Below, piece after piece: positions 1 to 64,000 of a DNA stretch of 64,000 nucleotides. A program made the translations under genes and the position numbers. The notes beneath the pieces are model-generated. The model worked only from the letters and a program-made list of their open reading frames with translations. It made no database searches and was not told the DNA's origin. Position 1 is the first letter of the stretch; each line of letters opens with the position of its first letter. This DNA is from Phreatobacter sp. (lineage in GTDB: Bacteria; Pseudomonadota; Alphaproteobacteria; Rhizobiales; Phreatobacteraceae): positions 62,001 through 126,000 of the forward strand of contig NZ_JAPZTZ010000015.1 of NCBI RefSeq assembly GCF_027532945.1, read 5' to 3'.

Positions 1-310
1 CCTTGATGGCCCCCGAGGCGAGATATTTTTCGATGCCGTCCTTGGAGGCCGGCGGCGCTGTGACGAGGCGGGCGGCCTTGAACTGCAGGCCGTGGGTGCG
101 GTCGTTCACCCAGCTGCCCTCGGCGGTCATCATCTCGCCGGCGGCGACGGCAGCCGTCGTGCCGACCACGGCGATGGGCTGCGGCTTGCCGCGCACGCGC
201 ACCTTGAGCACGGCAAAGCCGGTGGCGGGGGAGTGGAAGGTCACCCGCTCGATCGTGCCGGTCAGGGTCTCGGCCGGACTGTCCGGCGACGGGTCGGCGC
301 TCGCGCGCAT
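1..310 (-). CDS. RecD-like (RecD2-type) ATP-dependent DNA helicase, N-terminal fragment cut by the window edge
   Basis: Only the first 103 codons are in the window; the gene continues past base 1. The visible part matches the N-terminal OB-fold domain of RecD2-type superfamily 1B helicases. It has ERVTFHSPATGFAVLKVRVR near residues 21-40, then a VVG strand, then GSWVNDRTHGLQFKA and GIEKYLASGAIK, the last of which leads into the helix-hairpin-helix region. The Walker motifs lie outside the window, so helicase activity is inferred from the family. The ATG at 310-308 is chosen because the conserved domain begins about 18 residues later. No clear neighbour forms an operon with it. Confidence 0.8.
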   Translation of the reverse strand, partial: MRASADPSPDSPAETLTGTIERVTFHSPATGFAVLKVRVRGKPQPIAVVGTTAAVAAGEMMTAEGSWVNDRTHGLQFKAARLVTAPPASKDGIEKYLASGAIK

Positions 311-754
311 CAGGTGCGAATCGCTCTATGGAAAGGTTGAACGGGAGCGGGCGGAGGCTAGACCGCCGGGTGGCCCGCGTCCACGCCGAAGCCTCCCCCC
401 TTGCAATCCGGCGGCGAGCCCCCATCTCAAGCCTACCGGTTGACGAGGCCCGCTCGTCCGCCCGCATCCAGGGGGTACCGTTCGCGGAACCATCCTTGAA
501 GCGCGGCGTTGACAGGGTGTGGCGGTTCTCGCGGACCCATGGCCGGCATCGACGATGCCCGCAAGGTCCGCGCAGCATTTCAGCCCGGACGCGAGATCAC
601 CTCATCCAGCCGACCGCGGATGTAACGGCGGCAAGAGGGTGGTCCCGCGTCGACAAATTCTGTATGACGCGAACCCTGGCATTGAGCGGCCTTGCCGCTT
701 CGCCGGGGTTTTGTGCGCCGGGAGGGCCGGCAGATCGACGGAGAAGCCAAGCTG
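311..754. other. Intergenic stretch without a recognisable gene
   Basis: These 444 bases separate the leftward helicase from the rightward IF-1 gene, so they should hold both promoters. Short frames here have no recognisable product. One small hairpin is visible at 686-698, with arms GCGGC and GCCGC around CTT, followed by a GGGGTTTT run at 705-712. It lies about 55 bases upstream of the IF-1 start and could be a leader structure. I could not place a convincing -35/-10 pair. Confidence 0.5.
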
Positions 755-1039
755 ATGGCGAAGGAAGACGTCCTCAATTTCGAAGGCAAAGTCACCGAAG
801 TCATGCCCGATGCCCGGTTCCGGGTGGAGCTGGACAACGGCCACATGGTCGTCGTCTACACGGCCGGCAAGATGAAGAAGAACCGCATCAAGACGCTGGT
901 CGGCGACCGCGTGACGGTGGAGATGACGCCCTACGATCTCGACAAGGGCCGTCTCGTCTTCCGCCACAAGGGTGATGCTCCGCCTCCCGGTCCGCGCCCC
1001 GGTGGCGCCCGTCCCGGCGGCCCTCAGCGCCGTCGCTGA
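755..1039 (+). CDS. infA: Translation initiation factor IF-1 with a Pro/Gly/Arg-rich C-terminal tail
   Basis: IF-1 binds the 30S A site during initiation and acts in the cytoplasm. Residues 1-72 are the standard S1/OB-fold domain, opening [20 protein letters not shown] and carrying the [15 protein letters not shown] and [16 protein letters not shown] motifs. IF-1 is normally about 72 residues. Here another 22 residues follow, rich in Pro, Gly and Arg and ending in RRR. The start is the ATG at 755, where family similarity begins; upstream in-frame codons would add an unrelated leader. The tail could mark a second IF-1 paralogue or a lineage-specific extension. Function of the core is secure; the role of the tail is unknown. 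Confidence 0.92.
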
Positions 1040-1045
1040 TCGCGT

Positions 1046-1066
1046 CGCGCGGGGTCGTCCCGCGCG
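1046..1066 (+). terminator. GC-rich hairpin just after infA
   Basis: A perfect 8-bp stem, CGCGCGGG and CCCGCGCG around a GTCGT loop, starts seven bases after the infA stop. There is no T-run after it, so it is at best a weak or Rho-assisted terminator, or an mRNA 3' stabiliser before the exporter gene. Confidence 0.4.
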
Positions 1067-1132
1067 CCTGACCGGCCTGCCCTCCGGGCGGGTCGCGACG
1101 CCTTGTCGTCGCCGCTCCGACACGGGTCGTCC

Positions 1133-2047
1133 ATGTCATCGTCACGTTCGCCCTCCTCCAGCGCGCCCGCCTCCGCTTCATCCCGCGCCGCCACGGCGGC
1201 GGGGTTTGGCGCCATTGGCCTGTGGGGGCTGCTCGCCCTCTTCACCGCCGCCTCCGGCACGGTGCCGCCCTTCCAGCTCACCGCCATGACCTTCGCCATC
1301 GGCGGGACCATCGGCCTCGCCGTGGTGGCCTTCCGCCCCGGCGGCATGCGTCTGCTCGCCCAGCCGCCGACAGTCTGGCTGCATGGCGTCGCCGGGCTCT
1401 TCGGCTATCACGCGCTCTATTTCACCGCGCTTCGCTTTGCCCCGGCCGCGGAGGCGAACCTCCTCAACTATCTCTGGCCGCTGCTCATCGTCGTCTTCTC
1501 GGCGTTGCTGCCGGGCCACCGGCTGCGGGCGCACCACGTGCTCGGCGCGCTGCTGGGCCTCGCTGGGACCGTATTGCTCATCGCGGGGCGTGGCGGGCTG
1601 GGCGGGACTTTGTCCGGCACTGCGGCCATCGGCTATGCGGCGGCGCTCGGCTGCGCGTTCACCTGGGCGGCCTATTCGGTGACGGCGCGGCTGCTGCCCG
1701 ACGTGCCGACGGAGGCGGTGGCCGGCTTCTGCCTCGCCACATCGGCGCTGGCGCTCGTCTGCCATCTGGCAGTCGAGGTCACGGTCTGGCCGGCATCGGC
1801 GGGGGAATGGCTGGCCATCGTCGCCCTAGGCCTCGGGCCGGTGGGCGCGGCCTTCTACCTCTGGGACCGCGGCATGAAGCGCGGCGACATCCAGGTGCTG
1901 GGGGCGGCGAGCTATGCCGCGCCGGTCATCTCGACGCTGGCGCTGGTGGCCTTCGGCCATGCCGCGGGGAGCCTGTCACTGGGGCTGGCGGTCGCGCTGA
2001 TCGTTCTGGGCTCGGTGGTCGCCGCGAAGGAGATGCTGCGGCGGTAG
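1133..2047 (+). CDS. EamA/DMT-superfamily transporter (YddG-like exporter)
   Basis: This 304-residue protein has the ten-helix, two-repeat pattern of drug/metabolite transporters. The first helix carries GFGAIGLWGLLALF. The EANLLNYLWPLLIVVFSALL segment in helix 4 resembles the aromatic amino acid and paraquat exporter YddG. A second EamA repeat begins near GTLSGTAAIGYAAALG. It should sit in the inner membrane and export a small amphipathic metabolite; the substrate cannot be read from sequence. I chose the ATG at 1133 rather than the in-frame TTG at 1103, because both precede a Ser-rich unconserved stretch and ATG is the stronger codon. It follows infA by 93 bases. Confidence 0.8.
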   Translation: MSSSRSPSSSAPASASSRAATAAGFGAIGLWGLLALFTAASGTVPPFQLTAMTFAIGGTIGLAVVAFRPGGMRLLAQPPTVWLHGVAGLFGYHALYFTALRFAPAAEANLLNYLWPLLIVVFSALLPGHRLRAHHVLGALLGLAGTVLLIAGRGGLGGTLSGTAAIGYAAALGCAFTWAAYSVTARLLPDVPTEAVAGFCLATSALALVCHLAVEVTVWPASAGEWLAIVALGLGPVGAAFYLWDRGMKRGDIQVLGAASYAAPVISTLALVAFGHAAGSLSLGLAVALIVLGSVVAAKEMLRR

Positions 2048-2067
2048 GGCGCCCTGCAAAGCGCAAC

Positions 2068-2240
2068 TGCGTCCTTCGAGGCTCGCTCGCTACGCTCTCT
2101 CGCACCTCAGGATGAGGAATGGTGAGACCTGCATCCGGCGCGGCATCAACGGGCAGGTCGCGTTCCGGCCAGCCATTTGCCAGCCACCAATCTCCCTCAT
2201 CCTGAGGTGCGAGCCTGAAAGGCGAGCCTCGAAGGACGCA
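2068..2240. repeat. Dispersed inverted-repeat element, copy 1
   Basis: The left arm at 2068-2117 begins TGCGTCCTTCGAGGCTCGC and ends GCACCTCAGGATGAGG. The right arm at 2195-2240 is its near reverse complement. The outer and inner ends pair perfectly, while the middle differs (TCGCTACGCTCTCT on the left against CTTTCAG-type on the right). It lies between convergent genes and recurs at 36395 and 38884. It could fold into a long cruciform or RNA hairpin and end transcription from both sides. Confidence 0.85.
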
Positions 2241-2272
2241 CGTCCCGGAATGCCGGTCTGCCGAGGCAGAAC

Positions 2273-3034
2273 TCACCCCTGCGGCATGCGCCGGCAGTGA
2301 TAGGCATAGGCCACCTGGAACCCGAGGCGCTCGTAGAGGGCGTGGGCCTTCACATTGGTCTGGCGCACCTGGAGATAGGCGCTGCGGGCGCCGTGGGAGC
2401 GTCCCCAGTGCAAGAGCGCGCCGATCATCCGCTGGCCAGCGCCCGAGCCGCGCGCGGCAGGGTGCACCGCGAGATCATAGAGCCCGACATAGCCGCGATC
2501 GGAGACGCCGAGGCCGAAGCCTACCGCCTTGCGGTCGATATAGACGGTGGCGAAGGCGGTCTCGACACGGATCGAGCCGACGATGCGGCCGAGCATGTCG
2601 CGCTGCCAGTCGGCGAGCTCATAGGCCTCCGCCGCGCCCTCGACCCAGGCCTCGGTGGGCTCCTCCGACAGGACCACGGCGGCATCGCGCGCGCCCTCCA
2701 TCTTCACCCTCTCGGCGAGCGAGGCGACCATCACGTCGGTCTCGTCGTAGATGGTCCAGCCGGCCTCCGCGAAGGCCTGATCGATGCCCTCGCCGGCGAG
2801 CGGGGTGATGCGCACCATCGGCTCGATGCCGGCCCGGCGGTAGAGGCTCTTCACCGTGCGGATCAGCTCCTCGCCGCTGATGGACGAGGGGTAGAACGGG
2901 CTCGCCGCATTGGAGCGCTTGGTATGGCCGCCGGCCATGCGCAGCATCCAGCCGTCGCAATAGACCGTCTGCAGGGCCGGCCAGGCGTTGAACAGCCGCT
3001 CCTCGATGGTGCGGACGAGGGCGATGTCGGTCAT
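2273..3034 (-). CDS. GNAT family N-acetyltransferase
   Basis: A 253-residue GNAT-fold protein. The acetyl-CoA-binding motif A is clear near residues 195-220 (DLAVHPAARGSGAGQRMIGA), followed by YLQVRQTNVKAHALYERLGF, the motif B segment that closes the fold. The first half, with the FNAWPALQTVYCDGWMLRMA segment, is an N-terminal extension seen in some GNAT families. The substrate is unknown; candidates are amines of small molecules or protein N-termini. I start at the ATG at 3034, because the longer frame adds 34 unrelated residues overlapping the next gene upstream. It is 25 bases downstream of the cupin gene and probably co-transcribed with it. Confidence 0.85.
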   Translation of the reverse strand: MTDIALVRTIEERLFNAWPALQTVYCDGWMLRMAGGHTKRSNAASPFYPSSISGEELIRTVKSLYRRAGIEPMVRITPLAGEGIDQAFAEAGWTIYDETDVMVASLAERVKMEGARDAAVVLSEEPTEAWVEGAAEAYELADWQRDMLGRIVGSIRVETAFATVYIDRKAVGFGLGVSDRGYVGLYDLAVHPAARGSGAGQRMIGALLHWGRSHGARSAYLQVRQTNVKAHALYERLGFQVAYAYHCRRMPQG

Positions 3035-3059
3035 GGAAAAAGGTCCGTGATGAAAGGGA

Positions 3060-3485
3060 TCAGGCGCCCGGATGCCAGCCGGGGGCCGCCAGCCGGAACC
3101 CGGCAAAATCGAAACCGGGGGCGACGGTGCAGCCAACCAGCGTCCAGTCGCCGAGCGTCTCGGCCGCCTGCCAGTGATGCGGCGGCACGACGCCTTGCGG
3201 CCGCTCGCCCTTGCCGAGATCGGCGCCGAGGATGAGTTCGGTCACCGGGCCGGCATCGGTCGCCGCCAGCGACAGCTTGAGCGGCGCGCCGGCATGCCAG
3301 TGCCAGATCTCCACCGCGTCCACCGTGTGCCAGTGGGAGCGCTCGCCGCGCTTCAGCAGGAAATAGATGGCGGTGGAGGCAGCGCGGCCATCCGCACCGG
3401 GGGCGTCGCGAAAGGTCTCGCGGAAATAGCCGCCCTCGGGATGGGGCTGGAGCCCGAGCAAGGCGATGATCGCGTCGGCCGTCAT
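3060..3485 (-). CDS. Cupin_5 / DUF985 family protein
   Basis: A 141-residue cupin. It has the DUF985 signature: HPEGGYFRETFR near the N-terminus, HWHTVDAVEIWHWHAGAPL in the barrel, GVVPPHHWQAAE, and a closing LVGCTVAPGFDFAGFRLA. The His-rich strands would form the barrel and could hold a metal. No biochemical role is established for the family that I can name with confidence. The ATG at 3485 is preferred over upstream ATG/GTG codons at 3500-3503 because a GGGGGA ribosome site lies just before it. It follows tyrA closely and may share its transcript. Confidence 0.8.
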   Translation of the reverse strand: MTADAIIALLGLQPHPEGGYFRETFRDAPGADGRAASTAIYFLLKRGERSHWHTVDAVEIWHWHAGAPLKLSLAATDAGPVTELILGADLGKGERPQGVVPPHHWQAAETLGDWTLVGCTVAPGFDFAGFRLAAPGWHPGA

Positions 3486-3504
3486 CGTGTCCCCCGTCAT
3501 CACG

Positions 3505-4425
3505 TCACTTGCGGTTCCGGCCGAAATCCGGATCGGCCGTGTCCTGCCGCTGGTCGATGATCGAGCGGCGGATGGCGCGGGTGCGGGTGAAGAGGTCGAA
3601 GAGCTGGTCGCCCTGGCCCCAGCGGATGTTGCGCTGGAGGGCGATGAGGTCCTCGGTGAAGCGGCCCAGCACCTCCAGCACCGCCTCCTTGTTGTGGAGG
3701 AAGACGTCGCGCCACATGGTCGGGTCGGAGGCGGCGATGCGGGTGAAGTCGCGGAAGCCGCCGGCCGAGAACTTGATCACCTCGCTCTCGGTGACGGTCT
3801 CGAGGTCCGAGGCGGTACCGACGATGTTGTAGGCGATGAGGTGCGGCACGTGGCTGGTGATGGCGAGGACGAGGTCGTGGTGGTCGGGCGCCATGACCTC
3901 GACCTTCGAGCCCAGCGCCTGCCAGAAGGTGGTGAGCGTCTCGATGGCGGCGGGGTCGGTGTCCGGCACGGGGGTGAGGATGCACCAGCGGCCATGGAAC
4001 AGCTCGGGGAAGCCGGAATCGGGGCCGGAATGCTCGGTGCCCGCCACCGGATGGGCGGGGATGAGATGGACGCCCGGCGGCATGTGCGGCGCCATCTGCG
4101 CGACGATGGAGCCCTTGGTCGAGCCGACATCGGAGACGATGGCGCCGGGCTTCAGGTGCGGGCCGATCACTTCGGCCACAGCGCCCATGGCGCCGACGGG
4201 GACGCAGGCGATGACGAGGTCGGCATCCCGGACGGCGGCGGCCATGTCGGTCGTCGCCTCGTCGGCGAAGCCGAGCTCGCGCACGCGAGCGACCACCGCC
4301 TCCGAGCGGTCGGCGGCGATGACGCGGCCCGCCAGCGGCAGCTGGCGCAGGGCGCGGGCGATGGACGAGCCGATCAGGCCGATGCCGATCAGCGTGACCG
4401 TGCCGAACAGCGGAGCGTCGGTCAC
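3505..4425 (-). CDS. tyrA: Prephenate/arogenate dehydrogenase
   Basis: A 306-residue TyrA that oxidatively decarboxylates prephenate or arogenate in tyrosine synthesis. The Rossmann motif [14 protein letters not shown] lies near residue 13. The [11 protein letters not shown] segment, the [19 protein letters not shown] motif with its catalytic His, and the [12 protein letters not shown] helix are all present. It starts with GTG at 4425, overlapping the hisC TGA stop in a GTGA junction, which indicates translational coupling. The partner enzymes upstream (aminotransferase, chorismate mutase) place it in the aromatic amino acid branch. Whether it prefers arogenate over prephenate, or NAD over NADP, cannot be decided here. 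Confidence 0.93.
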
Positions 4426-5525
4426 CGCTTCATGAACTCGGCAAGCGTCGCGACGAAGTGGCGGTTCGCCTCCTCGGTGCCGACGGTGAGGCGCAGCGCA
4501 TCGGGCAAGCCATAGGCGCCGACCCGGCGCAGGACGAGGCCCTTCGACACGAGGAAGGCGTCGGCCTCGGCGGCGGTCTTGCCGGCATCCTTCGGGAAAT
4601 GCAGCAGCAGGAAGTTGCCGACCGAGGGCGTGACCTTCAGGCCGAGCTTCTCGATCTCGGCGGTCAGCCAAGGAAGCCAGGTCTCGTTGTGCTCGATGGC
4701 CTTCTGGACGAAGGCCTGGTCGGCAATGGCGGCAGCACCGGCGGCGATCGCCGCGGCATTGACGTTAAACGGCCCGCGGATGCGGTTCACCGCGTCGATG
4801 AGATGGGCCGGGCCGACCATCCAGCCGATGCGCAGCGCGGCAAGCCCATAGATCTTCGAGAAGGTGCGCGTCATCACGACGTTCTCGTTGGAGGCCACCA
4901 GCTCCAGGCCGCTCTCGTAATCGTTGCGGCGGACATATTCGGCGTAAGCCGCGTCGAGGATCAGCAGGCAGGTCTTCGGCAGGCCGGCATGGAGCCGCTT
5001 CACCTCGTCGAAGGGGATGTAGGTGCCGGTCGGATTGTTCGGGTTCGCGAGATAGACGATCTTCGTCTTCGGCGTCACCGCGGCGAGGATGGCGTCCACG
5101 TCGGTGGTCAGGTTCTTCTCCTTCACGACGACGGGCGTGCCGCCGGCCGCGAGGATGGCGATCTTGTAGACGAGGAAGCCGTGCTCGGTGAACAGGCCCT
5201 CGTCGCCGGGGCCGATATAGGCATTGGTGAGCAGCGACAGCAGCTCGTCCGAGCCCGAGCCGCAGAGGATGCGGTCGGCGTCGAGGCCGTAGAGGCCTGC
5301 GATCGCCTCGCGCAGCTCGGCCGAGGTGCCCTCGGGATAGAGCTCGAGTTTCTCGGCGCCCTTCCGATAGGCCTCGATGGCCTTGGGGCTGGCGCCGAGC
5401 GGCGTCTCGTTGGACGAGAGCTTGTAGACCTTGGCCGCGCCCGGCGCGCCGGACTTGCCGGGCACATAGGCGTCGATCGCCATCACACCGGGACGGGGAA
5501 CGGGACGCGTGGCTTCGAGGGTCAT
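4422..5525 (-). CDS. hisC: Histidinol-phosphate / aromatic amino acid aminotransferase
   Basis: A 367-residue class I/II PLP aminotransferase of the HisC family. Visible are [18 protein letters not shown] near residue 35, the cofactor-contacting NPNNPTG at 161-167, DAAYAEYV, the Schiff-base lysine K224 in [17 protein letters not shown], and the substrate arginine region [10 protein letters not shown]. It lies between chorismate mutase and tyrA. This suggests that its physiological job is transaminating prephenate, 4-hydroxyphenylpyruvate or phenylpyruvate rather than, or as well as, histidinol phosphate. No other histidine genes are in the window. Confidence 0.92.
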
Positions 5526-5564
5526 GTCGGCACCGGAAACGAGGGGCGGCCCGACCCGGCGGGT

Positions 5565-6362
5565 TCAGGCGGCGATCGGCTTCGCGGTGTAGCCGACCGT
5601 GCGGGCGGCTTCAACAGTGATGCCGGAAGCGGCGTCCTGCGCGATCTCCGCATCGGAGGCCTCGCGCGGGCCCCAGGCGAGGATGTGGTGGCGACCGCCC
5701 TCCTCCGCACTGGCGATGACGGCGTCGACATCGACGGGGGGCCTCCCCGTCAGCGTCACCGCGACGATGCGGGTGTCGAGACCGGCCGTGTCGATGGAGG
5801 GATGGCCGATGACGAGCGCCTGAGGCGGGCGCGGGCTCGCGGCGCGGGCGATCGCCGGGGCGGTCGCCATGGCAATGGGCTGGTCGGCGAGGCCGAGCTT
5901 CTCCCACCAGGGCTCGCGGGCAGCGCCCAGGCCGATCAGGCCGAGGTCGCCGCGGTCACGGCCGATGGCGGCGATGACCGAGGCCGGGCTCGAATGTTTC
6001 ACCAGCGGCACGCCGAAGCCGAAATGGAAGCGGGCGAGCTCGCGGGCATTCTCCTGCTCCGGACCCATGACCACGTGCACCGAATGGGGCGACTGGACAT
6101 AGGTGAAGGTGGAGATGATCTGCCGCCAGATCTGCACGACGAGCTCCACCGGCAGGCGGCCGGAATGGTTCTCGACCAGGCGGCGGACGACATCGGCCTC
6201 GCGCGCCGGGCGGAAGGCCGAGCCGGTCTCGGCGGTCTTCTTCACCGCGATCAGCGTCTCGATGATCTGGCCGCGCTCCATCAGCAGCCTGTGCATGGCG
6301 GCGTCGATGCGGTCGATCTCGCCGCGCAGGTCCGCAAGGCTCGGCGGGGGCTTGGTGGGCAT
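5565..6362 (-). CDS. Chorismate mutase with a C-terminal extra domain
   Basis: A 265-residue protein. Residues about 8-95 form an AroQ-type chorismate mutase helical domain (LADLRGEIDRIDAAMHRLL, then ALVKK-type AVKKTAE and the VVQIWRQIIS helix). It converts chorismate to prephenate, the substrate of the TyrA/HisC pair downstream. The remaining 170 residues resemble the second domain of PheA-like proteins, with a PEQENARELARFHFGFG segment and an ILAWGPREASDAE segment. I do not see the prephenate dehydratase TRF motif, so dehydratase activity is not supported. It is 39 bases upstream of hisC in the same direction. Confidence 0.85.
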   Translation of the reverse strand: MPTKPPPSLADLRGEIDRIDAAMHRLLMERGQIIETLIAVKKTAETGSAFRPAREADVVRRLVENHSGRLPVELVVQIWRQIISTFTYVQSPHSVHVVMGPEQENARELARFHFGFGVPLVKHSSPASVIAAIGRDRGDLGLIGLGAAREPWWEKLGLADQPIAMATAPAIARAASPRPPQALVIGHPSIDTAGLDTRIVAVTLTGRPPVDVDAVIASAEEGGRHHILAWGPREASDAEIAQDAASGITVEAARTVGYTAKPIAA

Positions 6363-6392
6363 GGGATCAGTCCTGCGCGAAAGAGACAGCGA

Positions 6393-6803
6393 TCAGGCGA
6401 AGAGCGTGTCGGCGGCGGCGCCCGGCAGGGCGGCGGTGACCTCGATCTCGACCTTCATCTCGGGCTTGTAGAGGCCGGCGACGACGAGCAGCGTCGAGGC
6501 CGGGCGGATGTCGCCGAAGACCTCGCCGAAGATGGGGAAGACCTTGTCGGCATCGGCGGGATCCGTGATGTAGTAGGTGGCGCGCACGACATTGGCCATG
6601 GAGGTGCCGGCCTCCTTCAGCGTCGCGGCAATGGTCCGGAAGCAGTTGCGGGTCTGCTCCTCGACGGTCGCGGGCAGGGTCATGGTGGCGTAGTCGTAGC
6701 CGGTGGTGCCGGCGACGAAGACGAAGCCGCCCTGGACCACGGCGCGGGAATAGCCGGCCGTCTTCTCGAAGGGCGAGCCGGTGGAGATCAGGCGGCGTTC
6801 CAT
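6393..6803 (-). CDS. RidA family (YjgF/YER057c/UK114) protein
   Basis: A 136-residue member of the RidA superfamily, trimeric enzymes that hydrolyse reactive enamine/imine intermediates made by PLP enzymes. It contains GGFVFVAGTTGYD, EEQTRNCFRTIAATLKEAG, the VVRATYYITD strand and the C-terminal RPASTLLVVAGLYKPEMKVEIEV segment. The arginine of RPASTLL sits where the family binds the substrate carboxylate. It lies directly upstream of the chorismate mutase-aminotransferase genes, which fits a role guarding a PLP enzyme, but the 30-base gap alone does not prove co-transcription. Confidence 0.88.
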   Translation of the reverse strand: MERRLISTGSPFEKTAGYSRAVVQGGFVFVAGTTGYDYATMTLPATVEEQTRNCFRTIAATLKEAGTSMANVVRATYYITDPADADKVFPIFGEVFGDIRPASTLLVVAGLYKPEMKVEIEVTAALPGAAADTLFA

Positions 6804-6924
6804 GGCGCAGGTCCGGTGACGAGGCGGGGGCCGCGACGTTTACACAGTCCGCGACGCCAAGAACAGATCGCCCCGCGCGAAGGAGACCTTCCATCTCCCC
6901 GGGAAGTCCCGCCGCCGAGGCGGC

Positions 6925-7647
6925 TCAGCGGGACGCGCCCGCCGGATCGACCTCCAGGCGGTAGCCAAGGCCCCGCTGGGTGTGGATCAGCGGCTGGGCC
7001 TGCCCGGCATCGACCTTGCCGCGCAGCCGGCCGATATAGACATCGACGATGTTGGTGAGCGGGTCCTCGTTGACGCCCCAGACATTGGCGAGGATGCGCT
7101 CGCGGCTGAACAGCCGGCCGGGAGCGCTCATCAGCAGTTCGAGCAGCGCCATCTCCCGCGCCGTCAGCGCCAGGACCTTGCCGCCGCGCGTGACCTTCAT
7201 CGTCACCCGGTCGAGCTCCAGGTCGGCAACGCGGAGCACGGTGCGGGCCGGGCTCTGCAAGGCGCGGCCCCGCCGCCTGAGGGCCTCGATCCGGGCCAGC
7301 AGCTCCTCGAAGTCGAAGGGCTTGCAGAGATAGTCGTCGGCGCCGAGGCGCAGCCCGGTCACGCGGTCCTCGACCGTCGACAGGGCGGTCAGCATCAGGA
7401 TGGGCAGCTCGACCTGGCCGGCGCGCAGCGTCTGGCAGAGGTCGAGGCCGCTCATGTCGCCGAGCATGAGGTCGAGGATGACGAGGGTGGTCTCGCCGCC
7501 GCCGCGGTGGTCGTCCCAGGCGGCACGGGCCTGGTCGAGACCCTCGGCGCCGCTGCGGGCGACCTGCACCCGCATGCCCTCCGCCCGCAGGCCCCGCTGC
7601 AGGAAATCCGCGATGCGCGGGTCGTCCTCGATGATCAGGATGTTCAT
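6925..7647 (-). CDS. OmpR/PhoB-type response regulator
   Basis: A 240-residue two-component regulator. The receiver domain has the acidic pair at D8-D9, the phospho-acceptor D59 in VILDLMLGDMSG, and K109 in YLCKPF. The winged-helix DNA-binding domain covers about residues 140-232, with LTAREMALLELLMSAPGRL and NIVDVYIGRLRGKVD. Its ATG overlaps the TGA of the histidine kinase gene (ATGA), so the two are translationally coupled with the kinase first. The regulon is unknown; the secreted protein gene on the other side of the kinase is a candidate. Confidence 0.93.
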   Translation of the reverse strand: MNILIIEDDPRIADFLQRGLRAEGMRVQVARSGAEGLDQARAAWDDHRGGGETTLVILDLMLGDMSGLDLCQTLRAGQVELPILMLTALSTVEDRVTGLRLGADDYLCKPFDFEELLARIEALRRRGRALQSPARTVLRVADLELDRVTMKVTRGGKVLALTAREMALLELLMSAPGRLFSRERILANVWGVNEDPLTNIVDVYIGRLRGKVDAGQAQPLIHTQRGLGYRLEVDPAGASR

Positions 7648-9284
7648 GCCGAAACCGCCGTTCCCTCGACTGCCAGCGGCAGGGTCACCGTGGCCGTGGT
7701 GCCGCGACCGGGGCTGCTCGCCAGGGTGATCTCGCCACCATGGCCGCGGGCCAGCACGCGGGCGATGGGCAGGCCGAGGCCGCTGCCATCGGCGCGGTGG
7801 AGAACCGCATTCGCGGCGCGATGGCTGCGGTTGAAGACCCGCGGCAGCTCCTCGGCGGCGATCCCGATCCCCGCGTCATGGATTCGGATCTCGACTCTCG
7901 GCGCGTCGCCCTCCATCCGCACCGCGTCCAGCCGCACCGCCTGGCCAGGGCGCGAATAGCGGACGGCATTGTCGAGCACGGCCAGCAGCAACTGCCTGAG
8001 ACGGTCGGCATCGCCGATCACCGGCAGGGCCGCGGGCCAGGGCTCATGGTCGAGGCTGACGCCGCCCGCCCGGGCTATGGCTTCGCCGGAGGAGATGAGA
8101 TCGTCGAGGATGGTGACGAGATCGAACGGCACGCGCCGCAGCGACAGGGCGTCGATATCGCTGCGCGCCATGGTGAGCAGGTCGTCGATGGCGAGGCTGA
8201 GGTGGCGGGAGGCGTCCTCGATCCGCCGCAGCGAGGCCTGGTATTCCTCGACCGGCTTGTCGGCACCGCGCAGGGAGACCTGCGCCTCGCCGCGGATGGC
8301 GGTGGTCGGCGTGCGCAATTCGTGGCTTATGTCGGCGAAGAGCTGCCGGCGGCGGGCCTCCGCGTCGCTCTGCGCCGCGAGCGCGGCGCGCAGTTCGGAG
8401 GTGCGCACGGCCACCTGCTCCTCGAGGGCCGAGCGGGCCGCAGATTCCACCCGCCGGCGCTCCGCCAGCTCCTCCGCCATGGCATTCATGCTGCGCCCGA
8501 CATCGGCGAACTCGTCCGTTCCGGTGACGGGAATGCGGTGGGAGAGATCGCCCCGCCGCAAGGCCGCCGCGCCATCAGCGAGGCCGCGCAGCGGGCCGCG
8601 CAGCGCCCGGGTGAAATAGGCGGCGAGCAGCAGCGCCACCAGCACGAGGGCCGCCGTCGATCCGATCCAGGAGCGGCTGAGCAGGGCAAGGGCGGCATCG
8701 GTGTCGGCCCGCTTCTCGCGCAGGGCCGTATCCTCGCGCTCGATGCTCTCGGACAGGAGGAGGCGCAGGTCGCGGCCCTCGGCGCGGTCGAAGAGGTCAT
8801 TGGCGAGGCGCCAGGCCAGGGCGGCGTCGGTGCCGGCGGGGACCGGATTGAGGCTGGCAAGGCCGCGGCCGAGCTGGGCGAGGCTCCCCTCCAGGACCCG
8901 CAGCGCGTCCCGGCGCTCGGCCTGGCGCTGCCGCGCCGCGGGGCTGTCGTCGAGCAGCACGGCCTGGGCGGCGAGGCCCTTGAGCTCAGCGAGGACGAGC
9001 CGCATGCGCTCGAGCAGGGCGTCGCGCGGGGCGTCGCCCGCGGCGGCGCCGAATTGCTGCTGGGCGAGCCAGGTGCGCAGCTGCTGCTTGTCCGACCGGA
9101 GCTCGGTGAAGCCCTGCTTGATGTCGGCGGCCACACGGCCCCTCAGCACATGGCGCTCGACCTGGCCGACGGCCCACAGCGCCACGATGCCCTGCACCAC
9201 GGCGATCGAGCCCAGCAGGGCCAGCGCCAGCAACAGGCGACGTCCGAAAACGTTGGAGGGCCGGGCCGGGGTCGGGGTCGTCAT
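7644..9284 (-). CDS. Two-component sensor histidine kinase
   Basis: A 546-residue inner-membrane kinase. One membrane helix is near residues 15-40 and a second near 210-232, flanking a periplasmic region of about 170 helical residues. A HAMP linker follows, then a short coiled coil. The HisKA domain has H321 in FADISHELRTPTTAIRGEA, and the ATPase domain carries LLLAVLDNAVRYSR (N box), HDAGIGIAAEELPRVF (G1) and GSGLGLPIARVLARGHGG (G2). It is the first gene of a kinase-regulator operon, the reverse of the common order. The ligand is unknown. The ATG at 9284 has no strong ribosome site. Confidence 0.92.
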   Translation of the reverse strand: MTTPTPARPSNVFGRRLLLALALLGSIAVVQGIVALWAVGQVERHVLRGRVAADIKQGFTELRSDKQQLRTWLAQQQFGAAAGDAPRDALLERMRLVLAELKGLAAQAVLLDDSPAARQRQAERRDALRVLEGSLAQLGRGLASLNPVPAGTDAALAWRLANDLFDRAEGRDLRLLLSESIEREDTALREKRADTDAALALLSRSWIGSTAALVLVALLLAAYFTRALRGPLRGLADGAAALRRGDLSHRIPVTGTDEFADVGRSMNAMAEELAERRRVESAARSALEEQVAVRTSELRAALAAQSDAEARRRQLFADISHELRTPTTAIRGEAQVSLRGADKPVEEYQASLRRIEDASRHLSLAIDDLLTMARSDIDALSLRRVPFDLVTILDDLISSGEAIARAGGVSLDHEPWPAALPVIGDADRLRQLLLAVLDNAVRYSRPGQAVRLDAVRMEGDAPRVEIRIHDAGIGIAAEELPRVFNRSHRAANAVLHRADGSGLGLPIARVLARGHGGEITLASSPGRGTTATVTLPLAVEGTAVSA

Positions 9285-9300
9285 CTGTTTTTCATGCGCC

Positions 9301-9327
9301 GTTCAGGGCCCGCTCATTCCCGGTTCA
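9301..9327. promoter_or_regulatory. Pair of GTTCA direct repeats in the divergent promoter region
   Basis: GTTCA occurs at 9301-9305 and again at 9323-9327, exactly 22 bases apart, between the divergent kinase operon and the secreted-protein gene. OmpR/PhoB-type regulators often bind direct repeats spaced by one or two helical turns. The adjacent response regulator is therefore a possible binder, but the repeats are short and may be chance. Confidence 0.3.
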
Positions 9328-9419
9328 AGCCGGCGTCAGCGGCGGCAGCCTACACCGATACCGGCGCTGGCGGCGACACCGTCATCACCCGCCGGCGCCA
9401 GACAACCCGAGGAGACCTC

Positions 9420-9983
9420 ATGACCATCCGCCATCCCGCCCTTGCCGCCGCTTTCCTGGCGCTGGCCACCGTGTCCGGCTCCGCCTCGGCACAGACCGTC
9501 GTCAACCAGGCCATCACCGAGCGCGAGGTCGTCGCGGCCCAGCGCGCCTGGTGCGATGCCCTCGTCAGCATCAGCACGACCCATGCCTCCCAGGGTCAGC
9601 CCGCCGCCAAGGCCCTCGCCGAGCGCGTCATCGATGCCGCCTACGGCTACCAGATGGGCGCCGTCCTGTTCAAACCGACCCTGACCGTGGCGCCGCAGAC
9701 CTTCCGCACCACCCGCGCCGGCGCGCTGGCCTATTTCGTCGGTGGCGACTCGGCCTTCCCGAACGACAAGGGCTTCGCCCTGAGCGGCTGGACGAAGTGC
9801 GAGGCGACCAACAGCGCGATCTTCATCGCCGGCACCTCCGCCTCGACCATGGGCAATGTCGCCATCACCGGCCCGAACGGCGCCGTGACGACGGTCGACA
9901 AGACCTGGACCTTCGTGAAGGACAGCGCCGGCCAGCTGCGGATCGTCGTGCACCACTCGTCGCTGCCCTACCGGCCGAACTGA
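9420..9983 (+). CDS. Secreted NTF2/SnoaL-like protein
   Basis: A 187-residue exported protein. A Sec signal peptide is obvious (hydrophobic ALAAAFLALATVSG, cleavage after ASA near residue 24). The mature part resembles periplasmic NTF2-like proteins, with an AAQRAWCDALVSIS helix, a GYQMGAVLFKP segment and a C-terminal VVHHSSLPY strand. Proteins of this look are sometimes labelled phosphoribosyl-AMP cyclohydrolase, a name with no support here. A GAGGAGA ribosome site precedes the ATG. It is transcribed away from the histidine kinase operon, so that system may control it. Function unknown. Confidence 0.7.
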   Translation: MTIRHPALAAAFLALATVSGSASAQTVVNQAITEREVVAAQRAWCDALVSISTTHASQGQPAAKALAERVIDAAYGYQMGAVLFKPTLTVAPQTFRTTRAGALAYFVGGDSAFPNDKGFALSGWTKCEATNSAIFIAGTSASTMGNVAITGPNGAVTTVDKTWTFVKDSAGQLRIVVHHSSLPYRPN

Positions 9984-10038
9984 GCAGGCTGGGCGGGCGC
10001 ATCACGCCCGTTCTCTTGAGGATCCGTTCCCCCGGATG

Positions 10039-10065
10039 GCCCGGCGCGCCTCGCGCCGGGCTTTT
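10039..10065 (+). terminator. Rho-independent terminator
   Basis: A perfect 10-bp stem (GCCCGGCGCG and CGCGCCGGGC around a CCT loop) is followed by TTTT at 10062-10065. It lies 55 bases after the secreted-protein gene and just before the convergent leuD stop. The T-run is on the + strand only. Confidence 0.85.
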
Positions 10066-10068
10066 CCG

Positions 10069-10674
10069 TCAGAGCCAGGGACGCGCCGTCGAGACGGTCT
10101 TCTCGAAGCTGCCGATCGACTTCTCCTTGACCATGGTCAGGCCGATGTCGTCGAGGCCGTTGAGGAGGCAGTGCTTGCGGAAGGCGTCGATGTCGAACTT
10201 GATCGTGCCGCCGTCGGGGCCGCGGATCTCCTGCGCCTCGAGGTCGACGGTGAGCGTGGCGTTGGAGCCGCGGTCGGCGTCCTCGAACAGCTTTTCCAGC
10301 TCTTCCGGCGTCACCGTGATCGGCAGGACGCCGTTCTTGAAGCAGTTATTGTAGAAAATGTCGGCGAAGCTGGTGGAGATCACGCAGCGGATGCCGAAGT
10401 CGAGCAGCGCCCAGGGGGCGTGCTCGCGCGACGAGCCGCAGCCGAAATTGTCGCCCGCCACGAGGATCTGGGCGTTGCGATAGGCCGGCTTGTTCAGCAC
10501 GAAATCCGGGTTCTCGGAGCCGTCATCCTTGTAGCGCGCCTCGGAGAACAGGCCCTTGCCGAGGCCGGTGCGCTTGATGGTCTTCAGGTACTGTTTCGGG
10601 ATGATCATGTCGGTGTCGACATTGATCGTCCGCATCGGCGCGGCGACGCCGGTCAGCACATTGAACTTCTGCAT
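10069..10674 (-). CDS. leuD: 3-isopropylmalate dehydratase small subunit
   Basis: A 201-residue LeuD, the swivel-domain subunit that joins LeuC to isomerise 2- to 3-isopropylmalate in leucine synthesis. Characteristic segments are [20 protein letters not shown], the [17 protein letters not shown] loop at about residues 74-90, and [17 protein letters not shown]. Length matches the family. leuC is not in the window, so the subunits are encoded apart. The start is the ATG at 10674, giving the usual MQKFNVLTG opening. Confidence 0.96.
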
Positions 10675-10804
10675 GGGTCGTGTCCCCCTCGGCTCTTGGG
10701 CGGCGATGTATCAGAGGCGCGGCGCCATGGGCAAGGCGGCCGAACGGGCCGCGGGGTTGCAGAGCCGGCCCGGCCGGCCGATATGGCAGGTCCGGGAGAC
10801 GATC

Positions 10805-11071
10805 ATGACCGTTCGCGACACCATCACCGAAAAGCTCACCGCCGCCTTCGCGCCGGCCACGCTGGAGGTGATCGACGAGAGCCACCATCACCAGGGCCAT
10901 GGCGGCTGGCGCGAGGGCGGCGAGACGCATTTCCGCGTGAAGATGGTCTCGGCGGCCTTTGCCGGGAAGTCGCGGGTGGACCGCCACCGCGCCGTCAACC
11001 AGGTGCTCGACGCCGAGCTCAAGGGCCGCGTCCATGCGCTGGCGCTGGAGACCAGGGCGCCGGGGGAGTGA
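10805..11071 (+). CDS. bolA: BolA family protein
   Basis: An 88-residue BolA/IbaG-type protein, a small cytoplasmic partner of monothiol glutaredoxins in iron-sulfur and stress functions. Visible are the ITEKLTAAFAPATLEVIDES opening, the HHHQGHGGWREGGETHFRVKMVS segment with conserved histidines, and the RVDRHRAVNQVLDAEL helix that carries the class II KH-like fold. The ATG at 10805 follows a GGGAG ribosome site. It converges with mgsA, whose stop is only three bases away. Confidence 0.9.
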   Translation: MTVRDTITEKLTAAFAPATLEVIDESHHHQGHGGWREGGETHFRVKMVSAAFAGKSRVDRHRAVNQVLDAELKGRVHALALETRAPGE

Positions 11072-11074
11072 GGC

Positions 11075-11455
11075 TCAAAGCCCCGCCACCAGCCGATCCG
11101 CCGTGGCGAGATTGCAGGCCATGGGCACGTCATAGACCACGGCGAGCCGCGTCAGCGCCTTGACGTCGACGTCGTGGGGATGCGGCGAGAGCGGATCGAC
11201 GAGGAAGACCAGCAGCGCAATCCGCCCCTCGACGATGAGCGCGCCGATCTGCTGGTCACCGCCGAGCGGGCCGCTCTTCATCAGGCGGATGTCGAGATCG
11301 GGCATGTCCGCCTTGAGCCGCGAGCCGGTGGTGCCGGTGGCGACCAGCGGCAGGCGCTGGAGCACTGCGTGATGCCGCCTGACCCAGGCCAGCATGTCCG
11401 GCTTCTTCTGGTCATGGGCGATGAGGGCGACGAGGCTGTCGGGCATATCGGTCAT
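11075..11455 (-). CDS. mgsA: Methylglyoxal synthase
   Basis: A 126-residue MgsA, which converts dihydroxyacetone phosphate to methylglyoxal and phosphate and so bypasses lower glycolysis. It has [14 protein letters not shown], the GTTGSRL phosphate loop, [14 protein letters not shown] with the catalytic aspartate, and [20 protein letters not shown]. The length is slightly below the E. coli enzyme. Its ATG overlaps the stop of the upstream glycosyltransferase (ATGA), a tight coupling that is unexpected for this enzyme. Confidence 0.93.
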
Positions 11456-12678
11456 GATGTCGTCCTGGTGAGGCCCAGCATGGATCGCAGGCGCCGCCGG
11501 ATGCGCCAAAGGAGTTCCCGGGCCAGCGTTCGGGCGGGAATCTCGCTGATTGCCGGTCGCCGTGCGATGAACGCCGACACAAGGGCGTCCGGCGAGGCCT
11601 CGCCGCCGACGGTGGGGTCGCGCAGTCGGTCGAGGGCCCCCCGCATTGCCAGGGAGCGCTCCTGGATCGCCGGATCGGGCACGGCAGGCAAAGTGAGGTC
11701 GGGGCGGACCGAGCAGAGGAGAGCGAGGTCCATCGCATTCCACATGACGCGTTCGAGCGCATCAGGAACCTGACCGGTCGTGTGGCAGAGGGCCCCGCCA
11801 AGCGGGATGATGGGGTCCGCGACAACCTCGTCATCGCCGAAATCGCGCTCGCACAGATAATTGGCCGCGGCCTTCCTGAGGTCGTCGCTGGTCATGTGCG
11901 GCACGAGCGGCACAAGGTTTTCCAGCCAATCGTAGCACAGATAGTCCGCGCGGCCGGTGCGGACCGCGTTGCTCAGCCGGGAATTCGCCACCTTGGCGCG
12001 CAGCTGGTCGACCGAGCGCACGGGGAAATGGGCCAGTGATAGATCGCGCCTCTGCGGCAGGTGATCGAGATCGCGCAAGGCCAGGGTCGCCCGATGCGAC
12101 CCATGGCTCCAGAGGAAGCCGGCATCCGCCGCGAGGTCGCCACCGGCGGCGAGCTTCAGGGTGCGGGACACCTCGCGCGCCCGGCGGTGGGTGACCCGCT
12201 TCAGGATATCGACCTCGTCCGGCGGATCTGCCGGCATCGGGACATAGCTCAACCACTCCAGCGCCGCGACCGCATCGCGCGGTATGGCGCGCAGCAGGCC
12301 GCGCATGGTCTCAGGGTCGGAGCCGGTGAGGAACTCGTCGGCGTCGAGCGGCACCACCGGATGGGCGGAGAGCCGGTGGGCGACGGCGCGGGCCATGCGG
12401 CTCATCCAGTCGGCCTGGTGCTTGCCGGGCAGGCTCGCATGACAGACGGCAAGCGGCAGGCCCTCGGCCATCAGGGCGTCGAGGATGGCGGGCGTCGCAT
12501 CGCGGCTGCGGTGGTTCACCACCACCAGGGCATCGACGACCGACAGGTTATGGCGGACGAAACGCTCGACCACGTCCTGCTCGTCGCGAATGCAGGCGAC
12601 GGCGACGATGGGGGCGGGCCCAAGGCGAGGGGCGAGGCGCGCGCAGGCCTCGGCGATCTGCCGGTCGAGGTCTTCCAT
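11452..12678 (-). CDS. Glycosyltransferase family 2-like protein
   Basis: A 408-residue protein with a GT-A nucleotide-binding start ([21 protein letters not shown] near residue 24) and [23 protein letters not shown] motif near residue 113 serves as the metal/nucleotide DxD site. This arrangement matches Glyco_tranf_2_4-type transferases, which lack membrane segments and decorate surface polysaccharides or lipids. The C-terminal half is less conserved and ends in a basic RRRLRSMLG tail. The gene lies 21 bases downstream of the GT4 gene and overlaps mgsA. Donor and acceptor sugars are unknown. Confidence 0.78.
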
Positions 12679-12699
12679 ACAAGCTTTCTAGACTGCTCG

Positions 12700-13893
12700 T
12701 CAGTGGACGGCGAGAGGGCGCCTGCCGAGGTCCTCGTAAAGCTGCAGCGTCTGCGCCGCGGCATCCTCCCAGGTCGGTGCCCCCAGGGCCGCGTCCCTGA
12801 GAGCGGATCGCCGCGGCGTGGTGATGGGGTCGGAGGCGAGGTCGGCGAGGCAGGCGGCCCAGGCGTCGATGTCGAGGCCGGGCAAAGCCAGCGCGGCGCC
12901 CTGGCCCGCCTCGACGCAGGCCGTGCCTTCGGAGATGACCGCGGAGGTGCCGCAGGCCAGCGCCTCCAGCACCGGCAGGCCGAAGCCCTCATAGGTCGAG
13001 GGATAGGCGACGGCGCGGGCGTGGCGCGTGAGGGCGACGAGGGTGGACCGGTCGAGATAGCCGGCGAGGACGATGCGGCCGTCGGCGACCGCGGCGTCGA
13101 GGCCGGCCGGCATCCGGAGATCGCCCCATCCCTTGGCGCCGGCCAGCACCAGCGGCTGGCGGCGGGCGAGCGCCGGATCGAGCGCGAGCTGGGCGGCGAC
13201 CAGGGTGCGCAGGTTCTTGCGTGGCTCCAGCGTCGCCACCGAGGCGACATAGCGGCCGCTGGTGAGGCCGAGAGGTGCGACGTCGCCGGCACCGCCCTCC
13301 CCGGCCAGCGGGGCGGCCAGGCACTGATGGTCGGCGCCCGGCGGGATGACATGGACACGCGCCGGATCGACGTGGAGCAGGCGCACGATTTCATTGCGGG
13401 AGAATTGCGAGACGGTGTGAATCGCGGGGGCGGCGCAGACCCGGGCGAGCTGGGCCTCGAAGAAGCGGACGCGCTCGGCGGGATGGTCGTCGGGATTGGT
13501 CATGCAGGACATGTCGTGCACCACGGGGAGGACATTGCCCCGCACGTCGGTAACCGGCATGTAGTTCAGCGCATGGAAGAGGTCGAACTGCATCCGCGAG
13601 ACGGGAATGCGGTGCAGGATGGCGCGGGTGCGGCGGGCGACGCCGCGCAGCATGGGAACGCGGTGGACGAGGCGATGGAGGCGCGGCGAGACCGACTCGC
13701 CGGCGGGCTGGCGACGGCCGCCGCGCTCGTGGCGGATCCAGGCGGAAAGGTCCTGCGAACGGGTGCCCTCGAGCACGGTCAGCTCAGCGGCACGGGCATC
13801 CTCGGCGAGCGCCGACAGCAGGCCGTACGCGTAATAGGCCACGCCCGTCCAGGGGGTCCTGAAAAAGTGGCCGTCGAGAACGACCCGAGCCAT
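12700..13893 (-). CDS. Glycosyltransferase family 4 (GT-B fold)
   Basis: A 397-residue GT-B glycosyltransferase. The N-terminal acceptor domain has GVAYYAYGLLSAL and VVHDMSCMTNPDDHPAERVR. The C-terminal donor domain has YVASVATLEPRKNLRTLV, IVLAGYLDRSTL and the YPSTYEGFGLPVLEALACG motif with the two conserved glutamates that hold the nucleotide sugar. It is probably cytoplasmic and adds a sugar to a cell-surface glycan. It is the first gene of the GT4-GT2-mgsA operon, preceded by a conspicuously AT-rich spacer likely to hold its promoter. Confidence 0.87.
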   Translation of the reverse strand: MARVVLDGHFFRTPWTGVAYYAYGLLSALAEDARAAELTVLEGTRSQDLSAWIRHERGGRRQPAGESVSPRLHRLVHRVPMLRGVARRTRAILHRIPVSRMQFDLFHALNYMPVTDVRGNVLPVVHDMSCMTNPDDHPAERVRFFEAQLARVCAAPAIHTVSQFSRNEIVRLLHVDPARVHVIPPGADHQCLAAPLAGEGGAGDVAPLGLTSGRYVASVATLEPRKNLRTLVAAQLALDPALARRQPLVLAGAKGWGDLRMPAGLDAAVADGRIVLAGYLDRSTLVALTRHARAVAYPSTYEGFGLPVLEALACGTSAVISEGTACVEAGQGAALALPGLDIDAWAACLADLASDPITTPRRSALRDAALGAPTWEDAAAQTLQLYEDLGRRPLAVH

Positions 13894-13991
13894 ACGCCAT
13901 ACCCAATGACTTTGAACAAATTGACGTTACGTCCATAATCCTAAAATGAGCTAAAAAACAGATTAAGGAGCCGTGACGCTACGAAATATGA
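13894..13991 (-). promoter_or_regulatory. AT-rich intergenic spacer with an 11-bp palindrome
   Basis: This spacer is far richer in A and T than its surroundings and contains the perfect palindrome GACGT-T-ACGTC at 13923-13933. It sits between the stop of the upstream CNNM gene and the GT4 start, 30 bases from the latter, a suitable place for a promoter or operator of the glycosyltransferase operon. No cognate regulator is evident. Confidence 0.4.
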
Positions 13992-15275
13992 CTAATTCAC
14001 GCGATCAAGTGGTGTAATCTTGATTGCCGTGATGCGGTTTCGTTGCCGCCTGAGGACCTGGATGCGGAAACCGTGGAAGGTGAACGTCTGGCCGGTCTCG
14101 GGGATGGAGCGCGCCTCGTGGATGACCAGGCCTGCCACGGTGGTGGCCTCCTCGTCAGGCAACCGCCAGTCCATGGCGCGGTTGAGGTCGCGGACGGGGA
14201 CCGAGCCATCGACATTGACGGAACCGTCGGCCTGGGGCCGCACGCCGGTCACCTGCACGTCGTGCTCATCCTTGATGTCGCCGACGATCTCCTCGATGAT
14301 GTCCTCGAGGGTCACGAGCCCCATCACCTCCCCATATTCGTCGACCACGAAGGCGAAATGCGTCTTGCGGCGCAGGAAGGCCTTGAGCTGGTCCTGCAGG
14401 CTGGTCGAATCCGGCACGAACCAGGCGGGAAGCGCGAGGCCGGACGGGTCGATCTTGGAGAGATCGCCGCCGACCGCCGCCAGGGCCCGCAGCAGGTCCT
14501 TGCCGTGCAGGACGCCGATGATGTTCTCCGGCGTGTCGCGCCAGAGCGGGATGCGGGTATAGGGCGCGGCGAGGACGTCGCGGACGATCTTCTCCGGCGC
14601 GTCGGAGGCATCGATGCTCACCATCTTGGTGCGATGGACCATGACGTCCTCCACGGTGAGGTCGCGCAGGTCGAGCAGGCCGCCGAGCATGTCGCGGTCG
14701 AGCTTCTCGAAGGAGCCCTCCTTGTGCATGAGGTCCACGGTGCCGCGCAGTTCCTCGGCGCCGGTGAGGACGTTCTGGTTCTCCTTGACGCGCATGCCGA
14801 ACAGCCGCAGCACGCCGCGCACGATGGCCTCGACGGCGAGCAGGACCGGGCCGAACAGCGCGACCACCACGGAGACCGGCCGGGCGAAGGCAAGCGCCGT
14901 CTGTTCGGGGCGGGTGATGGCCACCGTCTTCGGCAGCACCTCGGCGAAGACGATGATCAGCACCGACATGATGGCGGTGGCGTAGATGACGCCCTCGGCG
15001 CCCACCACGGAGACGAAGAGCGTGGTGGCGAAGGCGGAGACGCCGACATTGACGACATTGTTGCCGACCAGCATGGCGCCGATCAGCCGCTCGCGGGTGT
15101 CGAGGAGGCGGCTGACGATGCCGGCGCGGGCGTCGCCGGCGCCTTCCAGCGCCAGCATCCGCGCCTTGGAGGCGGCGGACATGGCCGTCTCGGCACTGGA
15201 GAAAAAGGCCGACAGCAGGAGGCAGGCGACGATGAGGCCCAGCGCCAGCCAGGGGTTGATCGCAAGCTCGTCCAT
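13992..15275 (-). CDS. CNNM/HlyC-CorC family membrane transporter
   Basis: A 427-residue inner-membrane protein. An N-terminal DUF21 domain has about four membrane segments and the signature SAFFSSAETAMSAASKARM. Two CBS domains follow at about residues 205-330 (VEDVMVHRTKMVSIDA and FAFVVDEYGEVMGLVTLEDI). A CorC_HlyC domain closes the protein. CNNM/CorC proteins are linked to magnesium or cobalt export and resistance; the hemolysin name is historical. It lies downstream of aroK-aroB, an order common in Hyphomicrobiales, with a GNAT gene inserted between. Confidence 0.92.
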   Translation of the reverse strand: MDELAINPWLALGLIVACLLLSAFFSSAETAMSAASKARMLALEGAGDARAGIVSRLLDTRERLIGAMLVGNNVVNVGVSAFATTLFVSVVGAEGVIYATAIMSVLIIVFAEVLPKTVAITRPEQTALAFARPVSVVVALFGPVLLAVEAIVRGVLRLFGMRVKENQNVLTGAEELRGTVDLMHKEGSFEKLDRDMLGGLLDLRDLTVEDVMVHRTKMVSIDASDAPEKIVRDVLAAPYTRIPLWRDTPENIIGVLHGKDLLRALAAVGGDLSKIDPSGLALPAWFVPDSTSLQDQLKAFLRRKTHFAFVVDEYGEVMGLVTLEDIIEEIVGDIKDEHDVQVTGVRPQADGSVNVDGSVPVRDLNRAMDWRLPDEEATTVAGLVIHEARSIPETGQTFTFHGFRIQVLRRQRNRITAIKITPLDRVN

Positions 15276-15370
15276 GATCCTCCGGGCCTCTCGGGCCGCG
15301 CCTCTGTGGATAGTGCGCGATGGTGTCGCCTATGCCTAAAGGCTTTCGGCGGTGAGGCAAGGCGGGCGCG

Positions 15371-15850
15371 TCAGGGAGCCCTCGACTTGGCGATGACCGT
15401 GTCGTCGGACCAATAGTCCACGAAACCCTGGCGGCTGTAATAGGCGAGGCCGCCGGCATTCTCGCGGCGGATGGTGGCGTCGATCATGACGACGCCGGCG
15501 GCACGCGCCGCCTGACGCGTCGCCTCGAAGAGCCGCCGGCCGATGCCGCTGCCCTGCCCCTCGATGGCGACGAAGGTGGCGACGAGCGCCCAGTCCGCCG
15601 GACGAGGATTGGCGCCGGCCCAGTCCGGATCGGACCATTCCAGCGACTGGAAGCCGAGGATGGCGCCGTCACGCTCGGCGACATGGCAGGCAATCAGGCG
15701 GGGCGGCGCGACATATTCGGCGATCATCCGGTCGATGTCGAAGGGCGTTCGATGGGCGGTGGTGCCGCCCTTCGCGATGATGGCGTTGAGGAGGTCCGCC
15801 ATGGCCGCGGCATCGTCGATCACAGCCTGCCGGATCCGGATCTCACCCAT
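15371..15850 (-). CDS. GNAT family N-acetyltransferase
   Basis: A 159-residue single-domain GNAT protein. It opens IRIRQAVIDDAAAMADLLNA, has FVAIEGQGSGIGRRLFEATR as acetyl-CoA motif A, and ends with NAGGLAYYSRQGFVDYW as motif B. The length and layout match phosphinothricin/amino-acid acetyltransferase-like GNATs, but the substrate cannot be assigned. The ATG at 15850 is eight bases after the aroB stop, so it is probably part of the aroK-aroB transcript. Confidence 0.85.
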   Translation of the reverse strand: MGEIRIRQAVIDDAAAMADLLNAIIAKGGTTAHRTPFDIDRMIAEYVAPPRLIACHVAERDGAILGFQSLEWSDPDWAGANPRPADWALVATFVAIEGQGSGIGRRLFEATRQAARAAGVVMIDATIRRENAGGLAYYSRQGFVDYWSDDTVIAKSRAP

Positions 15851-15858
15851 GGCGCGTT

Positions 15859-16989
15859 TCAGCCTCTCGCGAGGTCCTCGGCCAGGAAGGCGCGCACCGC
15901 GGCCGGATCGACGTCCTTCGCGATGAAGCTTTGGCCGATGCCGCGGGCGAGGATGAAGGTGAGCTTGCCGCGCGCCACCTTCTTGTCCTGGCCGATGGCG
16001 GCCATGAGCCCGTCGACGTCGCCGACGCCGCCCGGCACATGGGCGAGCTCGGTCGGCAGGCCGACGGTCTTGAGATGCGCCGTCATGCGCTCGGCGGCGT
16101 CGCCGGAGCAGAGCCCAAGCTTCGCCGAGAAGCGGAAGGCCTGGCACATGCCGATGGCCACCGCCTCGCCATGGACCAGGCGCGTGCCGTCGTAACGCGT
16201 GGCGGCCTCCAGCGCATGGCCGAAGGTGTGGCCGAGATTGAGCAGGGCGCGGTCGCCGGTCTCGGTCTCGTCGCGGGCGACGACGGCCGCCTTGGCGCGG
16301 CAGGAGGTGGCGATGGCGTGGACGCGATCCTTGCCGCCCTGGAAGACGCCGCGCCAGTTCGCCTCCAGCCAGCCGAAGAAGCCGGGATCGTCGATGAGGC
16401 CGTATTTCGCCACCTCGGCATAGCCGGCGCGGAACTCGCGGGTGGAGAGCGTGTCGAGCACGTCGGTGTCGGCGAGGACGAGGCCCGGCTGGTAGAAGGC
16501 GCCGATGAGGTTCTTGCCGTGGCGCGAATTGATGCCGGTCTTGCCACCGACGGAGCTGTCGACCTGGGCGAGCAGCGAGGTCGGCATCTGCACGAAGCCC
16601 ATGCCGCGGCGGACGATGGCGGCCGCGAAACCGGCGAGGTCGCCGACGACACCGCCGCCGAGGGCCAGGACGATGTCGCCGCGTTCCAGCCGGTGGCTAA
16701 GGATCTGGTCGACCACCTCCTCGAGCATGGCGAAGCGCTTGGTGGCCTCGCCCGGCGGCACGGTGATGCGGTGATGGCGCAGGCCCGCGGCGGCAAGTCC
16801 CGCTTCCAGCGCGGGCGCATGGAGGGTGCCGACGGTCTGATCGGTGACGATGGCGACGGCGCGGCCGGGAAAGCGCGCGGCGAGCGTCGCGCCGGCCGAG
16901 GCGATCAGCCCGGAGCCGATGAGGATGTCGTAGGAGCGATCGCCCAGCGCCACGGGGACGCGGGTGGTCTCGGGGGCGTCGGTGCTCAC
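15859..16989 (-). CDS. aroB: 3-dehydroquinate synthase
   Basis: A 376-residue AroB, which cyclises DAHP to 3-dehydroquinate in the shikimate pathway using NAD and a divalent metal. It shows the ALGGGVVGDLAGFAAAI dinucleotide segment, QMPTSLLAQVDSSVGGKTGIN with active-site lysine, GYAEVAKYGLI, and LNLGHTFGHALEAA with metal-binding histidines. Translation starts at GTG 16989, overlapping the aroK TGA (GTGA). Coupling of the two shikimate enzymes is typical. Confidence 0.96.
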   Translation of the reverse strand: MSTDAPETTRVPVALGDRSYDILIGSGLIASAGATLAARFPGRAVAIVTDQTVGTLHAPALEAGLAAAGLRHHRITVPPGEATKRFAMLEEVVDQILSHRLERGDIVLALGGGVVGDLAGFAAAIVRRGMGFVQMPTSLLAQVDSSVGGKTGINSRHGKNLIGAFYQPGLVLADTDVLDTLSTREFRAGYAEVAKYGLIDDPGFFGWLEANWRGVFQGGKDRVHAIATSCRAKAAVVARDETETGDRALLNLGHTFGHALEAATRYDGTRLVHGEAVAIGMCQAFRFSAKLGLCSGDAAERMTAHLKTVGLPTELAHVPGGVGDVDGLMAAIGQDKKVARGKLTFILARGIGQSFIAKDVDPAAVRAFLAEDLARG

Positions 16990-17591
16990 GGCTGGGCTCG
17001 CTCGTCGGACGGCAGGAGGAGGGTGGACAGCGCCCGCAGCACGTCGTCGACAATCTCGTCATGCGCCGCCTCGCGGGACATGACGGTGAGCGCCGCCTCG
17101 GCATAGACGGGATAGCGCTCGTCCATCAGGCGGCGCAGCACCGCCTCGGGGTCGTCGGTCTTGAGCAGGGGACGGTCGGTGCGGCGGCGCACCCGCTTCA
17201 TCAGCACGTCGAGGTCGGCCTTGAGCCAGACCGAGATGCCGCGGTCGCGAATGCGGGCGCGCGTCTCGGGGTTCATGTAGGCGCCCCCGCCGGTGGCCAG
17301 CACCTGCGGCCCGGATTCGAGGATGCGGGCGACGACGCGGACCTCGCCGGCGCGGAAATAGGCCTCGCCATGGCGGGCGAAGATCTCGGGGATGGTGAGG
17401 TCGGCGGCCTTCTCGATCTCGGTGTCGGCATCGACGAAGGACAGGTTGAGCTTCGCCGCAAGCCGCTTGCCGATGGTCGACTTGCCGGCGCCCATGAGGC
17501 CGACGAGCACGATGGTGCGCGTGCCGAGCGCCTCGCGCAGCCGCTTCACGTCGATCGCGGCCGTAGCCGTCGAGGTTGCCTCACCCACCAT
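16986..17591 (-). CDS. aroK: Shikimate kinase
   Basis: A 201-residue shikimate kinase that phosphorylates the 3-hydroxyl of shikimate. The Walker A loop is GLMGAGKSTIGKRLA near residue 32. The shikimate-binding region has FVDADTEIEKAADLTIPEIF, and the lid shows RRRTDRPLLKTDDPEAVLRRL. A 20-residue N-terminal extension before the kinase core is common in related bacteria. It is the first gene of the aroK-aroB-GNAT(-CNNM) group. Confidence 0.96.
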   Translation of the reverse strand: MVGEATSTATAAIDVKRLREALGTRTIVLVGLMGAGKSTIGKRLAAKLNLSFVDADTEIEKAADLTIPEIFARHGEAYFRAGEVRVVARILESGPQVLATGGGAYMNPETRARIRDRGISVWLKADLDVLMKRVRRRTDRPLLKTDDPEAVLRRLMDERYPVYAEAALTVMSREAAHDEIVDDVLRALSTLLLPSDERAQP

Positions 17592-17647
17592 GACGCCCGT
17601 GTCTCACGGAATCGGGCGGCAGGGCAACCGAGCGGATCGGGCGAGGC

Positions 17648-18532
17648 TCAGGCGGCCTCGCGCGCCGCGATGGCGTCGGCAATGGCGACGAGCTTGCGCG
17701 CCATCTCGGCATGGAGGCGCTCGACCATGCGGCCCTCGATCTGGATGGCGCCCTTGGACGCGTTCTCAGGGAGATCGAAAGCGGCGATGATGGTACGCGC
17801 CCAGGCGACCTCCTTCTCGGCGGGCGAGAAGGCGGCGTTACAGGGGCCGATCTGGTTGGGGTGGATGAGGGTCTTGCCGTCGAAGCCCATGTCGCGGGCC
17901 TCGGCGCATTCGCGGGCGAAACCGGCCTCGTCGCCGATCTCGTTCCAGACGCCGTCGAGGATGGCGAGGCCGTGGGCGCGCGCGGCGGCGAGCGAGGTCA
18001 TCAGCCAGGCATTCATCGGGGCACGGCCCGGCACGATGCGGGCGCCGGTCTCCTTGGCAAGATCATTGGTGCCCATGACGAAGCCGGTGAGGCGGGTGGA
18101 GCGGTCCTTGGCGGCCGCCGCGATGCCACCGGCGTTGAGCATGGCGAGCGGCGTCTCCATCATCGCCCAGACGGCGGTGCGCTCCGGCGCGTTCGCCGCG
18201 GCAATGGCCTTGCCGGCGGCGATCAGGTCCGCACCCTCGTTGACCTTGGGAATGAGGATGACATCGGCGCCGGTGGGGGCGAGGGCTGCGAGATCGTCAT
18301 GGCCCCAGGCGGTGTCGAAGCCGTTGAGGCGCACCACCACCTCGCGGTGGCCGAAGCCGCCTTGGGCGACGGCGGCCGCGACCTGCTCGCGCGCCACCTG
18401 CTTGGCATCAGGTGCCACCGCATCCTCGAGGTCGAGGATGACGACGTCGCAGGGCAGCGTGCGCGCCTTGTCGAGCGCGCGGGCGTTGGAGCCGGGCATA
18501 TAGAGGACGGAGCGGCGGGGGCGGATGGCCAT
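17648..18532 (-). CDS. HpcH/HpaI-family CoA-ester lyase (malyl-CoA lyase/CitE-like)
   Basis: A 294-residue TIM-barrel lyase. Hallmarks are RRSVLYMPGSNARALDKA, VVILDLEDAVAPDAK, VVVRLNGFDT, the metal-binding glutamate in AVWAMMETPLAMLNA, GTNDLAKETG and GFDGKTLIHPNQI. The family cleaves or condenses CoA thioesters such as malyl-CoA, beta-methylmalyl-CoA or citramalyl-CoA. The exact substrate is not decidable here. It is transcribed away from the flavoprotein gene next door, and the pair may act in one organic-acid pathway. The start is the ATG at 18532. Confidence 0.87.
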   Translation of the reverse strand: MAIRPRRSVLYMPGSNARALDKARTLPCDVVILDLEDAVAPDAKQVAREQVAAAVAQGGFGHREVVVRLNGFDTAWGHDDLAALAPTGADVILIPKVNEGADLIAAGKAIAAANAPERTAVWAMMETPLAMLNAGGIAAAAKDRSTRLTGFVMGTNDLAKETGARIVPGRAPMNAWLMTSLAAARAHGLAILDGVWNEIGDEAGFARECAEARDMGFDGKTLIHPNQIGPCNAAFSPAEKEVAWARTIIAAFDLPENASKGAIQIEGRMVERLHAEMARKLVAIADAIAAREAA

Positions 18533-18644
18533 GGCGGGAGGTCTTTGGGTCCGGGGAGTGGCTATGTCGGCGTGAGGCTAGCTGCATCGCAGCATGCGTG
18601 CCATCGTCCTTCCGAACGAGACCGACAGACCCAAGAGACAGTGC

Positions 18645-19817
18645 GTGACACACGCTGATGTGCTGATCGTCGGCGGCGGGATCATGGGATCCTGCACCGC
18701 TTATTTCCTCAAGAAGGAGCTGGGCTTTGCCGGCTCGGTGCATGTCATCGAGCGCGACCCGACCTATGCCGAGGCCTCGACGACGCTCTCGGCCGCCTCC
18801 ATCCGCCAGCAATTCTCGACGCCCGAGAACATCCGCATGAGCCGTTTCGGCATCGAGGTGATCCGCGGCTTGAAGGAGCGCTTCGGCGCGGATGCCGATA
18901 TCGGCTTCCGCGAGGGCGGCTATCTCATCCTCGCCTCGGAGGGCGGGCGCGCGGTGCTCGAGGCCAACTGGCGCACGCAGACGACCGAGGGCGCCGACAT
19001 CCTGCTGCTCGGCGCTGCCGAGTTGAAGGCCCGCTTCCCCTGGATCTCGACCGAGGACATCGCGCTTGGCGCCTGGGGCCGCACCGGCGAAGGCTGGTTC
19101 GATGCGGCCATGCTGCTCGACCTCTTCCGCAAGGCGGCGCGGGAGGCCGGCGCGACCTATGAGAAGGGCGAGGTCGCGAGCCTCACCCGGACGGGCGACC
19201 GTGTCACCGGCGCGGTGATGGCGGATGGCTCGGCGCGATCCTCGGGCACGCTCGTGCTCGCCGCCGGCGCCTGGGCGGGCAAGCTCGCCCAAGGTATTGC
19301 CGTGCCGCTGCCGGTGGAGCCGCGCAAGCGCACGGTCTTCGTGGTGAAATGCCCGGAGACCTTCCCCGACATGCCGCTGATCGTCGATCCGTCGGGCGTC
19401 TGGATGCGGCCCGAGCGCGACCTCGTCATCGGCGGCTGGGGGCCGGGCGAGGACGATCCGGATCCTGCGGCCTATGGCGACTTCACTCCCGCCCACGACG
19501 AGTTCGAGGCCCATGTCTGGCCGGCCTGGGCGACACGCATCCCGGCCATGGAACAGCTCCGCCAGATCCGCGCCTGGGCCGGGCATTACGACTTCAACAC
19601 GCTCGACCACAACGCCATCCTCGGCCCCCATCCGGCGGTCGAAGGCCTCATGTTCATCAACGGCTTTTCCGGCCACGGCCTGCAGCAGGCGCCCGCCGCC
19701 GGCCGGGCGCTGGCCGAGCTCATCGTCCATGGCGGCTATCGCAGCCTCGACCTCTCCGTCTTCGGCTTCGACCGCATCCTGCGGAACGAGCCGGTCCTCG
19801 AACTCAACGTGATCTGA
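18645..19817 (+). CDS. FAD-dependent oxidoreductase (DAO/glycine oxidase-like)
   Basis: A flavoprotein of about 390 residues. The dinucleotide-binding motif VLIVGGGIMGSCTAYFL begins within five residues of the chosen start. Then come the ASTTLSAASIRQQFST segment next to the flavin, VLAAGAWAGKLA, and the C-terminal FINGFSGHGLQQAPAAGRALAEL motif. It belongs with sarcosine/dimethylglycine/D-amino-acid oxidases and would oxidise a secondary amine or amino acid. I prefer GTG at 18645 because it directly precedes the FAD motif. ATG at 18594 would add 17 residues and is possible. It is 14 bases before the next gene, with which it should be co-transcribed. Confidence 0.83.
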   Translation: MTHADVLIVGGGIMGSCTAYFLKKELGFAGSVHVIERDPTYAEASTTLSAASIRQQFSTPENIRMSRFGIEVIRGLKERFGADADIGFREGGYLILASEGGRAVLEANWRTQTTEGADILLLGAAELKARFPWISTEDIALGAWGRTGEGWFDAAMLLDLFRKAAREAGATYEKGEVASLTRTGDRVTGAVMADGSARSSGTLVLAAGAWAGKLAQGIAVPLPVEPRKRTVFVVKCPETFPDMPLIVDPSGVWMRPERDLVIGGWGPGEDDPDPAAYGDFTPAHDEFEAHVWPAWATRIPAMEQLRQIRAWAGHYDFNTLDHNAILGPHPAVEGLMFINGFSGHGLQQAPAAGRALAELIVHGGYRSLDLSVFGFDRILRNEPVLELNVI

Positions 19818-19831
19818 CCAGGAAGCCCTCC

Positions 19832-20824
19832 ATGAAGGTCTGCATCTTCGGCGCCGGCGCGGTCGGCGGCAACGCCGCGGCGCGGCTCATCGCGGCGCGC
19901 GACGCCGAGATCTCGGTGGTGGCGCGCGGCGCCCATCTCGCCGCCATTCGCGACAAGGGGCTGACGCTGCATACCGGCGGCGAAACGCTCGGCGGCAAGC
20001 CCCATGCGGCGACCGACGATCCCGCGACGCTGCCGCCGCAGGACCTCGTCGTGGTGACGCTGAAGGCCCATTCGCTGCCCGCCATTGCCGGCCAGATCAA
20101 GGCGCTGCTGGCGCCGGGCGCGGCCGCCGTCTTCTTCACCAACGGCGTGCCGTGGTGGTGGAACCATGGCATCGACGAGGAGGAGGGATCGCTGCCCCTC
20201 CTCGACCCGCAGGGGCTGCTCTGGCGCGATCTCGGGCCGGAGAGTGTGCTCGGCGGCGTCGTCTATTCCGCCAATGCGGTGACCGAGCCGGGACTCATCA
20301 CCCACACCGCCGGCAACCGCTGGATCATCGGCGAGCCCACCGGCGACGCCTCGCCGCGGGCCGATGCTGCGGCGGAGGTGTTCAAGCGCGCCGGGCTCGG
20401 CGGCGAGGTGACGACCGACATCCGCAAGGCCATGTGGGAGAAGCTCGCCCTCAACATCGCGGCGAACCCGCTCTGCGCCCTCTCCCGCCTGCCGCTGGGA
20501 CGCTGGCACGAGGTGCCGGGGATCGGTGAACTCGGCATCGGCATGATCGAGGAAATGCTGGCGGTGGCGAAGGCGCTGGGCTGGGACCTGACGGCCGAGG
20601 TCGATCCCGCCGCGGCGCTGCCGGCGCGGCCCGGCCGCCCCGGCGGCAAGCCCTCCATGCTGCAGGATGCCGAGGCGGGGCGCCCGATGGAGGTCGAGGC
20701 CATTGTCGGGCAGTTGCAGGCCTTCGGCCGTGCGCAGGGCGTGCCGACGCCGGCCATCGACGTGGTGCTGCCGCTGCTCAGGGCGCTCGATGCGGCGGTG
20801 AGCAAGGCGCCCGTGAAGGTGTGA
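19832..20824 (+). CDS. Ketopantoate reductase family (ApbA/PanE) oxidoreductase
   Basis: A 330-residue NAD(P)-dependent reductase. It starts MKVCIFGAGAVGGNAAARL (Rossmann motif), has LVVVTLKAHSLPAI and FFTNGVPWWWNHG, then KAMWEKLALNIAANPLCAL with the catalytic lysine of the helical domain. Ketopantoate reductases make pantoate, but many paralogues reduce other 2-oxo acids. The pairing with a DAO-type oxidase suggests a catabolic role rather than CoA synthesis. Four overlapping or abutting genes around it give no further pathway clue. Confidence 0.82.
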   Translation: MKVCIFGAGAVGGNAAARLIAARDAEISVVARGAHLAAIRDKGLTLHTGGETLGGKPHAATDDPATLPPQDLVVVTLKAHSLPAIAGQIKALLAPGAAAVFFTNGVPWWWNHGIDEEEGSLPLLDPQGLLWRDLGPESVLGGVVYSANAVTEPGLITHTAGNRWIIGEPTGDASPRADAAAEVFKRAGLGGEVTTDIRKAMWEKLALNIAANPLCALSRLPLGRWHEVPGIGELGIGMIEEMLAVAKALGWDLTAEVDPAAALPARPGRPGGKPSMLQDAEAGRPMEVEAIVGQLQAFGRAQGVPTPAIDVVLPLLRALDAAVSKAPVKV

Positions 20825-20842
20825 GGGAGCGCCCCCCTACCC

Positions 20843-22330
20843 TCACTGGTTCGACATGGGCCGCCGGCGGACGTTCGGCCGGAGGTGCTGGAACGGGATG
20901 ACGCCGGTATCGTCCAGCGCCGCGCCGGGCGAGGCGCCGACCACGACGCTGTCAGCATAAGGCTGCCAGTCGCCGCGGAAATGCACCGAGCTCTTCAGCA
21001 CCACCACCTTGTAAGACGTAATGTCGATGCCGAGATGGGTGCAGACCGCGACGCAATGCGGCTGCTGGCGCACCGTGCCGACGACGAGATCGATGCCGCC
21101 GATCCTGAGCCAGGCCGAGGGCCCCATATTGATGGGCTGGCCGCCGACCATCGGCCCGGTGCCGATGAAGCGGCCGTCGGAGACGGCGACCACCTCGGCC
21201 GTCGTCGCCAGCGGCGCCTCGCCGGGGCCGGTGCCGTTGGCAGCGAAGGTCACCGCGATGGTCGCGCCCTTGCCGGCCTGATGCGCCGCCGCGGCGATGA
21301 CCGGCTCGTGATGCAGCGCCATCAGCGTCGACTGCGCGCCGCGATTGATCATGGCGCGCAGGAAGCCGGTGGTGATGGAGGAGCCGCCGGCGCCGGGATT
21401 GTCCTGCGTGTCGGCGATGATGACGGGCTTGCCCGCCATCCCGGCGCGCTGGAAGGCCAGCGCCACCGCCTCGTCCTGCGGCTTGGCGAGATGTTCGAGG
21501 AAGGCGGCCTCGGACCTCAGGACCGCGTGATAGAGCCGGTCGACGGCGGCATCGACGCTGGCCTGCTCGGCGCCATAGCCGATCACGGTCGCGCCCATGT
21601 CGAAAATGTCGGCGGAGGGAAAGCCCGGGCAGAGCGAGAGATGCACGCCGGTCTCGGCCTCGATCGCCTCCAGCAGCGCATAGAGCCCCTTCATCGGCTC
21701 GATCATCGAGCAGCCCGAGGCGATGGGAATGAGGAAGGGCACCTGCCGGAAGGCGCGGGCGGGGCGCGGCCCCCAGGCGAGGACGCGGTCCAGCCACTGC
21801 GCGACGCGCTCGCCGGTCTGCAGCCAGTCGATATGGGGATAGGTGCGATAGGCCGACATGAAGCTGGCCTTGTCGACCATCAGCCGCGTGACATTGGCGT
21901 GGAGGTCGAGCGAGGAGAGGACCGGCACGTCGGGGCCGACAAGGCGACGCACGCGGGCGAGAAGCTCGCCCTCGGCATCCTCGATGGTCTCGGTGGTCAT
22001 GGCGCCGTGGAGCTCGAGGAAGACGGCGTCGGGGGCGGCATCGGCGAGGTCGGCGAGGATGTAGGAGACGGCGCGCTCGAAGACGCGATCCTCGACGCGG
22101 CCGGATGGCTGGGCGAAGGACCACGACAGCGGCACCATCGTGTGGCCGGCCGCCTCGGCGATGCGCATGAAGCCGGTCGAAGCGATGTTGAAGGGGCGGA
22201 ACTTGGTCAGGAGATCCGGACCGCGGGTGAAACCCGGCCAGGCGCCCTCCTGGTTGAACATGGCCCAGGGCGTCGGCTCCGGGACGAAGGTGTTGGTCTC
22301 GTGCATGAAACCGCCGACGGCGATGCGCAT
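20843..22330 (-). CDS. M81 family metallopeptidase (MlrC-like)
   Basis: A 495-residue MlrC/M81 protein. The N-terminal domain opens MRIAVGGFMHETNTFVPEPT, with a likely zinc-binding histidine, and includes FLELHGAMTTETIEDAEGELL and SSLDLHANVT. The C-terminal MlrC domain includes IIADTQDNPGAGGSSITTGF and GIDITSYKVVVLKSSVHFRGDW. MlrC was named for the last step of microcystin breakdown, but most members occur in other settings and probably handle small amides or ureides. The ATG at 22330 gives the canonical opening. It converges with the reductase gene and diverges from vapBC. Confidence 0.9.
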   Translation of the reverse strand: MRIAVGGFMHETNTFVPEPTPWAMFNQEGAWPGFTRGPDLLTKFRPFNIASTGFMRIAEAAGHTMVPLSWSFAQPSGRVEDRVFERAVSYILADLADAAPDAVFLELHGAMTTETIEDAEGELLARVRRLVGPDVPVLSSLDLHANVTRLMVDKASFMSAYRTYPHIDWLQTGERVAQWLDRVLAWGPRPARAFRQVPFLIPIASGCSMIEPMKGLYALLEAIEAETGVHLSLCPGFPSADIFDMGATVIGYGAEQASVDAAVDRLYHAVLRSEAAFLEHLAKPQDEAVALAFQRAGMAGKPVIIADTQDNPGAGGSSITTGFLRAMINRGAQSTLMALHHEPVIAAAAHQAGKGATIAVTFAANGTGPGEAPLATTAEVVAVSDGRFIGTGPMVGGQPINMGPSAWLRIGGIDLVVGTVRQQPHCVAVCTHLGIDITSYKVVVLKSSVHFRGDWQPYADSVVVGASPGAALDDTGVIPFQHLRPNVRRRPMSNQ

Positions 22331-22461
22331 GGGCGTGGTCCTGAGCAAGGGCCCCCGGGCGGTGGCCTCAGGGAAGGGATCAAAGCCGAGAGCGGTCAGC
22401 CCGGCCAGTCCCCGAGCGACATGACGCGGTCGCGATGGGGAGACTTGACGAGGCGGGCGAG

Positions 22462-22498
22462 TTGAAGCGCACGTAACATGGAACCATAATGGTTCCAT
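22462..22498 (+). promoter_or_regulatory. Promoter and palindromic operator of the vapBC pair
   Basis: TTGAAG at 22462-22467 and CATAAT at 22485-22490 are separated by exactly 17 bases and form a good -35/-10 pair. A perfect 21-bp palindrome, ATGGAACCAT-A-ATGGTTCCAT, covers 22478-22498 and encloses the -10 box. The antitoxin gene starts at 22513. This is the expected layout for autorepression by an antitoxin-toxin complex. Confidence 0.75.
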
Positions 22499-22512
22499 CC
22501 CTGAGTTGCGCC

Positions 22513-22755
22513 ATGGCAACCCTGACGCTGAAGAACATCCCCGACGATCTCTATGAGCGGCTGCGACAGCGCGCGGCTGCGCATCGGCGCTCGATCAACG
22601 GCGAGATGATCCATTGCCTGGAGCAGGCGCTGCAGCCCCGGCGGCTCGCGCCGGAGGAGCGAATCCAGCGGATCCGCGCGCTGCGGCCGGTGATCGATCC
22701 GCAGACGGTTGCGCATGACGACCTCATCGCCGCGATTGACGACGGCCGGCCGTGA
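22513..22755 (+). CDS. vapB: FitA/VapB-type ribbon-helix-helix antitoxin
   Basis: An 80-residue antitoxin. The N-terminal half (ATLTLKNIPDDLYERLRQRA, then HRRSINGEMIHCLEQAL) is a FitA-like ribbon-helix-helix DNA-binding domain. The C-terminal tail would wrap the toxin. I start at ATG 22513; an upstream ATG at 22489 lies inside the operator palindrome and gives an unconserved prefix. The stop overlaps the toxin GTG (GTGA), coupling synthesis of the two. It should bind the 21-bp palindrome upstream and repress its own promoter. Confidence 0.88.
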   Translation: MATLTLKNIPDDLYERLRQRAAAHRRSINGEMIHCLEQALQPRRLAPEERIQRIRALRPVIDPQTVAHDDLIAAIDDGRP

Positions 22756-23153
22756 TCGTCGCCGACGCCAATGTCATTGCCTATCTGCTGATCCCCTCGC
22801 CGTTCACCGCCATGGCGGAGCGGGTCTATGCGCGTGACCCGGAATGGGTGGCACCCATTCTCTGGCGCAGCGAGTTCCGCAATGTCCTCACGCTCTATGT
22901 GCGCCGCGCTGTGCTGACCCTCGATCAGGCCATTCAGCTTCAGGACGAGGCCGAGGATCTTATGCGGGGCCACGAGTATGACGTGGTCTCGGCGGACGTT
23001 CTTTCGCTTGCCAGCGAGAGCGGATGCTCCGCCTATGATGGCGAGTTCGTCGCCCTTGCCCGCTTCCTCGGCGCTCCGCTGGTGACGGCGGACAGGCGCC
23101 TCGCGCAGGCCTTCCCGGAATACGCCCGGACGCTGGAGACGGCCGCCGGATAG
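22752..23153 (+). CDS. vapC: PIN-domain toxin (VapC family)
   Basis: A 133-residue PIN-domain ribonuclease. The acidic residues that hold the metal are D5 in IVADANVIAYLL, E41 in LWRSEFRNVL, D96 in GCSAYDGEFVALA and D114 in LVTADRRLA. All four are present, so the toxin should be active. VapC toxins cleave tRNA or rRNA until neutralised by the antitoxin. Translation starts at GTG 22752 within the antitoxin stop region. RNA target unknown. Confidence 0.9.
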   Translation: MIVADANVIAYLLIPSPFTAMAERVYARDPEWVAPILWRSEFRNVLTLYVRRAVLTLDQAIQLQDEAEDLMRGHEYDVVSADVLSLASESGCSAYDGEFVALARFLGAPLVTADRRLAQAFPEYARTLETAAG

Positions 23154-23208
23154 CACAACGCCGCCGCGGGAGCCGCGACGGCGTCGATGATGTCAGAAGA
23201 GCCTTCGC

Positions 23209-24705
<1,497 letters not shown>

Positions 24706-24782
24706 GGGCTGTCTCCCTCGGACGTCTCGGCCGTTGCGGCCCCGCAGCAGCACTAGAGCGAAGCGGTGCAAGGTCCAAGGGG

Positions 24783-24837
24783 TAAGATGGCGCATGCGTT
24801 GTGCGCGTTTTGGCGTAAGATAGGCGCATGACGCCAA
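24783..24837. promoter_or_regulatory. LysR-type operator candidate between mmsA and its regulator
   Basis: A perfect inverted repeat, TTGGCGT at 24810-24816 and ACGCCAA at 24831-24837, overlaps the LysR start codon. A near-direct repeat is also present, TAAGATGGCGCATG at 24783-24796 and TAAGATAGGCGCATG at 24816-24830. If TAAGAT at 24816-24821 is the -10 box, the LysR mRNA would be almost leaderless. The layout suggests autoregulation and control of the divergent mmsA. Confidence 0.45.
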
Positions 24838-25715
24838 ATTGGGATCATGTCCGGGTCTTCCTCGCCGTGGCGCGCGCCGGCCAGTTCCTCGCCGCGGCGC
24901 GGGCGCTGTCGCTCGACCATGCCACCGTCGCCCGCCGCATCGGGCTTTTGGAGGAGCAGCTCGGCACGCAGCTTGTCGCCCGCTCGACGGCCGGGATCAT
25001 GCTGACGGTGGCGGGCGAGAGCTTCCTCGCCGCGGCGGAAGCTATGGAGACCGCCTGGCTGGACGCGCAGGCCGATGTCTCGCAGGTCGACCGGGTCGTC
25101 TCCGGCACCATCCGCATCGGCGCGCCGGAGGGGTTCGGCGCGCTCTTCCTCAGCCCCAGGCTGGGTAAGCTCGCGGAGCGGCACCCCGAGCTCACCATCC
25201 AGCTCGTGCCGCTGCAGCGGACCATGTCGCTGTCGAAGCGCGACGCCGACCTCGCGGTGGTCATCGACCCGCCCTCCGACGGGCGGCTCACCGTCCGCAA
25301 GCTCACCGAATACGGCCTCGGCCTCTATGCGACGCCCGCCTATCTCGACCGCCACGGCGCGCCCGCCGACCCGGAGGCGCTGCGCCGCCACCTCCTCGTC
25401 ACCTCGGTGCAGGAGCTGCACTATTCGGAATCGCTGACCTATTACCCGCCGGCCTTCGATGCGGGGCAGCGGCGATTCGAATGCGCCAGCGTGCTGGCCC
25501 AGATGGCGGCGGTGAAGGCCGGCGCCGGCATCGGCATCCTCCACGACTATGCGGCGCGCGATGCGGGCGGGCTCGCCCGGGTGCTGCCGGGCCTCGCGAT
25601 CCGCCGCACCTATCACCTCGTCGCCCATGTCGACACGCGACGCATCGCGCGGATCGACGAGGCCTATCGCTTCGTCGTCGAGGAGGTGGCGGCGGCCGAG
25701 GGGCTGTTCGCCTGA
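24828..25715 (+). CDS. LysR family transcriptional regulator
   Basis: A 295-residue LysR-type regulator. The N-terminal winged helix (WDHVRVFLAVARAGQFLAAA, then LSLDHATVARRIGLLEEQLG) has the usual layout. The effector-binding domain from about residue 90 starts SGTIRIGAPEGFGALFL. This HTH variant, with HATVARRI rather than QPAVSRQI, is typical of the subgroup in alphaproteobacteria that controls neighbouring dehydrogenases. It is divergent from mmsA with 122 bases between, so mmsA is the likely target. The coinducer is unknown. Confidence 0.9.
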   Translation: MTPNWDHVRVFLAVARAGQFLAAARALSLDHATVARRIGLLEEQLGTQLVARSTAGIMLTVAGESFLAAAEAMETAWLDAQADVSQVDRVVSGTIRIGAPEGFGALFLSPRLGKLAERHPELTIQLVPLQRTMSLSKRDADLAVVIDPPSDGRLTVRKLTEYGLGLYATPAYLDRHGAPADPEALRRHLLVTSVQELHYSESLTYYPPAFDAGQRRFECASVLAQMAAVKAGAGIGILHDYAARDAGGLARVLPGLAIRRTYHLVAHVDTRRIARIDEAYRFVVEEVAAAEGLFA

Positions 25716-25749
25716 GGCGGTACGGCAAGAGCTTCGACGACAACGGGAA

Positions 25750-25819
25750 GAGCCCGGCGTCCCTGGGGGCGGACCCATGGACACCGGGCTCCCACGCGGC
25801 CGGTCCGGGGGGAACCGGC
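25750..25819. terminator. Two stem-loops between convergent genes
   Basis: The first stem-loop pairs GAGCCCGG (25750-25757) with CCGGGCTC (25784-25791), extended inward by GTCC/GGAC after one mismatch. The second pairs GCCGGT (25799-25804) with ACCGGC (25814-25819). They fill the gap between the LysR stop and the RND stop and could end transcription from both sides, although neither has a T-run. Confidence 0.45.
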
Positions 25820-25832
25820 GCGTATCGGCAAG

Positions 25833-28800
25833 TTATTCGGCTGCGACGCGGATCGGTCGCGTCTCGCCGGGCGAGGAGGCATCGGCCGGCAGCAAGAGCG
25901 GCGGGGCTCCCTGCGAGACCGCGCCGTGGCCGCCCTCGCCGGGCTCGTCGGCCGGGCCGACGAAGCGGCCGAAGACCCAGCTGAAGAAGCGGCCGGCATC
26001 GTCCATGACCGTGTAGAAGGACGGCACGAAGACGAGGCTCAGCACGGTCGAGACGATCAGGCCGCCAATCACCGCGATGGCCATCGGCGCGCGGAACTCG
26101 CCGCCGTCGCCCGATCCCAGCGCCGGCGGGATCATGCCGGCACCCATGGCGATCGTGGTCATGATGATGGGCCTCGCGCGCTTGCGACCGGCATCGAGGA
26201 TGGCCTCACGGCGGTCCATGCCCTCGCGCACCTTCTCCACCGCGAAGTCCACCAGCATGATGGCGTTCTTGGTGACGATGCCCATGAGCATCAGGACGCC
26301 GATCACCACCGGCATCGACACGGCCTTGCCGGTGAGCAGCAGGGCGAGGATGACGCCGCCGAGCGAGAGCGGCAGCGACATCAGGATGGTCAGTGGCTGG
26401 AACACCGAGTGGAACAGCAGGACCAGCACGCCGAGCACCATGAGCAGGCCGGTGCCCATGGCCATGGCGAAGCCCTGGAAGACCTCCTGCATGATCTCGG
26501 CATCGCCGCCGCGCTGGAAGGAGACGGTCGGCGGCAGGTTGCGCGCCGCCGGCAGGGCGAAGACCTTCTCCAGCGCCGGGCCGATCTCCATGCCGCCGGT
26601 GAGGTCGGTGCCGATATTGACGCGGCGGACCCGGTTGTAGCGTTCGATCGACGAGGGGCCCTGGCCGAAGGTGACATCGGCCACGGCGGTCAGCGGCACC
26701 TGCTGGCCCGTCGCCGAGACGACGGTGAGCGAGGAGAGGATGTCGAGCTGGGCGCGCGCGTCGGTGTCGAGCTGGACACGGATCGGGATGAGCCGGTCAC
26801 CGGCGTTGAACTTGGCGAGATTGGCGGCGATGTCGCCGATGGTCGCCACGCGCACGGCCTCCGAGATCTGATCGGTGGTGATGCCGTAGCGCGCCGCCTC
26901 GTCGCTCTTCGGCATGACGCGGATCTCCGGTCGCTCGAGACCGGCCGAGGCAGCGACGTTCACGAAGCCGGGGATCTGCCGCATCTCGGATTCGAGATTG
27001 GCGACGGCGAGCGACAGGTTCTGCGCATCGAGGCCGCGGACGATGATGGAGAGCTCGCGCTCGCTGCGATCATTGACGTACCAGGCGCGGATATCGGGGA
27101 TCTGCGTGAAGAGCGGCGAGGTCGCCGCCTGGATCTGCCGCTGGGTGCGCTCGCGCTTGGTCTTGTGGATGAGGCGGACGATGACGGTGGCGCGGCGGAT
27201 CTCCAGCGTGCCGATGGGGTTCGAGCCGCCGATGACCAGCACCGATTCCACTTCCGGAATGGTCTTGCGGATGAGCTTGGCGAGCTGGTCGGAGCGCTCG
27301 CGGGTGTCCTCCAGCGTCGAGCCCGGCGGCAGCTCCATGGAGACGACGAAGCGGGCCTCGTCGGGGAAGGGAATGAAGCCGGTGGGCAGGAAGCGGATCG
27401 CCCAGATCGACACGGCGAAGACGGCGATGCCGGCGAGCAGCGTCACATAGCGGAAGCGGATGGTGACGGAGAGGAAGCGCAGGTAGGCGCGCATCATTAC
27501 GCCGTCCTTCGGCTCCTTGTGCTCATGCGGCCTCAGGAAATAGGCCGCCAGCATGGGTGTGATGAGGCGCGCCACCAGGAGCGAGAAGAGCACGGCGATG
27601 GCGACGACCAGGCCGAACTGCTTGAAGTACTGGCCGGCGACGCCGCCCATGAAGGAGACGGGGGCGAAGACCGCGACGATGGTCAGCGAGATGGCGATGA
27701 CCGCGAGGCCGATCTCGTCCGCCGCCTCCATCGAGGCGCGGTAGGGCGATTTGCCCATCTTCATGTGCCGGACGATGTTCTCGATCTCCACGATGGCATC
27801 ATCGACGAGGATGCCGGTGACGAGGATGATCGCCAGCAGCGAGACGAGGTTCATCGAAAAGCCCAGCATCTCCATGGCCCAGAAGGTCGGGATGATGGAG
27901 AGCGGCAGGGCGACGGCGGAGATGAGCGTGGCGCGGAAGTCGCGCAGGAACAGGAAGACCACGATGACGGTGAGGCCGGCGCCTTCCAGCAGCATGGTCA
28001 TGGCCGACTTGTGGTTGCCGGCCGTGTAGTTCACGGAGTTGTCGATCTCGGAGAAGCTGATCGCCGGATTGGCCCGGCGCAGTTCCTCGATCTTGTCGCG
28101 GGCCAGCGCCGCGACGCGCACGTCGGATGCGCCCTTCGAGCGGAAGACCTGGAAGGCGACCGTCGGCGTCTCGCCGTTGAGGCGGGTGAAGCTCTTCGGC
28201 TCCTCGTAGAGATCGGTGACCGAGCCGAGGTCGGACAGGCGCACCTCGCGGCCGCCCGACAGGACGATGCGGGTCGAGGCGAGCTCCTCGACGCTCGTCG
28301 CGCCGGCCAGCGTGCGGATCGACTGCTGCTGGCCGCCGATATCGCCCTGGCCGCCGGCCAGGTCGACATTGGTGGCGCGCAGCTGGCGGTTGACCTCGCC
28401 GGCGGTGATGCCGAGCGCCATGAGGCGGTTAGGGTCAAGGGCGACGCGGATCTCGCGCAGCACGCCGCCGTTGCGGCTGATGCGGCCGATGCCGCGCAGG
28501 CCCTGAAGCTCGCGCTTCACCGTATCGTCGACGAACCAGGAGAGCTGCTCGATGGTCATGGCCGGGGCCGCGACCGCGACGGTCAGGATGGCCTGGTTCT
28601 CGATGTCGAGCCGCTCGATGATCGGCTCGTCGATGTTGCGCGGCAGGTCGGCGCGGATCTTGGCGATGGCGTCCTTGACGTCGTTCAGCGCCCGGTCGGT
28701 GTTCACCTCGAGGCGGAACTCGACCACGGTCGAGGACATGCCGTCGGTGAGGTTCGAGATGACGTTCTTGACGCCGGTGATGTTGGCGACGGCGTCCTCG

Positions 28801-29006
28801 ACCCGCTTGGTGATCTGGCTCTCGAGCTCGGCCGGCGCAGCGCCGGCCTGGACGATGCGGACCTGAACCAGCGGCACGTCGATATTCGGGAAGCGGGTGA
28901 TCGGCAGGTTGAGGTAGCTCATCCAGCCGAGGAAGCAGAGCACCACGAACAGGACGATCGAGGGGACCGGCTGGCGGATCGAGGCGGCGGAGATGTTCAA
29001 GGCCAT
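25833..29006 (-). CDS. RND efflux transporter, inner-membrane permease subunit
   Basis: A 1057-residue HAE1-type RND pump. The first helix (PVPSIVLFVVLCFLGWMSY) is followed by a large periplasmic loop. Two central blocks of membrane helices contain GILVDDAIVEIENIVRH, with the proton-relay aspartate pair of helix 4. The second half repeats the pattern and shows GIVTKNAIMLVDFAVE. It should export drugs or other amphiphiles in a complex with the MFP encoded just upstream. An AGGGAGGG ribosome site precedes the ATG, 11 bases after the MFP stop. No TolC-like channel gene is in the window. Confidence 0.94.
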   Translation of the reverse strand: MALNISAASIRQPVPSIVLFVVLCFLGWMSYLNLPITRFPNIDVPLVQVRIVQAGAAPAELESQITKRVEDAVANITGVKNVISNLTDGMSSTVVEFRLEVNTDRALNDVKDAIAKIRADLPRNIDEPIIERLDIENQAILTVAVAAPAMTIEQLSWFVDDTVKRELQGLRGIGRISRNGGVLREIRVALDPNRLMALGITAGEVNRQLRATNVDLAGGQGDIGGQQQSIRTLAGATSVEELASTRIVLSGGREVRLSDLGSVTDLYEEPKSFTRLNGETPTVAFQVFRSKGASDVRVAALARDKIEELRRANPAISFSEIDNSVNYTAGNHKSAMTMLLEGAGLTVIVVFLFLRDFRATLISAVALPLSIIPTFWAMEMLGFSMNLVSLLAIILVTGILVDDAIVEIENIVRHMKMGKSPYRASMEAADEIGLAVIAISLTIVAVFAPVSFMGGVAGQYFKQFGLVVAIAVLFSLLVARLITPMLAAYFLRPHEHKEPKDGVMMRAYLRFLSVTIRFRYVTLLAGIAVFAVSIWAIRFLPTGFIPFPDEARFVVSMELPPGSTLEDTRERSDQLAKLIRKTIPEVESVLVIGGSNPIGTLEIRRATVIVRLIHKTKRERTQRQIQAATSPLFTQIPDIRAWYVNDRSERELSIIVRGLDAQNLSLAVANLESEMRQIPGFVNVAASAGLERPEIRVMPKSDEAARYGITTDQISEAVRVATIGDIAANLAKFNAGDRLIPIRVQLDTDARAQLDILSSLTVVSATGQQVPLTAVADVTFGQGPSSIERYNRVRRVNIGTDLTGGMEIGPALEKVFALPAARNLPPTVSFQRGGDAEIMQEVFQGFAMAMGTGLLMVLGVLVLLFHSVFQPLTILMSLPLSLGGVILALLLTGKAVSMPVVIGVLMLMGIVTKNAIMLVDFAVEKVREGMDRREAILDAGRKRARPIIMTTIAMGAGMIPPALGSGDGGEFRAPMAIAVIGGLIVSTVLSLVFVPSFYTVMDDAGRFFSWVFGRFVGPADEPGEGGHGAVSQGAPPLLLPADASSPGETRPIRVAAE

Positions 29007-29017
29007 CGGTCCCTCCC

Positions 29018-30181
29018 TCAGCGCCGGACGGCCGCGACCGGGGCGACCCGGTCACCGTTGCGCACGAAGCTGCCGGAGACGGCGACAACCTGCTCGCCCT
29101 CGTTCAGTCCCTCACGGATCTCGACCTGGCCCTGCGCGCGAAGGCCGGTGACGACCTCGCGCGTCTCGACCACGCCGTCCTTCACCACCTGGACCGTGGT
29201 CTTCTGGCCGAACAGGACGGCCGAGAGCGGCACGGTGACGCCCGAGGAGCGGGCGACCTCGACCGTGGCGCGACCGAAGGCGCCGAGCGGCGGCCGGTCG
29301 GTGCCGGTGAGCGTCACGCGGATGCGGCCGAGGCGGTTGGTGCGGTTCACCTCCGGCGCGACGAGGCGGACGCGGCCGGGGAGCGGAGCGGCATAGCCGG
29401 CCGCGTCGATCTCGGCGGGCTGGCCGGGACGCGTGCGGGCGAGCGTCGTCTCCGGCACATCGGCCTCAAGCTCGACCTCGCTGTTGGCGATGATGCGGAA
29501 GAGCGGGTCGCCCGCGGCGGCGGCGAGCGCGCCGAGGCGGGCGGTGCGGCGCGACACGGTGCCGGCGACCTTTGCCTTGATTTCGGTGCGGGAGATCCTG
29601 AGCTCGATGTCGCGGCGCTGGGCGCGGGCGAGGACGAGGTCGGCCTCGGCGAGGGCGAGGGCGTTGGTGGCGGATTCGCGCCGGGCGCCGGCGGTGCGGG
29701 CGGCGGTGACGCGCTGGTCGAGCACGTCGTTGGTGGCGGAGCCGGTGCGCTGGAGCTGCTGGGTGCGCTCCAGCTGCTGCTGGGCGAGGGTCAGCGAGGC
29801 GGTGGTCTCGGCGATCTGCGACGTCGCCTGGGCGACGGCGGCCTGGGCGCGGCTGATCTGCGCGGCGTTCTGGGCGAGCTGCACGTCGAGCATCTCGCGG
29901 TTGAGGCGGGCGAGGACCTGGCCGGCGACGACGCGGTCGCCCTCCTCGGCGAGGATCTCGACGACGGTGAGACCGTCGACCTCGGGGGCAACGAGGATCT
30001 CCTCGCGCGCCACGAAGGAGCCGGAGGCGATGACGGTCTCGCGCAGTTCCTGGCGGGTGGCGGTGGCAACCGTCACGGAGGGCGCGGCGGTCTGGGCGGT
30101 GGCGGCGCCGGCGAGGGCGACCAGAACCGCGGCCAGAACCGCTCCCTGGGGCAGCGTCATGCGGTTCGCGAGGGACATCAT
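29018..30181 (-). CDS. RND efflux membrane fusion protein (periplasmic adaptor)
   Basis: A 387-residue adaptor. A signal peptide occupies about residues 8-30 (AVLAAVLVALAGAATA). The barrel-sandwich halves flank a long alpha-helical hairpin, visible as the Ala/Gln-rich coiled coil from about residue 100 to 190. LARTRPGQPAEIDAAG and VPLSAVLFGQKTTVQVVKDG mark the beta-barrel and membrane-proximal parts. It bridges the RND pump to an outer-membrane channel. The ATG overlaps the TetR stop (ATGA), so regulator and pump are one transcript. Confidence 0.92.
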   Translation of the reverse strand: MMSLANRMTLPQGAVLAAVLVALAGAATAQTAAPSVTVATATRQELRETVIASGSFVAREEILVAPEVDGLTVVEILAEEGDRVVAGQVLARLNREMLDVQLAQNAAQISRAQAAVAQATSQIAETTASLTLAQQQLERTQQLQRTGSATNDVLDQRVTAARTAGARRESATNALALAEADLVLARAQRRDIELRISRTEIKAKVAGTVSRRTARLGALAAAAGDPLFRIIANSEVELEADVPETTLARTRPGQPAEIDAAGYAAPLPGRVRLVAPEVNRTNRLGRIRVTLTGTDRPPLGAFGRATVEVARSSGVTVPLSAVLFGQKTTVQVVKDGVVETREVVTGLRAQGQVEIREGLNEGEQVVAVSGSFVRNGDRVAPVAAVRR

Positions 30182-30804
30182 GGGGGAGAGGCCTTAGCAG
30201 CGGTCGGTGTGGCGGGTGGCAGCAGCATGTCGCGCAAAAGGTCGAACATGATCGCCACATGGGGGCGGGGATCGAAGGCTGGGTCGCGGGCACGGCGCAG
30301 CATCAGGCCATCCCCGAAGGTGATGAGGAACTGCACGGCACGCTCCAGATCGGCATTGGCGGCCGTCTGGCCACGGTCGCGCGCCACCGTGAGGGCGAAG
30401 CGGATGTTCTCCGCGATGAACGCGTCGATCCTCCTACGCAGGGCACCGATCTGCGGATTGCGCGACACTTCGGACATGATCTCCACCCAGAGCATGCAGC
30501 TCTCGCGCGGTTCCTCGACCATGTGATGACGCGCGAGGACCTCGAAGGCTCCCCAGATGTCGGGCGCGTGGGAGAGGGCGGCGAAGCCTTCGCCGATCTC
30601 GTCGAAGTCGCGCTCGCACAGGCCCTCGATCATCGCCTCCTTGGAGGGGAAGTAGCGGTAGAGATTGCCAGGGCTCATGCCGGCTTCGGCGCAGATCTCC
30701 GCCATCGAGGCGCCGTGGAAGCCGGAGCGCACGAAGCAGCGCTCGGCCGCATCGAGGATCGCGGCCTTGCGGTCGGTGCGCTGGGTCTCGGCAATGCGGG
30801 GCAT
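30178..30804 (-). CDS. TetR family transcriptional regulator of the efflux operon
   Basis: A 208-residue TetR-type repressor. The N-terminal HTH (KAAILDAAERCFVRSGFHGA, then MAEICAEAGMSPGNLYRYFPSKEAMI) is canonical; the C-terminal ligand domain is divergent. It is the first gene of the TetR-MFP-RND operon and overlaps the MFP gene, so it probably represses its own operon until a pump substrate binds. An inverted repeat 60 bases upstream of its start is the likely operator. Confidence 0.93.
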   Translation of the reverse strand: MPRIAETQRTDRKAAILDAAERCFVRSGFHGASMAEICAEAGMSPGNLYRYFPSKEAMIEGLCERDFDEIGEGFAALSHAPDIWGAFEVLARHHMVEEPRESCMLWVEIMSEVSRNPQIGALRRRIDAFIAENIRFALTVARDRGQTAANADLERAVQFLITFGDGLMLRRARDPAFDPRPHVAIMFDLLRDMLLPPATPTAAKASPP

Positions 30805-30864
30805 GGGACTCCTTCAGTGCCCGCAGCCTTACGATGAGACAGGAGACGACGCAATTGAAAAGAG

Positions 30865-30878
30865 AATGAACATTCATT
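30865..30878. promoter_or_regulatory. Candidate TetR operator
   Basis: AATGA-ACAT-TCATT is an inverted repeat in an AT-rich patch between the divergent TetR and helix-hairpin-helix genes, 61 bases from the TetR start. Short AT-rich dyads of this kind are typical TetR-family sites. The other bases of the spacer show no clear structure. Confidence 0.5.
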
Positions 30879-31054
30879 TTCGACTGCGGCCCGCCGTCGC
30901 ACCCCCCTCCTTTGTTGTCTGCCGTTCAGCGATCCGCCACCCCGCGAGCAGAAACCGGTCTTTTCAGCGACAAGAACCAGTGGTGTTCTGATCCCACCAG
31001 CCGATCAGGTGGTTCGCTCAAGCGAGCCCGTCGGCTGCACCGGAAGGACACGCC

Positions 31055-31426
31055 ATGCTGAAGACCCTGATGCTCGCCGCCGCCCTCGGCCTCGCCGGCA
31101 CCGCCGCGATGGCCCAGACCGCCACCCAGCCCGCGACGACCCCGACCACGCGTCCCGCGCCGACCGCGCCGGCGACCGCGGCTCCGGCTCCGGCTCCGGC
31201 GGCCACGCCCGCTCCCGCTGCGACCGCCCCGGCCGCCCAGCTCATCGACATCAACTCGGCGACCGAGGCCGAGCTGCGTGTGCTGCCGGGCATCGGCGAG
31301 GCGCGCGCCAAGGCGATCATCGCCGGCCGCCCCTATCGCGGCAAGGACGAGCTCGTCCGCAAGAACATCCTCACCCAGGGTGTCTATGACAGCATCCAGG
31401 CCCGGATCGTCGCCCGCCAGCGCTGA
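31055..31426 (+). CDS. Secreted helix-hairpin-helix (ComEA-like) protein
   Basis: A 123-residue exported protein. A signal peptide (MLKTLMLAAALGLAGTAAMA) is followed by about 40 residues of Ala/Pro/Thr-rich linker (APAPAPAATPAPAAT and similar). A compact helix-hairpin-helix domain ends the protein, with IDINSATEAELRVLPGIGEA and KAIIAGRPYRGKDELV. The fold binds DNA non-specifically in ComEA, the periplasmic DNA receptor of competence. Here it may bind DNA or another ligand in the periplasm. No other competence genes are nearby. A GGAAGGA ribosome site precedes the ATG and a strong terminator follows. Confidence 0.85.
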   Translation: MLKTLMLAAALGLAGTAAMAQTATQPATTPTTRPAPTAPATAAPAPAPAATPAPAATAPAAQLIDINSATEAELRVLPGIGEARAKAIIAGRPYRGKDELVRKNILTQGVYDSIQARIVARQR

Positions 31427-31446
31427 GGCGTGACGCCCGCCATATG

Positions 31447-31476
31447 GCCCTCCCCGCTCCGGCGGGGAGGGCTTTT
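31447..31476 (+). terminator. Rho-independent terminator
   Basis: A perfect 11-bp stem, GCCCTCCCCGC and GCGGGGAGGGC around TCCG, is followed by TTTT at 31473-31476. It lies 20 bases after the helix-hairpin-helix gene and before the convergent ArgE-type gene. Confidence 0.9.
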
Positions 31477-31498
31477 GCGTTTCATCAGGGCACCGCCC

Positions 31499-32662
31499 TC
31501 AGCGGCTGCACTCGCGGATGAGCCCGGCGATGAAGGCGTCGCAGCGGTGGAGTTCGGCGACCTCGATCCACTCGTCGGGCTGGTGCGCCTGGGCGATGTC
31601 GCCCGGCCCGCAGATGACGGTGGAAATGCCGGCGGTCTGGAACAGGCCTGCCTCGGCGCCATAGGGCACGACCTGGATGCCGTTGTCGCCGGTGAGGCGG
31701 CGAGCGATGCGCTCGGCATCGCCATCCTCCTCGCGCACCAGCGGCTGGCCGCCGACGCGCCAGATGATCTTGACGCCCGCATCGGGATGCACGGCCTTCA
31801 TGGCCGGCTCGATCTCGCGGCGGACGAAATCCTCGTACTCGCGGACATACTTTTCTCCGTCGTCGCCCGGCACGACGCGGATGCCGGTGACGAAATGAGC
31901 GTCGAGGGCGGTGATGTTGTGCGCCGTGCCGCCCTGGATCGTGCCGACATGCAGCATGGTCCAGCCGGGATCGAAATAGGGCACGCCGCCATTGGCCTCG
32001 GCCTCGGCCTTGTTGCGGAGGTCGCGGTCCTCCATCCAGCTGACGAGACGGGCCGCGACGAAGACTGCCGAGACGCCGTTGTAGCGCTGGGAGGAATGGA
32101 CCTCGTGGCCACGCACATGGGTGTCGATGCGGATATAGCCCTTGTGACCGGTGACCACCTTCATGCGGCTCGGCTCGCCGACGATGCAGGCGGAGGGGCG
32201 CGTCCAGTCCTTGCCGAGGCGCGCGATGAGGGCGCGGGCGCCGTCCATGCGGATCTCCTCATCGGCCGTGAGGCAGATGTGGATGGGGCGCTTCAGGTCG
32301 GCGGCGACCATGGCCGGCACGGCCGCCAGCACGCAGGCGTCGAAGCCCTTCATGTCGCAGGCGCCGCGGCCATAGAGCCGGTCGCCCTTGGCCGTCAGGG
32401 TGAAGGGGTCGGTGGTCCAGGGCTGGCCCTCCACCGGCACCACGTCGAGATGGCCGGACAGGACGATGCCGCCATCAACCTTCGGGCCGATCGTCGCCCA
32501 GATATTGGCGTTGCGGCCATCCGGCATCGGCACGATCTCGCAGGCGACGCCATAGCCCGCCAGGTAGTCGCGGATGTAGTCGATGAGGTCGAGATTGCTG
32601 GCGTCGGATACGGTGGGGAAGCCGACGAGGCGCTCGAGGAGCTGGAGGCTGGTCTGGGTCAT
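31499..32662 (-). CDS. argE: Acetylornithine deacetylase (ArgE/M20A family)
   Basis: A 387-residue M20 deacetylase. Metal-site motifs are SGHLDVVPVEGQPW, GRGACDMKGFDA, LTADEEIRMDGA and CIVGEPSRMKVV. The dimerisation/lid region has VHSSQRYNGVSAV, and the closing ICGPGDIAQAHQPDEWI motif is typical of ArgE. It should remove the acetyl group from N-acetylornithine, or a related N-acyl amino acid, in the cytoplasm. The ATG at 32662 is taken because the longer frame adds unconserved residues. It is divergent from the M20 amidohydrolase array. Confidence 0.87.
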   Translation of the reverse strand: MTQTSLQLLERLVGFPTVSDASNLDLIDYIRDYLAGYGVACEIVPMPDGRNANIWATIGPKVDGGIVLSGHLDVVPVEGQPWTTDPFTLTAKGDRLYGRGACDMKGFDACVLAAVPAMVAADLKRPIHICLTADEEIRMDGARALIARLGKDWTRPSACIVGEPSRMKVVTGHKGYIRIDTHVRGHEVHSSQRYNGVSAVFVAARLVSWMEDRDLRNKAEAEANGGVPYFDPGWTMLHVGTIQGGTAHNITALDAHFVTGIRVVPGDDGEKYVREYEDFVRREIEPAMKAVHPDAGVKIIWRVGGQPLVREEDGDAERIARRLTGDNGIQVVPYGAEAGLFQTAGISTVICGPGDIAQAHQPDEWIEVAELHRCDAFIAGLIRECSR

Positions 32663-32778
32663 GTGCCGAAGGAGCCGATGGCAGCCATGCGCGTCAAGGG
32701 GAGGCCATCGCATGGCAGCCTGTTGACCGGCCCACCGGGTTCCGGTTCTGTCGGCCTTTCTCCCTTCGAGACTACCCC

Positions 32779-33942
32779 ATGCCTATCGTCAATCGCATTG
32801 CCGGGCTTCACGAGGAGGCCACGGCATGGCGTCGTGATTTCCACCAGCACCCCGAGCTCCAGTTCGACCTGCCGCGCACCTCGGCCATCGTCGCCGACAA
32901 GCTGCGCGCATTCGGCTGCGACGAGGTGGTGACGGGGATCGGCCGCACCGGCGTCGTCGGCGTGATCCGCGGCAAGGCCACCGGCTCCGGCCGCGTCGTC
33001 GGCCTGCGCTCCGACATGGACGCACTGCCGCTCACCGAGATCACCGGCGCCCCCTGGGCCTCCACCGTGCCGGGGAAGATGCATGCCTGCGGCCATGACG
33101 GCCACATGGCCATGCTGCTGGGCGCTGGCAAATATCTTGCCGAGACGCGCAATTTCGACGGCACGGCCGTGCTCATCTTCCAGCCGGCGGAAGAGGGCGG
33201 CGGCGGCGCCCGCGAGATGGTCGCCGACGGGCTGATGGAACGCTTCGGCGTCCAGGAAGTCTATGGGATGCACAACGGCCTCGACCCGGTCGGCACTTTC
33301 GCGGTGCGCACCGGGCCGACCAGCGCCGCTGCCGACCTCGTCCGCATCGTCGTCGAGGGCAAGGGCGGCCATGCCGCGAAGCCGCATCTCGCGGTCGACA
33401 CGATCCTCGTCGCCGCCCATATCGTCGTGGCCATCCAGTCGGTGGCCTCGCGCAATGTCGATCCTCTCGGGCAGGCGGTCGTCTCCATCTGCGCCTTCAA
33501 TGCCGGTTTCACCAACAATGTCATCCCGCAGACGGCCGAGCTCAGGGGTACGGTGCGCACCTTCGATCCGGCCATCCAGGACATGGTCGAGCGCCGCCTG
33601 AAGGAGATCGCGGAGGGCACCGCCGCGCTCTTCGGCGCCAGGGCCGAGCTGACCTATACCCGCGGCTGCCCGGCCGTGGTGAACCACGCAGCGGAAGCCG
33701 ACTACGCGGCCGCGGTCGCAGCCGAGGTCGTCGGCGAGAGCGCGGTGCGCCGCGACAAGCCGCCCTCCATGGGCTCGGAGGACTTCTCCTTCATGCTGGA
33801 GGAGCGGCCCGGCTGCATGATCGGCATTGGCCAGGGCGGCGACTTCGGCGTCCACCACCCCGCTTACGACTTCAACGACGAGATCCTGCCCATCGGCATG
33901 AGCTACTGGGCAAGGCTCGTCGAAACCCGCATGCCCGCCTGA
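32779..33942 (+). CDS. M20 family amidohydrolase, tandem copy 1
   Basis: A 387-residue M20D amidohydrolase, related to hippurate hydrolase and IAA-amino-acid hydrolases that cleave N-acyl amino acids. It has RRDFHQHPELQFDLPRTS, the HACGHDGH metal-binding motif, PAEEGGGGAREM, YGMHNGLDP, GKGGHAAKPHLAVDTI and MGSEDFSFMLEERPG. All expected metal ligands are present. It is the first of four consecutive homologues in the same direction and is more divergent around YGMHN than copies 2 and 3. Probable metal-dependent cytoplasmic hydrolase; substrate unknown. Confidence 0.9.
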   Translation: MPIVNRIAGLHEEATAWRRDFHQHPELQFDLPRTSAIVADKLRAFGCDEVVTGIGRTGVVGVIRGKATGSGRVVGLRSDMDALPLTEITGAPWASTVPGKMHACGHDGHMAMLLGAGKYLAETRNFDGTAVLIFQPAEEGGGGAREMVADGLMERFGVQEVYGMHNGLDPVGTFAVRTGPTSAAADLVRIVVEGKGGHAAKPHLAVDTILVAAHIVVAIQSVASRNVDPLGQAVVSICAFNAGFTNNVIPQTAELRGTVRTFDPAIQDMVERRLKEIAEGTAALFGARAELTYTRGCPAVVNHAAEADYAAAVAAEVVGESAVRRDKPPSMGSEDFSFMLEERPGCMIGIGQGGDFGVHHPAYDFNDEILPIGMSYWARLVETRMPA

Positions 33943-33969
33943 GCGGCACCCTCGATCCGGAGACAGATC

Positions 33970-35136
33970 ATGCCCATCAACAATCGCATCGCCTCCCTGC
34001 ACGACGAGGTCACCGCCTGGCGCCGTGACCTGCACGAGCATCCTGAACTGATGTTCGACGTGCACCGCACGGCCGGCGTCGTCGCCGAGAGGCTCAAGGA
34101 GTTCGGCTGCGACGAGGTGGTCGGCGGCATCGGCAAGACCGGCGTCGTCGGCATCATCAAGGGCCGCAACACCGGCTCGGGCAAGGTGATCGGGCTTCGC
34201 GCCGACATGGACGCGCTGCCGCTGACCGAGATCACCGGGCTGCCGCACGCCTCAAAGGTGCCGGGAAAGATGCATGCCTGCGGCCATGACGGCCACACCG
34301 CCATGCTGCTGGGCGCTGCCAAATATCTCGCCGAGACCCGCAATTTCGACGGCACGGTGGCGGTCATCTTCCAGCCGGCGGAAGAGGGCGGCGGCGGCGG
34401 CCGCGAAATGGTCAATGACGGCATGATGGACCGCTTCGGCATCCAGGAGGTCTATGGCATGCACAATGCGCCGGGCCTTCCCGTGGGCAAGTTCGCGCTG
34501 CGCGCCGGCCCGCTCATGGCCGCCGCCGATCGCATCCAGATCGACGTCGAGGGCAAGGGCGGCCATGCCGCCAAGCCGCATCTCGCCGTCGACACGATCC
34601 TCATCGCCTCGCAGATCGTCACCAACGTCCAGTCGATCGTCTCGCGCAATGTCGATCCGCTCGGCAATGCGGTGGTCTCCATCTGCGCCTTCAATGCCGG
34701 CTTCACCGACAATGTCATCCCGCAGACGGCGACGCTGCTCGGCACGGTGCGCACGCTGACCCCCGAGATGCGCGATCTCGTGGAGAAGCGCCTGCACCAG
34801 ATCGTCGAGGGCACCGCGGCCATGTATGGCGGCACGGCGAAGCTCACCTATTTCCGCGACTATCCGGTCACCCGGAACCATGCCGACAACGCCATCTTCG
34901 CCGGCGACGCGGCGGCCTCGGTGGTGGGCGAGGACGGGGTGAACCGCGACACCGTCCCGGTGATGGGCGGCGAGGACTTCTCCTTCATGCTGGAGGCCCG
35001 CCCCGGCGCCTTCATCTTCATCGGCCAGGGCGACACGGCCTCGGTCCACCACCCGGCCTATGACTTCAACGACGACATCATTCCGATCGGCATGAGCTAC
35101 TGGGCGAAGCTCGTCGAGAGCCGCCTTGCCGCCTGA
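33970..35136 (+). CDS. M20 family amidohydrolase, tandem copy 2
   Basis: A 388-residue paralogue of the preceding gene. Metal ligands C104 and H106 in HACGHDGHTAMLL, E138-E139 in QPAEEGGG and H165 in YGMHNAPGLPVG are intact, as is MGGEDFSFMLEARPG near the C-terminus. Long blocks of protein and DNA are nearly identical to copies 1 and 3, which indicates recent tandem duplication. It begins 27 bases after copy 1 and is probably co-transcribed with it. Substrate specificity may have diverged in the lid-domain segment, about residues 185-290. Confidence 0.9.
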   Translation: MPINNRIASLHDEVTAWRRDLHEHPELMFDVHRTAGVVAERLKEFGCDEVVGGIGKTGVVGIIKGRNTGSGKVIGLRADMDALPLTEITGLPHASKVPGKMHACGHDGHTAMLLGAAKYLAETRNFDGTVAVIFQPAEEGGGGGREMVNDGMMDRFGIQEVYGMHNAPGLPVGKFALRAGPLMAAADRIQIDVEGKGGHAAKPHLAVDTILIASQIVTNVQSIVSRNVDPLGNAVVSICAFNAGFTDNVIPQTATLLGTVRTLTPEMRDLVEKRLHQIVEGTAAMYGGTAKLTYFRDYPVTRNHADNAIFAGDAAASVVGEDGVNRDTVPVMGGEDFSFMLEARPGAFIFIGQGDTASVHHPAYDFNDDIIPIGMSYWAKLVESRLAA

Positions 35137-35195
35137 CGCCTGATCCGGCGCGGCCATGCCGCGCCGGCCGCCATCCCATCCGCAGGACCACGCCC

Positions 35196-36362
35196 ATGCC
35201 CATCGTCAACCGCATCGCCGCCCTCCACGAGGAGGTCACCGCCTGGCGCCGCGACATCCACGAATATCCGGAGCTGCAGTTCGACGTGCACCGCACCGCC
35301 GGCATCGTCGCCGACAAGCTGCGCGAATTCGGCTGCGACGAGGTGGTCACCGGCATCGGCCGCACCGGCGTCGTCGGGATCATCCGCGGCCGGGCCAATG
35401 GCTCGGGCAAGGTAGTGGGCCTGCGCGCCGACATGGACGCGCTGCCGCTGACCGAGATCACCGGCCTGCCGCACGCCTCCAAGGTGCCGGGCAAGATGCA
35501 CGCCTGCGGCCATGACGGCCACACCGCCATGCTGCTGGGCGCCGCGAAATACCTCGCCGAAACCCGCAATTTCGACGGCACGGTCGCGGTCATCTTCCAG
35601 CCAGCGGAAGAGGGCGAGAAGGGCGGCGAGGCCATGGTGCTCGACGGGATGATGGAGCGCTTCGGCATCCAGGAGGTCTATGGCATGCACAATGCGCCGG
35701 GCCTTCCCGTCGGCCAGTTCGCCATCCGTCCCGGCCCGATGCTGGCGGCGGTGGACAATTTCCGCATCCATGTGGAGGGCAAGGGCGGCCATGCCGCGCG
35801 CCCCCACCAGTCGATCGACACGATCCTCGTCGCCGCGCACATCGCCACCGCGGTGCAGTCGATCGTCGCGCGCAACATCGACCCGCTGAAGAACGCCGTG
35901 ATCTCGATCTGCGCCTTCAATGCCGGCTTCACCAACAATGTCATCCCGCAGACGGCGAAGCTGCGTGGCACGGTGCGCACCCTCGACGGCTCTGTGCGCG
36001 ACTATATCGAGACGCGGCTGCGCGAGGTGGTGGAGGCGACCGCCGCGGTCTTCGGCGCCACCGCCCGCCTTGAGCACGAGCGGGTGGTCCCAGTGACGGT
36101 GAACGATCCCGCCCATACGCCCCATGCGGTGGCGGCGGCCGCCGCCGTGGTCGGCGAGCGGGCGGTGAACCCCGAGGCGCCGCAGATCATGGGCGGCGAG
36201 GATTTCTCCTACATGCTGGAGGCCCGCCCCGGCGCCTTCATCATGATCGGCCAGGGCGACACCGCCTCGGTGCATCACCCCGCTTACGACTTCAACGACG
36301 AGATCATCCCGCTGGGGATGAGCTACTGGGCGAAGCTGGTCGAAAGCCGCATGCCGGCGTGA
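35196..36362 (+). CDS. M20 family amidohydrolase, tandem copy 3
   Basis: A 388-residue paralogue, closest to copy 2 in its N-terminal 180 residues (identical YGMHNAPGLPVG and HACGHDGHTAMLLGAAKYL). The acidic motif reads QPAEEGEKGGEAM instead of the poly-glycine form. The lid has GKGGHAARPHQSIDTILVAA, with an arginine and QS where copies 1 and 2 have KPHLAV. It ends with MGGEDFSYMLEARPG. Fifty-nine bases separate it from copy 2. A dispersed inverted repeat begins 33 bases after its stop and may end the transcript. Confidence 0.9.
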   Translation: MPIVNRIAALHEEVTAWRRDIHEYPELQFDVHRTAGIVADKLREFGCDEVVTGIGRTGVVGIIRGRANGSGKVVGLRADMDALPLTEITGLPHASKVPGKMHACGHDGHTAMLLGAAKYLAETRNFDGTVAVIFQPAEEGEKGGEAMVLDGMMERFGIQEVYGMHNAPGLPVGQFAIRPGPMLAAVDNFRIHVEGKGGHAARPHQSIDTILVAAHIATAVQSIVARNIDPLKNAVISICAFNAGFTNNVIPQTAKLRGTVRTLDGSVRDYIETRLREVVEATAAVFGATARLEHERVVPVTVNDPAHTPHAVAAAAAVVGERAVNPEAPQIMGGEDFSYMLEARPGAFIMIGQGDTASVHHPAYDFNDEIIPLGMSYWAKLVESRMPA

Positions 36363-36394
36363 GGCGGGCTTGCGTTCGGACTGCGGAACCGAAG

Positions 36395-36546
36395 TGCGTC
36401 CTTCGAGGCTCGCCTTTCAGGCTCGCACCTCAGGATGAGGGTGGTTGGGCCTTGCAGGTAGACATCTGCGGCGGCGTTGCGGACTGCCACACACCACCTC
36501 CCTCATCCTGAGGTGCGAGCCTGAAAGGCGAGCCTCGAAGGACGCA
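36395..36546. repeat. Dispersed inverted-repeat element, copy 2
   Basis: Two 46-base arms at 36395-36440 and 36501-36546 are perfect reverse complements (TGCGTCCTTCGAGGCTCGC... and its mirror) around a 60-base loop. This is the cleanest of the three copies in the window. It fills most of the 306-base gap between amidohydrolase copies 3 and 4; the rest of the gap, 36547-36668, shows nothing notable. It probably separates transcription of the two. Confidence 0.92.
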
Positions 36547-36668
36547 CTTCCCGGAATGCAGGGCATGAAGGCCTTCGTCGCCGCATCCCCGCCTCCCACC
36601 TTCCCCCTCGCCTCTGCGCTGCTGCCGCGCTAGCCTCCCGTTTTCGCATCGCCGTTCCGGAGCCTTCC

Positions 36669-37835
36669 ATGCCGATCATCAACCGCGTCGCCGACCTCCA
36701 CGACGAAATCACCGCCTGGCGGCGTGACTTCCACGAGAACCCGGAGCTGCTCTACGACGTGCACCGCACCGCCGGCATCGTCGCCGAGAAGCTGAAGGAA
36801 TTCGGCTGCGACGAGGTGGTCTCCGGCATCGGCCAGACCGGCGTCGTGGCGGTGATCAAGGGCCGCAAGACCGCCTCGGGCAAGGTGGTGGGCGTGCGCG
36901 CCGACATGGACGCGCTGCCGATCGAGGAGGCGACCGACCTGCCCTACAAGTCCAAGGTGCCGGGCAAGATGCACGCCTGCGGCCATGACGGGCACACCGC
37001 CATGCTGCTCGGCGCCGCCAAGTACCTGGCCGAAACCCGCAATTTCGACGGCACCGCCATCATGATCTTCCAGCCAGCGGAAGAGGGCGGCGGCGGCGGC
37101 GACGCCATGGTCAAGGACGGCCTGATGACCCGCTGGGGCGTCCAGGAGGTCTATGGCCTGCACAATATGCCGGGGATCCCGCTCGGCAGCTTCGCGGTGC
37201 GCAAGGGCCCGCTCATGGCCGCGGCCGACCGCTTCGTCATCGACATCGAGGGCAAGGGCGGCCACGGCGCCATGCCGCATCTCTGCGTCGATCCGGTCCA
37301 GGCGGGCTTTGCCATCGGGCTTGCCATGCAGACCATCGTCTCGCGCAATGTCGACCCGATCGAGAGCGCGGTGATCTCCATCACCTCGGTGAAGGCGGGC
37401 GAGGCCTTCAACGTCATCCCGCAGACCCTGCGCATGCTCGGCACGGTGCGCACCTTCAAGCCGGAGATCCAGGATCTCGTCGAGGCGCGGATGAAGGAGC
37501 TGGTCGAGAACGTCGCCAAGGGCATGGGCTGCGTCGCCACCTGCGACTACATGCGCGGCTATCCCGTCACCTTCAACCATGCCGACCAGACCGACTTCGC
37601 GGTGAAGGTCGCCCAGTCCGTCGTCGGCGCTGACAAGGTCGACGCCGAGACGCCGCCGCTGATGGGCGCGGAGGACTTCTCCTACATGCTCAACGAGCGG
37701 CCGGGCTGCTACATCTTCCTCGGCAATGGCGACACCGCCGCCTGCCACCACCCCGCCTATAATTTCGACGACAACGCCATCCCGACGGGCACGAGCTATC
37801 TCGCCAAGATCGTCGAGACGGCGATGCCGGCCTGA
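36669..37835 (+). CDS. M20 family amidohydrolase, tandem copy 4
   Basis: A 388-residue paralogue and the most divergent of the four. The metal site is intact (HACGHDGHTAMLLG, QPAEEGGGGGDAM, YGLHNMPGIPLG, MGAEDFSYMLNERPG). The lid differs, with GKGGHGAMPHLCVDPVQAGF and SVKAGEAFNVIPQTL, which are the forms usual in hippurate hydrolases. It is separated from copy 3 by the inverted repeat, so it may have its own promoter in 36547-36668. Ten bases after it lies the Gfo/Idh/MocA gene. Confidence 0.9.
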   Translation: MPIINRVADLHDEITAWRRDFHENPELLYDVHRTAGIVAEKLKEFGCDEVVSGIGQTGVVAVIKGRKTASGKVVGVRADMDALPIEEATDLPYKSKVPGKMHACGHDGHTAMLLGAAKYLAETRNFDGTAIMIFQPAEEGGGGGDAMVKDGLMTRWGVQEVYGLHNMPGIPLGSFAVRKGPLMAAADRFVIDIEGKGGHGAMPHLCVDPVQAGFAIGLAMQTIVSRNVDPIESAVISITSVKAGEAFNVIPQTLRMLGTVRTFKPEIQDLVEARMKELVENVAKGMGCVATCDYMRGYPVTFNHADQTDFAVKVAQSVVGADKVDAETPPLMGAEDFSYMLNERPGCYIFLGNGDTAACHHPAYNFDDNAIPTGTSYLAKIVETAMPA

Positions 37836-37845
37836 GGCGGATCCC

Positions 37846-38832
37846 GTGACACAGCAGAAGGTTGCGCCGGGCCCGGTTTCGCTGGGCATCGTCGGCGCGG
37901 GGATTATGGGCGAGCGCCTTCTTGGCGCGGCCCTCGCCCATGCGGCGGATGTCGTCCGCATCGCCGGAATCTGGGACCCTTCGGAGGCGGCGATGGCGCG
38001 CATCGCCGCGGCCCATCCGCACGTGCCGCGTCTTGCCGGCCCCGAGGCCGTGGCAGCGGCGAGCGACTGCCTCTATGTCGCCTCGCCCCCCTCATCGCAC
38101 CTCGCCCATGCCCGCACGGCGCTGGCACTCGGCAAGGCGGTGTTCTGCGAGAAACCGCTGGCGGTGGACCTTGGCGATGCCCGCGCCTTCGTGGCGGAGG
38201 CCGGCGGACGCGGGGCGGTGAACTTCCCCTTCGCCTCCTCCTTCGCAGTGGCGACGCTCCAGCGCTGGATCGCGGAAGGCGTGATCGGCACGCCGCAGCG
38301 CATTGCCATCGAGGTGGCCTTTGCGACCTGGCCGCGCTCCTGGCAGCGCGATGCCGCCGCCTGGCTCGACGGGCCGGCCGAGGGCGGCTTCACCCGCGAG
38401 GTGGTCTCGCATTTCCTCTTCCTGTCGCGCCGGCTCGGCGGGCCGCTGACCGGCCTCAAGGCGACGGTGGAGTTCCCGGAGGCCGGCAAGTCCGAGCGCA
38501 AGATCGCCGGAACGCTGACGGCCGGCGCCCTGCCGGTGACGCTGGCGGGAAGCGTCGGCACGACGGCCAAGGACGACCACAACACCTGGACGCTCGAGGG
38601 CACGGCCGGCGCGATCCGGCTGCGCGACTGGTCCTTCGCCGAGCGGCGGACGCCGGAGGGCGCCTGGCAGCCCGATCCGGAGGCGCTGCCCAATGAGAAG
38701 ATCCGGCCGCTGGTGCTGCGCCGGCAGCTTGAGGGTGTCGCGGCGCTGGTGCGCGGCGAGGCGTTTCACCTGGCGACCCTGGCGGAGGCGCTGGAGGTGC
38801 AGGAGACGGTCGAGGCGATCCTGAAGGGGTGA
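37846..38832 (+). CDS. Gfo/Idh/MocA family oxidoreductase
   Basis: A 328-residue NAD(P)-dependent oxidoreductase. It opens with SLGIVGAGIMGERLLGAAL (Rossmann motif) and has SDCLYVASPPSSHLAHAR, then GKAVFCEKPLAVDL with the family's catalytic EKP motif. The C-terminal alpha/beta domain is about 200 residues. Members oxidise or reduce sugars, inositols and other small carbonyl compounds; no substrate is evident. It starts with GTG at 37846, ten bases after amidohydrolase copy 4, and is probably co-transcribed with it. Confidence 0.85.
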   Translation: MTQQKVAPGPVSLGIVGAGIMGERLLGAALAHAADVVRIAGIWDPSEAAMARIAAAHPHVPRLAGPEAVAAASDCLYVASPPSSHLAHARTALALGKAVFCEKPLAVDLGDARAFVAEAGGRGAVNFPFASSFAVATLQRWIAEGVIGTPQRIAIEVAFATWPRSWQRDAAAWLDGPAEGGFTREVVSHFLFLSRRLGGPLTGLKATVEFPEAGKSERKIAGTLTAGALPVTLAGSVGTTAKDDHNTWTLEGTAGAIRLRDWSFAERRTPEGAWQPDPEALPNEKIRPLVLRRQLEGVAALVRGEAFHLATLAEALEVQETVEAILKG

Positions 38833-38883
38833 GGTTGGGGCGCCCCAGTCAGTCCGATCACCTGCCGCCCTGCATCGGGCAAG

Positions 38884-39101
38884 TGCGTCCGTAGAGGCGC
38901 GCTATAGCATCGAGCGAACGCGAGATGCGTTCGCCTCTCGCTATGCGCTCGCACCTCAGGATGAGGACGGTAGTGTCCGGCAGATCGGTGGACGCATCGG
39001 GAGCCACGGTCTCAATGCAGGGCTCAACCCACCTCATCCTGAGGTGCGAGGACCGCGGCGATGCGTCAGCATCGGCCGCTGGCCGAGCCTCGAAGGACGC
39101 A
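38884..39101. repeat. Dispersed inverted-repeat element, copy 3
   Basis: The left arm starts TGCGTCC at 38884 and ends GCACCTCAGGATGAGG at 38966. The right arm runs from CCTCATCCTGAGGTGCGAG at 39032 to CTCGAAGGACGCA at 39101. Outer and inner ends match copies 1 and 2, but both arms carry unrelated inserts in the middle, so the copy is mosaic. It fills the 310-base gap between the convergent oxidoreductase and GMC genes; I see nothing else there. Confidence 0.82.
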
Positions 39102-39142
39102 CTTCCGCAGTGCAGGGCGACGTTTCCCGGCGCAAGACGCTC

Positions 39143-40768
39143 TCAACCGCGCGCGTCCTCCAGAATCATCTTCGCGCCCTTCTCGGCGATCATCAGCGTC
39201 GGCGTGTTGGTGTTGCCGGAGGTGATGGTCGGCATGACGGACGCGTCGGCCACCCGCAGACCGTCCACTCCTATCACCCGAAGGCGCTCGTCCACCACGG
39301 CCATCGGATCCGAGGCAAGGCCCATCTTCGCCGTGCCGACGGGATGGAAGATGGTCGTGCCGATGTCGCCGGCGGCCCTGGCGAGGCTCTCGGCATCGTC
39401 GCCGATGACCGGGCCGGGCAGGAACTCCTCGGGGCGGTAGGGGGCCAGCGCCGGCTGGCTCATCAGGCGGCGGGTGACGCGCAGCGAATCCGCCGCCACC
39501 TTCCGGTCCTCGTCAGTGGCGAGATAGTTCGGCGCGATGATCGGCTTGTCCGTCGGATCGGCGGAGCGGATATGCACCGATCCGCGCGAGGTCGGGCGGA
39601 GGTTGCAGGGCGCCACCGTCACGGCGGGGAAGCGATGCAACGGGTCGCCGAACTTGTCGAGCGACAGCGGCTGGACGTGGAACTGGATATTGGCCCGCTC
39701 CTGGGAGGGATCGGAACGGGTGAAGATGCCGAGCTGGCTCGGCGCCATAGTCAGGGGGCCGGTGCGGCGGACGAGATATTCGAGCCCCATCAGGCCGCGC
39801 TTGACGAGGTTGTGGTAGGTCTCGTTCAGCGTCTTGATGCCCTGGACCTTGTAGATGGCGCGGATCTGCAGGTGGTCCTGCAGGTTGCCGCCGACGCCGG
39901 GCTTGTCCTTCACCACTGGGATGCCGTGACGCGACAGCACGTCGCCATGGCCGATGCCGGAGAGTTCGAGGATCTGCGTCGAGCCGATGGAGCCAGCGGT
40001 GAGCACCACCTCGCCGCGGCAGCGCAGGATGACGCTCTCGCCGCCCTGGCGGATCTGCACGGCCCTCGCGCGGCCCTCCTCGACGATCACCTTCTCCACC
40101 TGCACGCCCGAGATCAGGTCGAGATTGTCGCGCTTGTCGATGATCGGCTTGATGAAGCCGCGCGCCGCCGACCAGCGCAGGCCTTTCTTCTGGTTGACGT
40201 GGAAATAGGCCGCGCCCTCGTTGTCACCGGTGTTGAAGTCGTCGAGCGGGCGCACGCCCATCTGCACCGCCGCCTCGCGCACCCGGTCGAGCAGGTCCCA
40301 GCGCACCCGCGGCGCCTCGACGCGCCAGTTGCCGCCGGTGCCGTGATGCTCGCTTGTCCCGAGGAAATGGTCCTCCAACCCGACGAAGAGCGGCTTCACG
40401 TCGTCCCAGCCCCAGCCGGTGAGGCCGAGCTGGCGCCAATGGTCGTAGTCGGCGCTCTGGCCGCGCATGGTGATCATGGCATTGATGGCGGAGGAGCCGC
40501 CGATCACCTTGCCGCGCGGATAGATCAGCGAGCGGCTGTTGAGGCCGGGCTCGGCCTCGGTCCTGAACATCCAGTCGGCGCGCGGATTGTTGATGGCGAA
40601 GAGATAGCCGACGGGGATGTGGAACCAGATCCAGTCGTCCTTGGTGCCGGCCTCCAGCAGCATGACGCGGTTCTTCGGATTGGCGGAGAGGCGGTTCGCC
40701 ATGAGGCAGCCGGCCGTGCCGGCTCCGCAGACGATGTAATCCCACTCACCCTGTATGGTGCGGGCCAT
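39143..40768 (-). CDS. GMC family FAD-dependent oxidoreductase (choline dehydrogenase-like)
   Basis: A 541-residue flavoprotein. It has YIVCGAGTAGCLMANRLSA (FAD motif) within ten residues of the start, PRGKVIGGSSAINAMITMRG (GMC signature 1) and VVLTAGSIGSTQILELSGIG (signature 2). The C-terminus carries TIFHPVGTAKMG, with the catalytic histidine, and SGNTNTPTLMIAEKGA. Members oxidise primary alcohols to aldehydes. Choline is one option, but the absence of bet genes argues for another alcohol. The ATG at 40768 gives the expected short N-terminus. Confidence 0.91.
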   Translation of the reverse strand: MARTIQGEWDYIVCGAGTAGCLMANRLSANPKNRVMLLEAGTKDDWIWFHIPVGYLFAINNPRADWMFRTEAEPGLNSRSLIYPRGKVIGGSSAINAMITMRGQSADYDHWRQLGLTGWGWDDVKPLFVGLEDHFLGTSEHHGTGGNWRVEAPRVRWDLLDRVREAAVQMGVRPLDDFNTGDNEGAAYFHVNQKKGLRWSAARGFIKPIIDKRDNLDLISGVQVEKVIVEEGRARAVQIRQGGESVILRCRGEVVLTAGSIGSTQILELSGIGHGDVLSRHGIPVVKDKPGVGGNLQDHLQIRAIYKVQGIKTLNETYHNLVKRGLMGLEYLVRRTGPLTMAPSQLGIFTRSDPSQERANIQFHVQPLSLDKFGDPLHRFPAVTVAPCNLRPTSRGSVHIRSADPTDKPIIAPNYLATDEDRKVAADSLRVTRRLMSQPALAPYRPEEFLPGPVIGDDAESLARAAGDIGTTIFHPVGTAKMGLASDPMAVVDERLRVIGVDGLRVADASVMPTITSGNTNTPTLMIAEKGAKMILEDARG

Positions 40769-40905
40769 GGCTCCCCTCCGGCACTGGCGGGCTCTCGGTC
40801 CTGGCCCTTGCGGCGATCCATCGCGCGTGCGCGGCCCAAGGTCAATTGGCCGGTCGGCGCGAAGGGCCGCAACGACAGGATTGCCTTGGCCGATGGCGGC
40901 GTTAG

Positions 40906-42222
40906 ATGTCGGGCATGTTCTCGATCCCCCGCCTGCTCTCCTGTCTGACAATCGCCCTCGCGGCCTGCCTTGCCCTCCTCGTCGCTCCCGCTGTGGCGCA
41001 GGAGATGCGCGGCCATGGCGGCCCGGTGCGGGCGCTCGCCGTCGCGCCCGATGGGAGCCTCGCCATTTCCGGCTCCTTCGATTCCTCCGCCATCCTCTGG
41101 GACATCGAGCAGGGCCTCGCTGTCAGCGTGCTGCGCGGCCATGACAGCTCGGTCAATGCAGTGGCGGCCCTCGCCGACGGGAGGTTCGTCACCGCCGGGG
41201 AGGACGGGCGCGTGCTGCTCTGGCGGCCCGGCCGGGCGGAGCCGGAGGCGCGGCCCGTCACCCACGAGGCGCCGGTCGCGGCGCTGGCGATCTCTCCCGA
41301 CCGCCGGAGCCTCGCCACGGCCTCCTGGGACGGCACGGCGCGCATCGTGCCGCTCGCCGGCGGCGAGGCGCGGGTTGCCACCACGCAGCGCGGGCCGCTC
41401 AACGCCGTCGGCTTCACGGCGGACGGGCGCAGCATCGTCACCGGCGGCCATGACGGCGCGCTGCGCATCGTGCCCCTCGACGGCGGCACGGAGCGTGTGG
41501 TCGAGCTCGGCCTGCCGGTGAATGCACTGGCGGTTGCCGGCGATGGCGAGATCGCCGCCGGCCTCGCCGATGGCCGCGTCATCGTCTTCTCGGGCAATGG
41601 CGTGCCGCGCGGCGAGATCCGCGCCGCCGAGACGCCCATCGTCGCGGTGGGGCTGTCGCCGGACGGGACGCGCATCGCCGCGGCCGGCATCCGCGGCTCG
41701 GTCGCCATCATCAACCGGCGGAGCCTTGCCGTGGAGCGGGTGCTGGTCGGTCCCGGGCTGCCGGTCTGGTCCCTCGCCTTCCGGCCGGGGACGGAGGAAC
41801 TGCTGACCGGCGGCGGCGACCGGCTCGTGCGCCGCTGGCTGGCGACGACCGGCGAGCATCTCGGCGCGGTCATCCTGGCGAAGCCGTCCGACGCGCTGAC
41901 GCGGCTTGCCGACCATCCGGGCGCCGAGGTCTTTCGCGCCTGCTCCGCCTGCCACACGCTCGATCCGGATGGCGGCAACCGCGCCGGGCCGACGCTGTAC
42001 GGCGTCATCGGCCGGCGCATCGGCACGGCGGCGGGCTACGACTTTTCGCCGGCGCTGCGCGGCATGGACATCATCTGGACGAAAGAGACCATCGCCCGGC
42101 TCTTCGAGATCGGCCCGACGGCCTACACGCCCGGCACCAAGATGCCGGAGCAGCGGGTGACGGATCCGGAGGATCTCAAGGACCTCGTCGACTTCATCGC
42201 CAAGGCGACCGGGGCCGAGTGA
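40906..42222 (+). CDS. Exported WD40-repeat protein fused to a cytochrome c domain
   Basis: A 438-residue fusion. A signal peptide (cleavage near VAQ, residue 32) is followed by about seven WD40-like blades from residues 34 to 325, visible as repeated GHxxxVxAxAxxxDG and SxDxxAxxW patterns such as LRGHDSSVNAVAALADG. The C-terminal 100 residues are a class I cytochrome c, with heme site C346-SA-C349-H350 and a likely axial Met at M413 in GTKMPEQRV. It should be a periplasmic haem protein on a propeller scaffold. It converges with the polyferredoxin gene of the formate dehydrogenase island and may pass electrons in that system. A second ATG lies three codons in. Confidence 0.88.
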   Translation: MSGMFSIPRLLSCLTIALAACLALLVAPAVAQEMRGHGGPVRALAVAPDGSLAISGSFDSSAILWDIEQGLAVSVLRGHDSSVNAVAALADGRFVTAGEDGRVLLWRPGRAEPEARPVTHEAPVAALAISPDRRSLATASWDGTARIVPLAGGEARVATTQRGPLNAVGFTADGRSIVTGGHDGALRIVPLDGGTERVVELGLPVNALAVAGDGEIAAGLADGRVIVFSGNGVPRGEIRAAETPIVAVGLSPDGTRIAAAGIRGSVAIINRRSLAVERVLVGPGLPVWSLAFRPGTEELLTGGGDRLVRRWLATTGEHLGAVILAKPSDALTRLADHPGAEVFRACSACHTLDPDGGNRAGPTLYGVIGRRIGTAAGYDFSPALRGMDIIWTKETIARLFEIGPTAYTPGTKMPEQRVTDPEDLKDLVDFIAKATGAE

Positions 42223-42228
42223 GCCGGC

Positions 42229-44253
42229 TCAGTTGAGCCCGTCCTTGCCCGCCTTGACCTCGGCCAGATAGTCCTCGGCGGTCCGCACCCGCGGCCGCTC
42301 CGGCGCGCCATAGGGGTCGAAGCTCTCGTTGACGACGCGCTCGACGCGGCAATCCTCGCACATGAACAGGGCCTCGCGGCGCGCCGCATTGGCGCCCGAG
42401 AACATCCAGTGCCCCTCGAGCTTCGAGGCGATGCGCTCGATCGTGGAGCGGGTGCCGAAGGCCTTGTTGCACTGGGTGCAGTGGAAGGGCTCCTCCTCCT
42501 TCACCAGCTTCTTCGGCTCGCGCCAGGCGACGAAGTCGAGCTGGGCGACGAGGTCGATGGCATCCTCCGGGCAGGTCTGTTCGCACAGGCCGCACTGGAC
42601 GCAGAGGCTCTCCGCGAAGCGCAGCATCGGCTTGTCGGGATTGTCCGAGAGGGCGCCGGTCGGGCAGGCGGAGACGCAGGACAGGCAGAGCGTGCAGGCC
42701 TCGACATTGACCTCGGCGTTGCCGAAGGGCGCGCCCTTTTCCAGCGCGATGACGTCGACCGGCGCGGGGGCGGCAGCGTGGAGCTCGAGGAAGGAGAGTT
42801 CGAGCAGGCCGCGCTTGGCGCCCATGGGCAGGAAGCTCGCGGGCTTCGCCGTCGGCGTGCCGGCGAAGGGCACGGCGAGATCCGCGGCCAGCGCATCGGG
42901 ATCGTCCGTCTCGACAAGGCGCAGCACGTCGGCGCCATAGCCGAGCGCGGCGAGGATGGTGCGGGTGGTGGCCAGCGTGCGCTGCAGGCCGAGAATGTCG
43001 TGCTTCGGCTTGGCGCGGGTGAGCACGGCGATGCCGGCAACGCCATAGGCGAAGGCGCCCGCCAGCAGTTCGGGGCCGACCTGCGTCACCTCGTTCACCT
43101 GAAGCGGCAGGACATGGGCAGGCAGGCCGTCGCCGTGGCGGGCGAGCATGTCGATGAGCGGCAGGCCGTGGTCGCCGTCATGAAGGAGCAGCACCGCGCC
43201 GGTGCCGCCCGCCGCCTGGTAGGTGGTGAGCAGCGCGCGCATGCGGCGCATCAGCGCATCGACGGGCGGTAGGGCATAGGCGGCAGCCCCCGTCGGGCAG
43301 GCGGCGGCGCACTGGCCGCAGCCGGCGCAGATGGCCGGGTCGATGGCGACATGGTCGCCGTCGGGGGTGATGGCGCCGGTCGGGCAAAGATCGAGGCAAC
43401 GGGTGCAGCCGGTGATCTTGGAGCGCGAATGGGCGCAGAGCGAGGCGTCGAACTGGACGAAGCGCGGCTTGTCGAAGGTGCCGACGAGGCCCGACGCCTC
43501 GCCGATGAGCCGCTCCACTGCCGCGGGGTCGCGCGGATCGGCGCGCAGGTAGCCGGGGCGGAGCTCGGCGGCGGGGAAAAGCGGCATCCCCCCGGAGAGG
43601 TCGATGACAATGTCGGAGGTCGAGGAGGCGCCGTTGCGAGGCGTCTGCCAGGCATAGGCGCGGCGCGAGGCGGGCGAGGGCAGCGCATAGTCGTCGACCA
43701 TCAACTCGAAGGCGCCGAGATGGCCGCGGGCGACGGAAATCGTGCCCTTCACTACCGGAAAATCAGTGGCGGAGGGCGGCGTAACCGCCCCGGGCCTGGT
43801 CAGCAGCACGGTAACGTCGAGGGTTTCGGAGAGGCGGCGGGCGGCCTCGATGGCGACCTCGTCGCGGCCATAGACCAGCGCGACGCCCTTCGATTCCAGC
43901 GTCACCGCCTGGATCGGCGGCATCTCCTCGGAGGCCGCGGCGAGGAGGGCGGCGGTCTTCGGACCGGCCTCGCGGGCGCCCGTCGACCAGCCCGCCTGCT
44001 CGCGCACATTGGCGAAGGCGAGACGGCCGGCAAAGCCCATGTCCTCGGCGGTCTCGGTGAAGAGCGGGGCTTCTTGGGTGCAGGCGACGAGCACGTCGCC
44101 CTCCTGCGCCAGCACCGCCTTGAAGAAATCGAGTTCCTTGCGGCAGAGCTGGTCGGCGGTGCGCACCTTGGTGCGGCAGGCCTTGGCCACCGTCTCCCCA
44201 TGCAGCGGCATGGTCTCCTCGCAGGAGCAGAGGAATGTGGTGGCTGCCGTCAT
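42229..44253 (-). CDS. Multi-cluster 4Fe-4S ferredoxin-type protein of the formate dehydrogenase region
   Basis: A 674-residue cytoplasmic iron-sulfur protein without membrane segments. Four ferredoxin-like cysteine groups are visible: CTRCLDLCPTG, CAGCGQCAAACPTG, CTLCLSCVSACPTG and CVQCGLCEQTCPED. A C-terminal pair, CTQC and CEDC about 40 residues apart, looks like a zinc or iron ribbon. The N-terminus has FLCSCEETM. The middle 150 residues resemble no domain I can name. It diverges from the BPL/LplA-like gene across a promoter with an inverted repeat. A role in electron transfer to or from formate dehydrogenase is inferred from context. The start is ATG 44253; the longer frame is unconserved. 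Confidence 0.87.
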   Translation of the reverse strand: MTAATTFLCSCEETMPLHGETVAKACRTKVRTADQLCRKELDFFKAVLAQEGDVLVACTQEAPLFTETAEDMGFAGRLAFANVREQAGWSTGAREAGPKTAALLAAASEEMPPIQAVTLESKGVALVYGRDEVAIEAARRLSETLDVTVLLTRPGAVTPPSATDFPVVKGTISVARGHLGAFELMVDDYALPSPASRRAYAWQTPRNGASSTSDIVIDLSGGMPLFPAAELRPGYLRADPRDPAAVERLIGEASGLVGTFDKPRFVQFDASLCAHSRSKITGCTRCLDLCPTGAITPDGDHVAIDPAICAGCGQCAAACPTGAAAYALPPVDALMRRMRALLTTYQAAGGTGAVLLLHDGDHGLPLIDMLARHGDGLPAHVLPLQVNEVTQVGPELLAGAFAYGVAGIAVLTRAKPKHDILGLQRTLATTRTILAALGYGADVLRLVETDDPDALAADLAVPFAGTPTAKPASFLPMGAKRGLLELSFLELHAAAPAPVDVIALEKGAPFGNAEVNVEACTLCLSCVSACPTGALSDNPDKPMLRFAESLCVQCGLCEQTCPEDAIDLVAQLDFVAWREPKKLVKEEEPFHCTQCNKAFGTRSTIERIASKLEGHWMFSGANAARREALFMCEDCRVERVVNESFDPYGAPERPRVRTAEDYLAEVKAGKDGLN

Positions 44254-44301
44254 TTCACTCTCCGACCCGCGGCTCTTCCCGCCGCTTGGGGTCTTCATAT
44301 A

Positions 44302-44316
44302 TTGGAAGCAGTCCAA
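44302..44316. promoter_or_regulatory. Inverted repeat in the divergent promoter of the formate dehydrogenase accessory genes
   Basis: TTGGA-AGCAG-TCCAA is a 15-bp dyad in the middle of the 109-base gap between the polyferredoxin and BPL/LplA-like genes. A TATATT hexamer overlaps its left side at 44298-44303. Its symmetric location suits a regulator controlling both directions, possibly the HTH-TorD or HTH-PBP proteins encoded in the island. Confidence 0.45.
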
Positions 44317-44362
44317 AGAACCAGACCGGCCCGTGATAAGGGTCGCTTCTCCAGAAGGTGCC

Positions 44363-45112
44363 ATGGCCCTCGTCACGCTGAGCACGCCCTCGACCCTCGA
44401 CCTGCCGCCGGGCTTCCGGACGGTGGCCCTGCGCGAATCCGGCGATGCTTTCGCCCATGCCTGCCGAACGGCTGGCGAGGAGGGCGCCGGCACGCTCGTC
44501 TGGGTGCGACGTTTCGACATGGCCGAGTTCGCCGTCGTTCTGGAGCCGGCGGAACCGCTCGCCGAGGCGCGCAAGGCCTTCTTCATGGGCATGGCGGCGA
44601 CGGCGGATGCCATTGCCTCGCTCTGCCCGCCGGAGCGCAGCGTCGGCATCGCCTTCCCCGACACGATCCGCTTCGACGGCGGCCTCGTCGGCGGCGGCCG
44701 TCTCGGTTGGCCGAAGCGCTGCGGCGAGGAGGAGGTGCCGGACTGGCTGGTCTTCTCGGCCTGCGTGCGTGTTTCGTTCGCCGGGCTGATGGAGCCGGGC
44801 AAGGTGCCCAATGCCACCGCCCTCGACGAAGAGGGCTTCGAGGGCGTCGGGCCGGCCATGCTGGTGGAGGCCTTCGCCCGCTTCCTCATGCGCTTCGTCG
44901 ACATCTGGGAGAACGAGGGCCCGGACCGCGTCCTCAAGGACTATGTGAAGCGGCTCGACAAGGAGCGGCCGGGCGACAGCCTTGCGCTCTCCGGGGCCGG
45001 CGACCTCGTCGTCACGCCCGCGGCCGGCGGCTTCGGCCGCACCGTGTCGCTGCTCGACGGACTGAAGGCCGTCGCCTGGCTCGACCGCGACGCCGGAGGG
45101 CCGCGCCTGTGA
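44363..45112 (+). CDS. Biotin/lipoate protein ligase-like protein (BPL_LplA_LipB_2 type, DUF4444)
   Basis: A 249-residue protein with features of the biotin/lipoate A/B ligase fold. The core includes SVGIAFPDTIRFDGGLVGGG near residues 93-112 and WLVFSACVRVSFAG, followed by a C-terminal DUF4444-like helical domain (AMLVEAFARFLMRFVDIWE). The catalytic lysine region of true LplA enzymes is not clearly conserved, so ligase activity is uncertain. It starts the DUF6505-DUF6352-DUF3305-DUF3306 run, all with tiny gaps or overlaps. No lipoyl or biotinyl acceptor protein is encoded nearby. Function in the formate dehydrogenase system is unknown. Confidence 0.8.
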   Translation: MALVTLSTPSTLDLPPGFRTVALRESGDAFAHACRTAGEEGAGTLVWVRRFDMAEFAVVLEPAEPLAEARKAFFMGMAATADAIASLCPPERSVGIAFPDTIRFDGGLVGGGRLGWPKRCGEEEVPDWLVFSACVRVSFAGLMEPGKVPNATALDEEGFEGVGPAMLVEAFARFLMRFVDIWENEGPDRVLKDYVKRLDKERPGDSLALSGAGDLVVTPAAGGFGRTVSLLDGLKAVAWLDRDAGGPRL

Positions 45113-45660
45113 TGATGCTGCGCACCATCCGCCTCGACCCTTCGGACACGTTTGTCTTTCCGGTGGCAGCCGAACCCGGGGAGTGGGCCGTCACCGGCTC
45201 CTTCCTGTTCTGGGGCCGCGAGGTCGCCGCGCTGGCCGGCAAGGAGCGCGCCGCATTCCGCTCCGGCTTTGTCGGCGTCGACTCGCTCGGCTTCTCGACG
45301 CTGGTCGTGTGCCAGCCCATCAAGCCAGAGGAGCGCACGGCGGCCGTCGAGGCGCTCGCCGCGCATCTCGTCGACAGGCTCGGCGCCCCGTCCCTCGATG
45401 CGGCCCGCGCCGCCGCCGAGGAGGAGATCGCCTTTGCCGCATCGCTCGCCGAACACGGTGAGGGCACGCTCGTCGCCCTCCACCGCGGCGAGGACGATGG
45501 CGAGATCCGCGAGCAATACCGCGTGCTGCAGCGGCGCGAGCGCACCGAAGGCGCCGACAGCCTGCACGCCCATGCCCGCGCCTTCACCTTCCACGAGGAG
45601 GTGGACGATATGCCCGAGGAGCGGGTGGACCTGATCGACATGATGGCGACCCGCCGATGA
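45112..45660 (+). CDS. DUF6505 family protein
   Basis: A 182-residue acidic cytoplasmic protein. It opens MMLRTIRLDPSDTFVFPVAA and has GSFLFWGREVAALAGKERAAFRSGF near the middle. The second half is mostly helical with many Glu and Ala. The family is found beside formate dehydrogenase genes and has no known function. Its ATG overlaps the TGA of the upstream gene (TGATG), and its own stop overlaps the next ATG, so it is strictly coupled to both. No membrane segment or metal motif is visible. Confidence 0.75.
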   Translation: MMLRTIRLDPSDTFVFPVAAEPGEWAVTGSFLFWGREVAALAGKERAAFRSGFVGVDSLGFSTLVVCQPIKPEERTAAVEALAAHLVDRLGAPSLDAARAAAEEEIAFAASLAEHGEGTLVALHRGEDDGEIREQYRVLQRRERTEGADSLHAHARAFTFHEEVDDMPEERVDLIDMMATRR

Positions 45661-46697
45661 CCCTCGCGACGCGCACGGTGAAGGAATTCTGGGTGTCCTC
45701 CGGGCACCACATGACCAGCCGCACGGAGGGCGGCGGCCTTGCCGTCACCGACGAGATGATCCTCGCCTATCTGGCGCGCCCGGAACTGGTGCCGCCGCCG
45801 GAGGCCTGCGACGCCGAGCGCGACCTCCACGCGCTGCTCCTCGCCGAGCCGCGCCGGCCGGTGACCGCCGCAATGATCGGCGCCATCGCCGACGAGGATG
45901 CCCGCGAGAACTGGCAGTTCATGATCGGCTTCCGCGACAAGCTCATCGCCCATGGCAGCATCGAGGCGGCCTATCTCGCCATCGTCCGGGCGGGCGCCAA
46001 GGGCATCCCGCCGCTCTTCCTCAACCAGCTCGTGCACCTGATCCTGCGCAATGCGCTGGACGGCTGCGAGGACCCCTTCGTGCTGCGCGCCGCCGAACTC
46101 CTGTTCCGCGCCCAGAAGGGCAGCCTGAAGGACGGCGCGCTGCTGCTCGCCGACCACGAGCTGGTGGAGGAACTGGAGGCCGAGCGGCAGAGCCTCATGA
46201 CCACCTCGCCGCTCGCCGCCATGATGGGCAAGGATGCCACCGCCGAACTCGACGTGATGACCGATGAGACGGCGGAGAGCTACTGGTCGCGCTCGGATGC
46301 TTTCACCATGGTGCTCAATCTCGGCGGCGACCCGCGCTCCCGCGAGGCCCTGTGCCGGGTTCTCGAGACCTGGATCCTCCACATGCTCGGCATCGAGACC
46401 ACCATCGCCGCGGTCGAGCGGGTGGAGGATGCGGACTGGCGCTGGTTCGTCGGCCTCGACGCCGAGGCGACCGCCATCGGCAACCGGCTGTGGCGCGGCG
46501 AGGCCGTGGACCCCGGCGAGCAGAGCCGCATCTGCGGGCTCTTCCGCCTCGATTTCACCGATGCGAGCCGCGTCGATCCGAAGCTCGCGGGCAAGCCGGT
46601 CTATCTCCTCATGGCCCTGACCGAGGACATGGTCCTCCGGATCAAGCCGCAGAACCTCATTGTCGGCCTGCCGCTGGCCGGCCGGCTCGCTGCCTGA
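45657..46697 (+). CDS. DUF6352 family protein
   Basis: A 346-residue soluble, largely helical protein. It opens with TVKEFWVSSGHHMTSRTEGG, continues with LTxxMIxAYLxRPEL-type VTDEMILAYLARPELVPPPE, and ends with YLLMALTEDMVLRIKPQNLI. The SGHH motif near residue 15 could bind metal, but this is speculation. The family is known only as a neighbour of formate dehydrogenase operons. It shares an ATGA overlap with the DUF6505 gene and lies 11 bases before the DUF3305 gene. Function unknown. Confidence 0.75.
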   Translation: MTLATRTVKEFWVSSGHHMTSRTEGGGLAVTDEMILAYLARPELVPPPEACDAERDLHALLLAEPRRPVTAAMIGAIADEDARENWQFMIGFRDKLIAHGSIEAAYLAIVRAGAKGIPPLFLNQLVHLILRNALDGCEDPFVLRAAELLFRAQKGSLKDGALLLADHELVEELEAERQSLMTTSPLAAMMGKDATAELDVMTDETAESYWSRSDAFTMVLNLGGDPRSREALCRVLETWILHMLGIETTIAAVERVEDADWRWFVGLDAEATAIGNRLWRGEAVDPGEQSRICGLFRLDFTDASRVDPKLAGKPVYLLMALTEDMVLRIKPQNLIVGLPLAGRLAA

Positions 46698-46708
46698 CGG
46701 AGGACGCC

Positions 46709-47227
46709 ATGCCCGTTCGCCACCTGACCGTCGGCATCGTCGCGGTGAAGCGCAAGCTCTCCAATCCCTGGGTCGATTTCGAATGGATGCCCGAGGCCGT
46801 TCTGCCGGGCCTGCCGGAGGTTCCGGCAGGATCGCGGATCGGCGCCGAGGGCAGCGTCGAGCGCTGGTATCTCGGCCCCGCCGAACTCACCTTCCATTCC
46901 GGCGAGACGTCCCATTACCGCGACAACCTCGCCTCGGGACGCCCCGCGGTCTGGGTGGCGCTGCGCGAAGGCCAGGACGGCAGCTGGGGCGTCGCCGGCG
47001 CGACCATCGACCCCTATGAGGGCGAGGCCTTCGTCGACGTGGTCACCGACAAGGTCGAGGCCGTGCCGATGCCGCACGAGGTGGCCGTGGAACTCCAGGC
47101 CTTCGTCGACGCCCACCATGTCGACCAGCCCTTCTTCAAGCGCAAGCGCGACCGCAAGGACCCGAATGCCGAGCCGGATTTCGGCATCGGCCATCCGGCG
47201 CTCACCGAGCGGGGGAAGCGGTCATGA
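46709..47227 (+). CDS. DUF3305 family protein
   Basis: A 172-residue soluble protein. Conserved-looking segments are HLTVGIVAVKRKLSNPWVDF at the start, WYLGPAELTFHSGETSHYRDNL and PAVWVALREGQDG in the middle, and PYEGEAFVDVV before a basic tail (FFKRKRDRKD). The DUF3305 family has no assigned function and is usually next to DUF3306. A GGAGGA ribosome site precedes ATG 46709, and the stop overlaps the DUF3306 ATG. Confidence 0.82.
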   Translation: MPVRHLTVGIVAVKRKLSNPWVDFEWMPEAVLPGLPEVPAGSRIGAEGSVERWYLGPAELTFHSGETSHYRDNLASGRPAVWVALREGQDGSWGVAGATIDPYEGEAFVDVVTDKVEAVPMPHEVAVELQAFVDAHHVDQPFFKRKRDRKDPNAEPDFGIGHPALTERGKRS

Positions 47228-47895
47228 GACGCGCCGTCCCGCCGCCGCAGGGCGAAGGCTTCCTCTCCCGATGGTCGCGGCTGAAGCGCGAGCCGGAACC
47301 CGCCCCCGTCGAGCCGGCGCCGCCGGCCGCAACCGAGCCCGCCTTGCCCGAGGGCCGGACACTCGACGACCTCATCGCCGAACTGCCGAAGGTCGAGGAC
47401 CTCGTGCCCGGCCAGAGCGTCTCCGCCTTCATGCAGCCCTGGGTGCCGACCCCACTGCGCAACGCGGCGCTCCAGCGGATGTGGCTGCTCGACCCGGCGA
47501 TCCGCGACTATGTCAGCCCGGCGCTCGACTATGCCTATGACTACAACACGCCGGGCGCCGCACCGGGATTCGGGCCGATCGAGACGACCAAGGACATGGT
47601 CCGGGAGGTCGCCGAGCTGTTCGATCGCGCCCTGTCGCGGGTGGATGCCGGGAATGATCCACAGTCTGCTAACGACATAGTGTCGCAAGCCGAGAGCACG
47701 GACGATGCTGCGTCGCAGCATGTTGTCCCTGTCTCTGCGGACGCTGAAGCGGTAGAAACACGCAATCCCCCTGCAGAATGCGAAGACGCCACGGCGCCGT
47801 CCGGGCCCGCCGTTGCTGCAGCGCACAATGATTCACGATCCGATAAGCACTTGGCACCGCCCAAGCGGCGCAATGGCGGGGCTTTGCCGGCTTGA
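47224..47895 (+). CDS. DUF3306 family protein
   Basis: A 223-residue protein. The N-terminal GEGFLSRWSRLKREPEPAP and a Pro/Ala-rich linker precede the conserved core, which has LDDLIAELPKVEDLVPGQSV, FMQPWVPTPLRNAALQRMW and YDYNTPGAAPGFGPIE. The last 70 residues are low-complexity and polar. DUF3306 is found with DUF3305 in formate dehydrogenase loci, and its function is unknown. The GEGFLSRWSRLK motif at the start is characteristic of the family. It is the last gene of the accessory run; the next gene starts about 130 bases later behind a possible new promoter. Confidence 0.82.
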   Translation: MRRAVPPPQGEGFLSRWSRLKREPEPAPVEPAPPAATEPALPEGRTLDDLIAELPKVEDLVPGQSVSAFMQPWVPTPLRNAALQRMWLLDPAIRDYVSPALDYAYDYNTPGAAPGFGPIETTKDMVREVAELFDRALSRVDAGNDPQSANDIVSQAESTDDAASQHVVPVSADAEAVETRNPPAECEDATAPSGPAVAAAHNDSRSDKHLAPPKRRNGGALPA

Positions 47896-47916
47896 AAGTC
47901 TCTTTCCCTGCTTGCC

Positions 47917-47944
47917 TTGCCGGGTCATAGCTTGTACCTATTCT
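47917..47944 (+). promoter_or_regulatory. Possible promoter before the HTH-TorD gene
   Basis: TTGCCG at 47917-47922 and TATTCT at 47939-47944, 16 bases apart, form a weak promoter candidate. The local sequence is less GC-rich than its flanks. Transcription starting near 47950 would leave a leader of about 70 bases before the GTG at 48024 and would make the ATG at 47952 leaderless. Confidence 0.3.
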
Positions 47945-48023
47945 AAAGCAAATGAGGGTCGGCCTATGGGCTGCCAAGTGCCGGAACAGGCACCGCCCCA
48001 TTGAGAGGAAAGCAGTCGCAATC

Positions 48024-48842
48024 GTGCGCGAACGGGGACTGGAAGAGGCCATCAAAGCGGTGGGCGGCGTCGGTGCACTCGCCCGCGCTCTCGGCATTTC
48101 ACAGCCGTCGGTGTCCAGCTGGAACCGCGTGCCGTCCGAGCGCGTGATCGCCGTCGAGAAGGTCTCCGGCATCGGCCGCCACATCCTCCGGCCCGACCTC
48201 TATCCGGAAGCCCGGTCCTCCATCGCGATCGCCATGGAGGCCGCGCAGGCCAAACTCGGGGCTGACGAGATCGACGAGATGGACCACCTGCGCGCGGCCG
48301 AATACGGCATGCTGGCGCTGCTGCTGTTCAAGGTGCCGACCGCCGAGGTGCTGAAGCAGGTCGGCGAGCTTAAGGGCGATGCCTCGCCGCTCGGCATGGC
48401 GCATCTGGCCCTCGCCCAGGCGGCCCGCGAGATCTCGCTCGAGCAGGTCAACCGCGAGTTCTTCGACCTCTTCGTCGGGGTCGGCCGCGGCGAACTCCTG
48501 CCCTACGCCTCCTATTATCTGACGGGCTTCCTGCACGAGCGGCCGCTTGCCGCCGTGCGCCAGGCCTATGTCGATCACGGCATCCTGCGCTCCGACGACA
48601 CGCGCGAGCCGGAAGACCACATCGCCCTCCTCTGCGACGTCATGGCCAACATGGCCCTGAAGTCCATCGGCGAGGGCTACGAGACGGAGAAGGCTTTCTT
48701 CGAGGCGCATCTGAAGCCTTGGGCAGGCCGGTTCTTCGCAGACCTGGAAGCGACGCAGGGTCGCCCGTTCTACGCCGCTGTCGGCGCGGTCGGGCGCCTG
48801 TTCGTGACCATCGAGGAAGAGGCTTTCTCCTTCGACGCCTGA
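48024..48842 (+). CDS. TorD-like molecular chaperone with an N-terminal Cro/YdaS-type HTH
   Basis: About 272 residues. The N-terminal 65 residues form a Cro/YdaS-like helix-turn-helix (LEEAIKAVGGVGALARALGI, SQPSVSSWNRVPSERVIAVE, ending in RHILRPDLYP). From about residue 85 the protein is an all-helical TorD/DmsD-type chaperone domain with MAHLALAQAAREISLEQVNR, EFFDLFVGVGRGELLPYASYYLTGFLHE-like sequence and EPEDHIALLCDVMANMA. The EPEDH segment matches the ExxDH-type motif of these chaperones. It should bind the Tat leader or apo-form of the molybdoenzyme encoded two genes on. I start at GTG 48024, where the HTH fold begins; ATG at 47952 would add 24 unconserved residues. Confidence 0.85.
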   Translation: MRERGLEEAIKAVGGVGALARALGISQPSVSSWNRVPSERVIAVEKVSGIGRHILRPDLYPEARSSIAIAMEAAQAKLGADEIDEMDHLRAAEYGMLALLLFKVPTAEVLKQVGELKGDASPLGMAHLALAQAAREISLEQVNREFFDLFVGVGRGELLPYASYYLTGFLHERPLAAVRQAYVDHGILRSDDTREPEDHIALLCDVMANMALKSIGEGYETEKAFFEAHLKPWAGRFFADLEATQGRPFYAAVGAVGRLFVTIEEEAFSFDA

Positions 48843-48873
48843 GCGTCGGGGAGAAGATTGGAGGACGGGACCC

Positions 48874-49095
48874 ATGTCCAGCGCCAAAGACCAAGAGAAC
48901 GCCACTGTGACGGCTCGCCGTGACTTCCTGAAAGCCATGGCCGGCACCTCGGCTGCCGCAGCCGCTGTCGTGGTCGGCGCCGATGCTGCCGAAGCCCAGA
49001 CGGCCGGCCGCGAGAACCGGAACGAGCGCACGAAGGCCCGCTATCAGGCCAATTCGGCGAATGTCCAGGCTTTCTACCGCACCAATCGCTACTGA
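48874..49095 (+). CDS. Small twin-arginine-signal protein of the formate dehydrogenase operon
   Basis: A 73-residue protein that is mostly a Tat signal. The twin arginines are in VTARRDFLKAMAG, followed by a hydrophobic Ala/Val stretch to about residue 42 and a charged 30-residue tail ending in VQAFYRTNRY. Similar small Tat proteins sit just before the large subunit in FDH3-like loci, and related FdhX-type proteins occur elsewhere. A GGAGG site precedes the ATG. It may assist export or be a small subunit. It is 14 bases before the large-subunit gene. Confidence 0.8.
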   Translation: MSSAKDQENATVTARRDFLKAMAGTSAAAAAVVVGADAAEAQTAGRENRNERTKARYQANSANVQAFYRTNRY

Positions 49096-49109
49096 GAGAG
49101 CGCGCCCCC

Positions 49110-52061
49110 ATGTTGATCAAGCGCAAGTCCCAGGACGCCGCCCGCACGCGGCTCGCCGGCCTCGCCGGTGGACTCACCTCCGGCGTGATGGATCGCCGTA
49201 CCTTCCTCGCCCGGTCCGGCCTCACCGCCGCCGGCGCCATCGCCGTCGGCTCGCTGACGCTCGGCGCGGTGCGCAAGGCCGAGGCGGTCGCCGCCCCGCA
49301 GCCGGGCATCGCCACCGTCGTCAAGAAGAACATGTGCACCCACTGTTCGGTGGGCTGCACCGTCATCGCCGAGGTGCAGAACGGCGTCTGGACCGGTCAG
49401 GAGCCGGCCTGGGAGAGCCCGATCAACCGCGGCACCCACTGCGCCAAGGGCGCTTCCTCGCGTGAGCTGGTGTTCGGCGAGCGCCGCGTGAAGTACCCGA
49501 TGAAGCTGGTCGGCGGCCAGTGGCGCCGCATCACGTGGGAGCAGGCCTTCAACGAGATCGGCGACAAGATGCTGGAGATCCGCGCCAAGTCGGGCGCCGA
49601 CAGCGTCTACATGCTCGGCTCGGCGAAGTTCACCAACGAGGCGGCCTACCTGTTCCGCAAGTTCGGCGCCTTCTGGGGCACCAACAACGTCGACCACCAG
49701 GCCCGCATCTGCCACTCCACCACCGTGGCCGGCGTCGCCAACACCTGGGGCTACGGCGCCCAGACCAACTCCTACAATGACATCCGCGTCGCCAAGACCA
49801 TGATCATCATGGGCGGCAACCCGGCGGAGGCGCACCCCGTGTCGCTGCAGCACGTGCTCAGCGGCAAGGAACTGAACCGCGCCAACCTGATCGTCATCGA
49901 CCCGCGCATGACCCGCACTGCGGCTCATGCCACCGAATATGTCCGCATCCGCTCCGGCACCGACATTCCGGTGATGTGGGGCATCATGTGGCACATCGTG
50001 AAGAACGGCTGGGAGGACAAGGAATTCCTCGCCCAGCGCGTCTACGGCATGAACGAGGTGCTGAAGGAAGTCGAGAAGTGGGATCCGAAGACCGTCGAGG
50101 ACGTGTCGGGCGTTCCCGGCGCCCAGCTCGAGAAGGTCGCCAAGCTCTTCGCCACCGAGAAGCCCTCGACGCTGATCTGGTGCATGGGCGCCACCCAGCA
50201 CACGGTCGGCACCGCCAACGTGCGTGCCTACTGCAACCTGCTGCTGCTCACCGGTAACGTCGGTGCGCCCGGCACCGGCGCCAACATCTTCCGCGGCCAC
50301 ACCAACGTGCAGGGCGCGACCGACATGGGCCTCGATGTCGGCAACCTGCCGCTTTATTACGGCCTGGTCGAGGGCGCCTGGCGCCATTGGTCGCGCGTCT
50401 GGGAGGTCCCCTACGACTACTTCGTGTCGCGCTTCGACGAGGTTCCGGCCAAGGGCGGCCGCGCCGCCCGCACGGCCCGCCAGAACATGGAGGTCTCGGG
50501 CATCCCGTCGACCCGCTGGTTCGACGCGGCCCTGCTGCCGAACGAGCAGGTGGACCAGAAGGACAACGTCAAGGCCATGTTCGTCATGGGCCATGGCGGC
50601 AACACGATCCCGCGCGTGCCCGGTGCGGTCGAGGGCCTCGGCAAGCTCGACCTCCTGGTCGTGGTCGACCCGCATCCGACCAACTTCGTCTCGCTGCACA
50701 ACCGGCGTGACGGAACCTATGTGCTGCCGGCCTGCACCAACTTCGAGTGCGACGGCTCGCGCACGGCCTCCAACCGCTCCATCCAGTGGGGTGAGAAGGT
50801 GGTCGAGCCGATCTTCGAGTCGGCCACCGACTACTGGATCATCTACAAGTTCGCCCAGAAGCTCGGCTTCGCCAACGAGATGTTCAAGAACATCAAGATG
50901 GTGAAGGGCAAGTTCGGTGACGAGCCGGAGGCCGAGTCGATCCTGCGCGAGATCAATCGCGGTGGCTGGTCGACCGGCTATACCGGCCAGTCGCCGGAGC
51001 GCATCAAGGCCCACATGGCGAACCAGGACAAGTTCGACATCGTGACGCTGCGCGCCTCGAAGGACGTGGCGGGCGTCGGCGGCGACTTCTACGGCCTGCC
51101 CTGGCCGTGCTGGGGCACCCCGGAGCTCCGCCACCCCGGCACCCACATCCTCTACAACACCAATGAGCGGATGATGGACGGCGGCGGCACCTTCCGCCCG
51201 CGCTTCGGTCTGGAGCGCAACGGCGAGACGCTGCTGGCGCAGGGTTCCTGGAGCAAGGACTCCATGATCCAGGACGGCTATCCGGAGTTCACCTATGCGA
51301 TGTTCCAGCGCCTTGGCTGGGACGCCGACCTGACGCCGGCCGAGAAGGCGACGATCGAGCGGATCGGCGGTGCCAATCCGGGCGCGATCTCCTGGGCTAC
51401 CGACCTGTCGGGCGGCATCCAGCGCGTCTGCCTCGAGAAGAACGTCTGCCCCTACGGCAACGGCAAGGCCCGCGCCATCGCCTGGAACCTGCCTGATCCG
51501 GTTCCGGTCCATCGCGAGCCGATCTACACGCCGCGCGTCGACCTCGTGGCCAAGTATCCGGCCCGCGCCGACGAGCGCACGCTGCGCATGCCCAACCTCC
51601 ACACGACCTACCAGAAGGGCGCGGTGGACAAGGGCATTGCACGGCAGTTCCCGATCATCCTCACCTCCGGTCGTCTCGTGGAGTACGAAGGCGGCGGCGA
51701 GGAGACGCGGTCCAACAAGTGGCTCGCCGAGCTGCAGCAGGACATGTTCGTCGAGATCAACCCGCGTGACGCGGCCCAGCGCAACATCGCCGATGGCGGT
51801 TGGGTCTGGGTTGCCGGTCCCGAGGGTGGCCGTGCCCGCATGAAGGCGCTCGTCACCGAGCGCGTCGGACCGGGTGTCGCCTGGATGCCGTTCCACTTCG
51901 GTGGCTGGTACCAGGGCGAAGACCAGCGCAAGAACTACCCGCAGGGGACCGATCCGATCGTCCTCGGCGAGAGCGTCAACACCGTGACCACCTATGGCTA
52001 TGACCCGGTGACGGGCATGCACGAAGGCAAGGCCACGCTCTGCCAGATCCAGGCGGCGTGA
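49110..52061 (+). CDS. fdh3A: Formate dehydrogenase alpha (catalytic) subunit, Tat-exported
   Basis: A 983-residue molybdopterin oxidoreductase that oxidises formate to CO2. A Tat motif (MDRRTFLARSGL, R29-R30) predicts periplasmic export. The 4Fe-4S site is C76, C79, C83 and C111. The metal ligand position holds cysteine C201 (RICHSTT, codon TGC), not selenocysteine. Other motifs are MGGNPAEAHPVSLQHVL, IWCMGATQHTVGTANVR, and the C-terminal MGD-binding HFGGWYQGE...NTVTTYGYDPVTG region. Beta and gamma subunits follow directly. The metal could be Mo or W; sequence alone does not decide, though a tungstate-type transporter lies downstream. Confidence 0.95.
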   Translation: MLIKRKSQDAARTRLAGLAGGLTSGVMDRRTFLARSGLTAAGAIAVGSLTLGAVRKAEAVAAPQPGIATVVKKNMCTHCSVGCTVIAEVQNGVWTGQEPAWESPINRGTHCAKGASSRELVFGERRVKYPMKLVGGQWRRITWEQAFNEIGDKMLEIRAKSGADSVYMLGSAKFTNEAAYLFRKFGAFWGTNNVDHQARICHSTTVAGVANTWGYGAQTNSYNDIRVAKTMIIMGGNPAEAHPVSLQHVLSGKELNRANLIVIDPRMTRTAAHATEYVRIRSGTDIPVMWGIMWHIVKNGWEDKEFLAQRVYGMNEVLKEVEKWDPKTVEDVSGVPGAQLEKVAKLFATEKPSTLIWCMGATQHTVGTANVRAYCNLLLLTGNVGAPGTGANIFRGHTNVQGATDMGLDVGNLPLYYGLVEGAWRHWSRVWEVPYDYFVSRFDEVPAKGGRAARTARQNMEVSGIPSTRWFDAALLPNEQVDQKDNVKAMFVMGHGGNTIPRVPGAVEGLGKLDLLVVVDPHPTNFVSLHNRRDGTYVLPACTNFECDGSRTASNRSIQWGEKVVEPIFESATDYWIIYKFAQKLGFANEMFKNIKMVKGKFGDEPEAESILREINRGGWSTGYTGQSPERIKAHMANQDKFDIVTLRASKDVAGVGGDFYGLPWPCWGTPELRHPGTHILYNTNERMMDGGGTFRPRFGLERNGETLLAQGSWSKDSMIQDGYPEFTYAMFQRLGWDADLTPAEKATIERIGGANPGAISWATDLSGGIQRVCLEKNVCPYGNGKARAIAWNLPDPVPVHREPIYTPRVDLVAKYPARADERTLRMPNLHTTYQKGAVDKGIARQFPIILTSGRLVEYEGGGEETRSNKWLAELQQDMFVEINPRDAAQRNIADGGWVWVAGPEGGRARMKALVTERVGPGVAWMPFHFGGWYQGEDQRKNYPQGTDPIVLGESVNTVTTYGYDPVTGMHEGKATLCQIQAA

Positions 52062-52077
52062 GAGGGAGGACCGAACA

Positions 52078-52674
52078 ATGGCCCGTATGAAGTTCCTCTG
52101 TGATGCCGATCGTTGCATCGAATGCAACGCCTGCGTCACCGCCTGCAAGAACGAGCACGACGTTCCGTGGGGCATCAACCGCCGCCGCGTCGTCACGCTC
52201 AATGACGGCAAGCCCGGTGAGCGCTCCATCTCGATGGCGTGCATGCACTGCACCGACGCGCCCTGCGCGGCGGTGTGCCCGGTGAACTGCTTCTACACCA
52301 CGGCCGACGCGGTCGTGCTGCACTCCAAGGAGCTGTGCATCGGCTGCGGCTACTGCTTCTACGCCTGCCCGTTCGGCGCGCCGCAATATCCGCGCGTCAG
52401 CAACTTCGGCACCCGCGGCAAGATGGACAAGTGCACCTACTGCGCCGGTGGTCCGCTCGCCGACAACTCCACGGCCGAATATGCCGCCTACGGTGCCAAC
52501 CGCCTTGCCCAGGGCAAGCTCCCGCTCTGCGCGGAGATGTGCTCGACCAAGGCGCTGCTCGCCGGCGACAGCGACATGATCGCGACCATCTACAAGGAGC
52601 GCGTGCTGAAGCGTGGCTACGGCTCGGGCGCCTGGGGCTGGCAGACGGCCTACAAGGAAACCATCGCCATCTGA
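52078..52674 (+). CDS. fdh3B: Formate dehydrogenase FDH3-type beta subunit (4Fe-4S)
   Basis: A 198-residue iron-sulfur subunit. Four cysteine groups hold about four 4Fe-4S clusters: CIECNACVTACKNEHD (C13, C16, C19, C23), CMHCTDAPCAAVCPVNC, CIGCGYCFYACPFGAPQ, and CTYC with later cysteines in PLCAEMCSTKA. It passes electrons from the catalytic subunit to the cytochrome b. There is no signal peptide, so it probably travels through Tat attached to the alpha subunit. It lies 16 bases after alpha. Confidence 0.95.
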   Translation: MARMKFLCDADRCIECNACVTACKNEHDVPWGINRRRVVTLNDGKPGERSISMACMHCTDAPCAAVCPVNCFYTTADAVVLHSKELCIGCGYCFYACPFGAPQYPRVSNFGTRGKMDKCTYCAGGPLADNSTAEYAAYGANRLAQGKLPLCAEMCSTKALLAGDSDMIATIYKERVLKRGYGSGAWGWQTAYKETIAI

Positions 52675-52762
52675 TCCGCCGGGCGGCGGCCTTGCGCCGC
52701 CGCCCGCTTCATCCATTCGGGACGGCTGCCGCATGAGCGCCGTCCGCAGGGAGGACCATCCG

Positions 52763-53779
52763 ATGCGCGTCACGCTTCGGTCTCTCGTGGCCGCCTTCTT
52801 CCTGGCGATCGCTGTCTTTATCGCTGCACCTGCCTCGGCGCAGCAGCCGAACTCGGTCAATCCGACCGCTGCCTCCGTCAAGGAGCAGCAGCTCATGCAG
52901 GCCCTTCAGGCCGGCACGCCGGGCGCCGGCTCCACGCTCTCCGGGCGCATCACGATCCCGGATGCCAGCGCGGCCAACCTCATCCAGCCGCAGGGCCAGG
53001 CCTGGCGCGCCTTCCACCAGGGCGCCATGCTCTGGGTCGGTGCCATCGCCATCCTCGGCATGCTCGGCATGCTCGCGGTGTTCTACTTTACCCGCGGCAA
53101 GATCATGATCGACTCCGGCCTGTCCGGCGTGAAGATCCTGCGCTTCTCGACGTTCGAGCGCTTCATCCACTGGCTGACCGCAGGCTGCTTCATCATCCTG
53201 GCGCTGTCGGGCCTGAACGTGACCTTCGGCAAGTTCGTGGTCGCCCCGCTGCTCGGCGAGGACGCCTTCGCCACGCTGGCGCAGGGTGCCAAGATCGCCC
53301 ACAACTTCCTCGCCTGGCCCTTCATGCTCGGCCTGGTCTTCATGTTCGTGGTCTGGGTGTTCCACAACATCCCCAACAGCACCGACATCACCTGGATCAA
53401 GCAGGGCGGCGGCCTCGTGGGTGGCGGCCATCCGCCGGCCAAGAAGTTCAATGCCGGCCAGAAGGTGATCTTCTGGGCCGTCATCATCGGCGGCGGCCTG
53501 CTGTCGCTGTCGGGCGTCTACCTGCTCTTCCCGGCCTCGGCTGGCGGCGTGCTCGCCCTGCAGTTCTGGAACATCGTCCACGGCCTCGTGGCGGTGCTGC
53601 TGATCGCCATGATGATCGCCCATATCTACATCGGGTCCGTCGGCATGCAGGGCGCTGCCGACGCCATGACCTCCGGCGAGGTCGACCTCAACTGGGCCAA
53701 GGAGCACCACTCGCTCTGGGTCGAGGAAGAGATGGCGAAGGGCAAGGCGCTGCCGCCTGCGGCACAGCCCGCCGAGTAA
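52763..53779 (+). CDS. fdh3C: Formate dehydrogenase gamma subunit (cytochrome b)
   Basis: A 338-residue membrane subunit. A cleavable signal (MRVTLRSLVAAFFLAIAVFI, cleavage after ASA) precedes a periplasmic stretch. Four to five helices follow, including MLWVGAIAILGMLGMLAVFYF and an RFIHWLTAGCFIILALSG helix carrying a haem histidine. Further helices are NFLAWPFMLGLVFMFVVWVF and the haem-binding WNIVHGLVAVLLIAMMIAHI. It takes electrons to quinone. A GGGAGGA ribosome site precedes ATG 52763, which I prefer over ATG 52733. A strong terminator follows. Confidence 0.93.
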   Translation: MRVTLRSLVAAFFLAIAVFIAAPASAQQPNSVNPTAASVKEQQLMQALQAGTPGAGSTLSGRITIPDASAANLIQPQGQAWRAFHQGAMLWVGAIAILGMLGMLAVFYFTRGKIMIDSGLSGVKILRFSTFERFIHWLTAGCFIILALSGLNVTFGKFVVAPLLGEDAFATLAQGAKIAHNFLAWPFMLGLVFMFVVWVFHNIPNSTDITWIKQGGGLVGGGHPPAKKFNAGQKVIFWAVIIGGGLLSLSGVYLLFPASAGGVLALQFWNIVHGLVAVLLIAMMIAHIYIGSVGMQGAADAMTSGEVDLNWAKEHHSLWVEEEMAKGKALPPAAQPAE

Positions 53780-53804
53780 CGACAGGTCCCACGCGACACA
53801 CAGA

Positions 53805-53829
53805 CGCCCGGCTCCGGCCGGGCGTTTTT
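53805..53829 (+). terminator. Rho-independent terminator after the formate dehydrogenase subunits
   Basis: An 8-bp stem, CGCCCGGC and GCCGGGCG around TCCG, is followed by TTTTT. It starts 25 bases after the gamma-subunit stop and 73 bases before mobB, so it probably separates the structural operon from the cofactor genes. Confidence 0.88.
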
Positions 53830-53877
53830 GTTTGAGGGCTGGCGGTGGCGTGCCCATGGCCCTAGTTTCCGCTCTCC

Positions 53878-54468
53878 ATGACGGATGAGGCCGAGACGAT
53901 CATGAAGGTGGTGGGACTGGCGGGCTGGAGCGGGGCGGGCAAGACCACGCTGCTCACCCGCGTCATTCCGGTGCTGCGCGGGCGGGGCCTTTCGGTCTCG
54001 ACGCTGAAGCACGCGCACCATGCCTTCGACATCGACAGGCCGGGCAAGGACAGCCACGAGCACCGGCTTGCCGGCGCCACCGAGGTGCTGGTCGCCTCTG
54101 GCCGCCGCTGGGCGCTGATGCACGAGCTGCGCGAGGAGACAGAGCCCCGCCTTGCCGACCTCCTCGTGCGGCTCTCGCCCGTCGAGCTTGTCATCGTCGA
54201 GGGCTTCAAGCGCGAAGCCCATCCGAAGGTGGAGATCCATCGCGCCGCCAATGCCAAGCCCTGGCTCTTCCCCGACATTCCGGACGTGCGCGCCCTGCTC
54301 AGCGACGTGGCGGCTCCCGGTTTCAGCGGACCGCGCGCCGATCTCGACGCCATCGAGATGGCGGCCGACCTGCTCCTCGCCGCTGCCGACCCGCTGGACG
54401 GCGTGCTCGACCTCCTGCGGCGCACGGAGCCGGTGGAGCTCGCCCGCCAGCCGCGCAAGGCCGGCTGA
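53878..54468 (+). CDS. mobB: Molybdopterin-guanine dinucleotide biosynthesis adaptor MobB
   Basis: A 196-residue GTP-binding protein that assists MobA in attaching GMP to molybdopterin. The Walker A loop GWSGAGKTTLLTRVIP is near residue 16. STLKHAHHAFDIDRPGKDSH is the characteristic MobB segment, and VELVIVEGFKREAHPKVEI is the Walker B region. An internal ATG at 53902 could also be the start. It is three bases before moeA. MGD is the cofactor form needed by the formate dehydrogenase upstream. Confidence 0.93.
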   Translation: MTDEAETIMKVVGLAGWSGAGKTTLLTRVIPVLRGRGLSVSTLKHAHHAFDIDRPGKDSHEHRLAGATEVLVASGRRWALMHELREETEPRLADLLVRLSPVELVIVEGFKREAHPKVEIHRAANAKPWLFPDIPDVRALLSDVAAPGFSGPRADLDAIEMAADLLLAAADPLDGVLDLLRRTEPVELARQPRKAG

Positions 54469-54471
54469 AGC

Positions 54472-55740
54472 ATGGCCCAGCTCTCCTCCGACCAGTTCGC
54501 CTTCGGCGGCCAGCTCCTCTCCATCGAGGATGCGCTCGACCGCGTCGCTGCGGGCCTCCCACCTGTCGCCAGCACCGAGACCGTGCCGCTGCTGGCCGCC
54601 GACGGCCGGGTGCTTGCCGCCGACATTGCCGCGCCGGTGAGCCTGCCGCCCTTCTTCAACTCCGCCGTCGATGGCTATGCCGTGCGCTTCGCTGATCTCG
54701 CCGCTGCCGGAGAGACGCGCCTGCCGGTCTCGGGGCGCGTGCCGGCGGGCTCCTCCGCCAGCGCCATGGCGGCAGGGGTTGCGGTCCGCATCTTCACCGG
54801 CGCGCCCATGCCGGAGGGCTGCGACACGGTCTTCATGCAGGAGGACGTCCGGCTCGATGGCGAGACCGTCATCCTGCCACAGGGGCTGTCGGCGGGCGCC
54901 AATTGCCGGCCGGCGGGCGAGGACCTCCCCGCTGGCGCGCGGGCGCTTGGCGCCGGCCGCGTCATGACGCCGGAGACCATCGCGCTGGCCGCTGCCCTCG
55001 GCCTCACCGACGTGACCGTGCGCCGCCGCGTCCGCGTCGCCGTCTTCTCCACCGGCAACGAGATCGTCTCGCCCGGCACGCCGCTGGGCGCGGCGCAGCT
55101 CTACGATTCCAACCGCTACACGATGCAGGCGCTGCTGCGCCGCCTCGGCGCCGAGGTCACCGATCTCGGCATCCTGCCCGACGACCGCGCCGCCATCGCC
55201 GCGGCCCTGTCGGCGGCAGCGGGCGGCCATGACCTCATCCTCACCTCCGGCGGCGTCTCCACCGGCGAGGAGGACCATGTGAAGGCGGCTGTGGAGGCGG
55301 TGGGCTCGCTGACCTTCTGGCGTCTCGCCATCAAGCCGGGCCGCCCGGTCGCCATGGGCGTCATCCCGGCGCCGGGCGGCACGGAACAGGCGGCCTTCAT
55401 CGGCCTGCCCGGCAATCCCGTCGCCGTCTTCGTCACCTTCGCCCATGTGGTGCGGCCCTTTCTCACCGTGCTGGCGGGGGCAAAGCCCGAGCGGCCGATG
55501 GCGCTCCCCGTTCGCGCGGCCTTCCCCTACAAGAAGAAGGCGGGGCGGCGGGAATATGTGCGGGTGGCGCTCAGGCGCGGCGCCGACGGCGTGATGGAAG
55601 CGGTGAAGCATCCGCGCGATGGCGCCGGCGTCATCACCTCGCTGACCGAGACGGATGGCCTCGTCGAGCTGCCCGAGCCCATCGAGCGCGTGGCGCCCGG
55701 CGAGACGGTCGCCTTCCTGTCCTACGCGCTGCTGCGCTGA
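54472..55740 (+). CDS. moeA: Molybdopterin molybdenumtransferase MoeA
   Basis: A 422-residue MoeA that inserts molybdate into adenylylated molybdopterin. It has PPFFNSAVDGYAVRFADL (active-site loop), FSTGNEIVSPGTPLGAAQLY, GGVSTGEEDHVKAAV, AIKPGRPVAMGV and FIGLPGNPVAVFVTF. It is the ordinary, single-chain form, in contrast to the two other MoeA-related genes at 61507 and 62529. It follows mobB by three bases and converges with mobA, four bases away. Confidence 0.94.
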   Translation: MAQLSSDQFAFGGQLLSIEDALDRVAAGLPPVASTETVPLLAADGRVLAADIAAPVSLPPFFNSAVDGYAVRFADLAAAGETRLPVSGRVPAGSSASAMAAGVAVRIFTGAPMPEGCDTVFMQEDVRLDGETVILPQGLSAGANCRPAGEDLPAGARALGAGRVMTPETIALAAALGLTDVTVRRRVRVAVFSTGNEIVSPGTPLGAAQLYDSNRYTMQALLRRLGAEVTDLGILPDDRAAIAAALSAAAGGHDLILTSGGVSTGEEDHVKAAVEAVGSLTFWRLAIKPGRPVAMGVIPAPGGTEQAAFIGLPGNPVAVFVTFAHVVRPFLTVLAGAKPERPMALPVRAAFPYKKKAGRREYVRVALRRGADGVMEAVKHPRDGAGVITSLTETDGLVELPEPIERVAPGETVAFLSYALLR

Positions 55741-55744
55741 AGCT

Positions 55745-56371
55745 TCAGGCCGCGGGATGTAGCGCCAGCACAGCCTCGGCCTCGGCGAGGTCCTCGGGGC
55801 TGTTGGCGTTGAAGAACGGGTCGAAGGGCTCGGTCGGCCAGATCGCCTCGGCCACGCCATGGCGGGCGGTCCAGCGGTCGATCTTGCGCAGGTCTTCCTC
55901 CACCAGCGCGCGGCGCAGGTCGGCGAGCAGCGCGACGGGCCAGAGCCCGACAACGGGATGGGTCTGGTCGCCGGAGCGGGCGGTGGCGAGCGGCGTTCCC
56001 GCCGCCTCGCGCGCCTGATGGAGCCGGCCGACGAGATCGGCGGGAAGGAAGGGCGAGTCGGTCGGGATGGAGACGAGCCAGGCGATGTCCGGCCGCTCCC
56101 GCTCCAGCCATTCCAGCGCCGCGACGACGCCGGCCAACGGCCCGGCGAATCCCGGCACCGTGTCGGCCACCACCGGCAGGCCGAGGGCGGCAAACCGCGC
56201 CGGATCGCCATTGGCATTGACGATGAGCCCGTCGCACTGGGGCGTGAGGCGCTTGACGGCGCGGTCGAGCAGGGTGGTGCCCCCAATCGTCTTCAGCGGC
56301 TTGTCGCCGCCGCCCATGCGGCGGGCGAGGCCACCGGCGAGCAGCACGCCGAGGGTTTGGGGATGCGGCAT
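55745..56371 (-). CDS. mobA: Molybdenum cofactor guanylyltransferase MobA
   Basis: A 208-residue nucleotidyltransferase that makes the MGD (and bis-MGD) cofactor. It has [20 protein letters not shown] (GTP-binding loop), [27 protein letters not shown] and [16 protein letters not shown]-terminal [14 protein letters not shown] closes the fold. The ATG at 56371 gives the expected few residues before the glycine-rich loop. It is five bases downstream of fdhD on the same strand. Confidence 0.94.
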
Positions 56372-56376
56372 GGGCG

Positions 56377-57249
56377 TCAGTCCTCCGCGCCCTTGCGGCG
56401 GTGGCGTGCACTCTCCTCCTCGACATAGGAGAGGTCCTGGTCGAAGACGATGCGGTCCTCGCCGGCGAGCGCGACGAAGCGCTTGCCCTTGGCCCGACCG
56501 ATCAGGGTGAGACCGCACTGGCGGGCAAGCTCGACGCCCCAGGCGGTGAAGCCCGAGCGCGAGACGAGGATGGGGATGCCCATGCGCACGGTCTTGATGA
56601 CCATTTCGGAGGTGAGCCGGCCGGTCGTGTAGAAGATCTTGTCGGCCCCGGTCTCGCCGTGGCGGTACATCCAGCCGGCGATCTTGTCGACGGCATTGTG
56701 GCGGCCGACATCCTCCATATAGACCAGCGGACGGTCCTCGCGGCAGAGCACGCAGCCATGGATCGCGCCGGCCTCGAGATAGAGCGAGGGCATGGTGTTG
56801 ATGGCGTGGGTGAGCCGGTAGAGCCAGGAGGTGCGGAACTCCGTCTTCGGCAGCTGGATGTCGGCCAGCGCCTCCATCAGGTCGCCGAAAGTCGTGCCCT
56901 GGGCGCAGCCGGAGGTCTGGGTCCGCTTCTTCAGCTTCTCCTCGAAATTGGTGTGCTCTTCCGTGCGCACCACCACCACCTCAAGCTCCTCATCATAGTC
57001 CACGCCGGTGACCACGTCGGTGGGCTTCAGCATGTTCTGATTGAGGAGATAGCCGATAGCGAGATAGTCGGGGTAATCGCCGATCGTCATCATGGTGACG
57101 ATCTCCTGGGCGTTCAGGTAGAGGGTGAGCGGGCGCTCCACCGTCACCGCCGTCTCGATGGCCTCGCCGCGTTCATTGACGCCGGTCACGCGCTGGGTGA
57201 GGCGGGGATCGGCGGGGTTCGGGACGATGAGGGGCGGCGTGTCGGACAT
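56377..57249 (-). CDS. fdhD: Formate dehydrogenase accessory sulfurtransferase FdhD
   Basis: A 290-residue FdhD, which moves sulfur from a cysteine desulfurase to the formate dehydrogenase cofactor. It has [17 protein letters not shown], the [20 protein letters not shown] motif, [20 protein letters not shown] and [21 protein letters not shown]. The sulfur-carrying loop reads TSGCAQG: only one cysteine (C115) stands where many FdhD proteins have a CxxC pair. Another C166-VL-C169 pair lies in [12 protein letters not shown]. The start is ATG 57249, since the longer frame adds unconserved residues. Upstream genes are oxyanion transporters. Confidence 0.93.
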
Positions 57250-57330
57250 GGCACCGGCGGTCGCGGGAACGGGGCCGGTCAAATAGCACGGCGCCGGGGC
57301 GCCGTGCCATGGTCGCGTCATCGGGTAGCG

Positions 57331-58134
57331 TCACTCGGCCGGCAGCCCCGGCGCCACGAAACCGTGACGGGCGAGGATGCGCTGGCCGGCCGGCGACAGC
57401 ACGAAGAGGGCGAAGCGGTGCGCCGCGGTCGAGGCGCCGTTCACCACCGTCACGCCATAGTCCGCGCCGACTGCCAGCGCCTCCGGCAGCGCCACCATGC
57501 GGATGCCGGGCTGCTCGCGGGCGATGGGGCCGCCATTGGTGCAATAGGCGAGGAAGAGGTCAGCCTGACCCGCCGCGATGACGTGGCCATAGGCGTTCCG
57601 CCCCTCCGGCACCGGTGCGCTGGACGGCCCGCCGGTGAGCTGCACGGCTTTCGCCTCCAGCGCCGCACGGGCACCCGGGCGCACCGCCTCGGCACGGGCG
57701 AAGACCTGATAGGCATAGTCGCCGGCCGGATCCGCCCGCGGCGTCGAGGTGCCGAGCTTGACCGCCGGATCGAGCATCCGGTCGAGGACGGTCGCCGGCG
57801 TGACCTCCAGACCCGGCCGCACGAAGGCGCAGAGCGCGTTGCGGGCGAAGAGCACGACCGGCCCCGCCTTGCCGGCCTGCGCCAGCGCCTGCGGATGGGT
57901 CATGTTGGCGGAGGCGAAGACCTCCGCCTTCTCGCCGCCGGCAATGGCGTCGCGGATGAGGCCGGAGGGCCGGTAGACCTGCGTCACCGGGGGCCCGCCG
58001 GCGGCGGTGAAGGCGGCGCTGACCTCGGTCATGGCGCCGCGCAGGCTCCCCGCAGCGTGGAGCAGCACCGGCTCCTGCGCCACGGCGCCGCCCGTGGCGG
58101 CCATCATCAGGCCCGCCGCAAGAATGGCCCGCAT
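57331..58134 (-). CDS. modA: Molybdate ABC transporter substrate-binding protein (ModA-like)
   Basis: A 267-residue periplasmic binding protein. A signal peptide ends near AVAQ (residue 20), then LLHAAGSLRGAMTEVSAAF, with the oxyanion-contacting serine region typical of ModA. EVFASANMTHPQAL, LCAFVRPGLEVTPATVLDRM and GTSTPRADPAGDYAYQVF follow. It should bind molybdate or tungstate. No modB or modC genes lie beside it. It follows tupA by a single base and may use the TupBC channel. A last conserved segment is LFVLSPAGQRILARHGF. Confidence 0.87.
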   Translation of the reverse strand: MRAILAAGLMMAATGGAVAQEPVLLHAAGSLRGAMTEVSAAFTAAGGPPVTQVYRPSGLIRDAIAGGEKAEVFASANMTHPQALAQAGKAGPVVLFARNALCAFVRPGLEVTPATVLDRMLDPAVKLGTSTPRADPAGDYAYQVFARAEAVRPGARAALEAKAVQLTGGPSSAPVPEGRNAYGHVIAAGQADLFLAYCTNGGPIAREQPGIRMVALPEALAVGADYGVTVVNGASTAAHRFALFVLSPAGQRILARHGFVAPGLPAE

Positions 58135-58135
58135 C

Positions 58136-59014
58136 TCACGCCCCCGAATCGGAGGCGTTGGCGAAGAACAGCTGCTGGCCGTTGATCTGGTAGTCGGCGA
58201 TGGCCTTCTGGCCCTCGGGGCTGACGATCCAGTCGATGAAGGCCTGGCCGTCGGCCCTCTTCACATGCGGGTGGCGCTCGGGGTTCACCAGCATGATGCC
58301 GTACTGGTTGAACAGGCGCCGGTCGCCCTCGACGAGGATGTCGAGGTCGCCGCGGTTGCGGAAGGAAAGCCAGGTCGCGCGATCGGAGAGGACGTAGCCG
58401 TTCATGCCCGAAGCCGTGTTGAGCGCCGCGCCCATGCCCTGGCCGATCTCGCGGTACCAGCTGCCGCGGGTGGCGGCGAGGTCGATGCCGGCGGCCGTCC
58501 AGAGCGCCAGTTCGGCCTGGTGGGTGCCGGAGCGGTCGCCGCGCGAGACGAAGGGCGTCGCCTTCGTCTGGATGGCGCGCAGGGCCGCGGCGATGTCGCG
58601 CGAGCCCTTGATGCCGGCGGGATCGGCCTTGGGGCCGATCAGCACGAAGTCATTGTACATGACCGGGCGACGCGGGCCGCCATGGCCCTCGGCGACGAAG
58701 CGCTCCTCCGCCGCGCGGGCATGGACGAAGACGACGTCGGCATCGCCGCGGCGGCCGGTGTCGAGCGCCTGGCCGGTGCCCTGGCTGATGACGCGCACCT
58801 CGATGCCGGTCTTGGCCCTGAACAGCGGCAGGATGTGGTTGAACAGGCCGGAATCCACCGTCGAGGTGGTGGAAGCGACCGTGATGAACCGCGTGCCGGC
58901 GGCGGCGGTGGCGGGCGCCGCGGGACGGGCGTCCTGGGCGAGAGCCACCCCGCCGAAGGCGAGGAGGGAGGCGGTGGCGGCGATGAGATGGCGCCGGGTC
59001 GGCAAGGTCGTCAT
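58136..59014 (-). CDS. tupA: Tungstate ABC transporter substrate-binding protein (TupA-like)
   Basis: A 292-residue binding protein. The N-terminus, TRRHLIAATASLLAFGGVAL, carries a twin-arginine-like signal. The mature part opens with FITVASTTSTVDSGLFNHIL, the TTS motif that contacts the oxyanion in TupA. It continues with VISQGTGQALDTGRRGDADVV, VMYNDFVLIGPKADPAGI and FVSRGDRSGTHQAELALW. This is the tungstate-selective pattern, distinct from ModA. The ATG at 59014 is preferred over a frame extended by 17 residues. It is downstream of tupC. Confidence 0.9.
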   Translation of the reverse strand: MTTLPTRRHLIAATASLLAFGGVALAQDARPAAPATAAAGTRFITVASTTSTVDSGLFNHILPLFRAKTGIEVRVISQGTGQALDTGRRGDADVVFVHARAAEERFVAEGHGGPRRPVMYNDFVLIGPKADPAGIKGSRDIAAALRAIQTKATPFVSRGDRSGTHQAELALWTAAGIDLAATRGSWYREIGQGMGAALNTASGMNGYVLSDRATWLSFRNRGDLDILVEGDRRLFNQYGIMLVNPERHPHVKRADGQAFIDWIVSPEGQKAIADYQINGQQLFFANASDSGA

Positions 59015-59054
59015 GGTCGTCTCCGTTGAGGGGATTGGGAGGTGGGGTGCCGGC

Positions 59055-59792
59055 TCACCAGACAAGGTCGCCGGCGATGAAGGCGCGGGCTTCGGCGCTT
59101 GCCGGCCCTGAGAAGAAGGTCTCCGCCGGCGCGTCCTCGACGAGACGGCCGCGATGAAGGAAGAGCACGCGATCGGCGAGGCGGCGGGCCTGGCCCATGT
59201 CGTGGGTCGCCATGACCAGCGTCACGCCCTCGGCCTTGAGGGCGAGGATCATCTGCTCGATCTGGCGGGTGGCGCCGGGGTCGAGCTGTGAGGTCGGCTC
59301 GTCGAGAAAGAGGATCTCCGGCCGGAGCGCCCAGGCGCGCGCGATCGCAAGGCGCTGCTGCTCGCCCCCCGACATGAGGCGGGCGGGGCGGTCGGCCTTG
59401 TCGGTGAGGCCGAAGCGGTCGAGGGCCTCGCGGGCGCGGCTGCGGCGCTCGCTCCAGCCGGCTCCGGCGGCGGCGAGGGCATGCTCGACATTGGCCAGCG
59501 CCGAGCGGCGCAGCATGACCGGCTTCTGGAAGACCATGGCATGGCGCTTGTGCCCCGCCAGCGTGCCCTCCCCCGCCGCCCAGGCGATGGCGCCGGCGCT
59601 GGGGGCGATGAGGCCGTGGCAAAGGCGCAGGGTCAGCGACTTGCCGGAGCCGTTGGGCCCGATGATTACGGTGAGCCCGCCGCGCGGGATGGTGAAGCCG
59701 ATGCCGTCGACGAGGCGCTTGCCCCCGGCCTCGAAGGTGAGATCGGAGACGGCGAGCGGCAGGACGGAGGTGGTCTCGCGCATGGCCGTCAT
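59055..59792 (-). CDS. tupC: Tungstate ABC transporter ATP-binding protein (TupC-like)
   Basis: A 245-residue ABC ATPase. Walker A is GPNGSGKSLTLRL near residue 44, the signature is LMSGGEQQRLAIARAWAL, Walker B is ILFLDEPTSQLDP, and the switch histidine is in MATHDMGQARRLADRV. It powers oxyanion import through the TupB permease, with which it shares an ATGA overlap. It is a short ATPase without the extra C-terminal Mop domain of ModC, which supports a Tup rather than a Mod assignment. Confidence 0.92.
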   Translation of the reverse strand: MTAMRETTSVLPLAVSDLTFEAGGKRLVDGIGFTIPRGGLTVIIGPNGSGKSLTLRLCHGLIAPSAGAIAWAAGEGTLAGHKRHAMVFQKPVMLRRSALANVEHALAAAGAGWSERRSRAREALDRFGLTDKADRPARLMSGGEQQRLAIARAWALRPEILFLDEPTSQLDPGATRQIEQMILALKAEGVTLVMATHDMGQARRLADRVLFLHRGRLVEDAPAETFFSGPASAEARAFIAGDLVW

Positions 59793-60502
59793 CCCGCGAA
59801 CCGCGCGCCGACGCGGCTCGCCGCATAGGTGACGGCATTGATGCCAAGGGTCAGCAGGATGAGGACGATGCCGAGGCCGAGGGCCAGCGGCAGGTCGCCC
59901 TTGGACGTCTCCAGCGCGATGGCGGTGGTCATGGTGCGCGTGTAGCCGGCGATATTGCCGCCGACGATGAGCACGGCGCCGACCTCGGCGCTGGCCCGGC
60001 CGAAGCCGGCGAGGATGGCGGTGGCGAGCGCGAAGCGGCCGTCCCAGAGCAGGGTCGGGATGGCGCGGAGCCCCGTCAGGCCGAGGGAGGCGAGATGCTC
60101 GCGGTACTCGCCGTGCAGGTCCTCGACCAGCTGCCGGGTGATGGCGATGACAATGGGCAGGACGAGGATCGCCTGGGCGCAGACCATCGCGGTCGGCGTG
60201 AACAGGAGGCCGAGGGGCCCGAGCGGACCGGAACGCGACAGCAGCAGGAAGACGAGGAGGCCGGCCACGACCGGCGGCAGGCCCATCAGCGCGTTGACGA
60301 GGACGATGACCGCGCCACGGCCGGGAAAGCGCGACAGCGCCAGCAGCGCGCCGACGGGCAGGCCGATCAGCGCCGCCACGGCGACGGCCGTCAGCGTCAC
60401 CGCCAGCGACAGCCGGACGATGGCGAGGAAGGCCGGATCGGCGCCGAGGATCAGCGCGAAGGCGGCGGCAAAGGACTGGGCGATGTCCACGTCGGGAGGC
60501 AC
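59789..60502 (-). CDS. tupB: Tungstate ABC transporter permease (TupB-like)
   Basis: A 237-residue inner-membrane permease with five or six helices, such as LSLAVTLTAVAVAALIGLPVG and VIVLVNALMGLPPVVAGLLV. The EYREHLASLGLTG coupling segment contacts the ATPase. Its helices resemble TupB/WtpB permeases more than ModB. It is the first gene of tupB-tupC-tupA-modA-fdhD-mobA on the minus strand. Its promoter must lie in the 82-base gap that it shares with the divergent HTH-PBP regulator gene. Confidence 0.92.
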   Translation of the reverse strand: MPPDVDIAQSFAAAFALILGADPAFLAIVRLSLAVTLTAVAVAALIGLPVGALLALSRFPGRGAVIVLVNALMGLPPVVAGLLVFLLLSRSGPLGPLGLLFTPTAMVCAQAILVLPIVIAITRQLVEDLHGEYREHLASLGLTGLRAIPTLLWDGRFALATAILAGFGRASAEVGAVLIVGGNIAGYTRTMTTAIALETSKGDLPLALGLGIVLILLTLGINAVTYAASRVGARFAG

Positions 60503-60545
60503 TCGCTGCGCAAAAAGTTGCCCAATCTACGGTTTTTCCCTAATG

Positions 60546-60558
60546 CAGATCAAATCTG
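60546..60558. promoter_or_regulatory. Candidate operator between tupB and the divergent regulator
   Basis: CAGAT-CAA-ATCTG is a perfect 5-bp dyad in the 82-base gap between divergent tupB and the HTH-PBP gene. A further ATCTGTGCAG follows at 60561-60570. TGCAG occurs three times in 60544-60590. The position suits a regulator controlling both directions; the adjacent regulator is the obvious candidate. Confidence 0.5.
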
Positions 60559-60584
60559 GAATCTGTGCAGAGAAATGCTGCCTT

Positions 60585-61475
60585 ATGCAGGACGATCTCT
60601 ATCTGACCACCGAAGAGGCTGCGGCCTATCTCCGGCTGAAGGAGCGCAAGCTCTATGAGCTGGTGGCCGACGGCGCGATCCCCTGCTCCAAGGTGACGGG
60701 CAAGTGGCTGTTCCCCCGCGCCGCGCTCGACCGCTGGGTGGCCGCGGGCCTTGCCCGGCCCGCCGGCTTCGTCGCCGAGGCCCCCCCGCCCATTGTCGGC
60801 GGCAGTCACGATCCGCTGCTCGAATGGGCGCTGCGCCAGTCCGGCTCGGGCCTCGCGCTGCTCACCGAGGGCTCGGAGGCGGGCCTCGACCGGCTCGAGC
60901 GCAACGAGGTCGTCGCGGCCGGCATCCACCTGCATGGCGCGGGCGACGACGAGGCCGCCAATGCCGAGGCGGTGGCGGCGCGGTCCGGCCTGCATGACGC
61001 GGTGGTGCTCGGCTTCGCGCGGCGCGAACAGGGCTTCCTCGTCGCGGCGGGCAATCCGCTGGCCCTCGGCTCGCTGGGGGATGTCGCGGCCCGTGCGGCG
61101 CGGATCGGGCTCAGGCCTTCCGGCGCCGGCGCGCAGCTGCTGCTGGAGGCGATCGCCGCCCGCGCCGACATTCCGCTCGACCGTCTGAAACGGGCGCCCG
61201 CCCCCTATCCCACCGGGCCGGATCTGGCGGTCGCCATCCGCGCCGGCGAGATCGATTGCGGCATCGCCACGCGCGCCGTCGCCGATCTCAACGGCCTCGG
61301 CTTCATGCCGCTCACCTGGGAGCGCTTCGACCTGGTGGTGCGGCGGCGCAGCTATTTCGAGCCGGCTTTCCAGAGGCTCGCCGCCTTCTGGGCGCTGCCG
61401 GCCTTCGCGGCGCGGGCGGAGGCTCTCAGCGGTTACGATGTCGCGGAGGCCGGAGCCGTGCGGCTCAACCGGTGA
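60585..61475 (+). CDS. Transcriptional regulator: excisionase-like HTH fused to a PBP-like domain
   Basis: A 296-residue protein. The N-terminal 60 residues are an excisionase/MerR-like winged helix (LYLTTEEAAAYLRLKERKLY, then VTGKWLFPRAALDRWVAAG). Residues about 85-290 form a periplasmic-binding-protein-like (PBP_like, cytoplasmic) domain with ALLTEGSEAGLDRLERNEVV, GIHLHGAGDDEAANAEAVAA and GFLVAAGNPLALGSLGDVAA. Such domains sense oxyanions or cofactor intermediates. It is divergent from tupB and is probably its regulator, acting in place of ModE. It is followed 31 bases on by the MoeA-like pair. Confidence 0.87.
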   Translation: MQDDLYLTTEEAAAYLRLKERKLYELVADGAIPCSKVTGKWLFPRAALDRWVAAGLARPAGFVAEAPPPIVGGSHDPLLEWALRQSGSGLALLTEGSEAGLDRLERNEVVAAGIHLHGAGDDEAANAEAVAARSGLHDAVVLGFARREQGFLVAAGNPLALGSLGDVAARAARIGLRPSGAGAQLLLEAIAARADIPLDRLKRAPAPYPTGPDLAVAIRAGEIDCGIATRAVADLNGLGFMPLTWERFDLVVRRRSYFEPAFQRLAAFWALPAFAARAEALSGYDVAEAGAVRLNR

Positions 61476-61506
61476 CGGGCTCCCTTCGCGGGCCTATATG
61501 GGGCCG

Positions 61507-62532
61507 ATGACAAGCCGCCCCCTCTCCCCGCTCGCTGACGCGCGCACCCGCCTGCTGGCGGGCCGGGATGCGGTCGCGCCGGTGACGCTGCCGCCTGGCC
61601 AGGCGCTGGGTTTGGCCGCGGCGGAGACGGTCCGAGCCCCCCATGCGCTGCCGCCGACGGCCGTTGCGTTGCGCCCCGGCGTCGCGGTGGCGAGCGCCGA
61701 CCTCGTCGGGGCAACGCCGCAGGCCCCTGCCCTGCTGCCGGTCGCCCCCCCGCATGTCCTTATCGGCGCGGCGCTGCCGGCCGATGCCGATGCCGTCCTG
61801 CCGGCCGATGCGGTGGCGATGAGCGGGCCCTTCGCCGAGATCGGCCAGTCCGCCTATCCCGGCGAGAACGCCCGCAAGGCCGGCGGCGATCTGTCGGCCG
61901 GGGCGGTGATCGTCGCTGCGGGCGGAACCGTGACGGCCGAGGTGGCGCTGGCGCTCGCCTGCGCGGGCATCGCGGAGGTCGCGGTGCGCCGGCCCGCCAT
62001 CCGCATAGACGCTGCTGCGGCACCCGAAGCCGCCTTCCTGGCCCGCATCCTGGCGGAGGCCGGCTGTGCGGTGGTGGAGGGCGCCGCCGACCTCGTCATC
62101 ACGCTGGCGGCCGATGTCGCCGCGGCGACGCACCCCGACGCCATCCTCGGCCTTGCGCTCCAGCCCGGCCGCGACAGCGCCCTCGACCTGTCCGGCCCGA
62201 CGCCGCGCCTCGTCGTGGCGCCGCGCTTCGACGGCCTCGTCGCCGTCCTCCAAGGCCTCGTCCTGCCGCTGGTGGCCGTTCTTGCCGGCCGCCGGCCGAA
62301 CAGCATCGAACGGCCGCTCACCGCCAAGGTCGCCTCCCATGTGGGGATGACCGATCTCGTCCTGCTCGCCGCCGAGCCTCAGGGCTGGCGCCCCATCGCC
62401 ACCGGCCAGGCGACGCTCGCCGCGCTTCTCGCCGCCGATGCGGTGGCGCTCATTGCACCGGACAGCGAGGGCCTGCCCGCCGGCGCGCCGCTGGCCGCGA
62501 CCCCTCTTCGGGAGCCTTTCGAACCACGATGA
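61507..62532 (+). CDS. Degenerate MoeA-like molybdopterin-binding protein
   Basis: A 341-residue protein related to the MoeA fold by general layout (LPPGQALGLAAAETVRAPHA, then GENARKAGGDLSAGAVIVAA). It ends with a C-terminal GLALQPGRDSALDLSG segment. The MoeA active-site signatures DGYAV and STGDEL are missing; the matching places read VALRPGVAVASA and RIDAAAAPEAA. It probably binds molybdopterin or acts as a scaffold but does not catalyse metal insertion. ATG 61498, three codons upstream, could also serve. Its stop overlaps the next ATG (ATGA), so it is coupled to the MoeA-PBP gene. Confidence 0.78.
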   Translation: MTSRPLSPLADARTRLLAGRDAVAPVTLPPGQALGLAAAETVRAPHALPPTAVALRPGVAVASADLVGATPQAPALLPVAPPHVLIGAALPADADAVLPADAVAMSGPFAEIGQSAYPGENARKAGGDLSAGAVIVAAGGTVTAEVALALACAGIAEVAVRRPAIRIDAAAAPEAAFLARILAEAGCAVVEGAADLVITLAADVAAATHPDAILGLALQPGRDSALDLSGPTPRLVVAPRFDGLVAVLQGLVLPLVAVLAGRRPNSIERPLTAKVASHVGMTDLVLLAAEPQGWRPIATGQATLAALLAADAVALIAPDSEGLPAGAPLAATPLREPFEPR

Positions 62533-64000
62533 CCTCCTCAGCCCTCGTCCAGGACCAGTTCCTGAAAGTCCTCTCCCGCGAGGAGGCCATCGCCCGCTTC
62601 CGCGGCGCGCTGACGCTCCGCCCGCTCGGGGCCGAGAGCGTGCCGCTCGCCGGTCTTGTCGGGCGGGTGCTGGCGGAGACGGTGGCCGCCCCCGTCGATG
62701 CGCCGCCTTTCGACCGCTCGGTGGTGGACGGCTTCGCGGTGCGCGCCGGCGATGTCGCCGGCGCCAGCGAGGACAGCCCGGCTGTGCTGGGGCTCACGCC
62801 TGAGACCATCGCCTGCGGGACAGAACCGCGCCTGCCGGTCCTTGCCGCCCATGCGACGCCCATCGCCACGGGCGGGCCGATCCCGCGCGGCGCCGATGCC
62901 GTGGTGATGATCGAGCACACGCGCGTCGAGGACGGCCGGCTCCTGGTCCTGCGCGCCTCGGCGCCGGGCCAGAACATCGCCTTCGCCGGCTCGGACATTG
63001 CCCGCGGCGAGACCCTGCTGCGGCGGGGTACGCTCCTCGGCTCGCGCGAGGTCGGCATGCTCGCCGCCGTGGGCGCCGCGGAGGCGACAGTCTGGCGCAA
63101 GCCGCGCGTCGCGGTGATCTCCACCGGCGACGAACTGGTTGCGCCGGGCGAGGCGCTGCGGCCCGCCGCCATCTATGATTCCAACGGCCCCATCGTCGCC
63201 GCGGCGCTGGAGGAGAATGGCTGCGCACCGGTCCGATACGGCGCCATCCCCGATGTGGAGAGCGCGCTCGCCGCCGCGATCGCCGGGGCCCATGCCACCT
63301 GCGATGCCGTCATCCTCTCCGGCGGCACGTCGAAGGGCGCGGGGGACCTCACCTACAAGATGGTGGAGAGCCTCGGCTCACCCGGCATCATCGCCCATGG
63401 CGTGGCGCTCAAACCCGGCAAACCGCTCTGCCTCGCCGTCTGCGAGGGCAAGCCGGTCGTGATCCTGCCGGGCTTCCCGACCTCGGCCATGTTCACCTTC
63501 CACGACATCGTCGCGCCCGTCCTGCGCATCCTCGCCGGCCTGCCCGAGCGGGCGGAGATCGGCGTGCCGGCGCGGGTGCCGACCCGCATCCCCTCCGATC
63601 TCGGTCGCACCGAATTCGTCATGGTGGCGCTGGCGGAAGGGCCGGAGGGCCGCGTCGCCCACCCCGTGGGCAAGGGCTCGGGGGCTGTCACCGCCTTCGC
63701 CCAGGCCGACGGCTTCCTCACCATCGACGCGCTGAGCGACGCCCTGCCGGCCGGCACCGAGACGGAGGTGACGCTGTTCGCCCCGCATATCGCCGCGCCG
63801 TCGCTCACCATCATGGGCAGCCATTGCGTCGGCCTCGATGCGGTGATCGACCGCCTGTCCGACCGCGGCCTCACGGCCCGCTCGCTGGCGCTCGGCAGCC
63901 TCGGCGGCCTTGCGGCGCTGAAGCGCGGCGAGTGCGACATCGCGCCGATCCACCTGCTCGACCCCAAGAGCGGCGCCTACAACACGCCCTTCCTCGGCGA
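62529..64000 (+). CDS. MoeA fused to a C-terminal PBP-like domain, cut by the window edge
   Basis: At least 490 residues, open at the right edge. Residues about 1-415 are a full MoeA, with PPFDRSVVDGFAVRAGD, ISTGDELVAPGEALRPAAIY, LSGGTSKGAGDLTYKM, LKPGKPLCLAV and VVILPGFPTSAMFTF. From about residue 430 a PBP-like domain starts (LTIMGSHCVGLDAVIDRLSD, then LGGLAALKRGECDIAPIHL), the same type of domain as in the regulator at 60585. Such fusions are known in archaea and some bacteria. The PBP part may select or sense the metal oxyanion. The start overlaps the stop of the degenerate MoeA gene. Stop codon not seen. Confidence 0.9.
   Translation, partial: MTSSALVQDQFLKVLSREEAIARFRGALTLRPLGAESVPLAGLVGRVLAETVAAPVDAPPFDRSVVDGFAVRAGDVAGASEDSPAVLGLTPETIACGTEPRLPVLAAHATPIATGGPIPRGADAVVMIEHTRVEDGRLLVLRASAPGQNIAFAGSDIARGETLLRRGTLLGSREVGMLAAVGAAEATVWRKPRVAVISTGDELVAPGEALRPAAIYDSNGPIVAAALEENGCAPVRYGAIPDVESALAAAIAGAHATCDAVILSGGTSKGAGDLTYKMVESLGSPGIIAHGVALKPGKPLCLAVCEGKPVVILPGFPTSAMFTFHDIVAPVLRILAGLPERAEIGVPARVPTRIPSDLGRTEFVMVALAEGPEGRVAHPVGKGSGAVTAFAQADGFLTIDALSDALPAGTETEVTLFAPHIAAPSLTIMGSHCVGLDAVIDRLSDRGLTARSLALGSLGGLAALKRGECDIAPIHLLDPKSGAYNTPFLG

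Follow-up and report, generated by a model that had tools for sequence, protein, structure and literature searches.

A putative tungsten formate dehydrogenase island in Phreatobacter with a chaperone fused to a Cro/YdaS-type DNA-binding domain

Genes for a respiratory formate dehydrogenase (FDH) of Phreatobacter sp. lie among genes for cofactor assembly and metal supply, which raises the questions of which metal the enzyme carries, whether the surrounding genes form one unit, and how enzyme synthesis might be matched to cofactor supply. We analyzed a window of 64,000 nucleotides, in which the island comprises 23 genes from 40906 to 64457, ending with the stop codon of the MoeA-PBP gene, 457 bases past the window end. 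In Pfam and NCBIfam profile searches, each gene named in an initial annotation was found where it had been placed, and the gene overlaps claimed there are present at 45112, 45657-45660, 47224-47227, 59789-59792, and 62529-62532. Absent from that annotation were five genes (biotin/lipoate-ligase-like, DUF6505, DUF6352, DUF3305, and DUF3306) and the fusion of a chaperone with a helix-turn-helix (HTH) domain. No moa genes are among the 23. The features are as follows.

40906..42222, +, WD40 propeller with C-terminal cytochrome c (PF00400, PF00034; CSACH read in the translation)
42229..44253, -, 4Fe-4S polyferredoxin-like protein (Fer4 families)
44363..45112, +, biotin/lipoate A/B protein ligase-like (PF16917, 186 bits)
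45112..45660, +, DUF6505 protein (PF20115, 185 bits)
45657..46697, +, DUF6352 protein (PF19879, 200 bits)
46709..47227, +, DUF3305 protein (PF11749)
47224..47895, +, DUF3306 protein (PF11748)
47927..47941, no strand, predicted ATAG-N7-CTAT operator for the chaperone-repressor fusion (sole copy in the 64-kb window)
48024..48842, +, Cro/YdaS helix-turn-helix fused to a TorD/DmsD-type chaperone (PF15943 and PF02613; GTG start)
48874..49095, +, small Tat-target protein of FDH regions (TIGR02811, E 1e-7, sub-cut-off)
49110..52061, +, FDH3 alpha, Cys type, twin-arginine-like N terminus (PDB 9VAP, 1216 bits, residues 27-982)
52078..52674, +, FDH3 beta (NF038355, 333 bits versus cut-off 240)
52763..53779, +, FDH gamma, cytochrome b subunit (TIGR01583, 159 versus cut-off 116)
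53802..53827, +, terminator-like hairpin (11-pair stem, T-rich tail)
53878..54468, +, MobB (PF03205)
54472..55740, +, MoeA with IKPGR pocket, Arg291 (PF03453/PF00994/PF03454; tungsten type by the criterion of PMC13197769)
55745..56371, -, MobA (PF12804)
56377..57249, -, FdhD, with no second copy found in the genome (PF02634)
57331..58134, -, ModA-type binding protein (NF002917 over cut-off; present in 4/8 loci of the genus)
58136..59014, -, TupA, tungstate-binding protein (NF041772, 223 bits, below cut-off 400)
59055..59792, -, TupC, ATPase (PF00005)
59789..60502, -, TupB, permease (best equivalog match NF041773 at 161 bits, under the cut-off of 320)
60585..61475, +, HTH_17 and PBP_like regulator, divergent from tupBCA (PF12728, PF12727)
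61507..62532, +, degenerate MoeA, MoeA-prime (PF03453 only, 55 bits; alignment)
62529..64000 in the window, to 64457, +, MoeA fused to PBP_like, 642 amino acids (NF011068 over cut-off; full protein from L003)

The terminator proposed after the structural genes was borne out: the hairpin lies directly after FdhC and has the longest stem among 8 terminator-like stems in 44100-62600, where shuffled sequences give an expectation of 5.7 +/- 2.3. Orthologs of the WD40-cytochrome c gene adjoin FDH3 in other families as well, and the polyferredoxin-like gene adjoins the FDH core in many relatives. A candidate GGAAT-N3-TGCA-like box precedes the HTH_17-PBP regulator gene in the genus and in some relatives. 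Beyond the island end, the next genes resemble an amidase and an argininosuccinate synthase, judging from the translations alone.

With a probability of roughly 0.7, we read the locus as a membrane-attached periplasmic tungsten FDH3 accompanied by its supply and assembly genes and by a chaperone-repressor that would act in feedback at the palindrome. TupBCA would import tungstate, MoeA of the Arg291 type and MobB would place tungsten into the pterin, MobA would add GMP, and FdhD would sulfurate and deliver the cofactor. The TorD-type chaperone would guard the Tat-exported catalytic subunit, and the Cro-type domain of the same protein would bind ATAG-N7-CTAT ahead of its own torD-tat-fdhABC genes. 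Together with the palindrome and its match to the recognition helix, the fusion predicts that the chaperone also regulates its own client operon. We expect a loop in which the free chaperone represses and, once engaged with an unfinished catalytic subunit, releases the operator, or the reverse. We lean toward the general form of this idea, in which the TorD-type domain would sense cofactor-less FdhA and the Cro domain would shift torD-tat-fdhABC transcription up or down at the cognate palindrome. That the sign is specifically the opposite one, with the chaperone loaded with apo-FdhA repressing and the operon being off when the tungsten cofactor is short, is a tentative option; a repressor that senses unfinished enzyme would fit a metal-limited cofactor.

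The enzyme itself is of the FDH3 type. FDH3 beta exceeds the NF038355 equivalog cut-off, the catalytic subunit is of the bis-MGD type with a Cys ligand and a twin-arginine N terminus (read by eye; export is predicted), and gamma is a cytochrome b subunit. The closest solved structure to FDH3 alpha is PDB 9VAP, Shewanella oneidensis FdhAB, reported as a Cys-W enzyme. Within the order, TupA is present in all 78 genomes with FDH3 versus 34 of the 141 without it; the weak TupA matches G150 and G154 are left out of the TupA total of 112. A sample across Pseudomonadota, in which 16 of the 26 FDH3-positive genomes fall outside the order, gave TupA in 26/26 FDH3-positive genomes versus strong matches in 5/193 others (8 at E<=0.001). 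This strict link in two Pseudomonadota samples predicts tungsten in FDH3, and the best reading is probably a tungsten FDH3 island.

Among FDH3-negative genomes of the order, TupA is present in 17/18 of those with AOR and 18/19 of those with a mid-scoring FDH (7 of the 19 also with AOR), as against 2/73 with an FdsA-like FDH and no AOR and 4/38 with neither FDH nor AOR. The mid-scoring class could not be kept as purely FDH1-like: of three proteins checked, two matched the W enzyme 7VW6 best and one (L187) is closer to FdsA. An FdsA-class protein matched FdsA structures.

An FDH3 that runs on molybdenum or is metal promiscuous, with TupBCA serving another enzyme, is unlikely. FDH3 genomes often also encode FDH1-type and AOR tungsten enzymes, a ModA gene lies inside the island, and the Phreatobacter genome encodes two further DMSO-reductase-family enzymes (C19 and C12) that TupA could serve. 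Against this stand the Cys-W enzyme 9VAP, the proximity of FDH3 and TupA in 31/78 genomes, and the retention of TupA in 11/11 FDH3-positive genomes that have neither AOR nor an FDH over the TIGR01591 cut-off; these 11 of the 78 alone separate FDH3 from other tungsten enzymes, with 7 belonging to one genus and two being incomplete (G089, 84%; G114, 71%). In the Phreatobacter genome itself, we found no AOR and no FDH above the TIGR01591 cut-off. FDH3 is the sole FDH found there besides sub-cut-off relatives. PMC13197769 reports that in Methylorubrum extorquens grown on molybdate, FDH activity from non-FDH1 enzymes persists without MoeA1.

The accessory genes also bear on tungsten. TupA and TupB score below their NCBIfam cut-offs, so the Tup name is drawn from the best equivalog model and from linkage only. 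The island MoeA has KPGR at 288-291 and LPGNPVA, which is the MoeA1 pattern of Arg291 and Ala for Ser in the PGNPV motif, and Arg291 is described as tungstate selective, the criterion for the tungsten type, in PMC13197769. A second MoeA elsewhere in the genome has the Ala too but carries Lys at position 291, so that only the Arg discriminates. In the fetched stretches, Arg291 is found in 18/18 island-type MoeA proteins and Lys in 17/17 MoeA-PBP proteins. The domain III catalytic motifs (SGG.S.G..D, KPG.P, and PGNP) are absent from MoeA-prime of the window and, in the alignment, are partly kept in some relatives.

The new part of the island is the chaperone fused to a Cro/YdaS DNA-binding domain, with its own matching site before the enzyme genes. 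Its C-terminal domain is of the TorD/DmsD family (PF02613, 112 bits), and its HTH domain scores 54 bits against the PF15943 cut-off of 30, with an intact recognition helix. In a structure model, DmsD/YcdY are among the top fold matches, and the N-terminal domain matches Xfaso1 Cro at 39% identity. The most likely start is GTG 48024; ATG 47952 was rejected because the frame shifts there in a 92% identical relative (G132). In the best 80 loci among 585 relatives from named genomes, the match always begins within the first 14 residues, and FdhA is directly downstream in 80/80. The fusion is present in 18/83 genomes with an FDH-type TorD, leaving out matches weaker than E 1e-25, and it may have arisen once or more than once (p-AU 0.19). 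Genomes with unfused TorD manage without this regulator. A literature search over open-licence papers found no TorD fused to a DNA-binding domain; we do not claim its absence from print.

A palindrome, ATAG-N7-CTAT or ATAA-N7-TTAT, lies upstream of the gene in 85/89 fusion loci and in 0/37 loci with unfused TorD (0/17 plus 0/20; 34 genomes, three of the first 17 controls repeating a genome). The 89 loci were chosen by helix motif from 94, excluding L251, L266, L267, and L271 (no anchor motif) and L256 (contig end); the genus loci L013, L015, L016, and L017 are outside this count, and some named loci seem to repeat sample genomes (L196 = G101, L197 = G160), both being left in. When 4352 palindrome patterns were tested, ATAG-N7-CTAT ranked top in loci with Ser in the recognition helix (74/76; next best, 21) and ATAA-N7-TTAT in loci with Ala (10/11). 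Elsewhere in the same loci, the two palindromes occur in 5 and 2 copies in 647 kb, and the 75 G-type sites hold 61 different 7-base spacers. The tree places 3 changes in the residue and 3 in the operator; the 2 pairs that are independent and sit on supported branches agree in direction, which is too few for a test.

The palindrome could belong to another regulator, the fused HTH being a relic, but we regard this as improbable. Neither palindrome is present in three QPS/QPT fusions (L230, L264, and L270), L272 carries half of the one and half of the other, and the four fusion loci excluded above lack the helix motif used as the anchor. However, the site goes with the fusion and is missing from all 37 unfused loci, residues Q29, P30, S33, and W35 do not vary across an alignment of 12 rows, and the palindrome type tracks one recognition-helix residue (Ser/Ala) with no cross-over in 89 loci. 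Binding of the palindrome by the fused Cro domain is the reading that we retain as probable.

The initial annotation also regarded the island as self-contained and inferred that it works as one module, a view that implies shared gain and loss of its genes. The respiratory FDH3 equipped with dedicated genes for assembly and metal supply stands, whereas the modular claim holds only in part. On the side of co-presence it fares well, TupA and FDH-type TorD both occurring in 78/78 FDH3 genomes, a tighter association than the physical one. FDH3 beta and TupA are no more than 35 kb apart in 31/78 genomes, including 25/70 outside the genus. Such proximity therefore also turns up far outside the genus, where the genes are arranged differently, without being universal; in the remaining genomes they are farther apart on the same contig (10) or on different contigs (37, many of them drafts). 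Within the genus, the block is a single run in 6/8 genomes and is split into two pieces in G184 and three in G065, although the stretch analyzed for G207 does not cover the MoeA-PBP end and those for G132 and G160 cover just its start. The accessory genes are not confined to FDH3 genomes, since 19 of the genomes with the regulator (75/219 in all, weak matches left out) and 34 of those with TupA have no FDH3 match over the cut-off, some of these genomes being incomplete and one (G072) carrying a truncated FDH3. Conversely, a regulator ortholog is missing in 22/78 FDH3 genomes. Despite the single run in most genus genomes and the recurrent proximity outside the genus, an indivisible unit that is acquired and lost whole is very improbable, and its strict form is rejected by the two genus splits and by the 47/78 genomes with distant or separate FDH3 and TupA. 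The island is composed of four portable sub-blocks.

If tungsten is indeed used by FDH3, which is widespread and cytochrome linked, this would bear on formate use and on CO2-reduction biotechnology. If the regulatory reading is also true, enzyme synthesis would be matched to tungsten cofactor supply without a metal-sensing domain. The fusion, its defined 15-bp site, and the recognition residue that goes with that site offer a testable answer to how exported metal enzymes are matched to cofactor supply, and Bradyrhizobium, Bosea, and Phreatobacter are hosts in which the chaperone-repressor could be tested directly.

Among known systems, S. oneidensis FdhAB (9VAP) resembles the Phreatobacter enzyme: FdhA is homologous over residues 27-982, with Cys at the same alignment place, and the beta subunit reportedly has four clusters, likewise a likeness. 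Compared with FdhAB itself, the island adds a cytochrome b subunit, the WD40-cytochrome c, the chaperone-repressor, and supply genes in one block. In M. extorquens, MoeA1, MobB, and FdhD form a tungsten branch according to PMC13197769, and its moeA1-mobB-tupBCA and FdhD genes comprise the same late-step genes, including a MoeA with Arg291. The locus numbers of MoeA5, MoeA3, MobB, and MoeA1 appear to parallel the order MoeA-prime, MoeA-PBP, MobB, and MoeA of L154 and L157. The M. extorquens genes moeA3 and moeA5, presumed orthologs of the MoeA-PBP and MoeA-prime genes, proved dispensable for FDH1. That branch serves the NAD-linked FDH1, whereas the Phreatobacter island holds FDH3, with FdhD and MobA inside. 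An association of MoeA-PBP with TupA, with a proposed tungsten role, is described in PMC11733289; the island likewise has MoeA-PBP beside TupA and, relative to that description, adds a paired degenerate MoeA. The TorD/DmsD/YcdY chaperones (redox enzyme maturation proteins) share fold and sequence family with the C-terminal domain of the fusion, which differs from them in its N-terminal Cro/YdaS domain and matching palindrome. Finally, Xylella Xfaso1 Cro (PDB 3bd1) and YdaS share the fold of the N-terminal domain; unlike in these proteins, the HTH of the fusion is joined to a chaperone and is encoded within an enzyme operon.

The island comprises 23 genes in window 40906-64000 and runs on to 64457, where the end of the MoeA-PBP gene was read in two fetched loci (L002 and L003). 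All members of the gene set claimed in the initial annotation (FDH alpha, beta, and gamma, a Tat protein, a chaperone, FdhD, MobA and MobB, MoeA-type proteins, TupBCA, ModA, a regulator, a polyferredoxin, and a WD40-cytochrome c) were found among them:

First genes of the island: WD40-cytochrome c; polyferredoxin; biotin/lipoate-ligase-like protein; DUF6505; DUF6352; DUF3305; DUF3306
Middle of the island: chaperone; small Tat protein; FDH3 alpha, beta, and gamma; MobB; MoeA
Opposite strand: MobA, FdhD, ModA, TupA, TupC, TupB
Last genes: HTH_17-PBP_like regulator; degenerate MoeA; MoeA-PBP

The biotin/lipoate-ligase-like protein and DUF6505 (window 44363-45660) lie ahead of the accessory genes. 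At window 33970-37835, three plus-strand open reading frames of equal size (389 codons including the stop) are possibly tandem paralogs, as judged by length only. Genome searches identified FdhD as a single copy in this genome and placed three of its four MoeA_N genes inside the island.

In a tblastn survey of 21 island proteins against 40 fetched stretches, four sub-blocks tended to stay together:

(a) polyferredoxin to FdhABC
(b) MobB-MoeA and MobA-FdhD
(c) TupBCA and the regulator
(d) degenerate MoeA and MoeA-PBP

All sub-blocks lie in a single run in six of the eight genomes of the genus (G207 having been fetched without MoeA-PBP). However, in genome G184, (c) and (d) are on the same contig 4.35 Mb from the FDH core, and in G065 they occupy two further places. 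Sub-block order also varies (for example, in G058, G117, G193, and G106), and for G019, G132, G184, and G065, tblastn found no ModA in the stretches fetched. In one stretch of G035 (L148), degenerate MoeA, MoeA-PBP, FdhD-MobA, and MobB-MoeA adjoin an additional regulator and an additional TupA; this stretch has no TupBC. Because the 40 stretches were hand-chosen and not a random sample, linkage was recounted over the order's full set of FDH3 genomes. In 31 of these 78 (6 of the genus and 25/70 outside it), FDH3 beta lies within 35 kb of TupA; the two share a contig at a greater distance in 10/78 and are on separate contigs in 37/78, many of which are drafts. Thus, the sub-blocks are portable, yet repeatedly reassembled in differing orders; the proposal of one self-contained module is supported only in part, with the two genes farther apart or on other contigs in 47/78 genomes.

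Co-presence is tighter than physical linkage. Among the 219 sampled genomes of Rhizobiales, 78 have FDH3 beta over the cutoff (FDH3 positive), and all 78 have both TupA and an FDH-type TorD. The regulator occurs in 56/78 FDH3-positive genomes and in 19 of the other 141, a class blurred by incomplete genomes. TorD without an over-cutoff FDH3 exists in five genomes (G018, G026, G057, G072, and G144); the FDH3 beta of G072 is truncated. In the sample of 219 Pseudomonadota genomes, TupA is present in 26/26 FDH3-positive genomes, while a strong match was obtained in 5/193 FDH3-negative genomes (8 at E ≤ 0.001).

Other tungsten enzymes were separated by using TIGR01591 (FDH) and PF01314 (AOR) in the same 219 genomes of the order; the classes reflect best scores, so that an additional, lower-scoring enzyme may be masked. 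TupA is present in 11/11 FDH3-positive genomes that lack both an over-cutoff TIGR01591 FDH and AOR, seven of which belong to one genus and two of which are incomplete. Among FDH3-negative genomes, TupA occurs in 2/73 with an FdsA-like FDH and no AOR, in 4/38 with neither FDH nor AOR, in 18/19 with a mid-scoring FDH (7 of the 19 also having AOR), and in 17/18 with AOR. When three mid-class FDH proteins were compared with the PDB, two best matched the tungsten enzyme 7VW6 and one best matched FdsA. FDH3 alpha matches PDB 9VAP across residues 27-982; according to a review (PMC13397495), this structure is FdhAB of Shewanella oneidensis, an oxygen-tolerant enzyme with a Cys-W site.

Residues 288-291 of the island MoeA are KPGR, as in the tungstate-selective MoeA1 of M. 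extorquens (PMC13197769). Arg is present in 18/18 island-type MoeA proteins and Lys in 17/17 MoeA-PBPs read from fetched stretches; the non-island MoeA of the genome has Lys. In M. extorquens, the same study reports, deletion of moeA1, mobB, or fdhD abolishes tungsten incorporation, which survives deletion of moeA3 or moeA5; from locus order, these two probably correspond to MoeA-PBP and degenerate MoeA. The degenerate MoeA (window 61507-62532) has lost the domain III motifs, and most of 14 aligned relatives share a C-terminal stretch like L.RKI.S.VG; it is possibly a pseudoenzyme partner of MoeA-PBP. TupA co-presence, the 9VAP match, and the KPGR and M. extorquens parallels therefore strongly predict tungsten in the FDH3 enzyme of the island. 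The gap separating tupB from the divergently oriented regulator (window 60503-60584) contains a GGAAT-N3-TGCA-like box, seen in the genus and in some other families, that is a candidate operator of the tungstate regulator.

The chaperone consists of a Cro/YdaS domain (PF15943, 54 bits) followed by TorD (PF02613, 112 bits) and is also a predicted DNA-binding protein. In the structure modeled by AlphaFold2 from 12 sequences (mean pLDDT of 78.6, with low confidence in the linker and residues 155-175), the C-terminal part resembles DmsD and YcdY and the N-terminal part resembles Xfaso1 Cro. Full-length fusions exist in 18/83 genomes with a TorD match at E ≤ 1e-25. Named genomes yielded 585 relatives when scanned; among the best 80, the match begins within the first 14 residues and FdhA lies directly downstream in 80/80, the hosts including Phreatobacter (the closest, 82% identity in the fusion protein), Bosea, Salinarimonas, Bradyrhizobium, Afipia, Pseudolabrys, Nitrobacter, Chelativorans, and others. 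On a TorD-part tree with 29 rows, the fusion label changes at least twice, and a single origin is not rejected (p-AU, 0.19). The FDH3 chaperone of G112 (L030) falls among the fusion rows on a long branch and matches only over residues 72-293, possibly through HTH loss.

Alignment of the eight genus copies revealed an ATAG-N7-CTAT palindrome (G type) in a conserved block upstream of the fusion gene. It lies within 300 nt upstream at 62/75 named loci and 17/18 sample loci, versus 4 copies in 597 kb elsewhere, and Bosea-type loci without it have ATAA-N7-TTAT (A type) in its place. Either palindrome occurs in 85/89 fusion loci with the anchor motif: loci with a QPS recognition helix have the G type in 74/76 cases and never the A type, those with QPA have the A type in 10/11 and never the G type, and one of two QPT loci has the G type. 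Neither palindrome was found at L230, L264, and L270, and the QPA (Ala-type helix) locus L272 has a hybrid, ATAG-N7-TTAT, possibly an evolutionary intermediate. A blind search of 4,352 four-base palindromes ranked each type first in its own class. Unfused TorD loci have neither type (0/17 and 0/20; 34 genomes). The 7-base spacer is free (61 kinds among 75 sites), and the palindrome ends 48 to 126 nt (median, 85) before the start codon. Recognition residue and operator each change three times on the tree; two independent residue-operator pairs on supported branches agree in direction, too few for a test. The single copy in the window (47927-47941) is 82 nt ahead of the GTG start, a position from which its predicted control extends to torD-tat-fdhABC but to none of the accessory genes upstream.

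TorD-type chaperones bind the Tat signal and the apo-form of their enzyme. Occupancy by apo-FdhA may alter the fused Cro domain, in which case transcription would track the balance of apo-enzyme and cofactor, with loading either relieving or strengthening repression.

In the literature covered by our searches, seen in part, neither the FDH3-TupA rule nor a chaperone-DNA-binding fusion with a matching operator had a match. PMC11540253 treats C. necator FDH operons and is the source of no metal statement here. PMC13396061 states that active FDH1 in E. coli requires TupBCA or ModABC. MoeA-PBP was tied earlier to TupA, with 86% co-occurrence (PMC11733289). Tungsten FDHs, MoeA1-MobB-Tup clusters, the association of MoeA-PBP with TupA, and TorD chaperones are already known.
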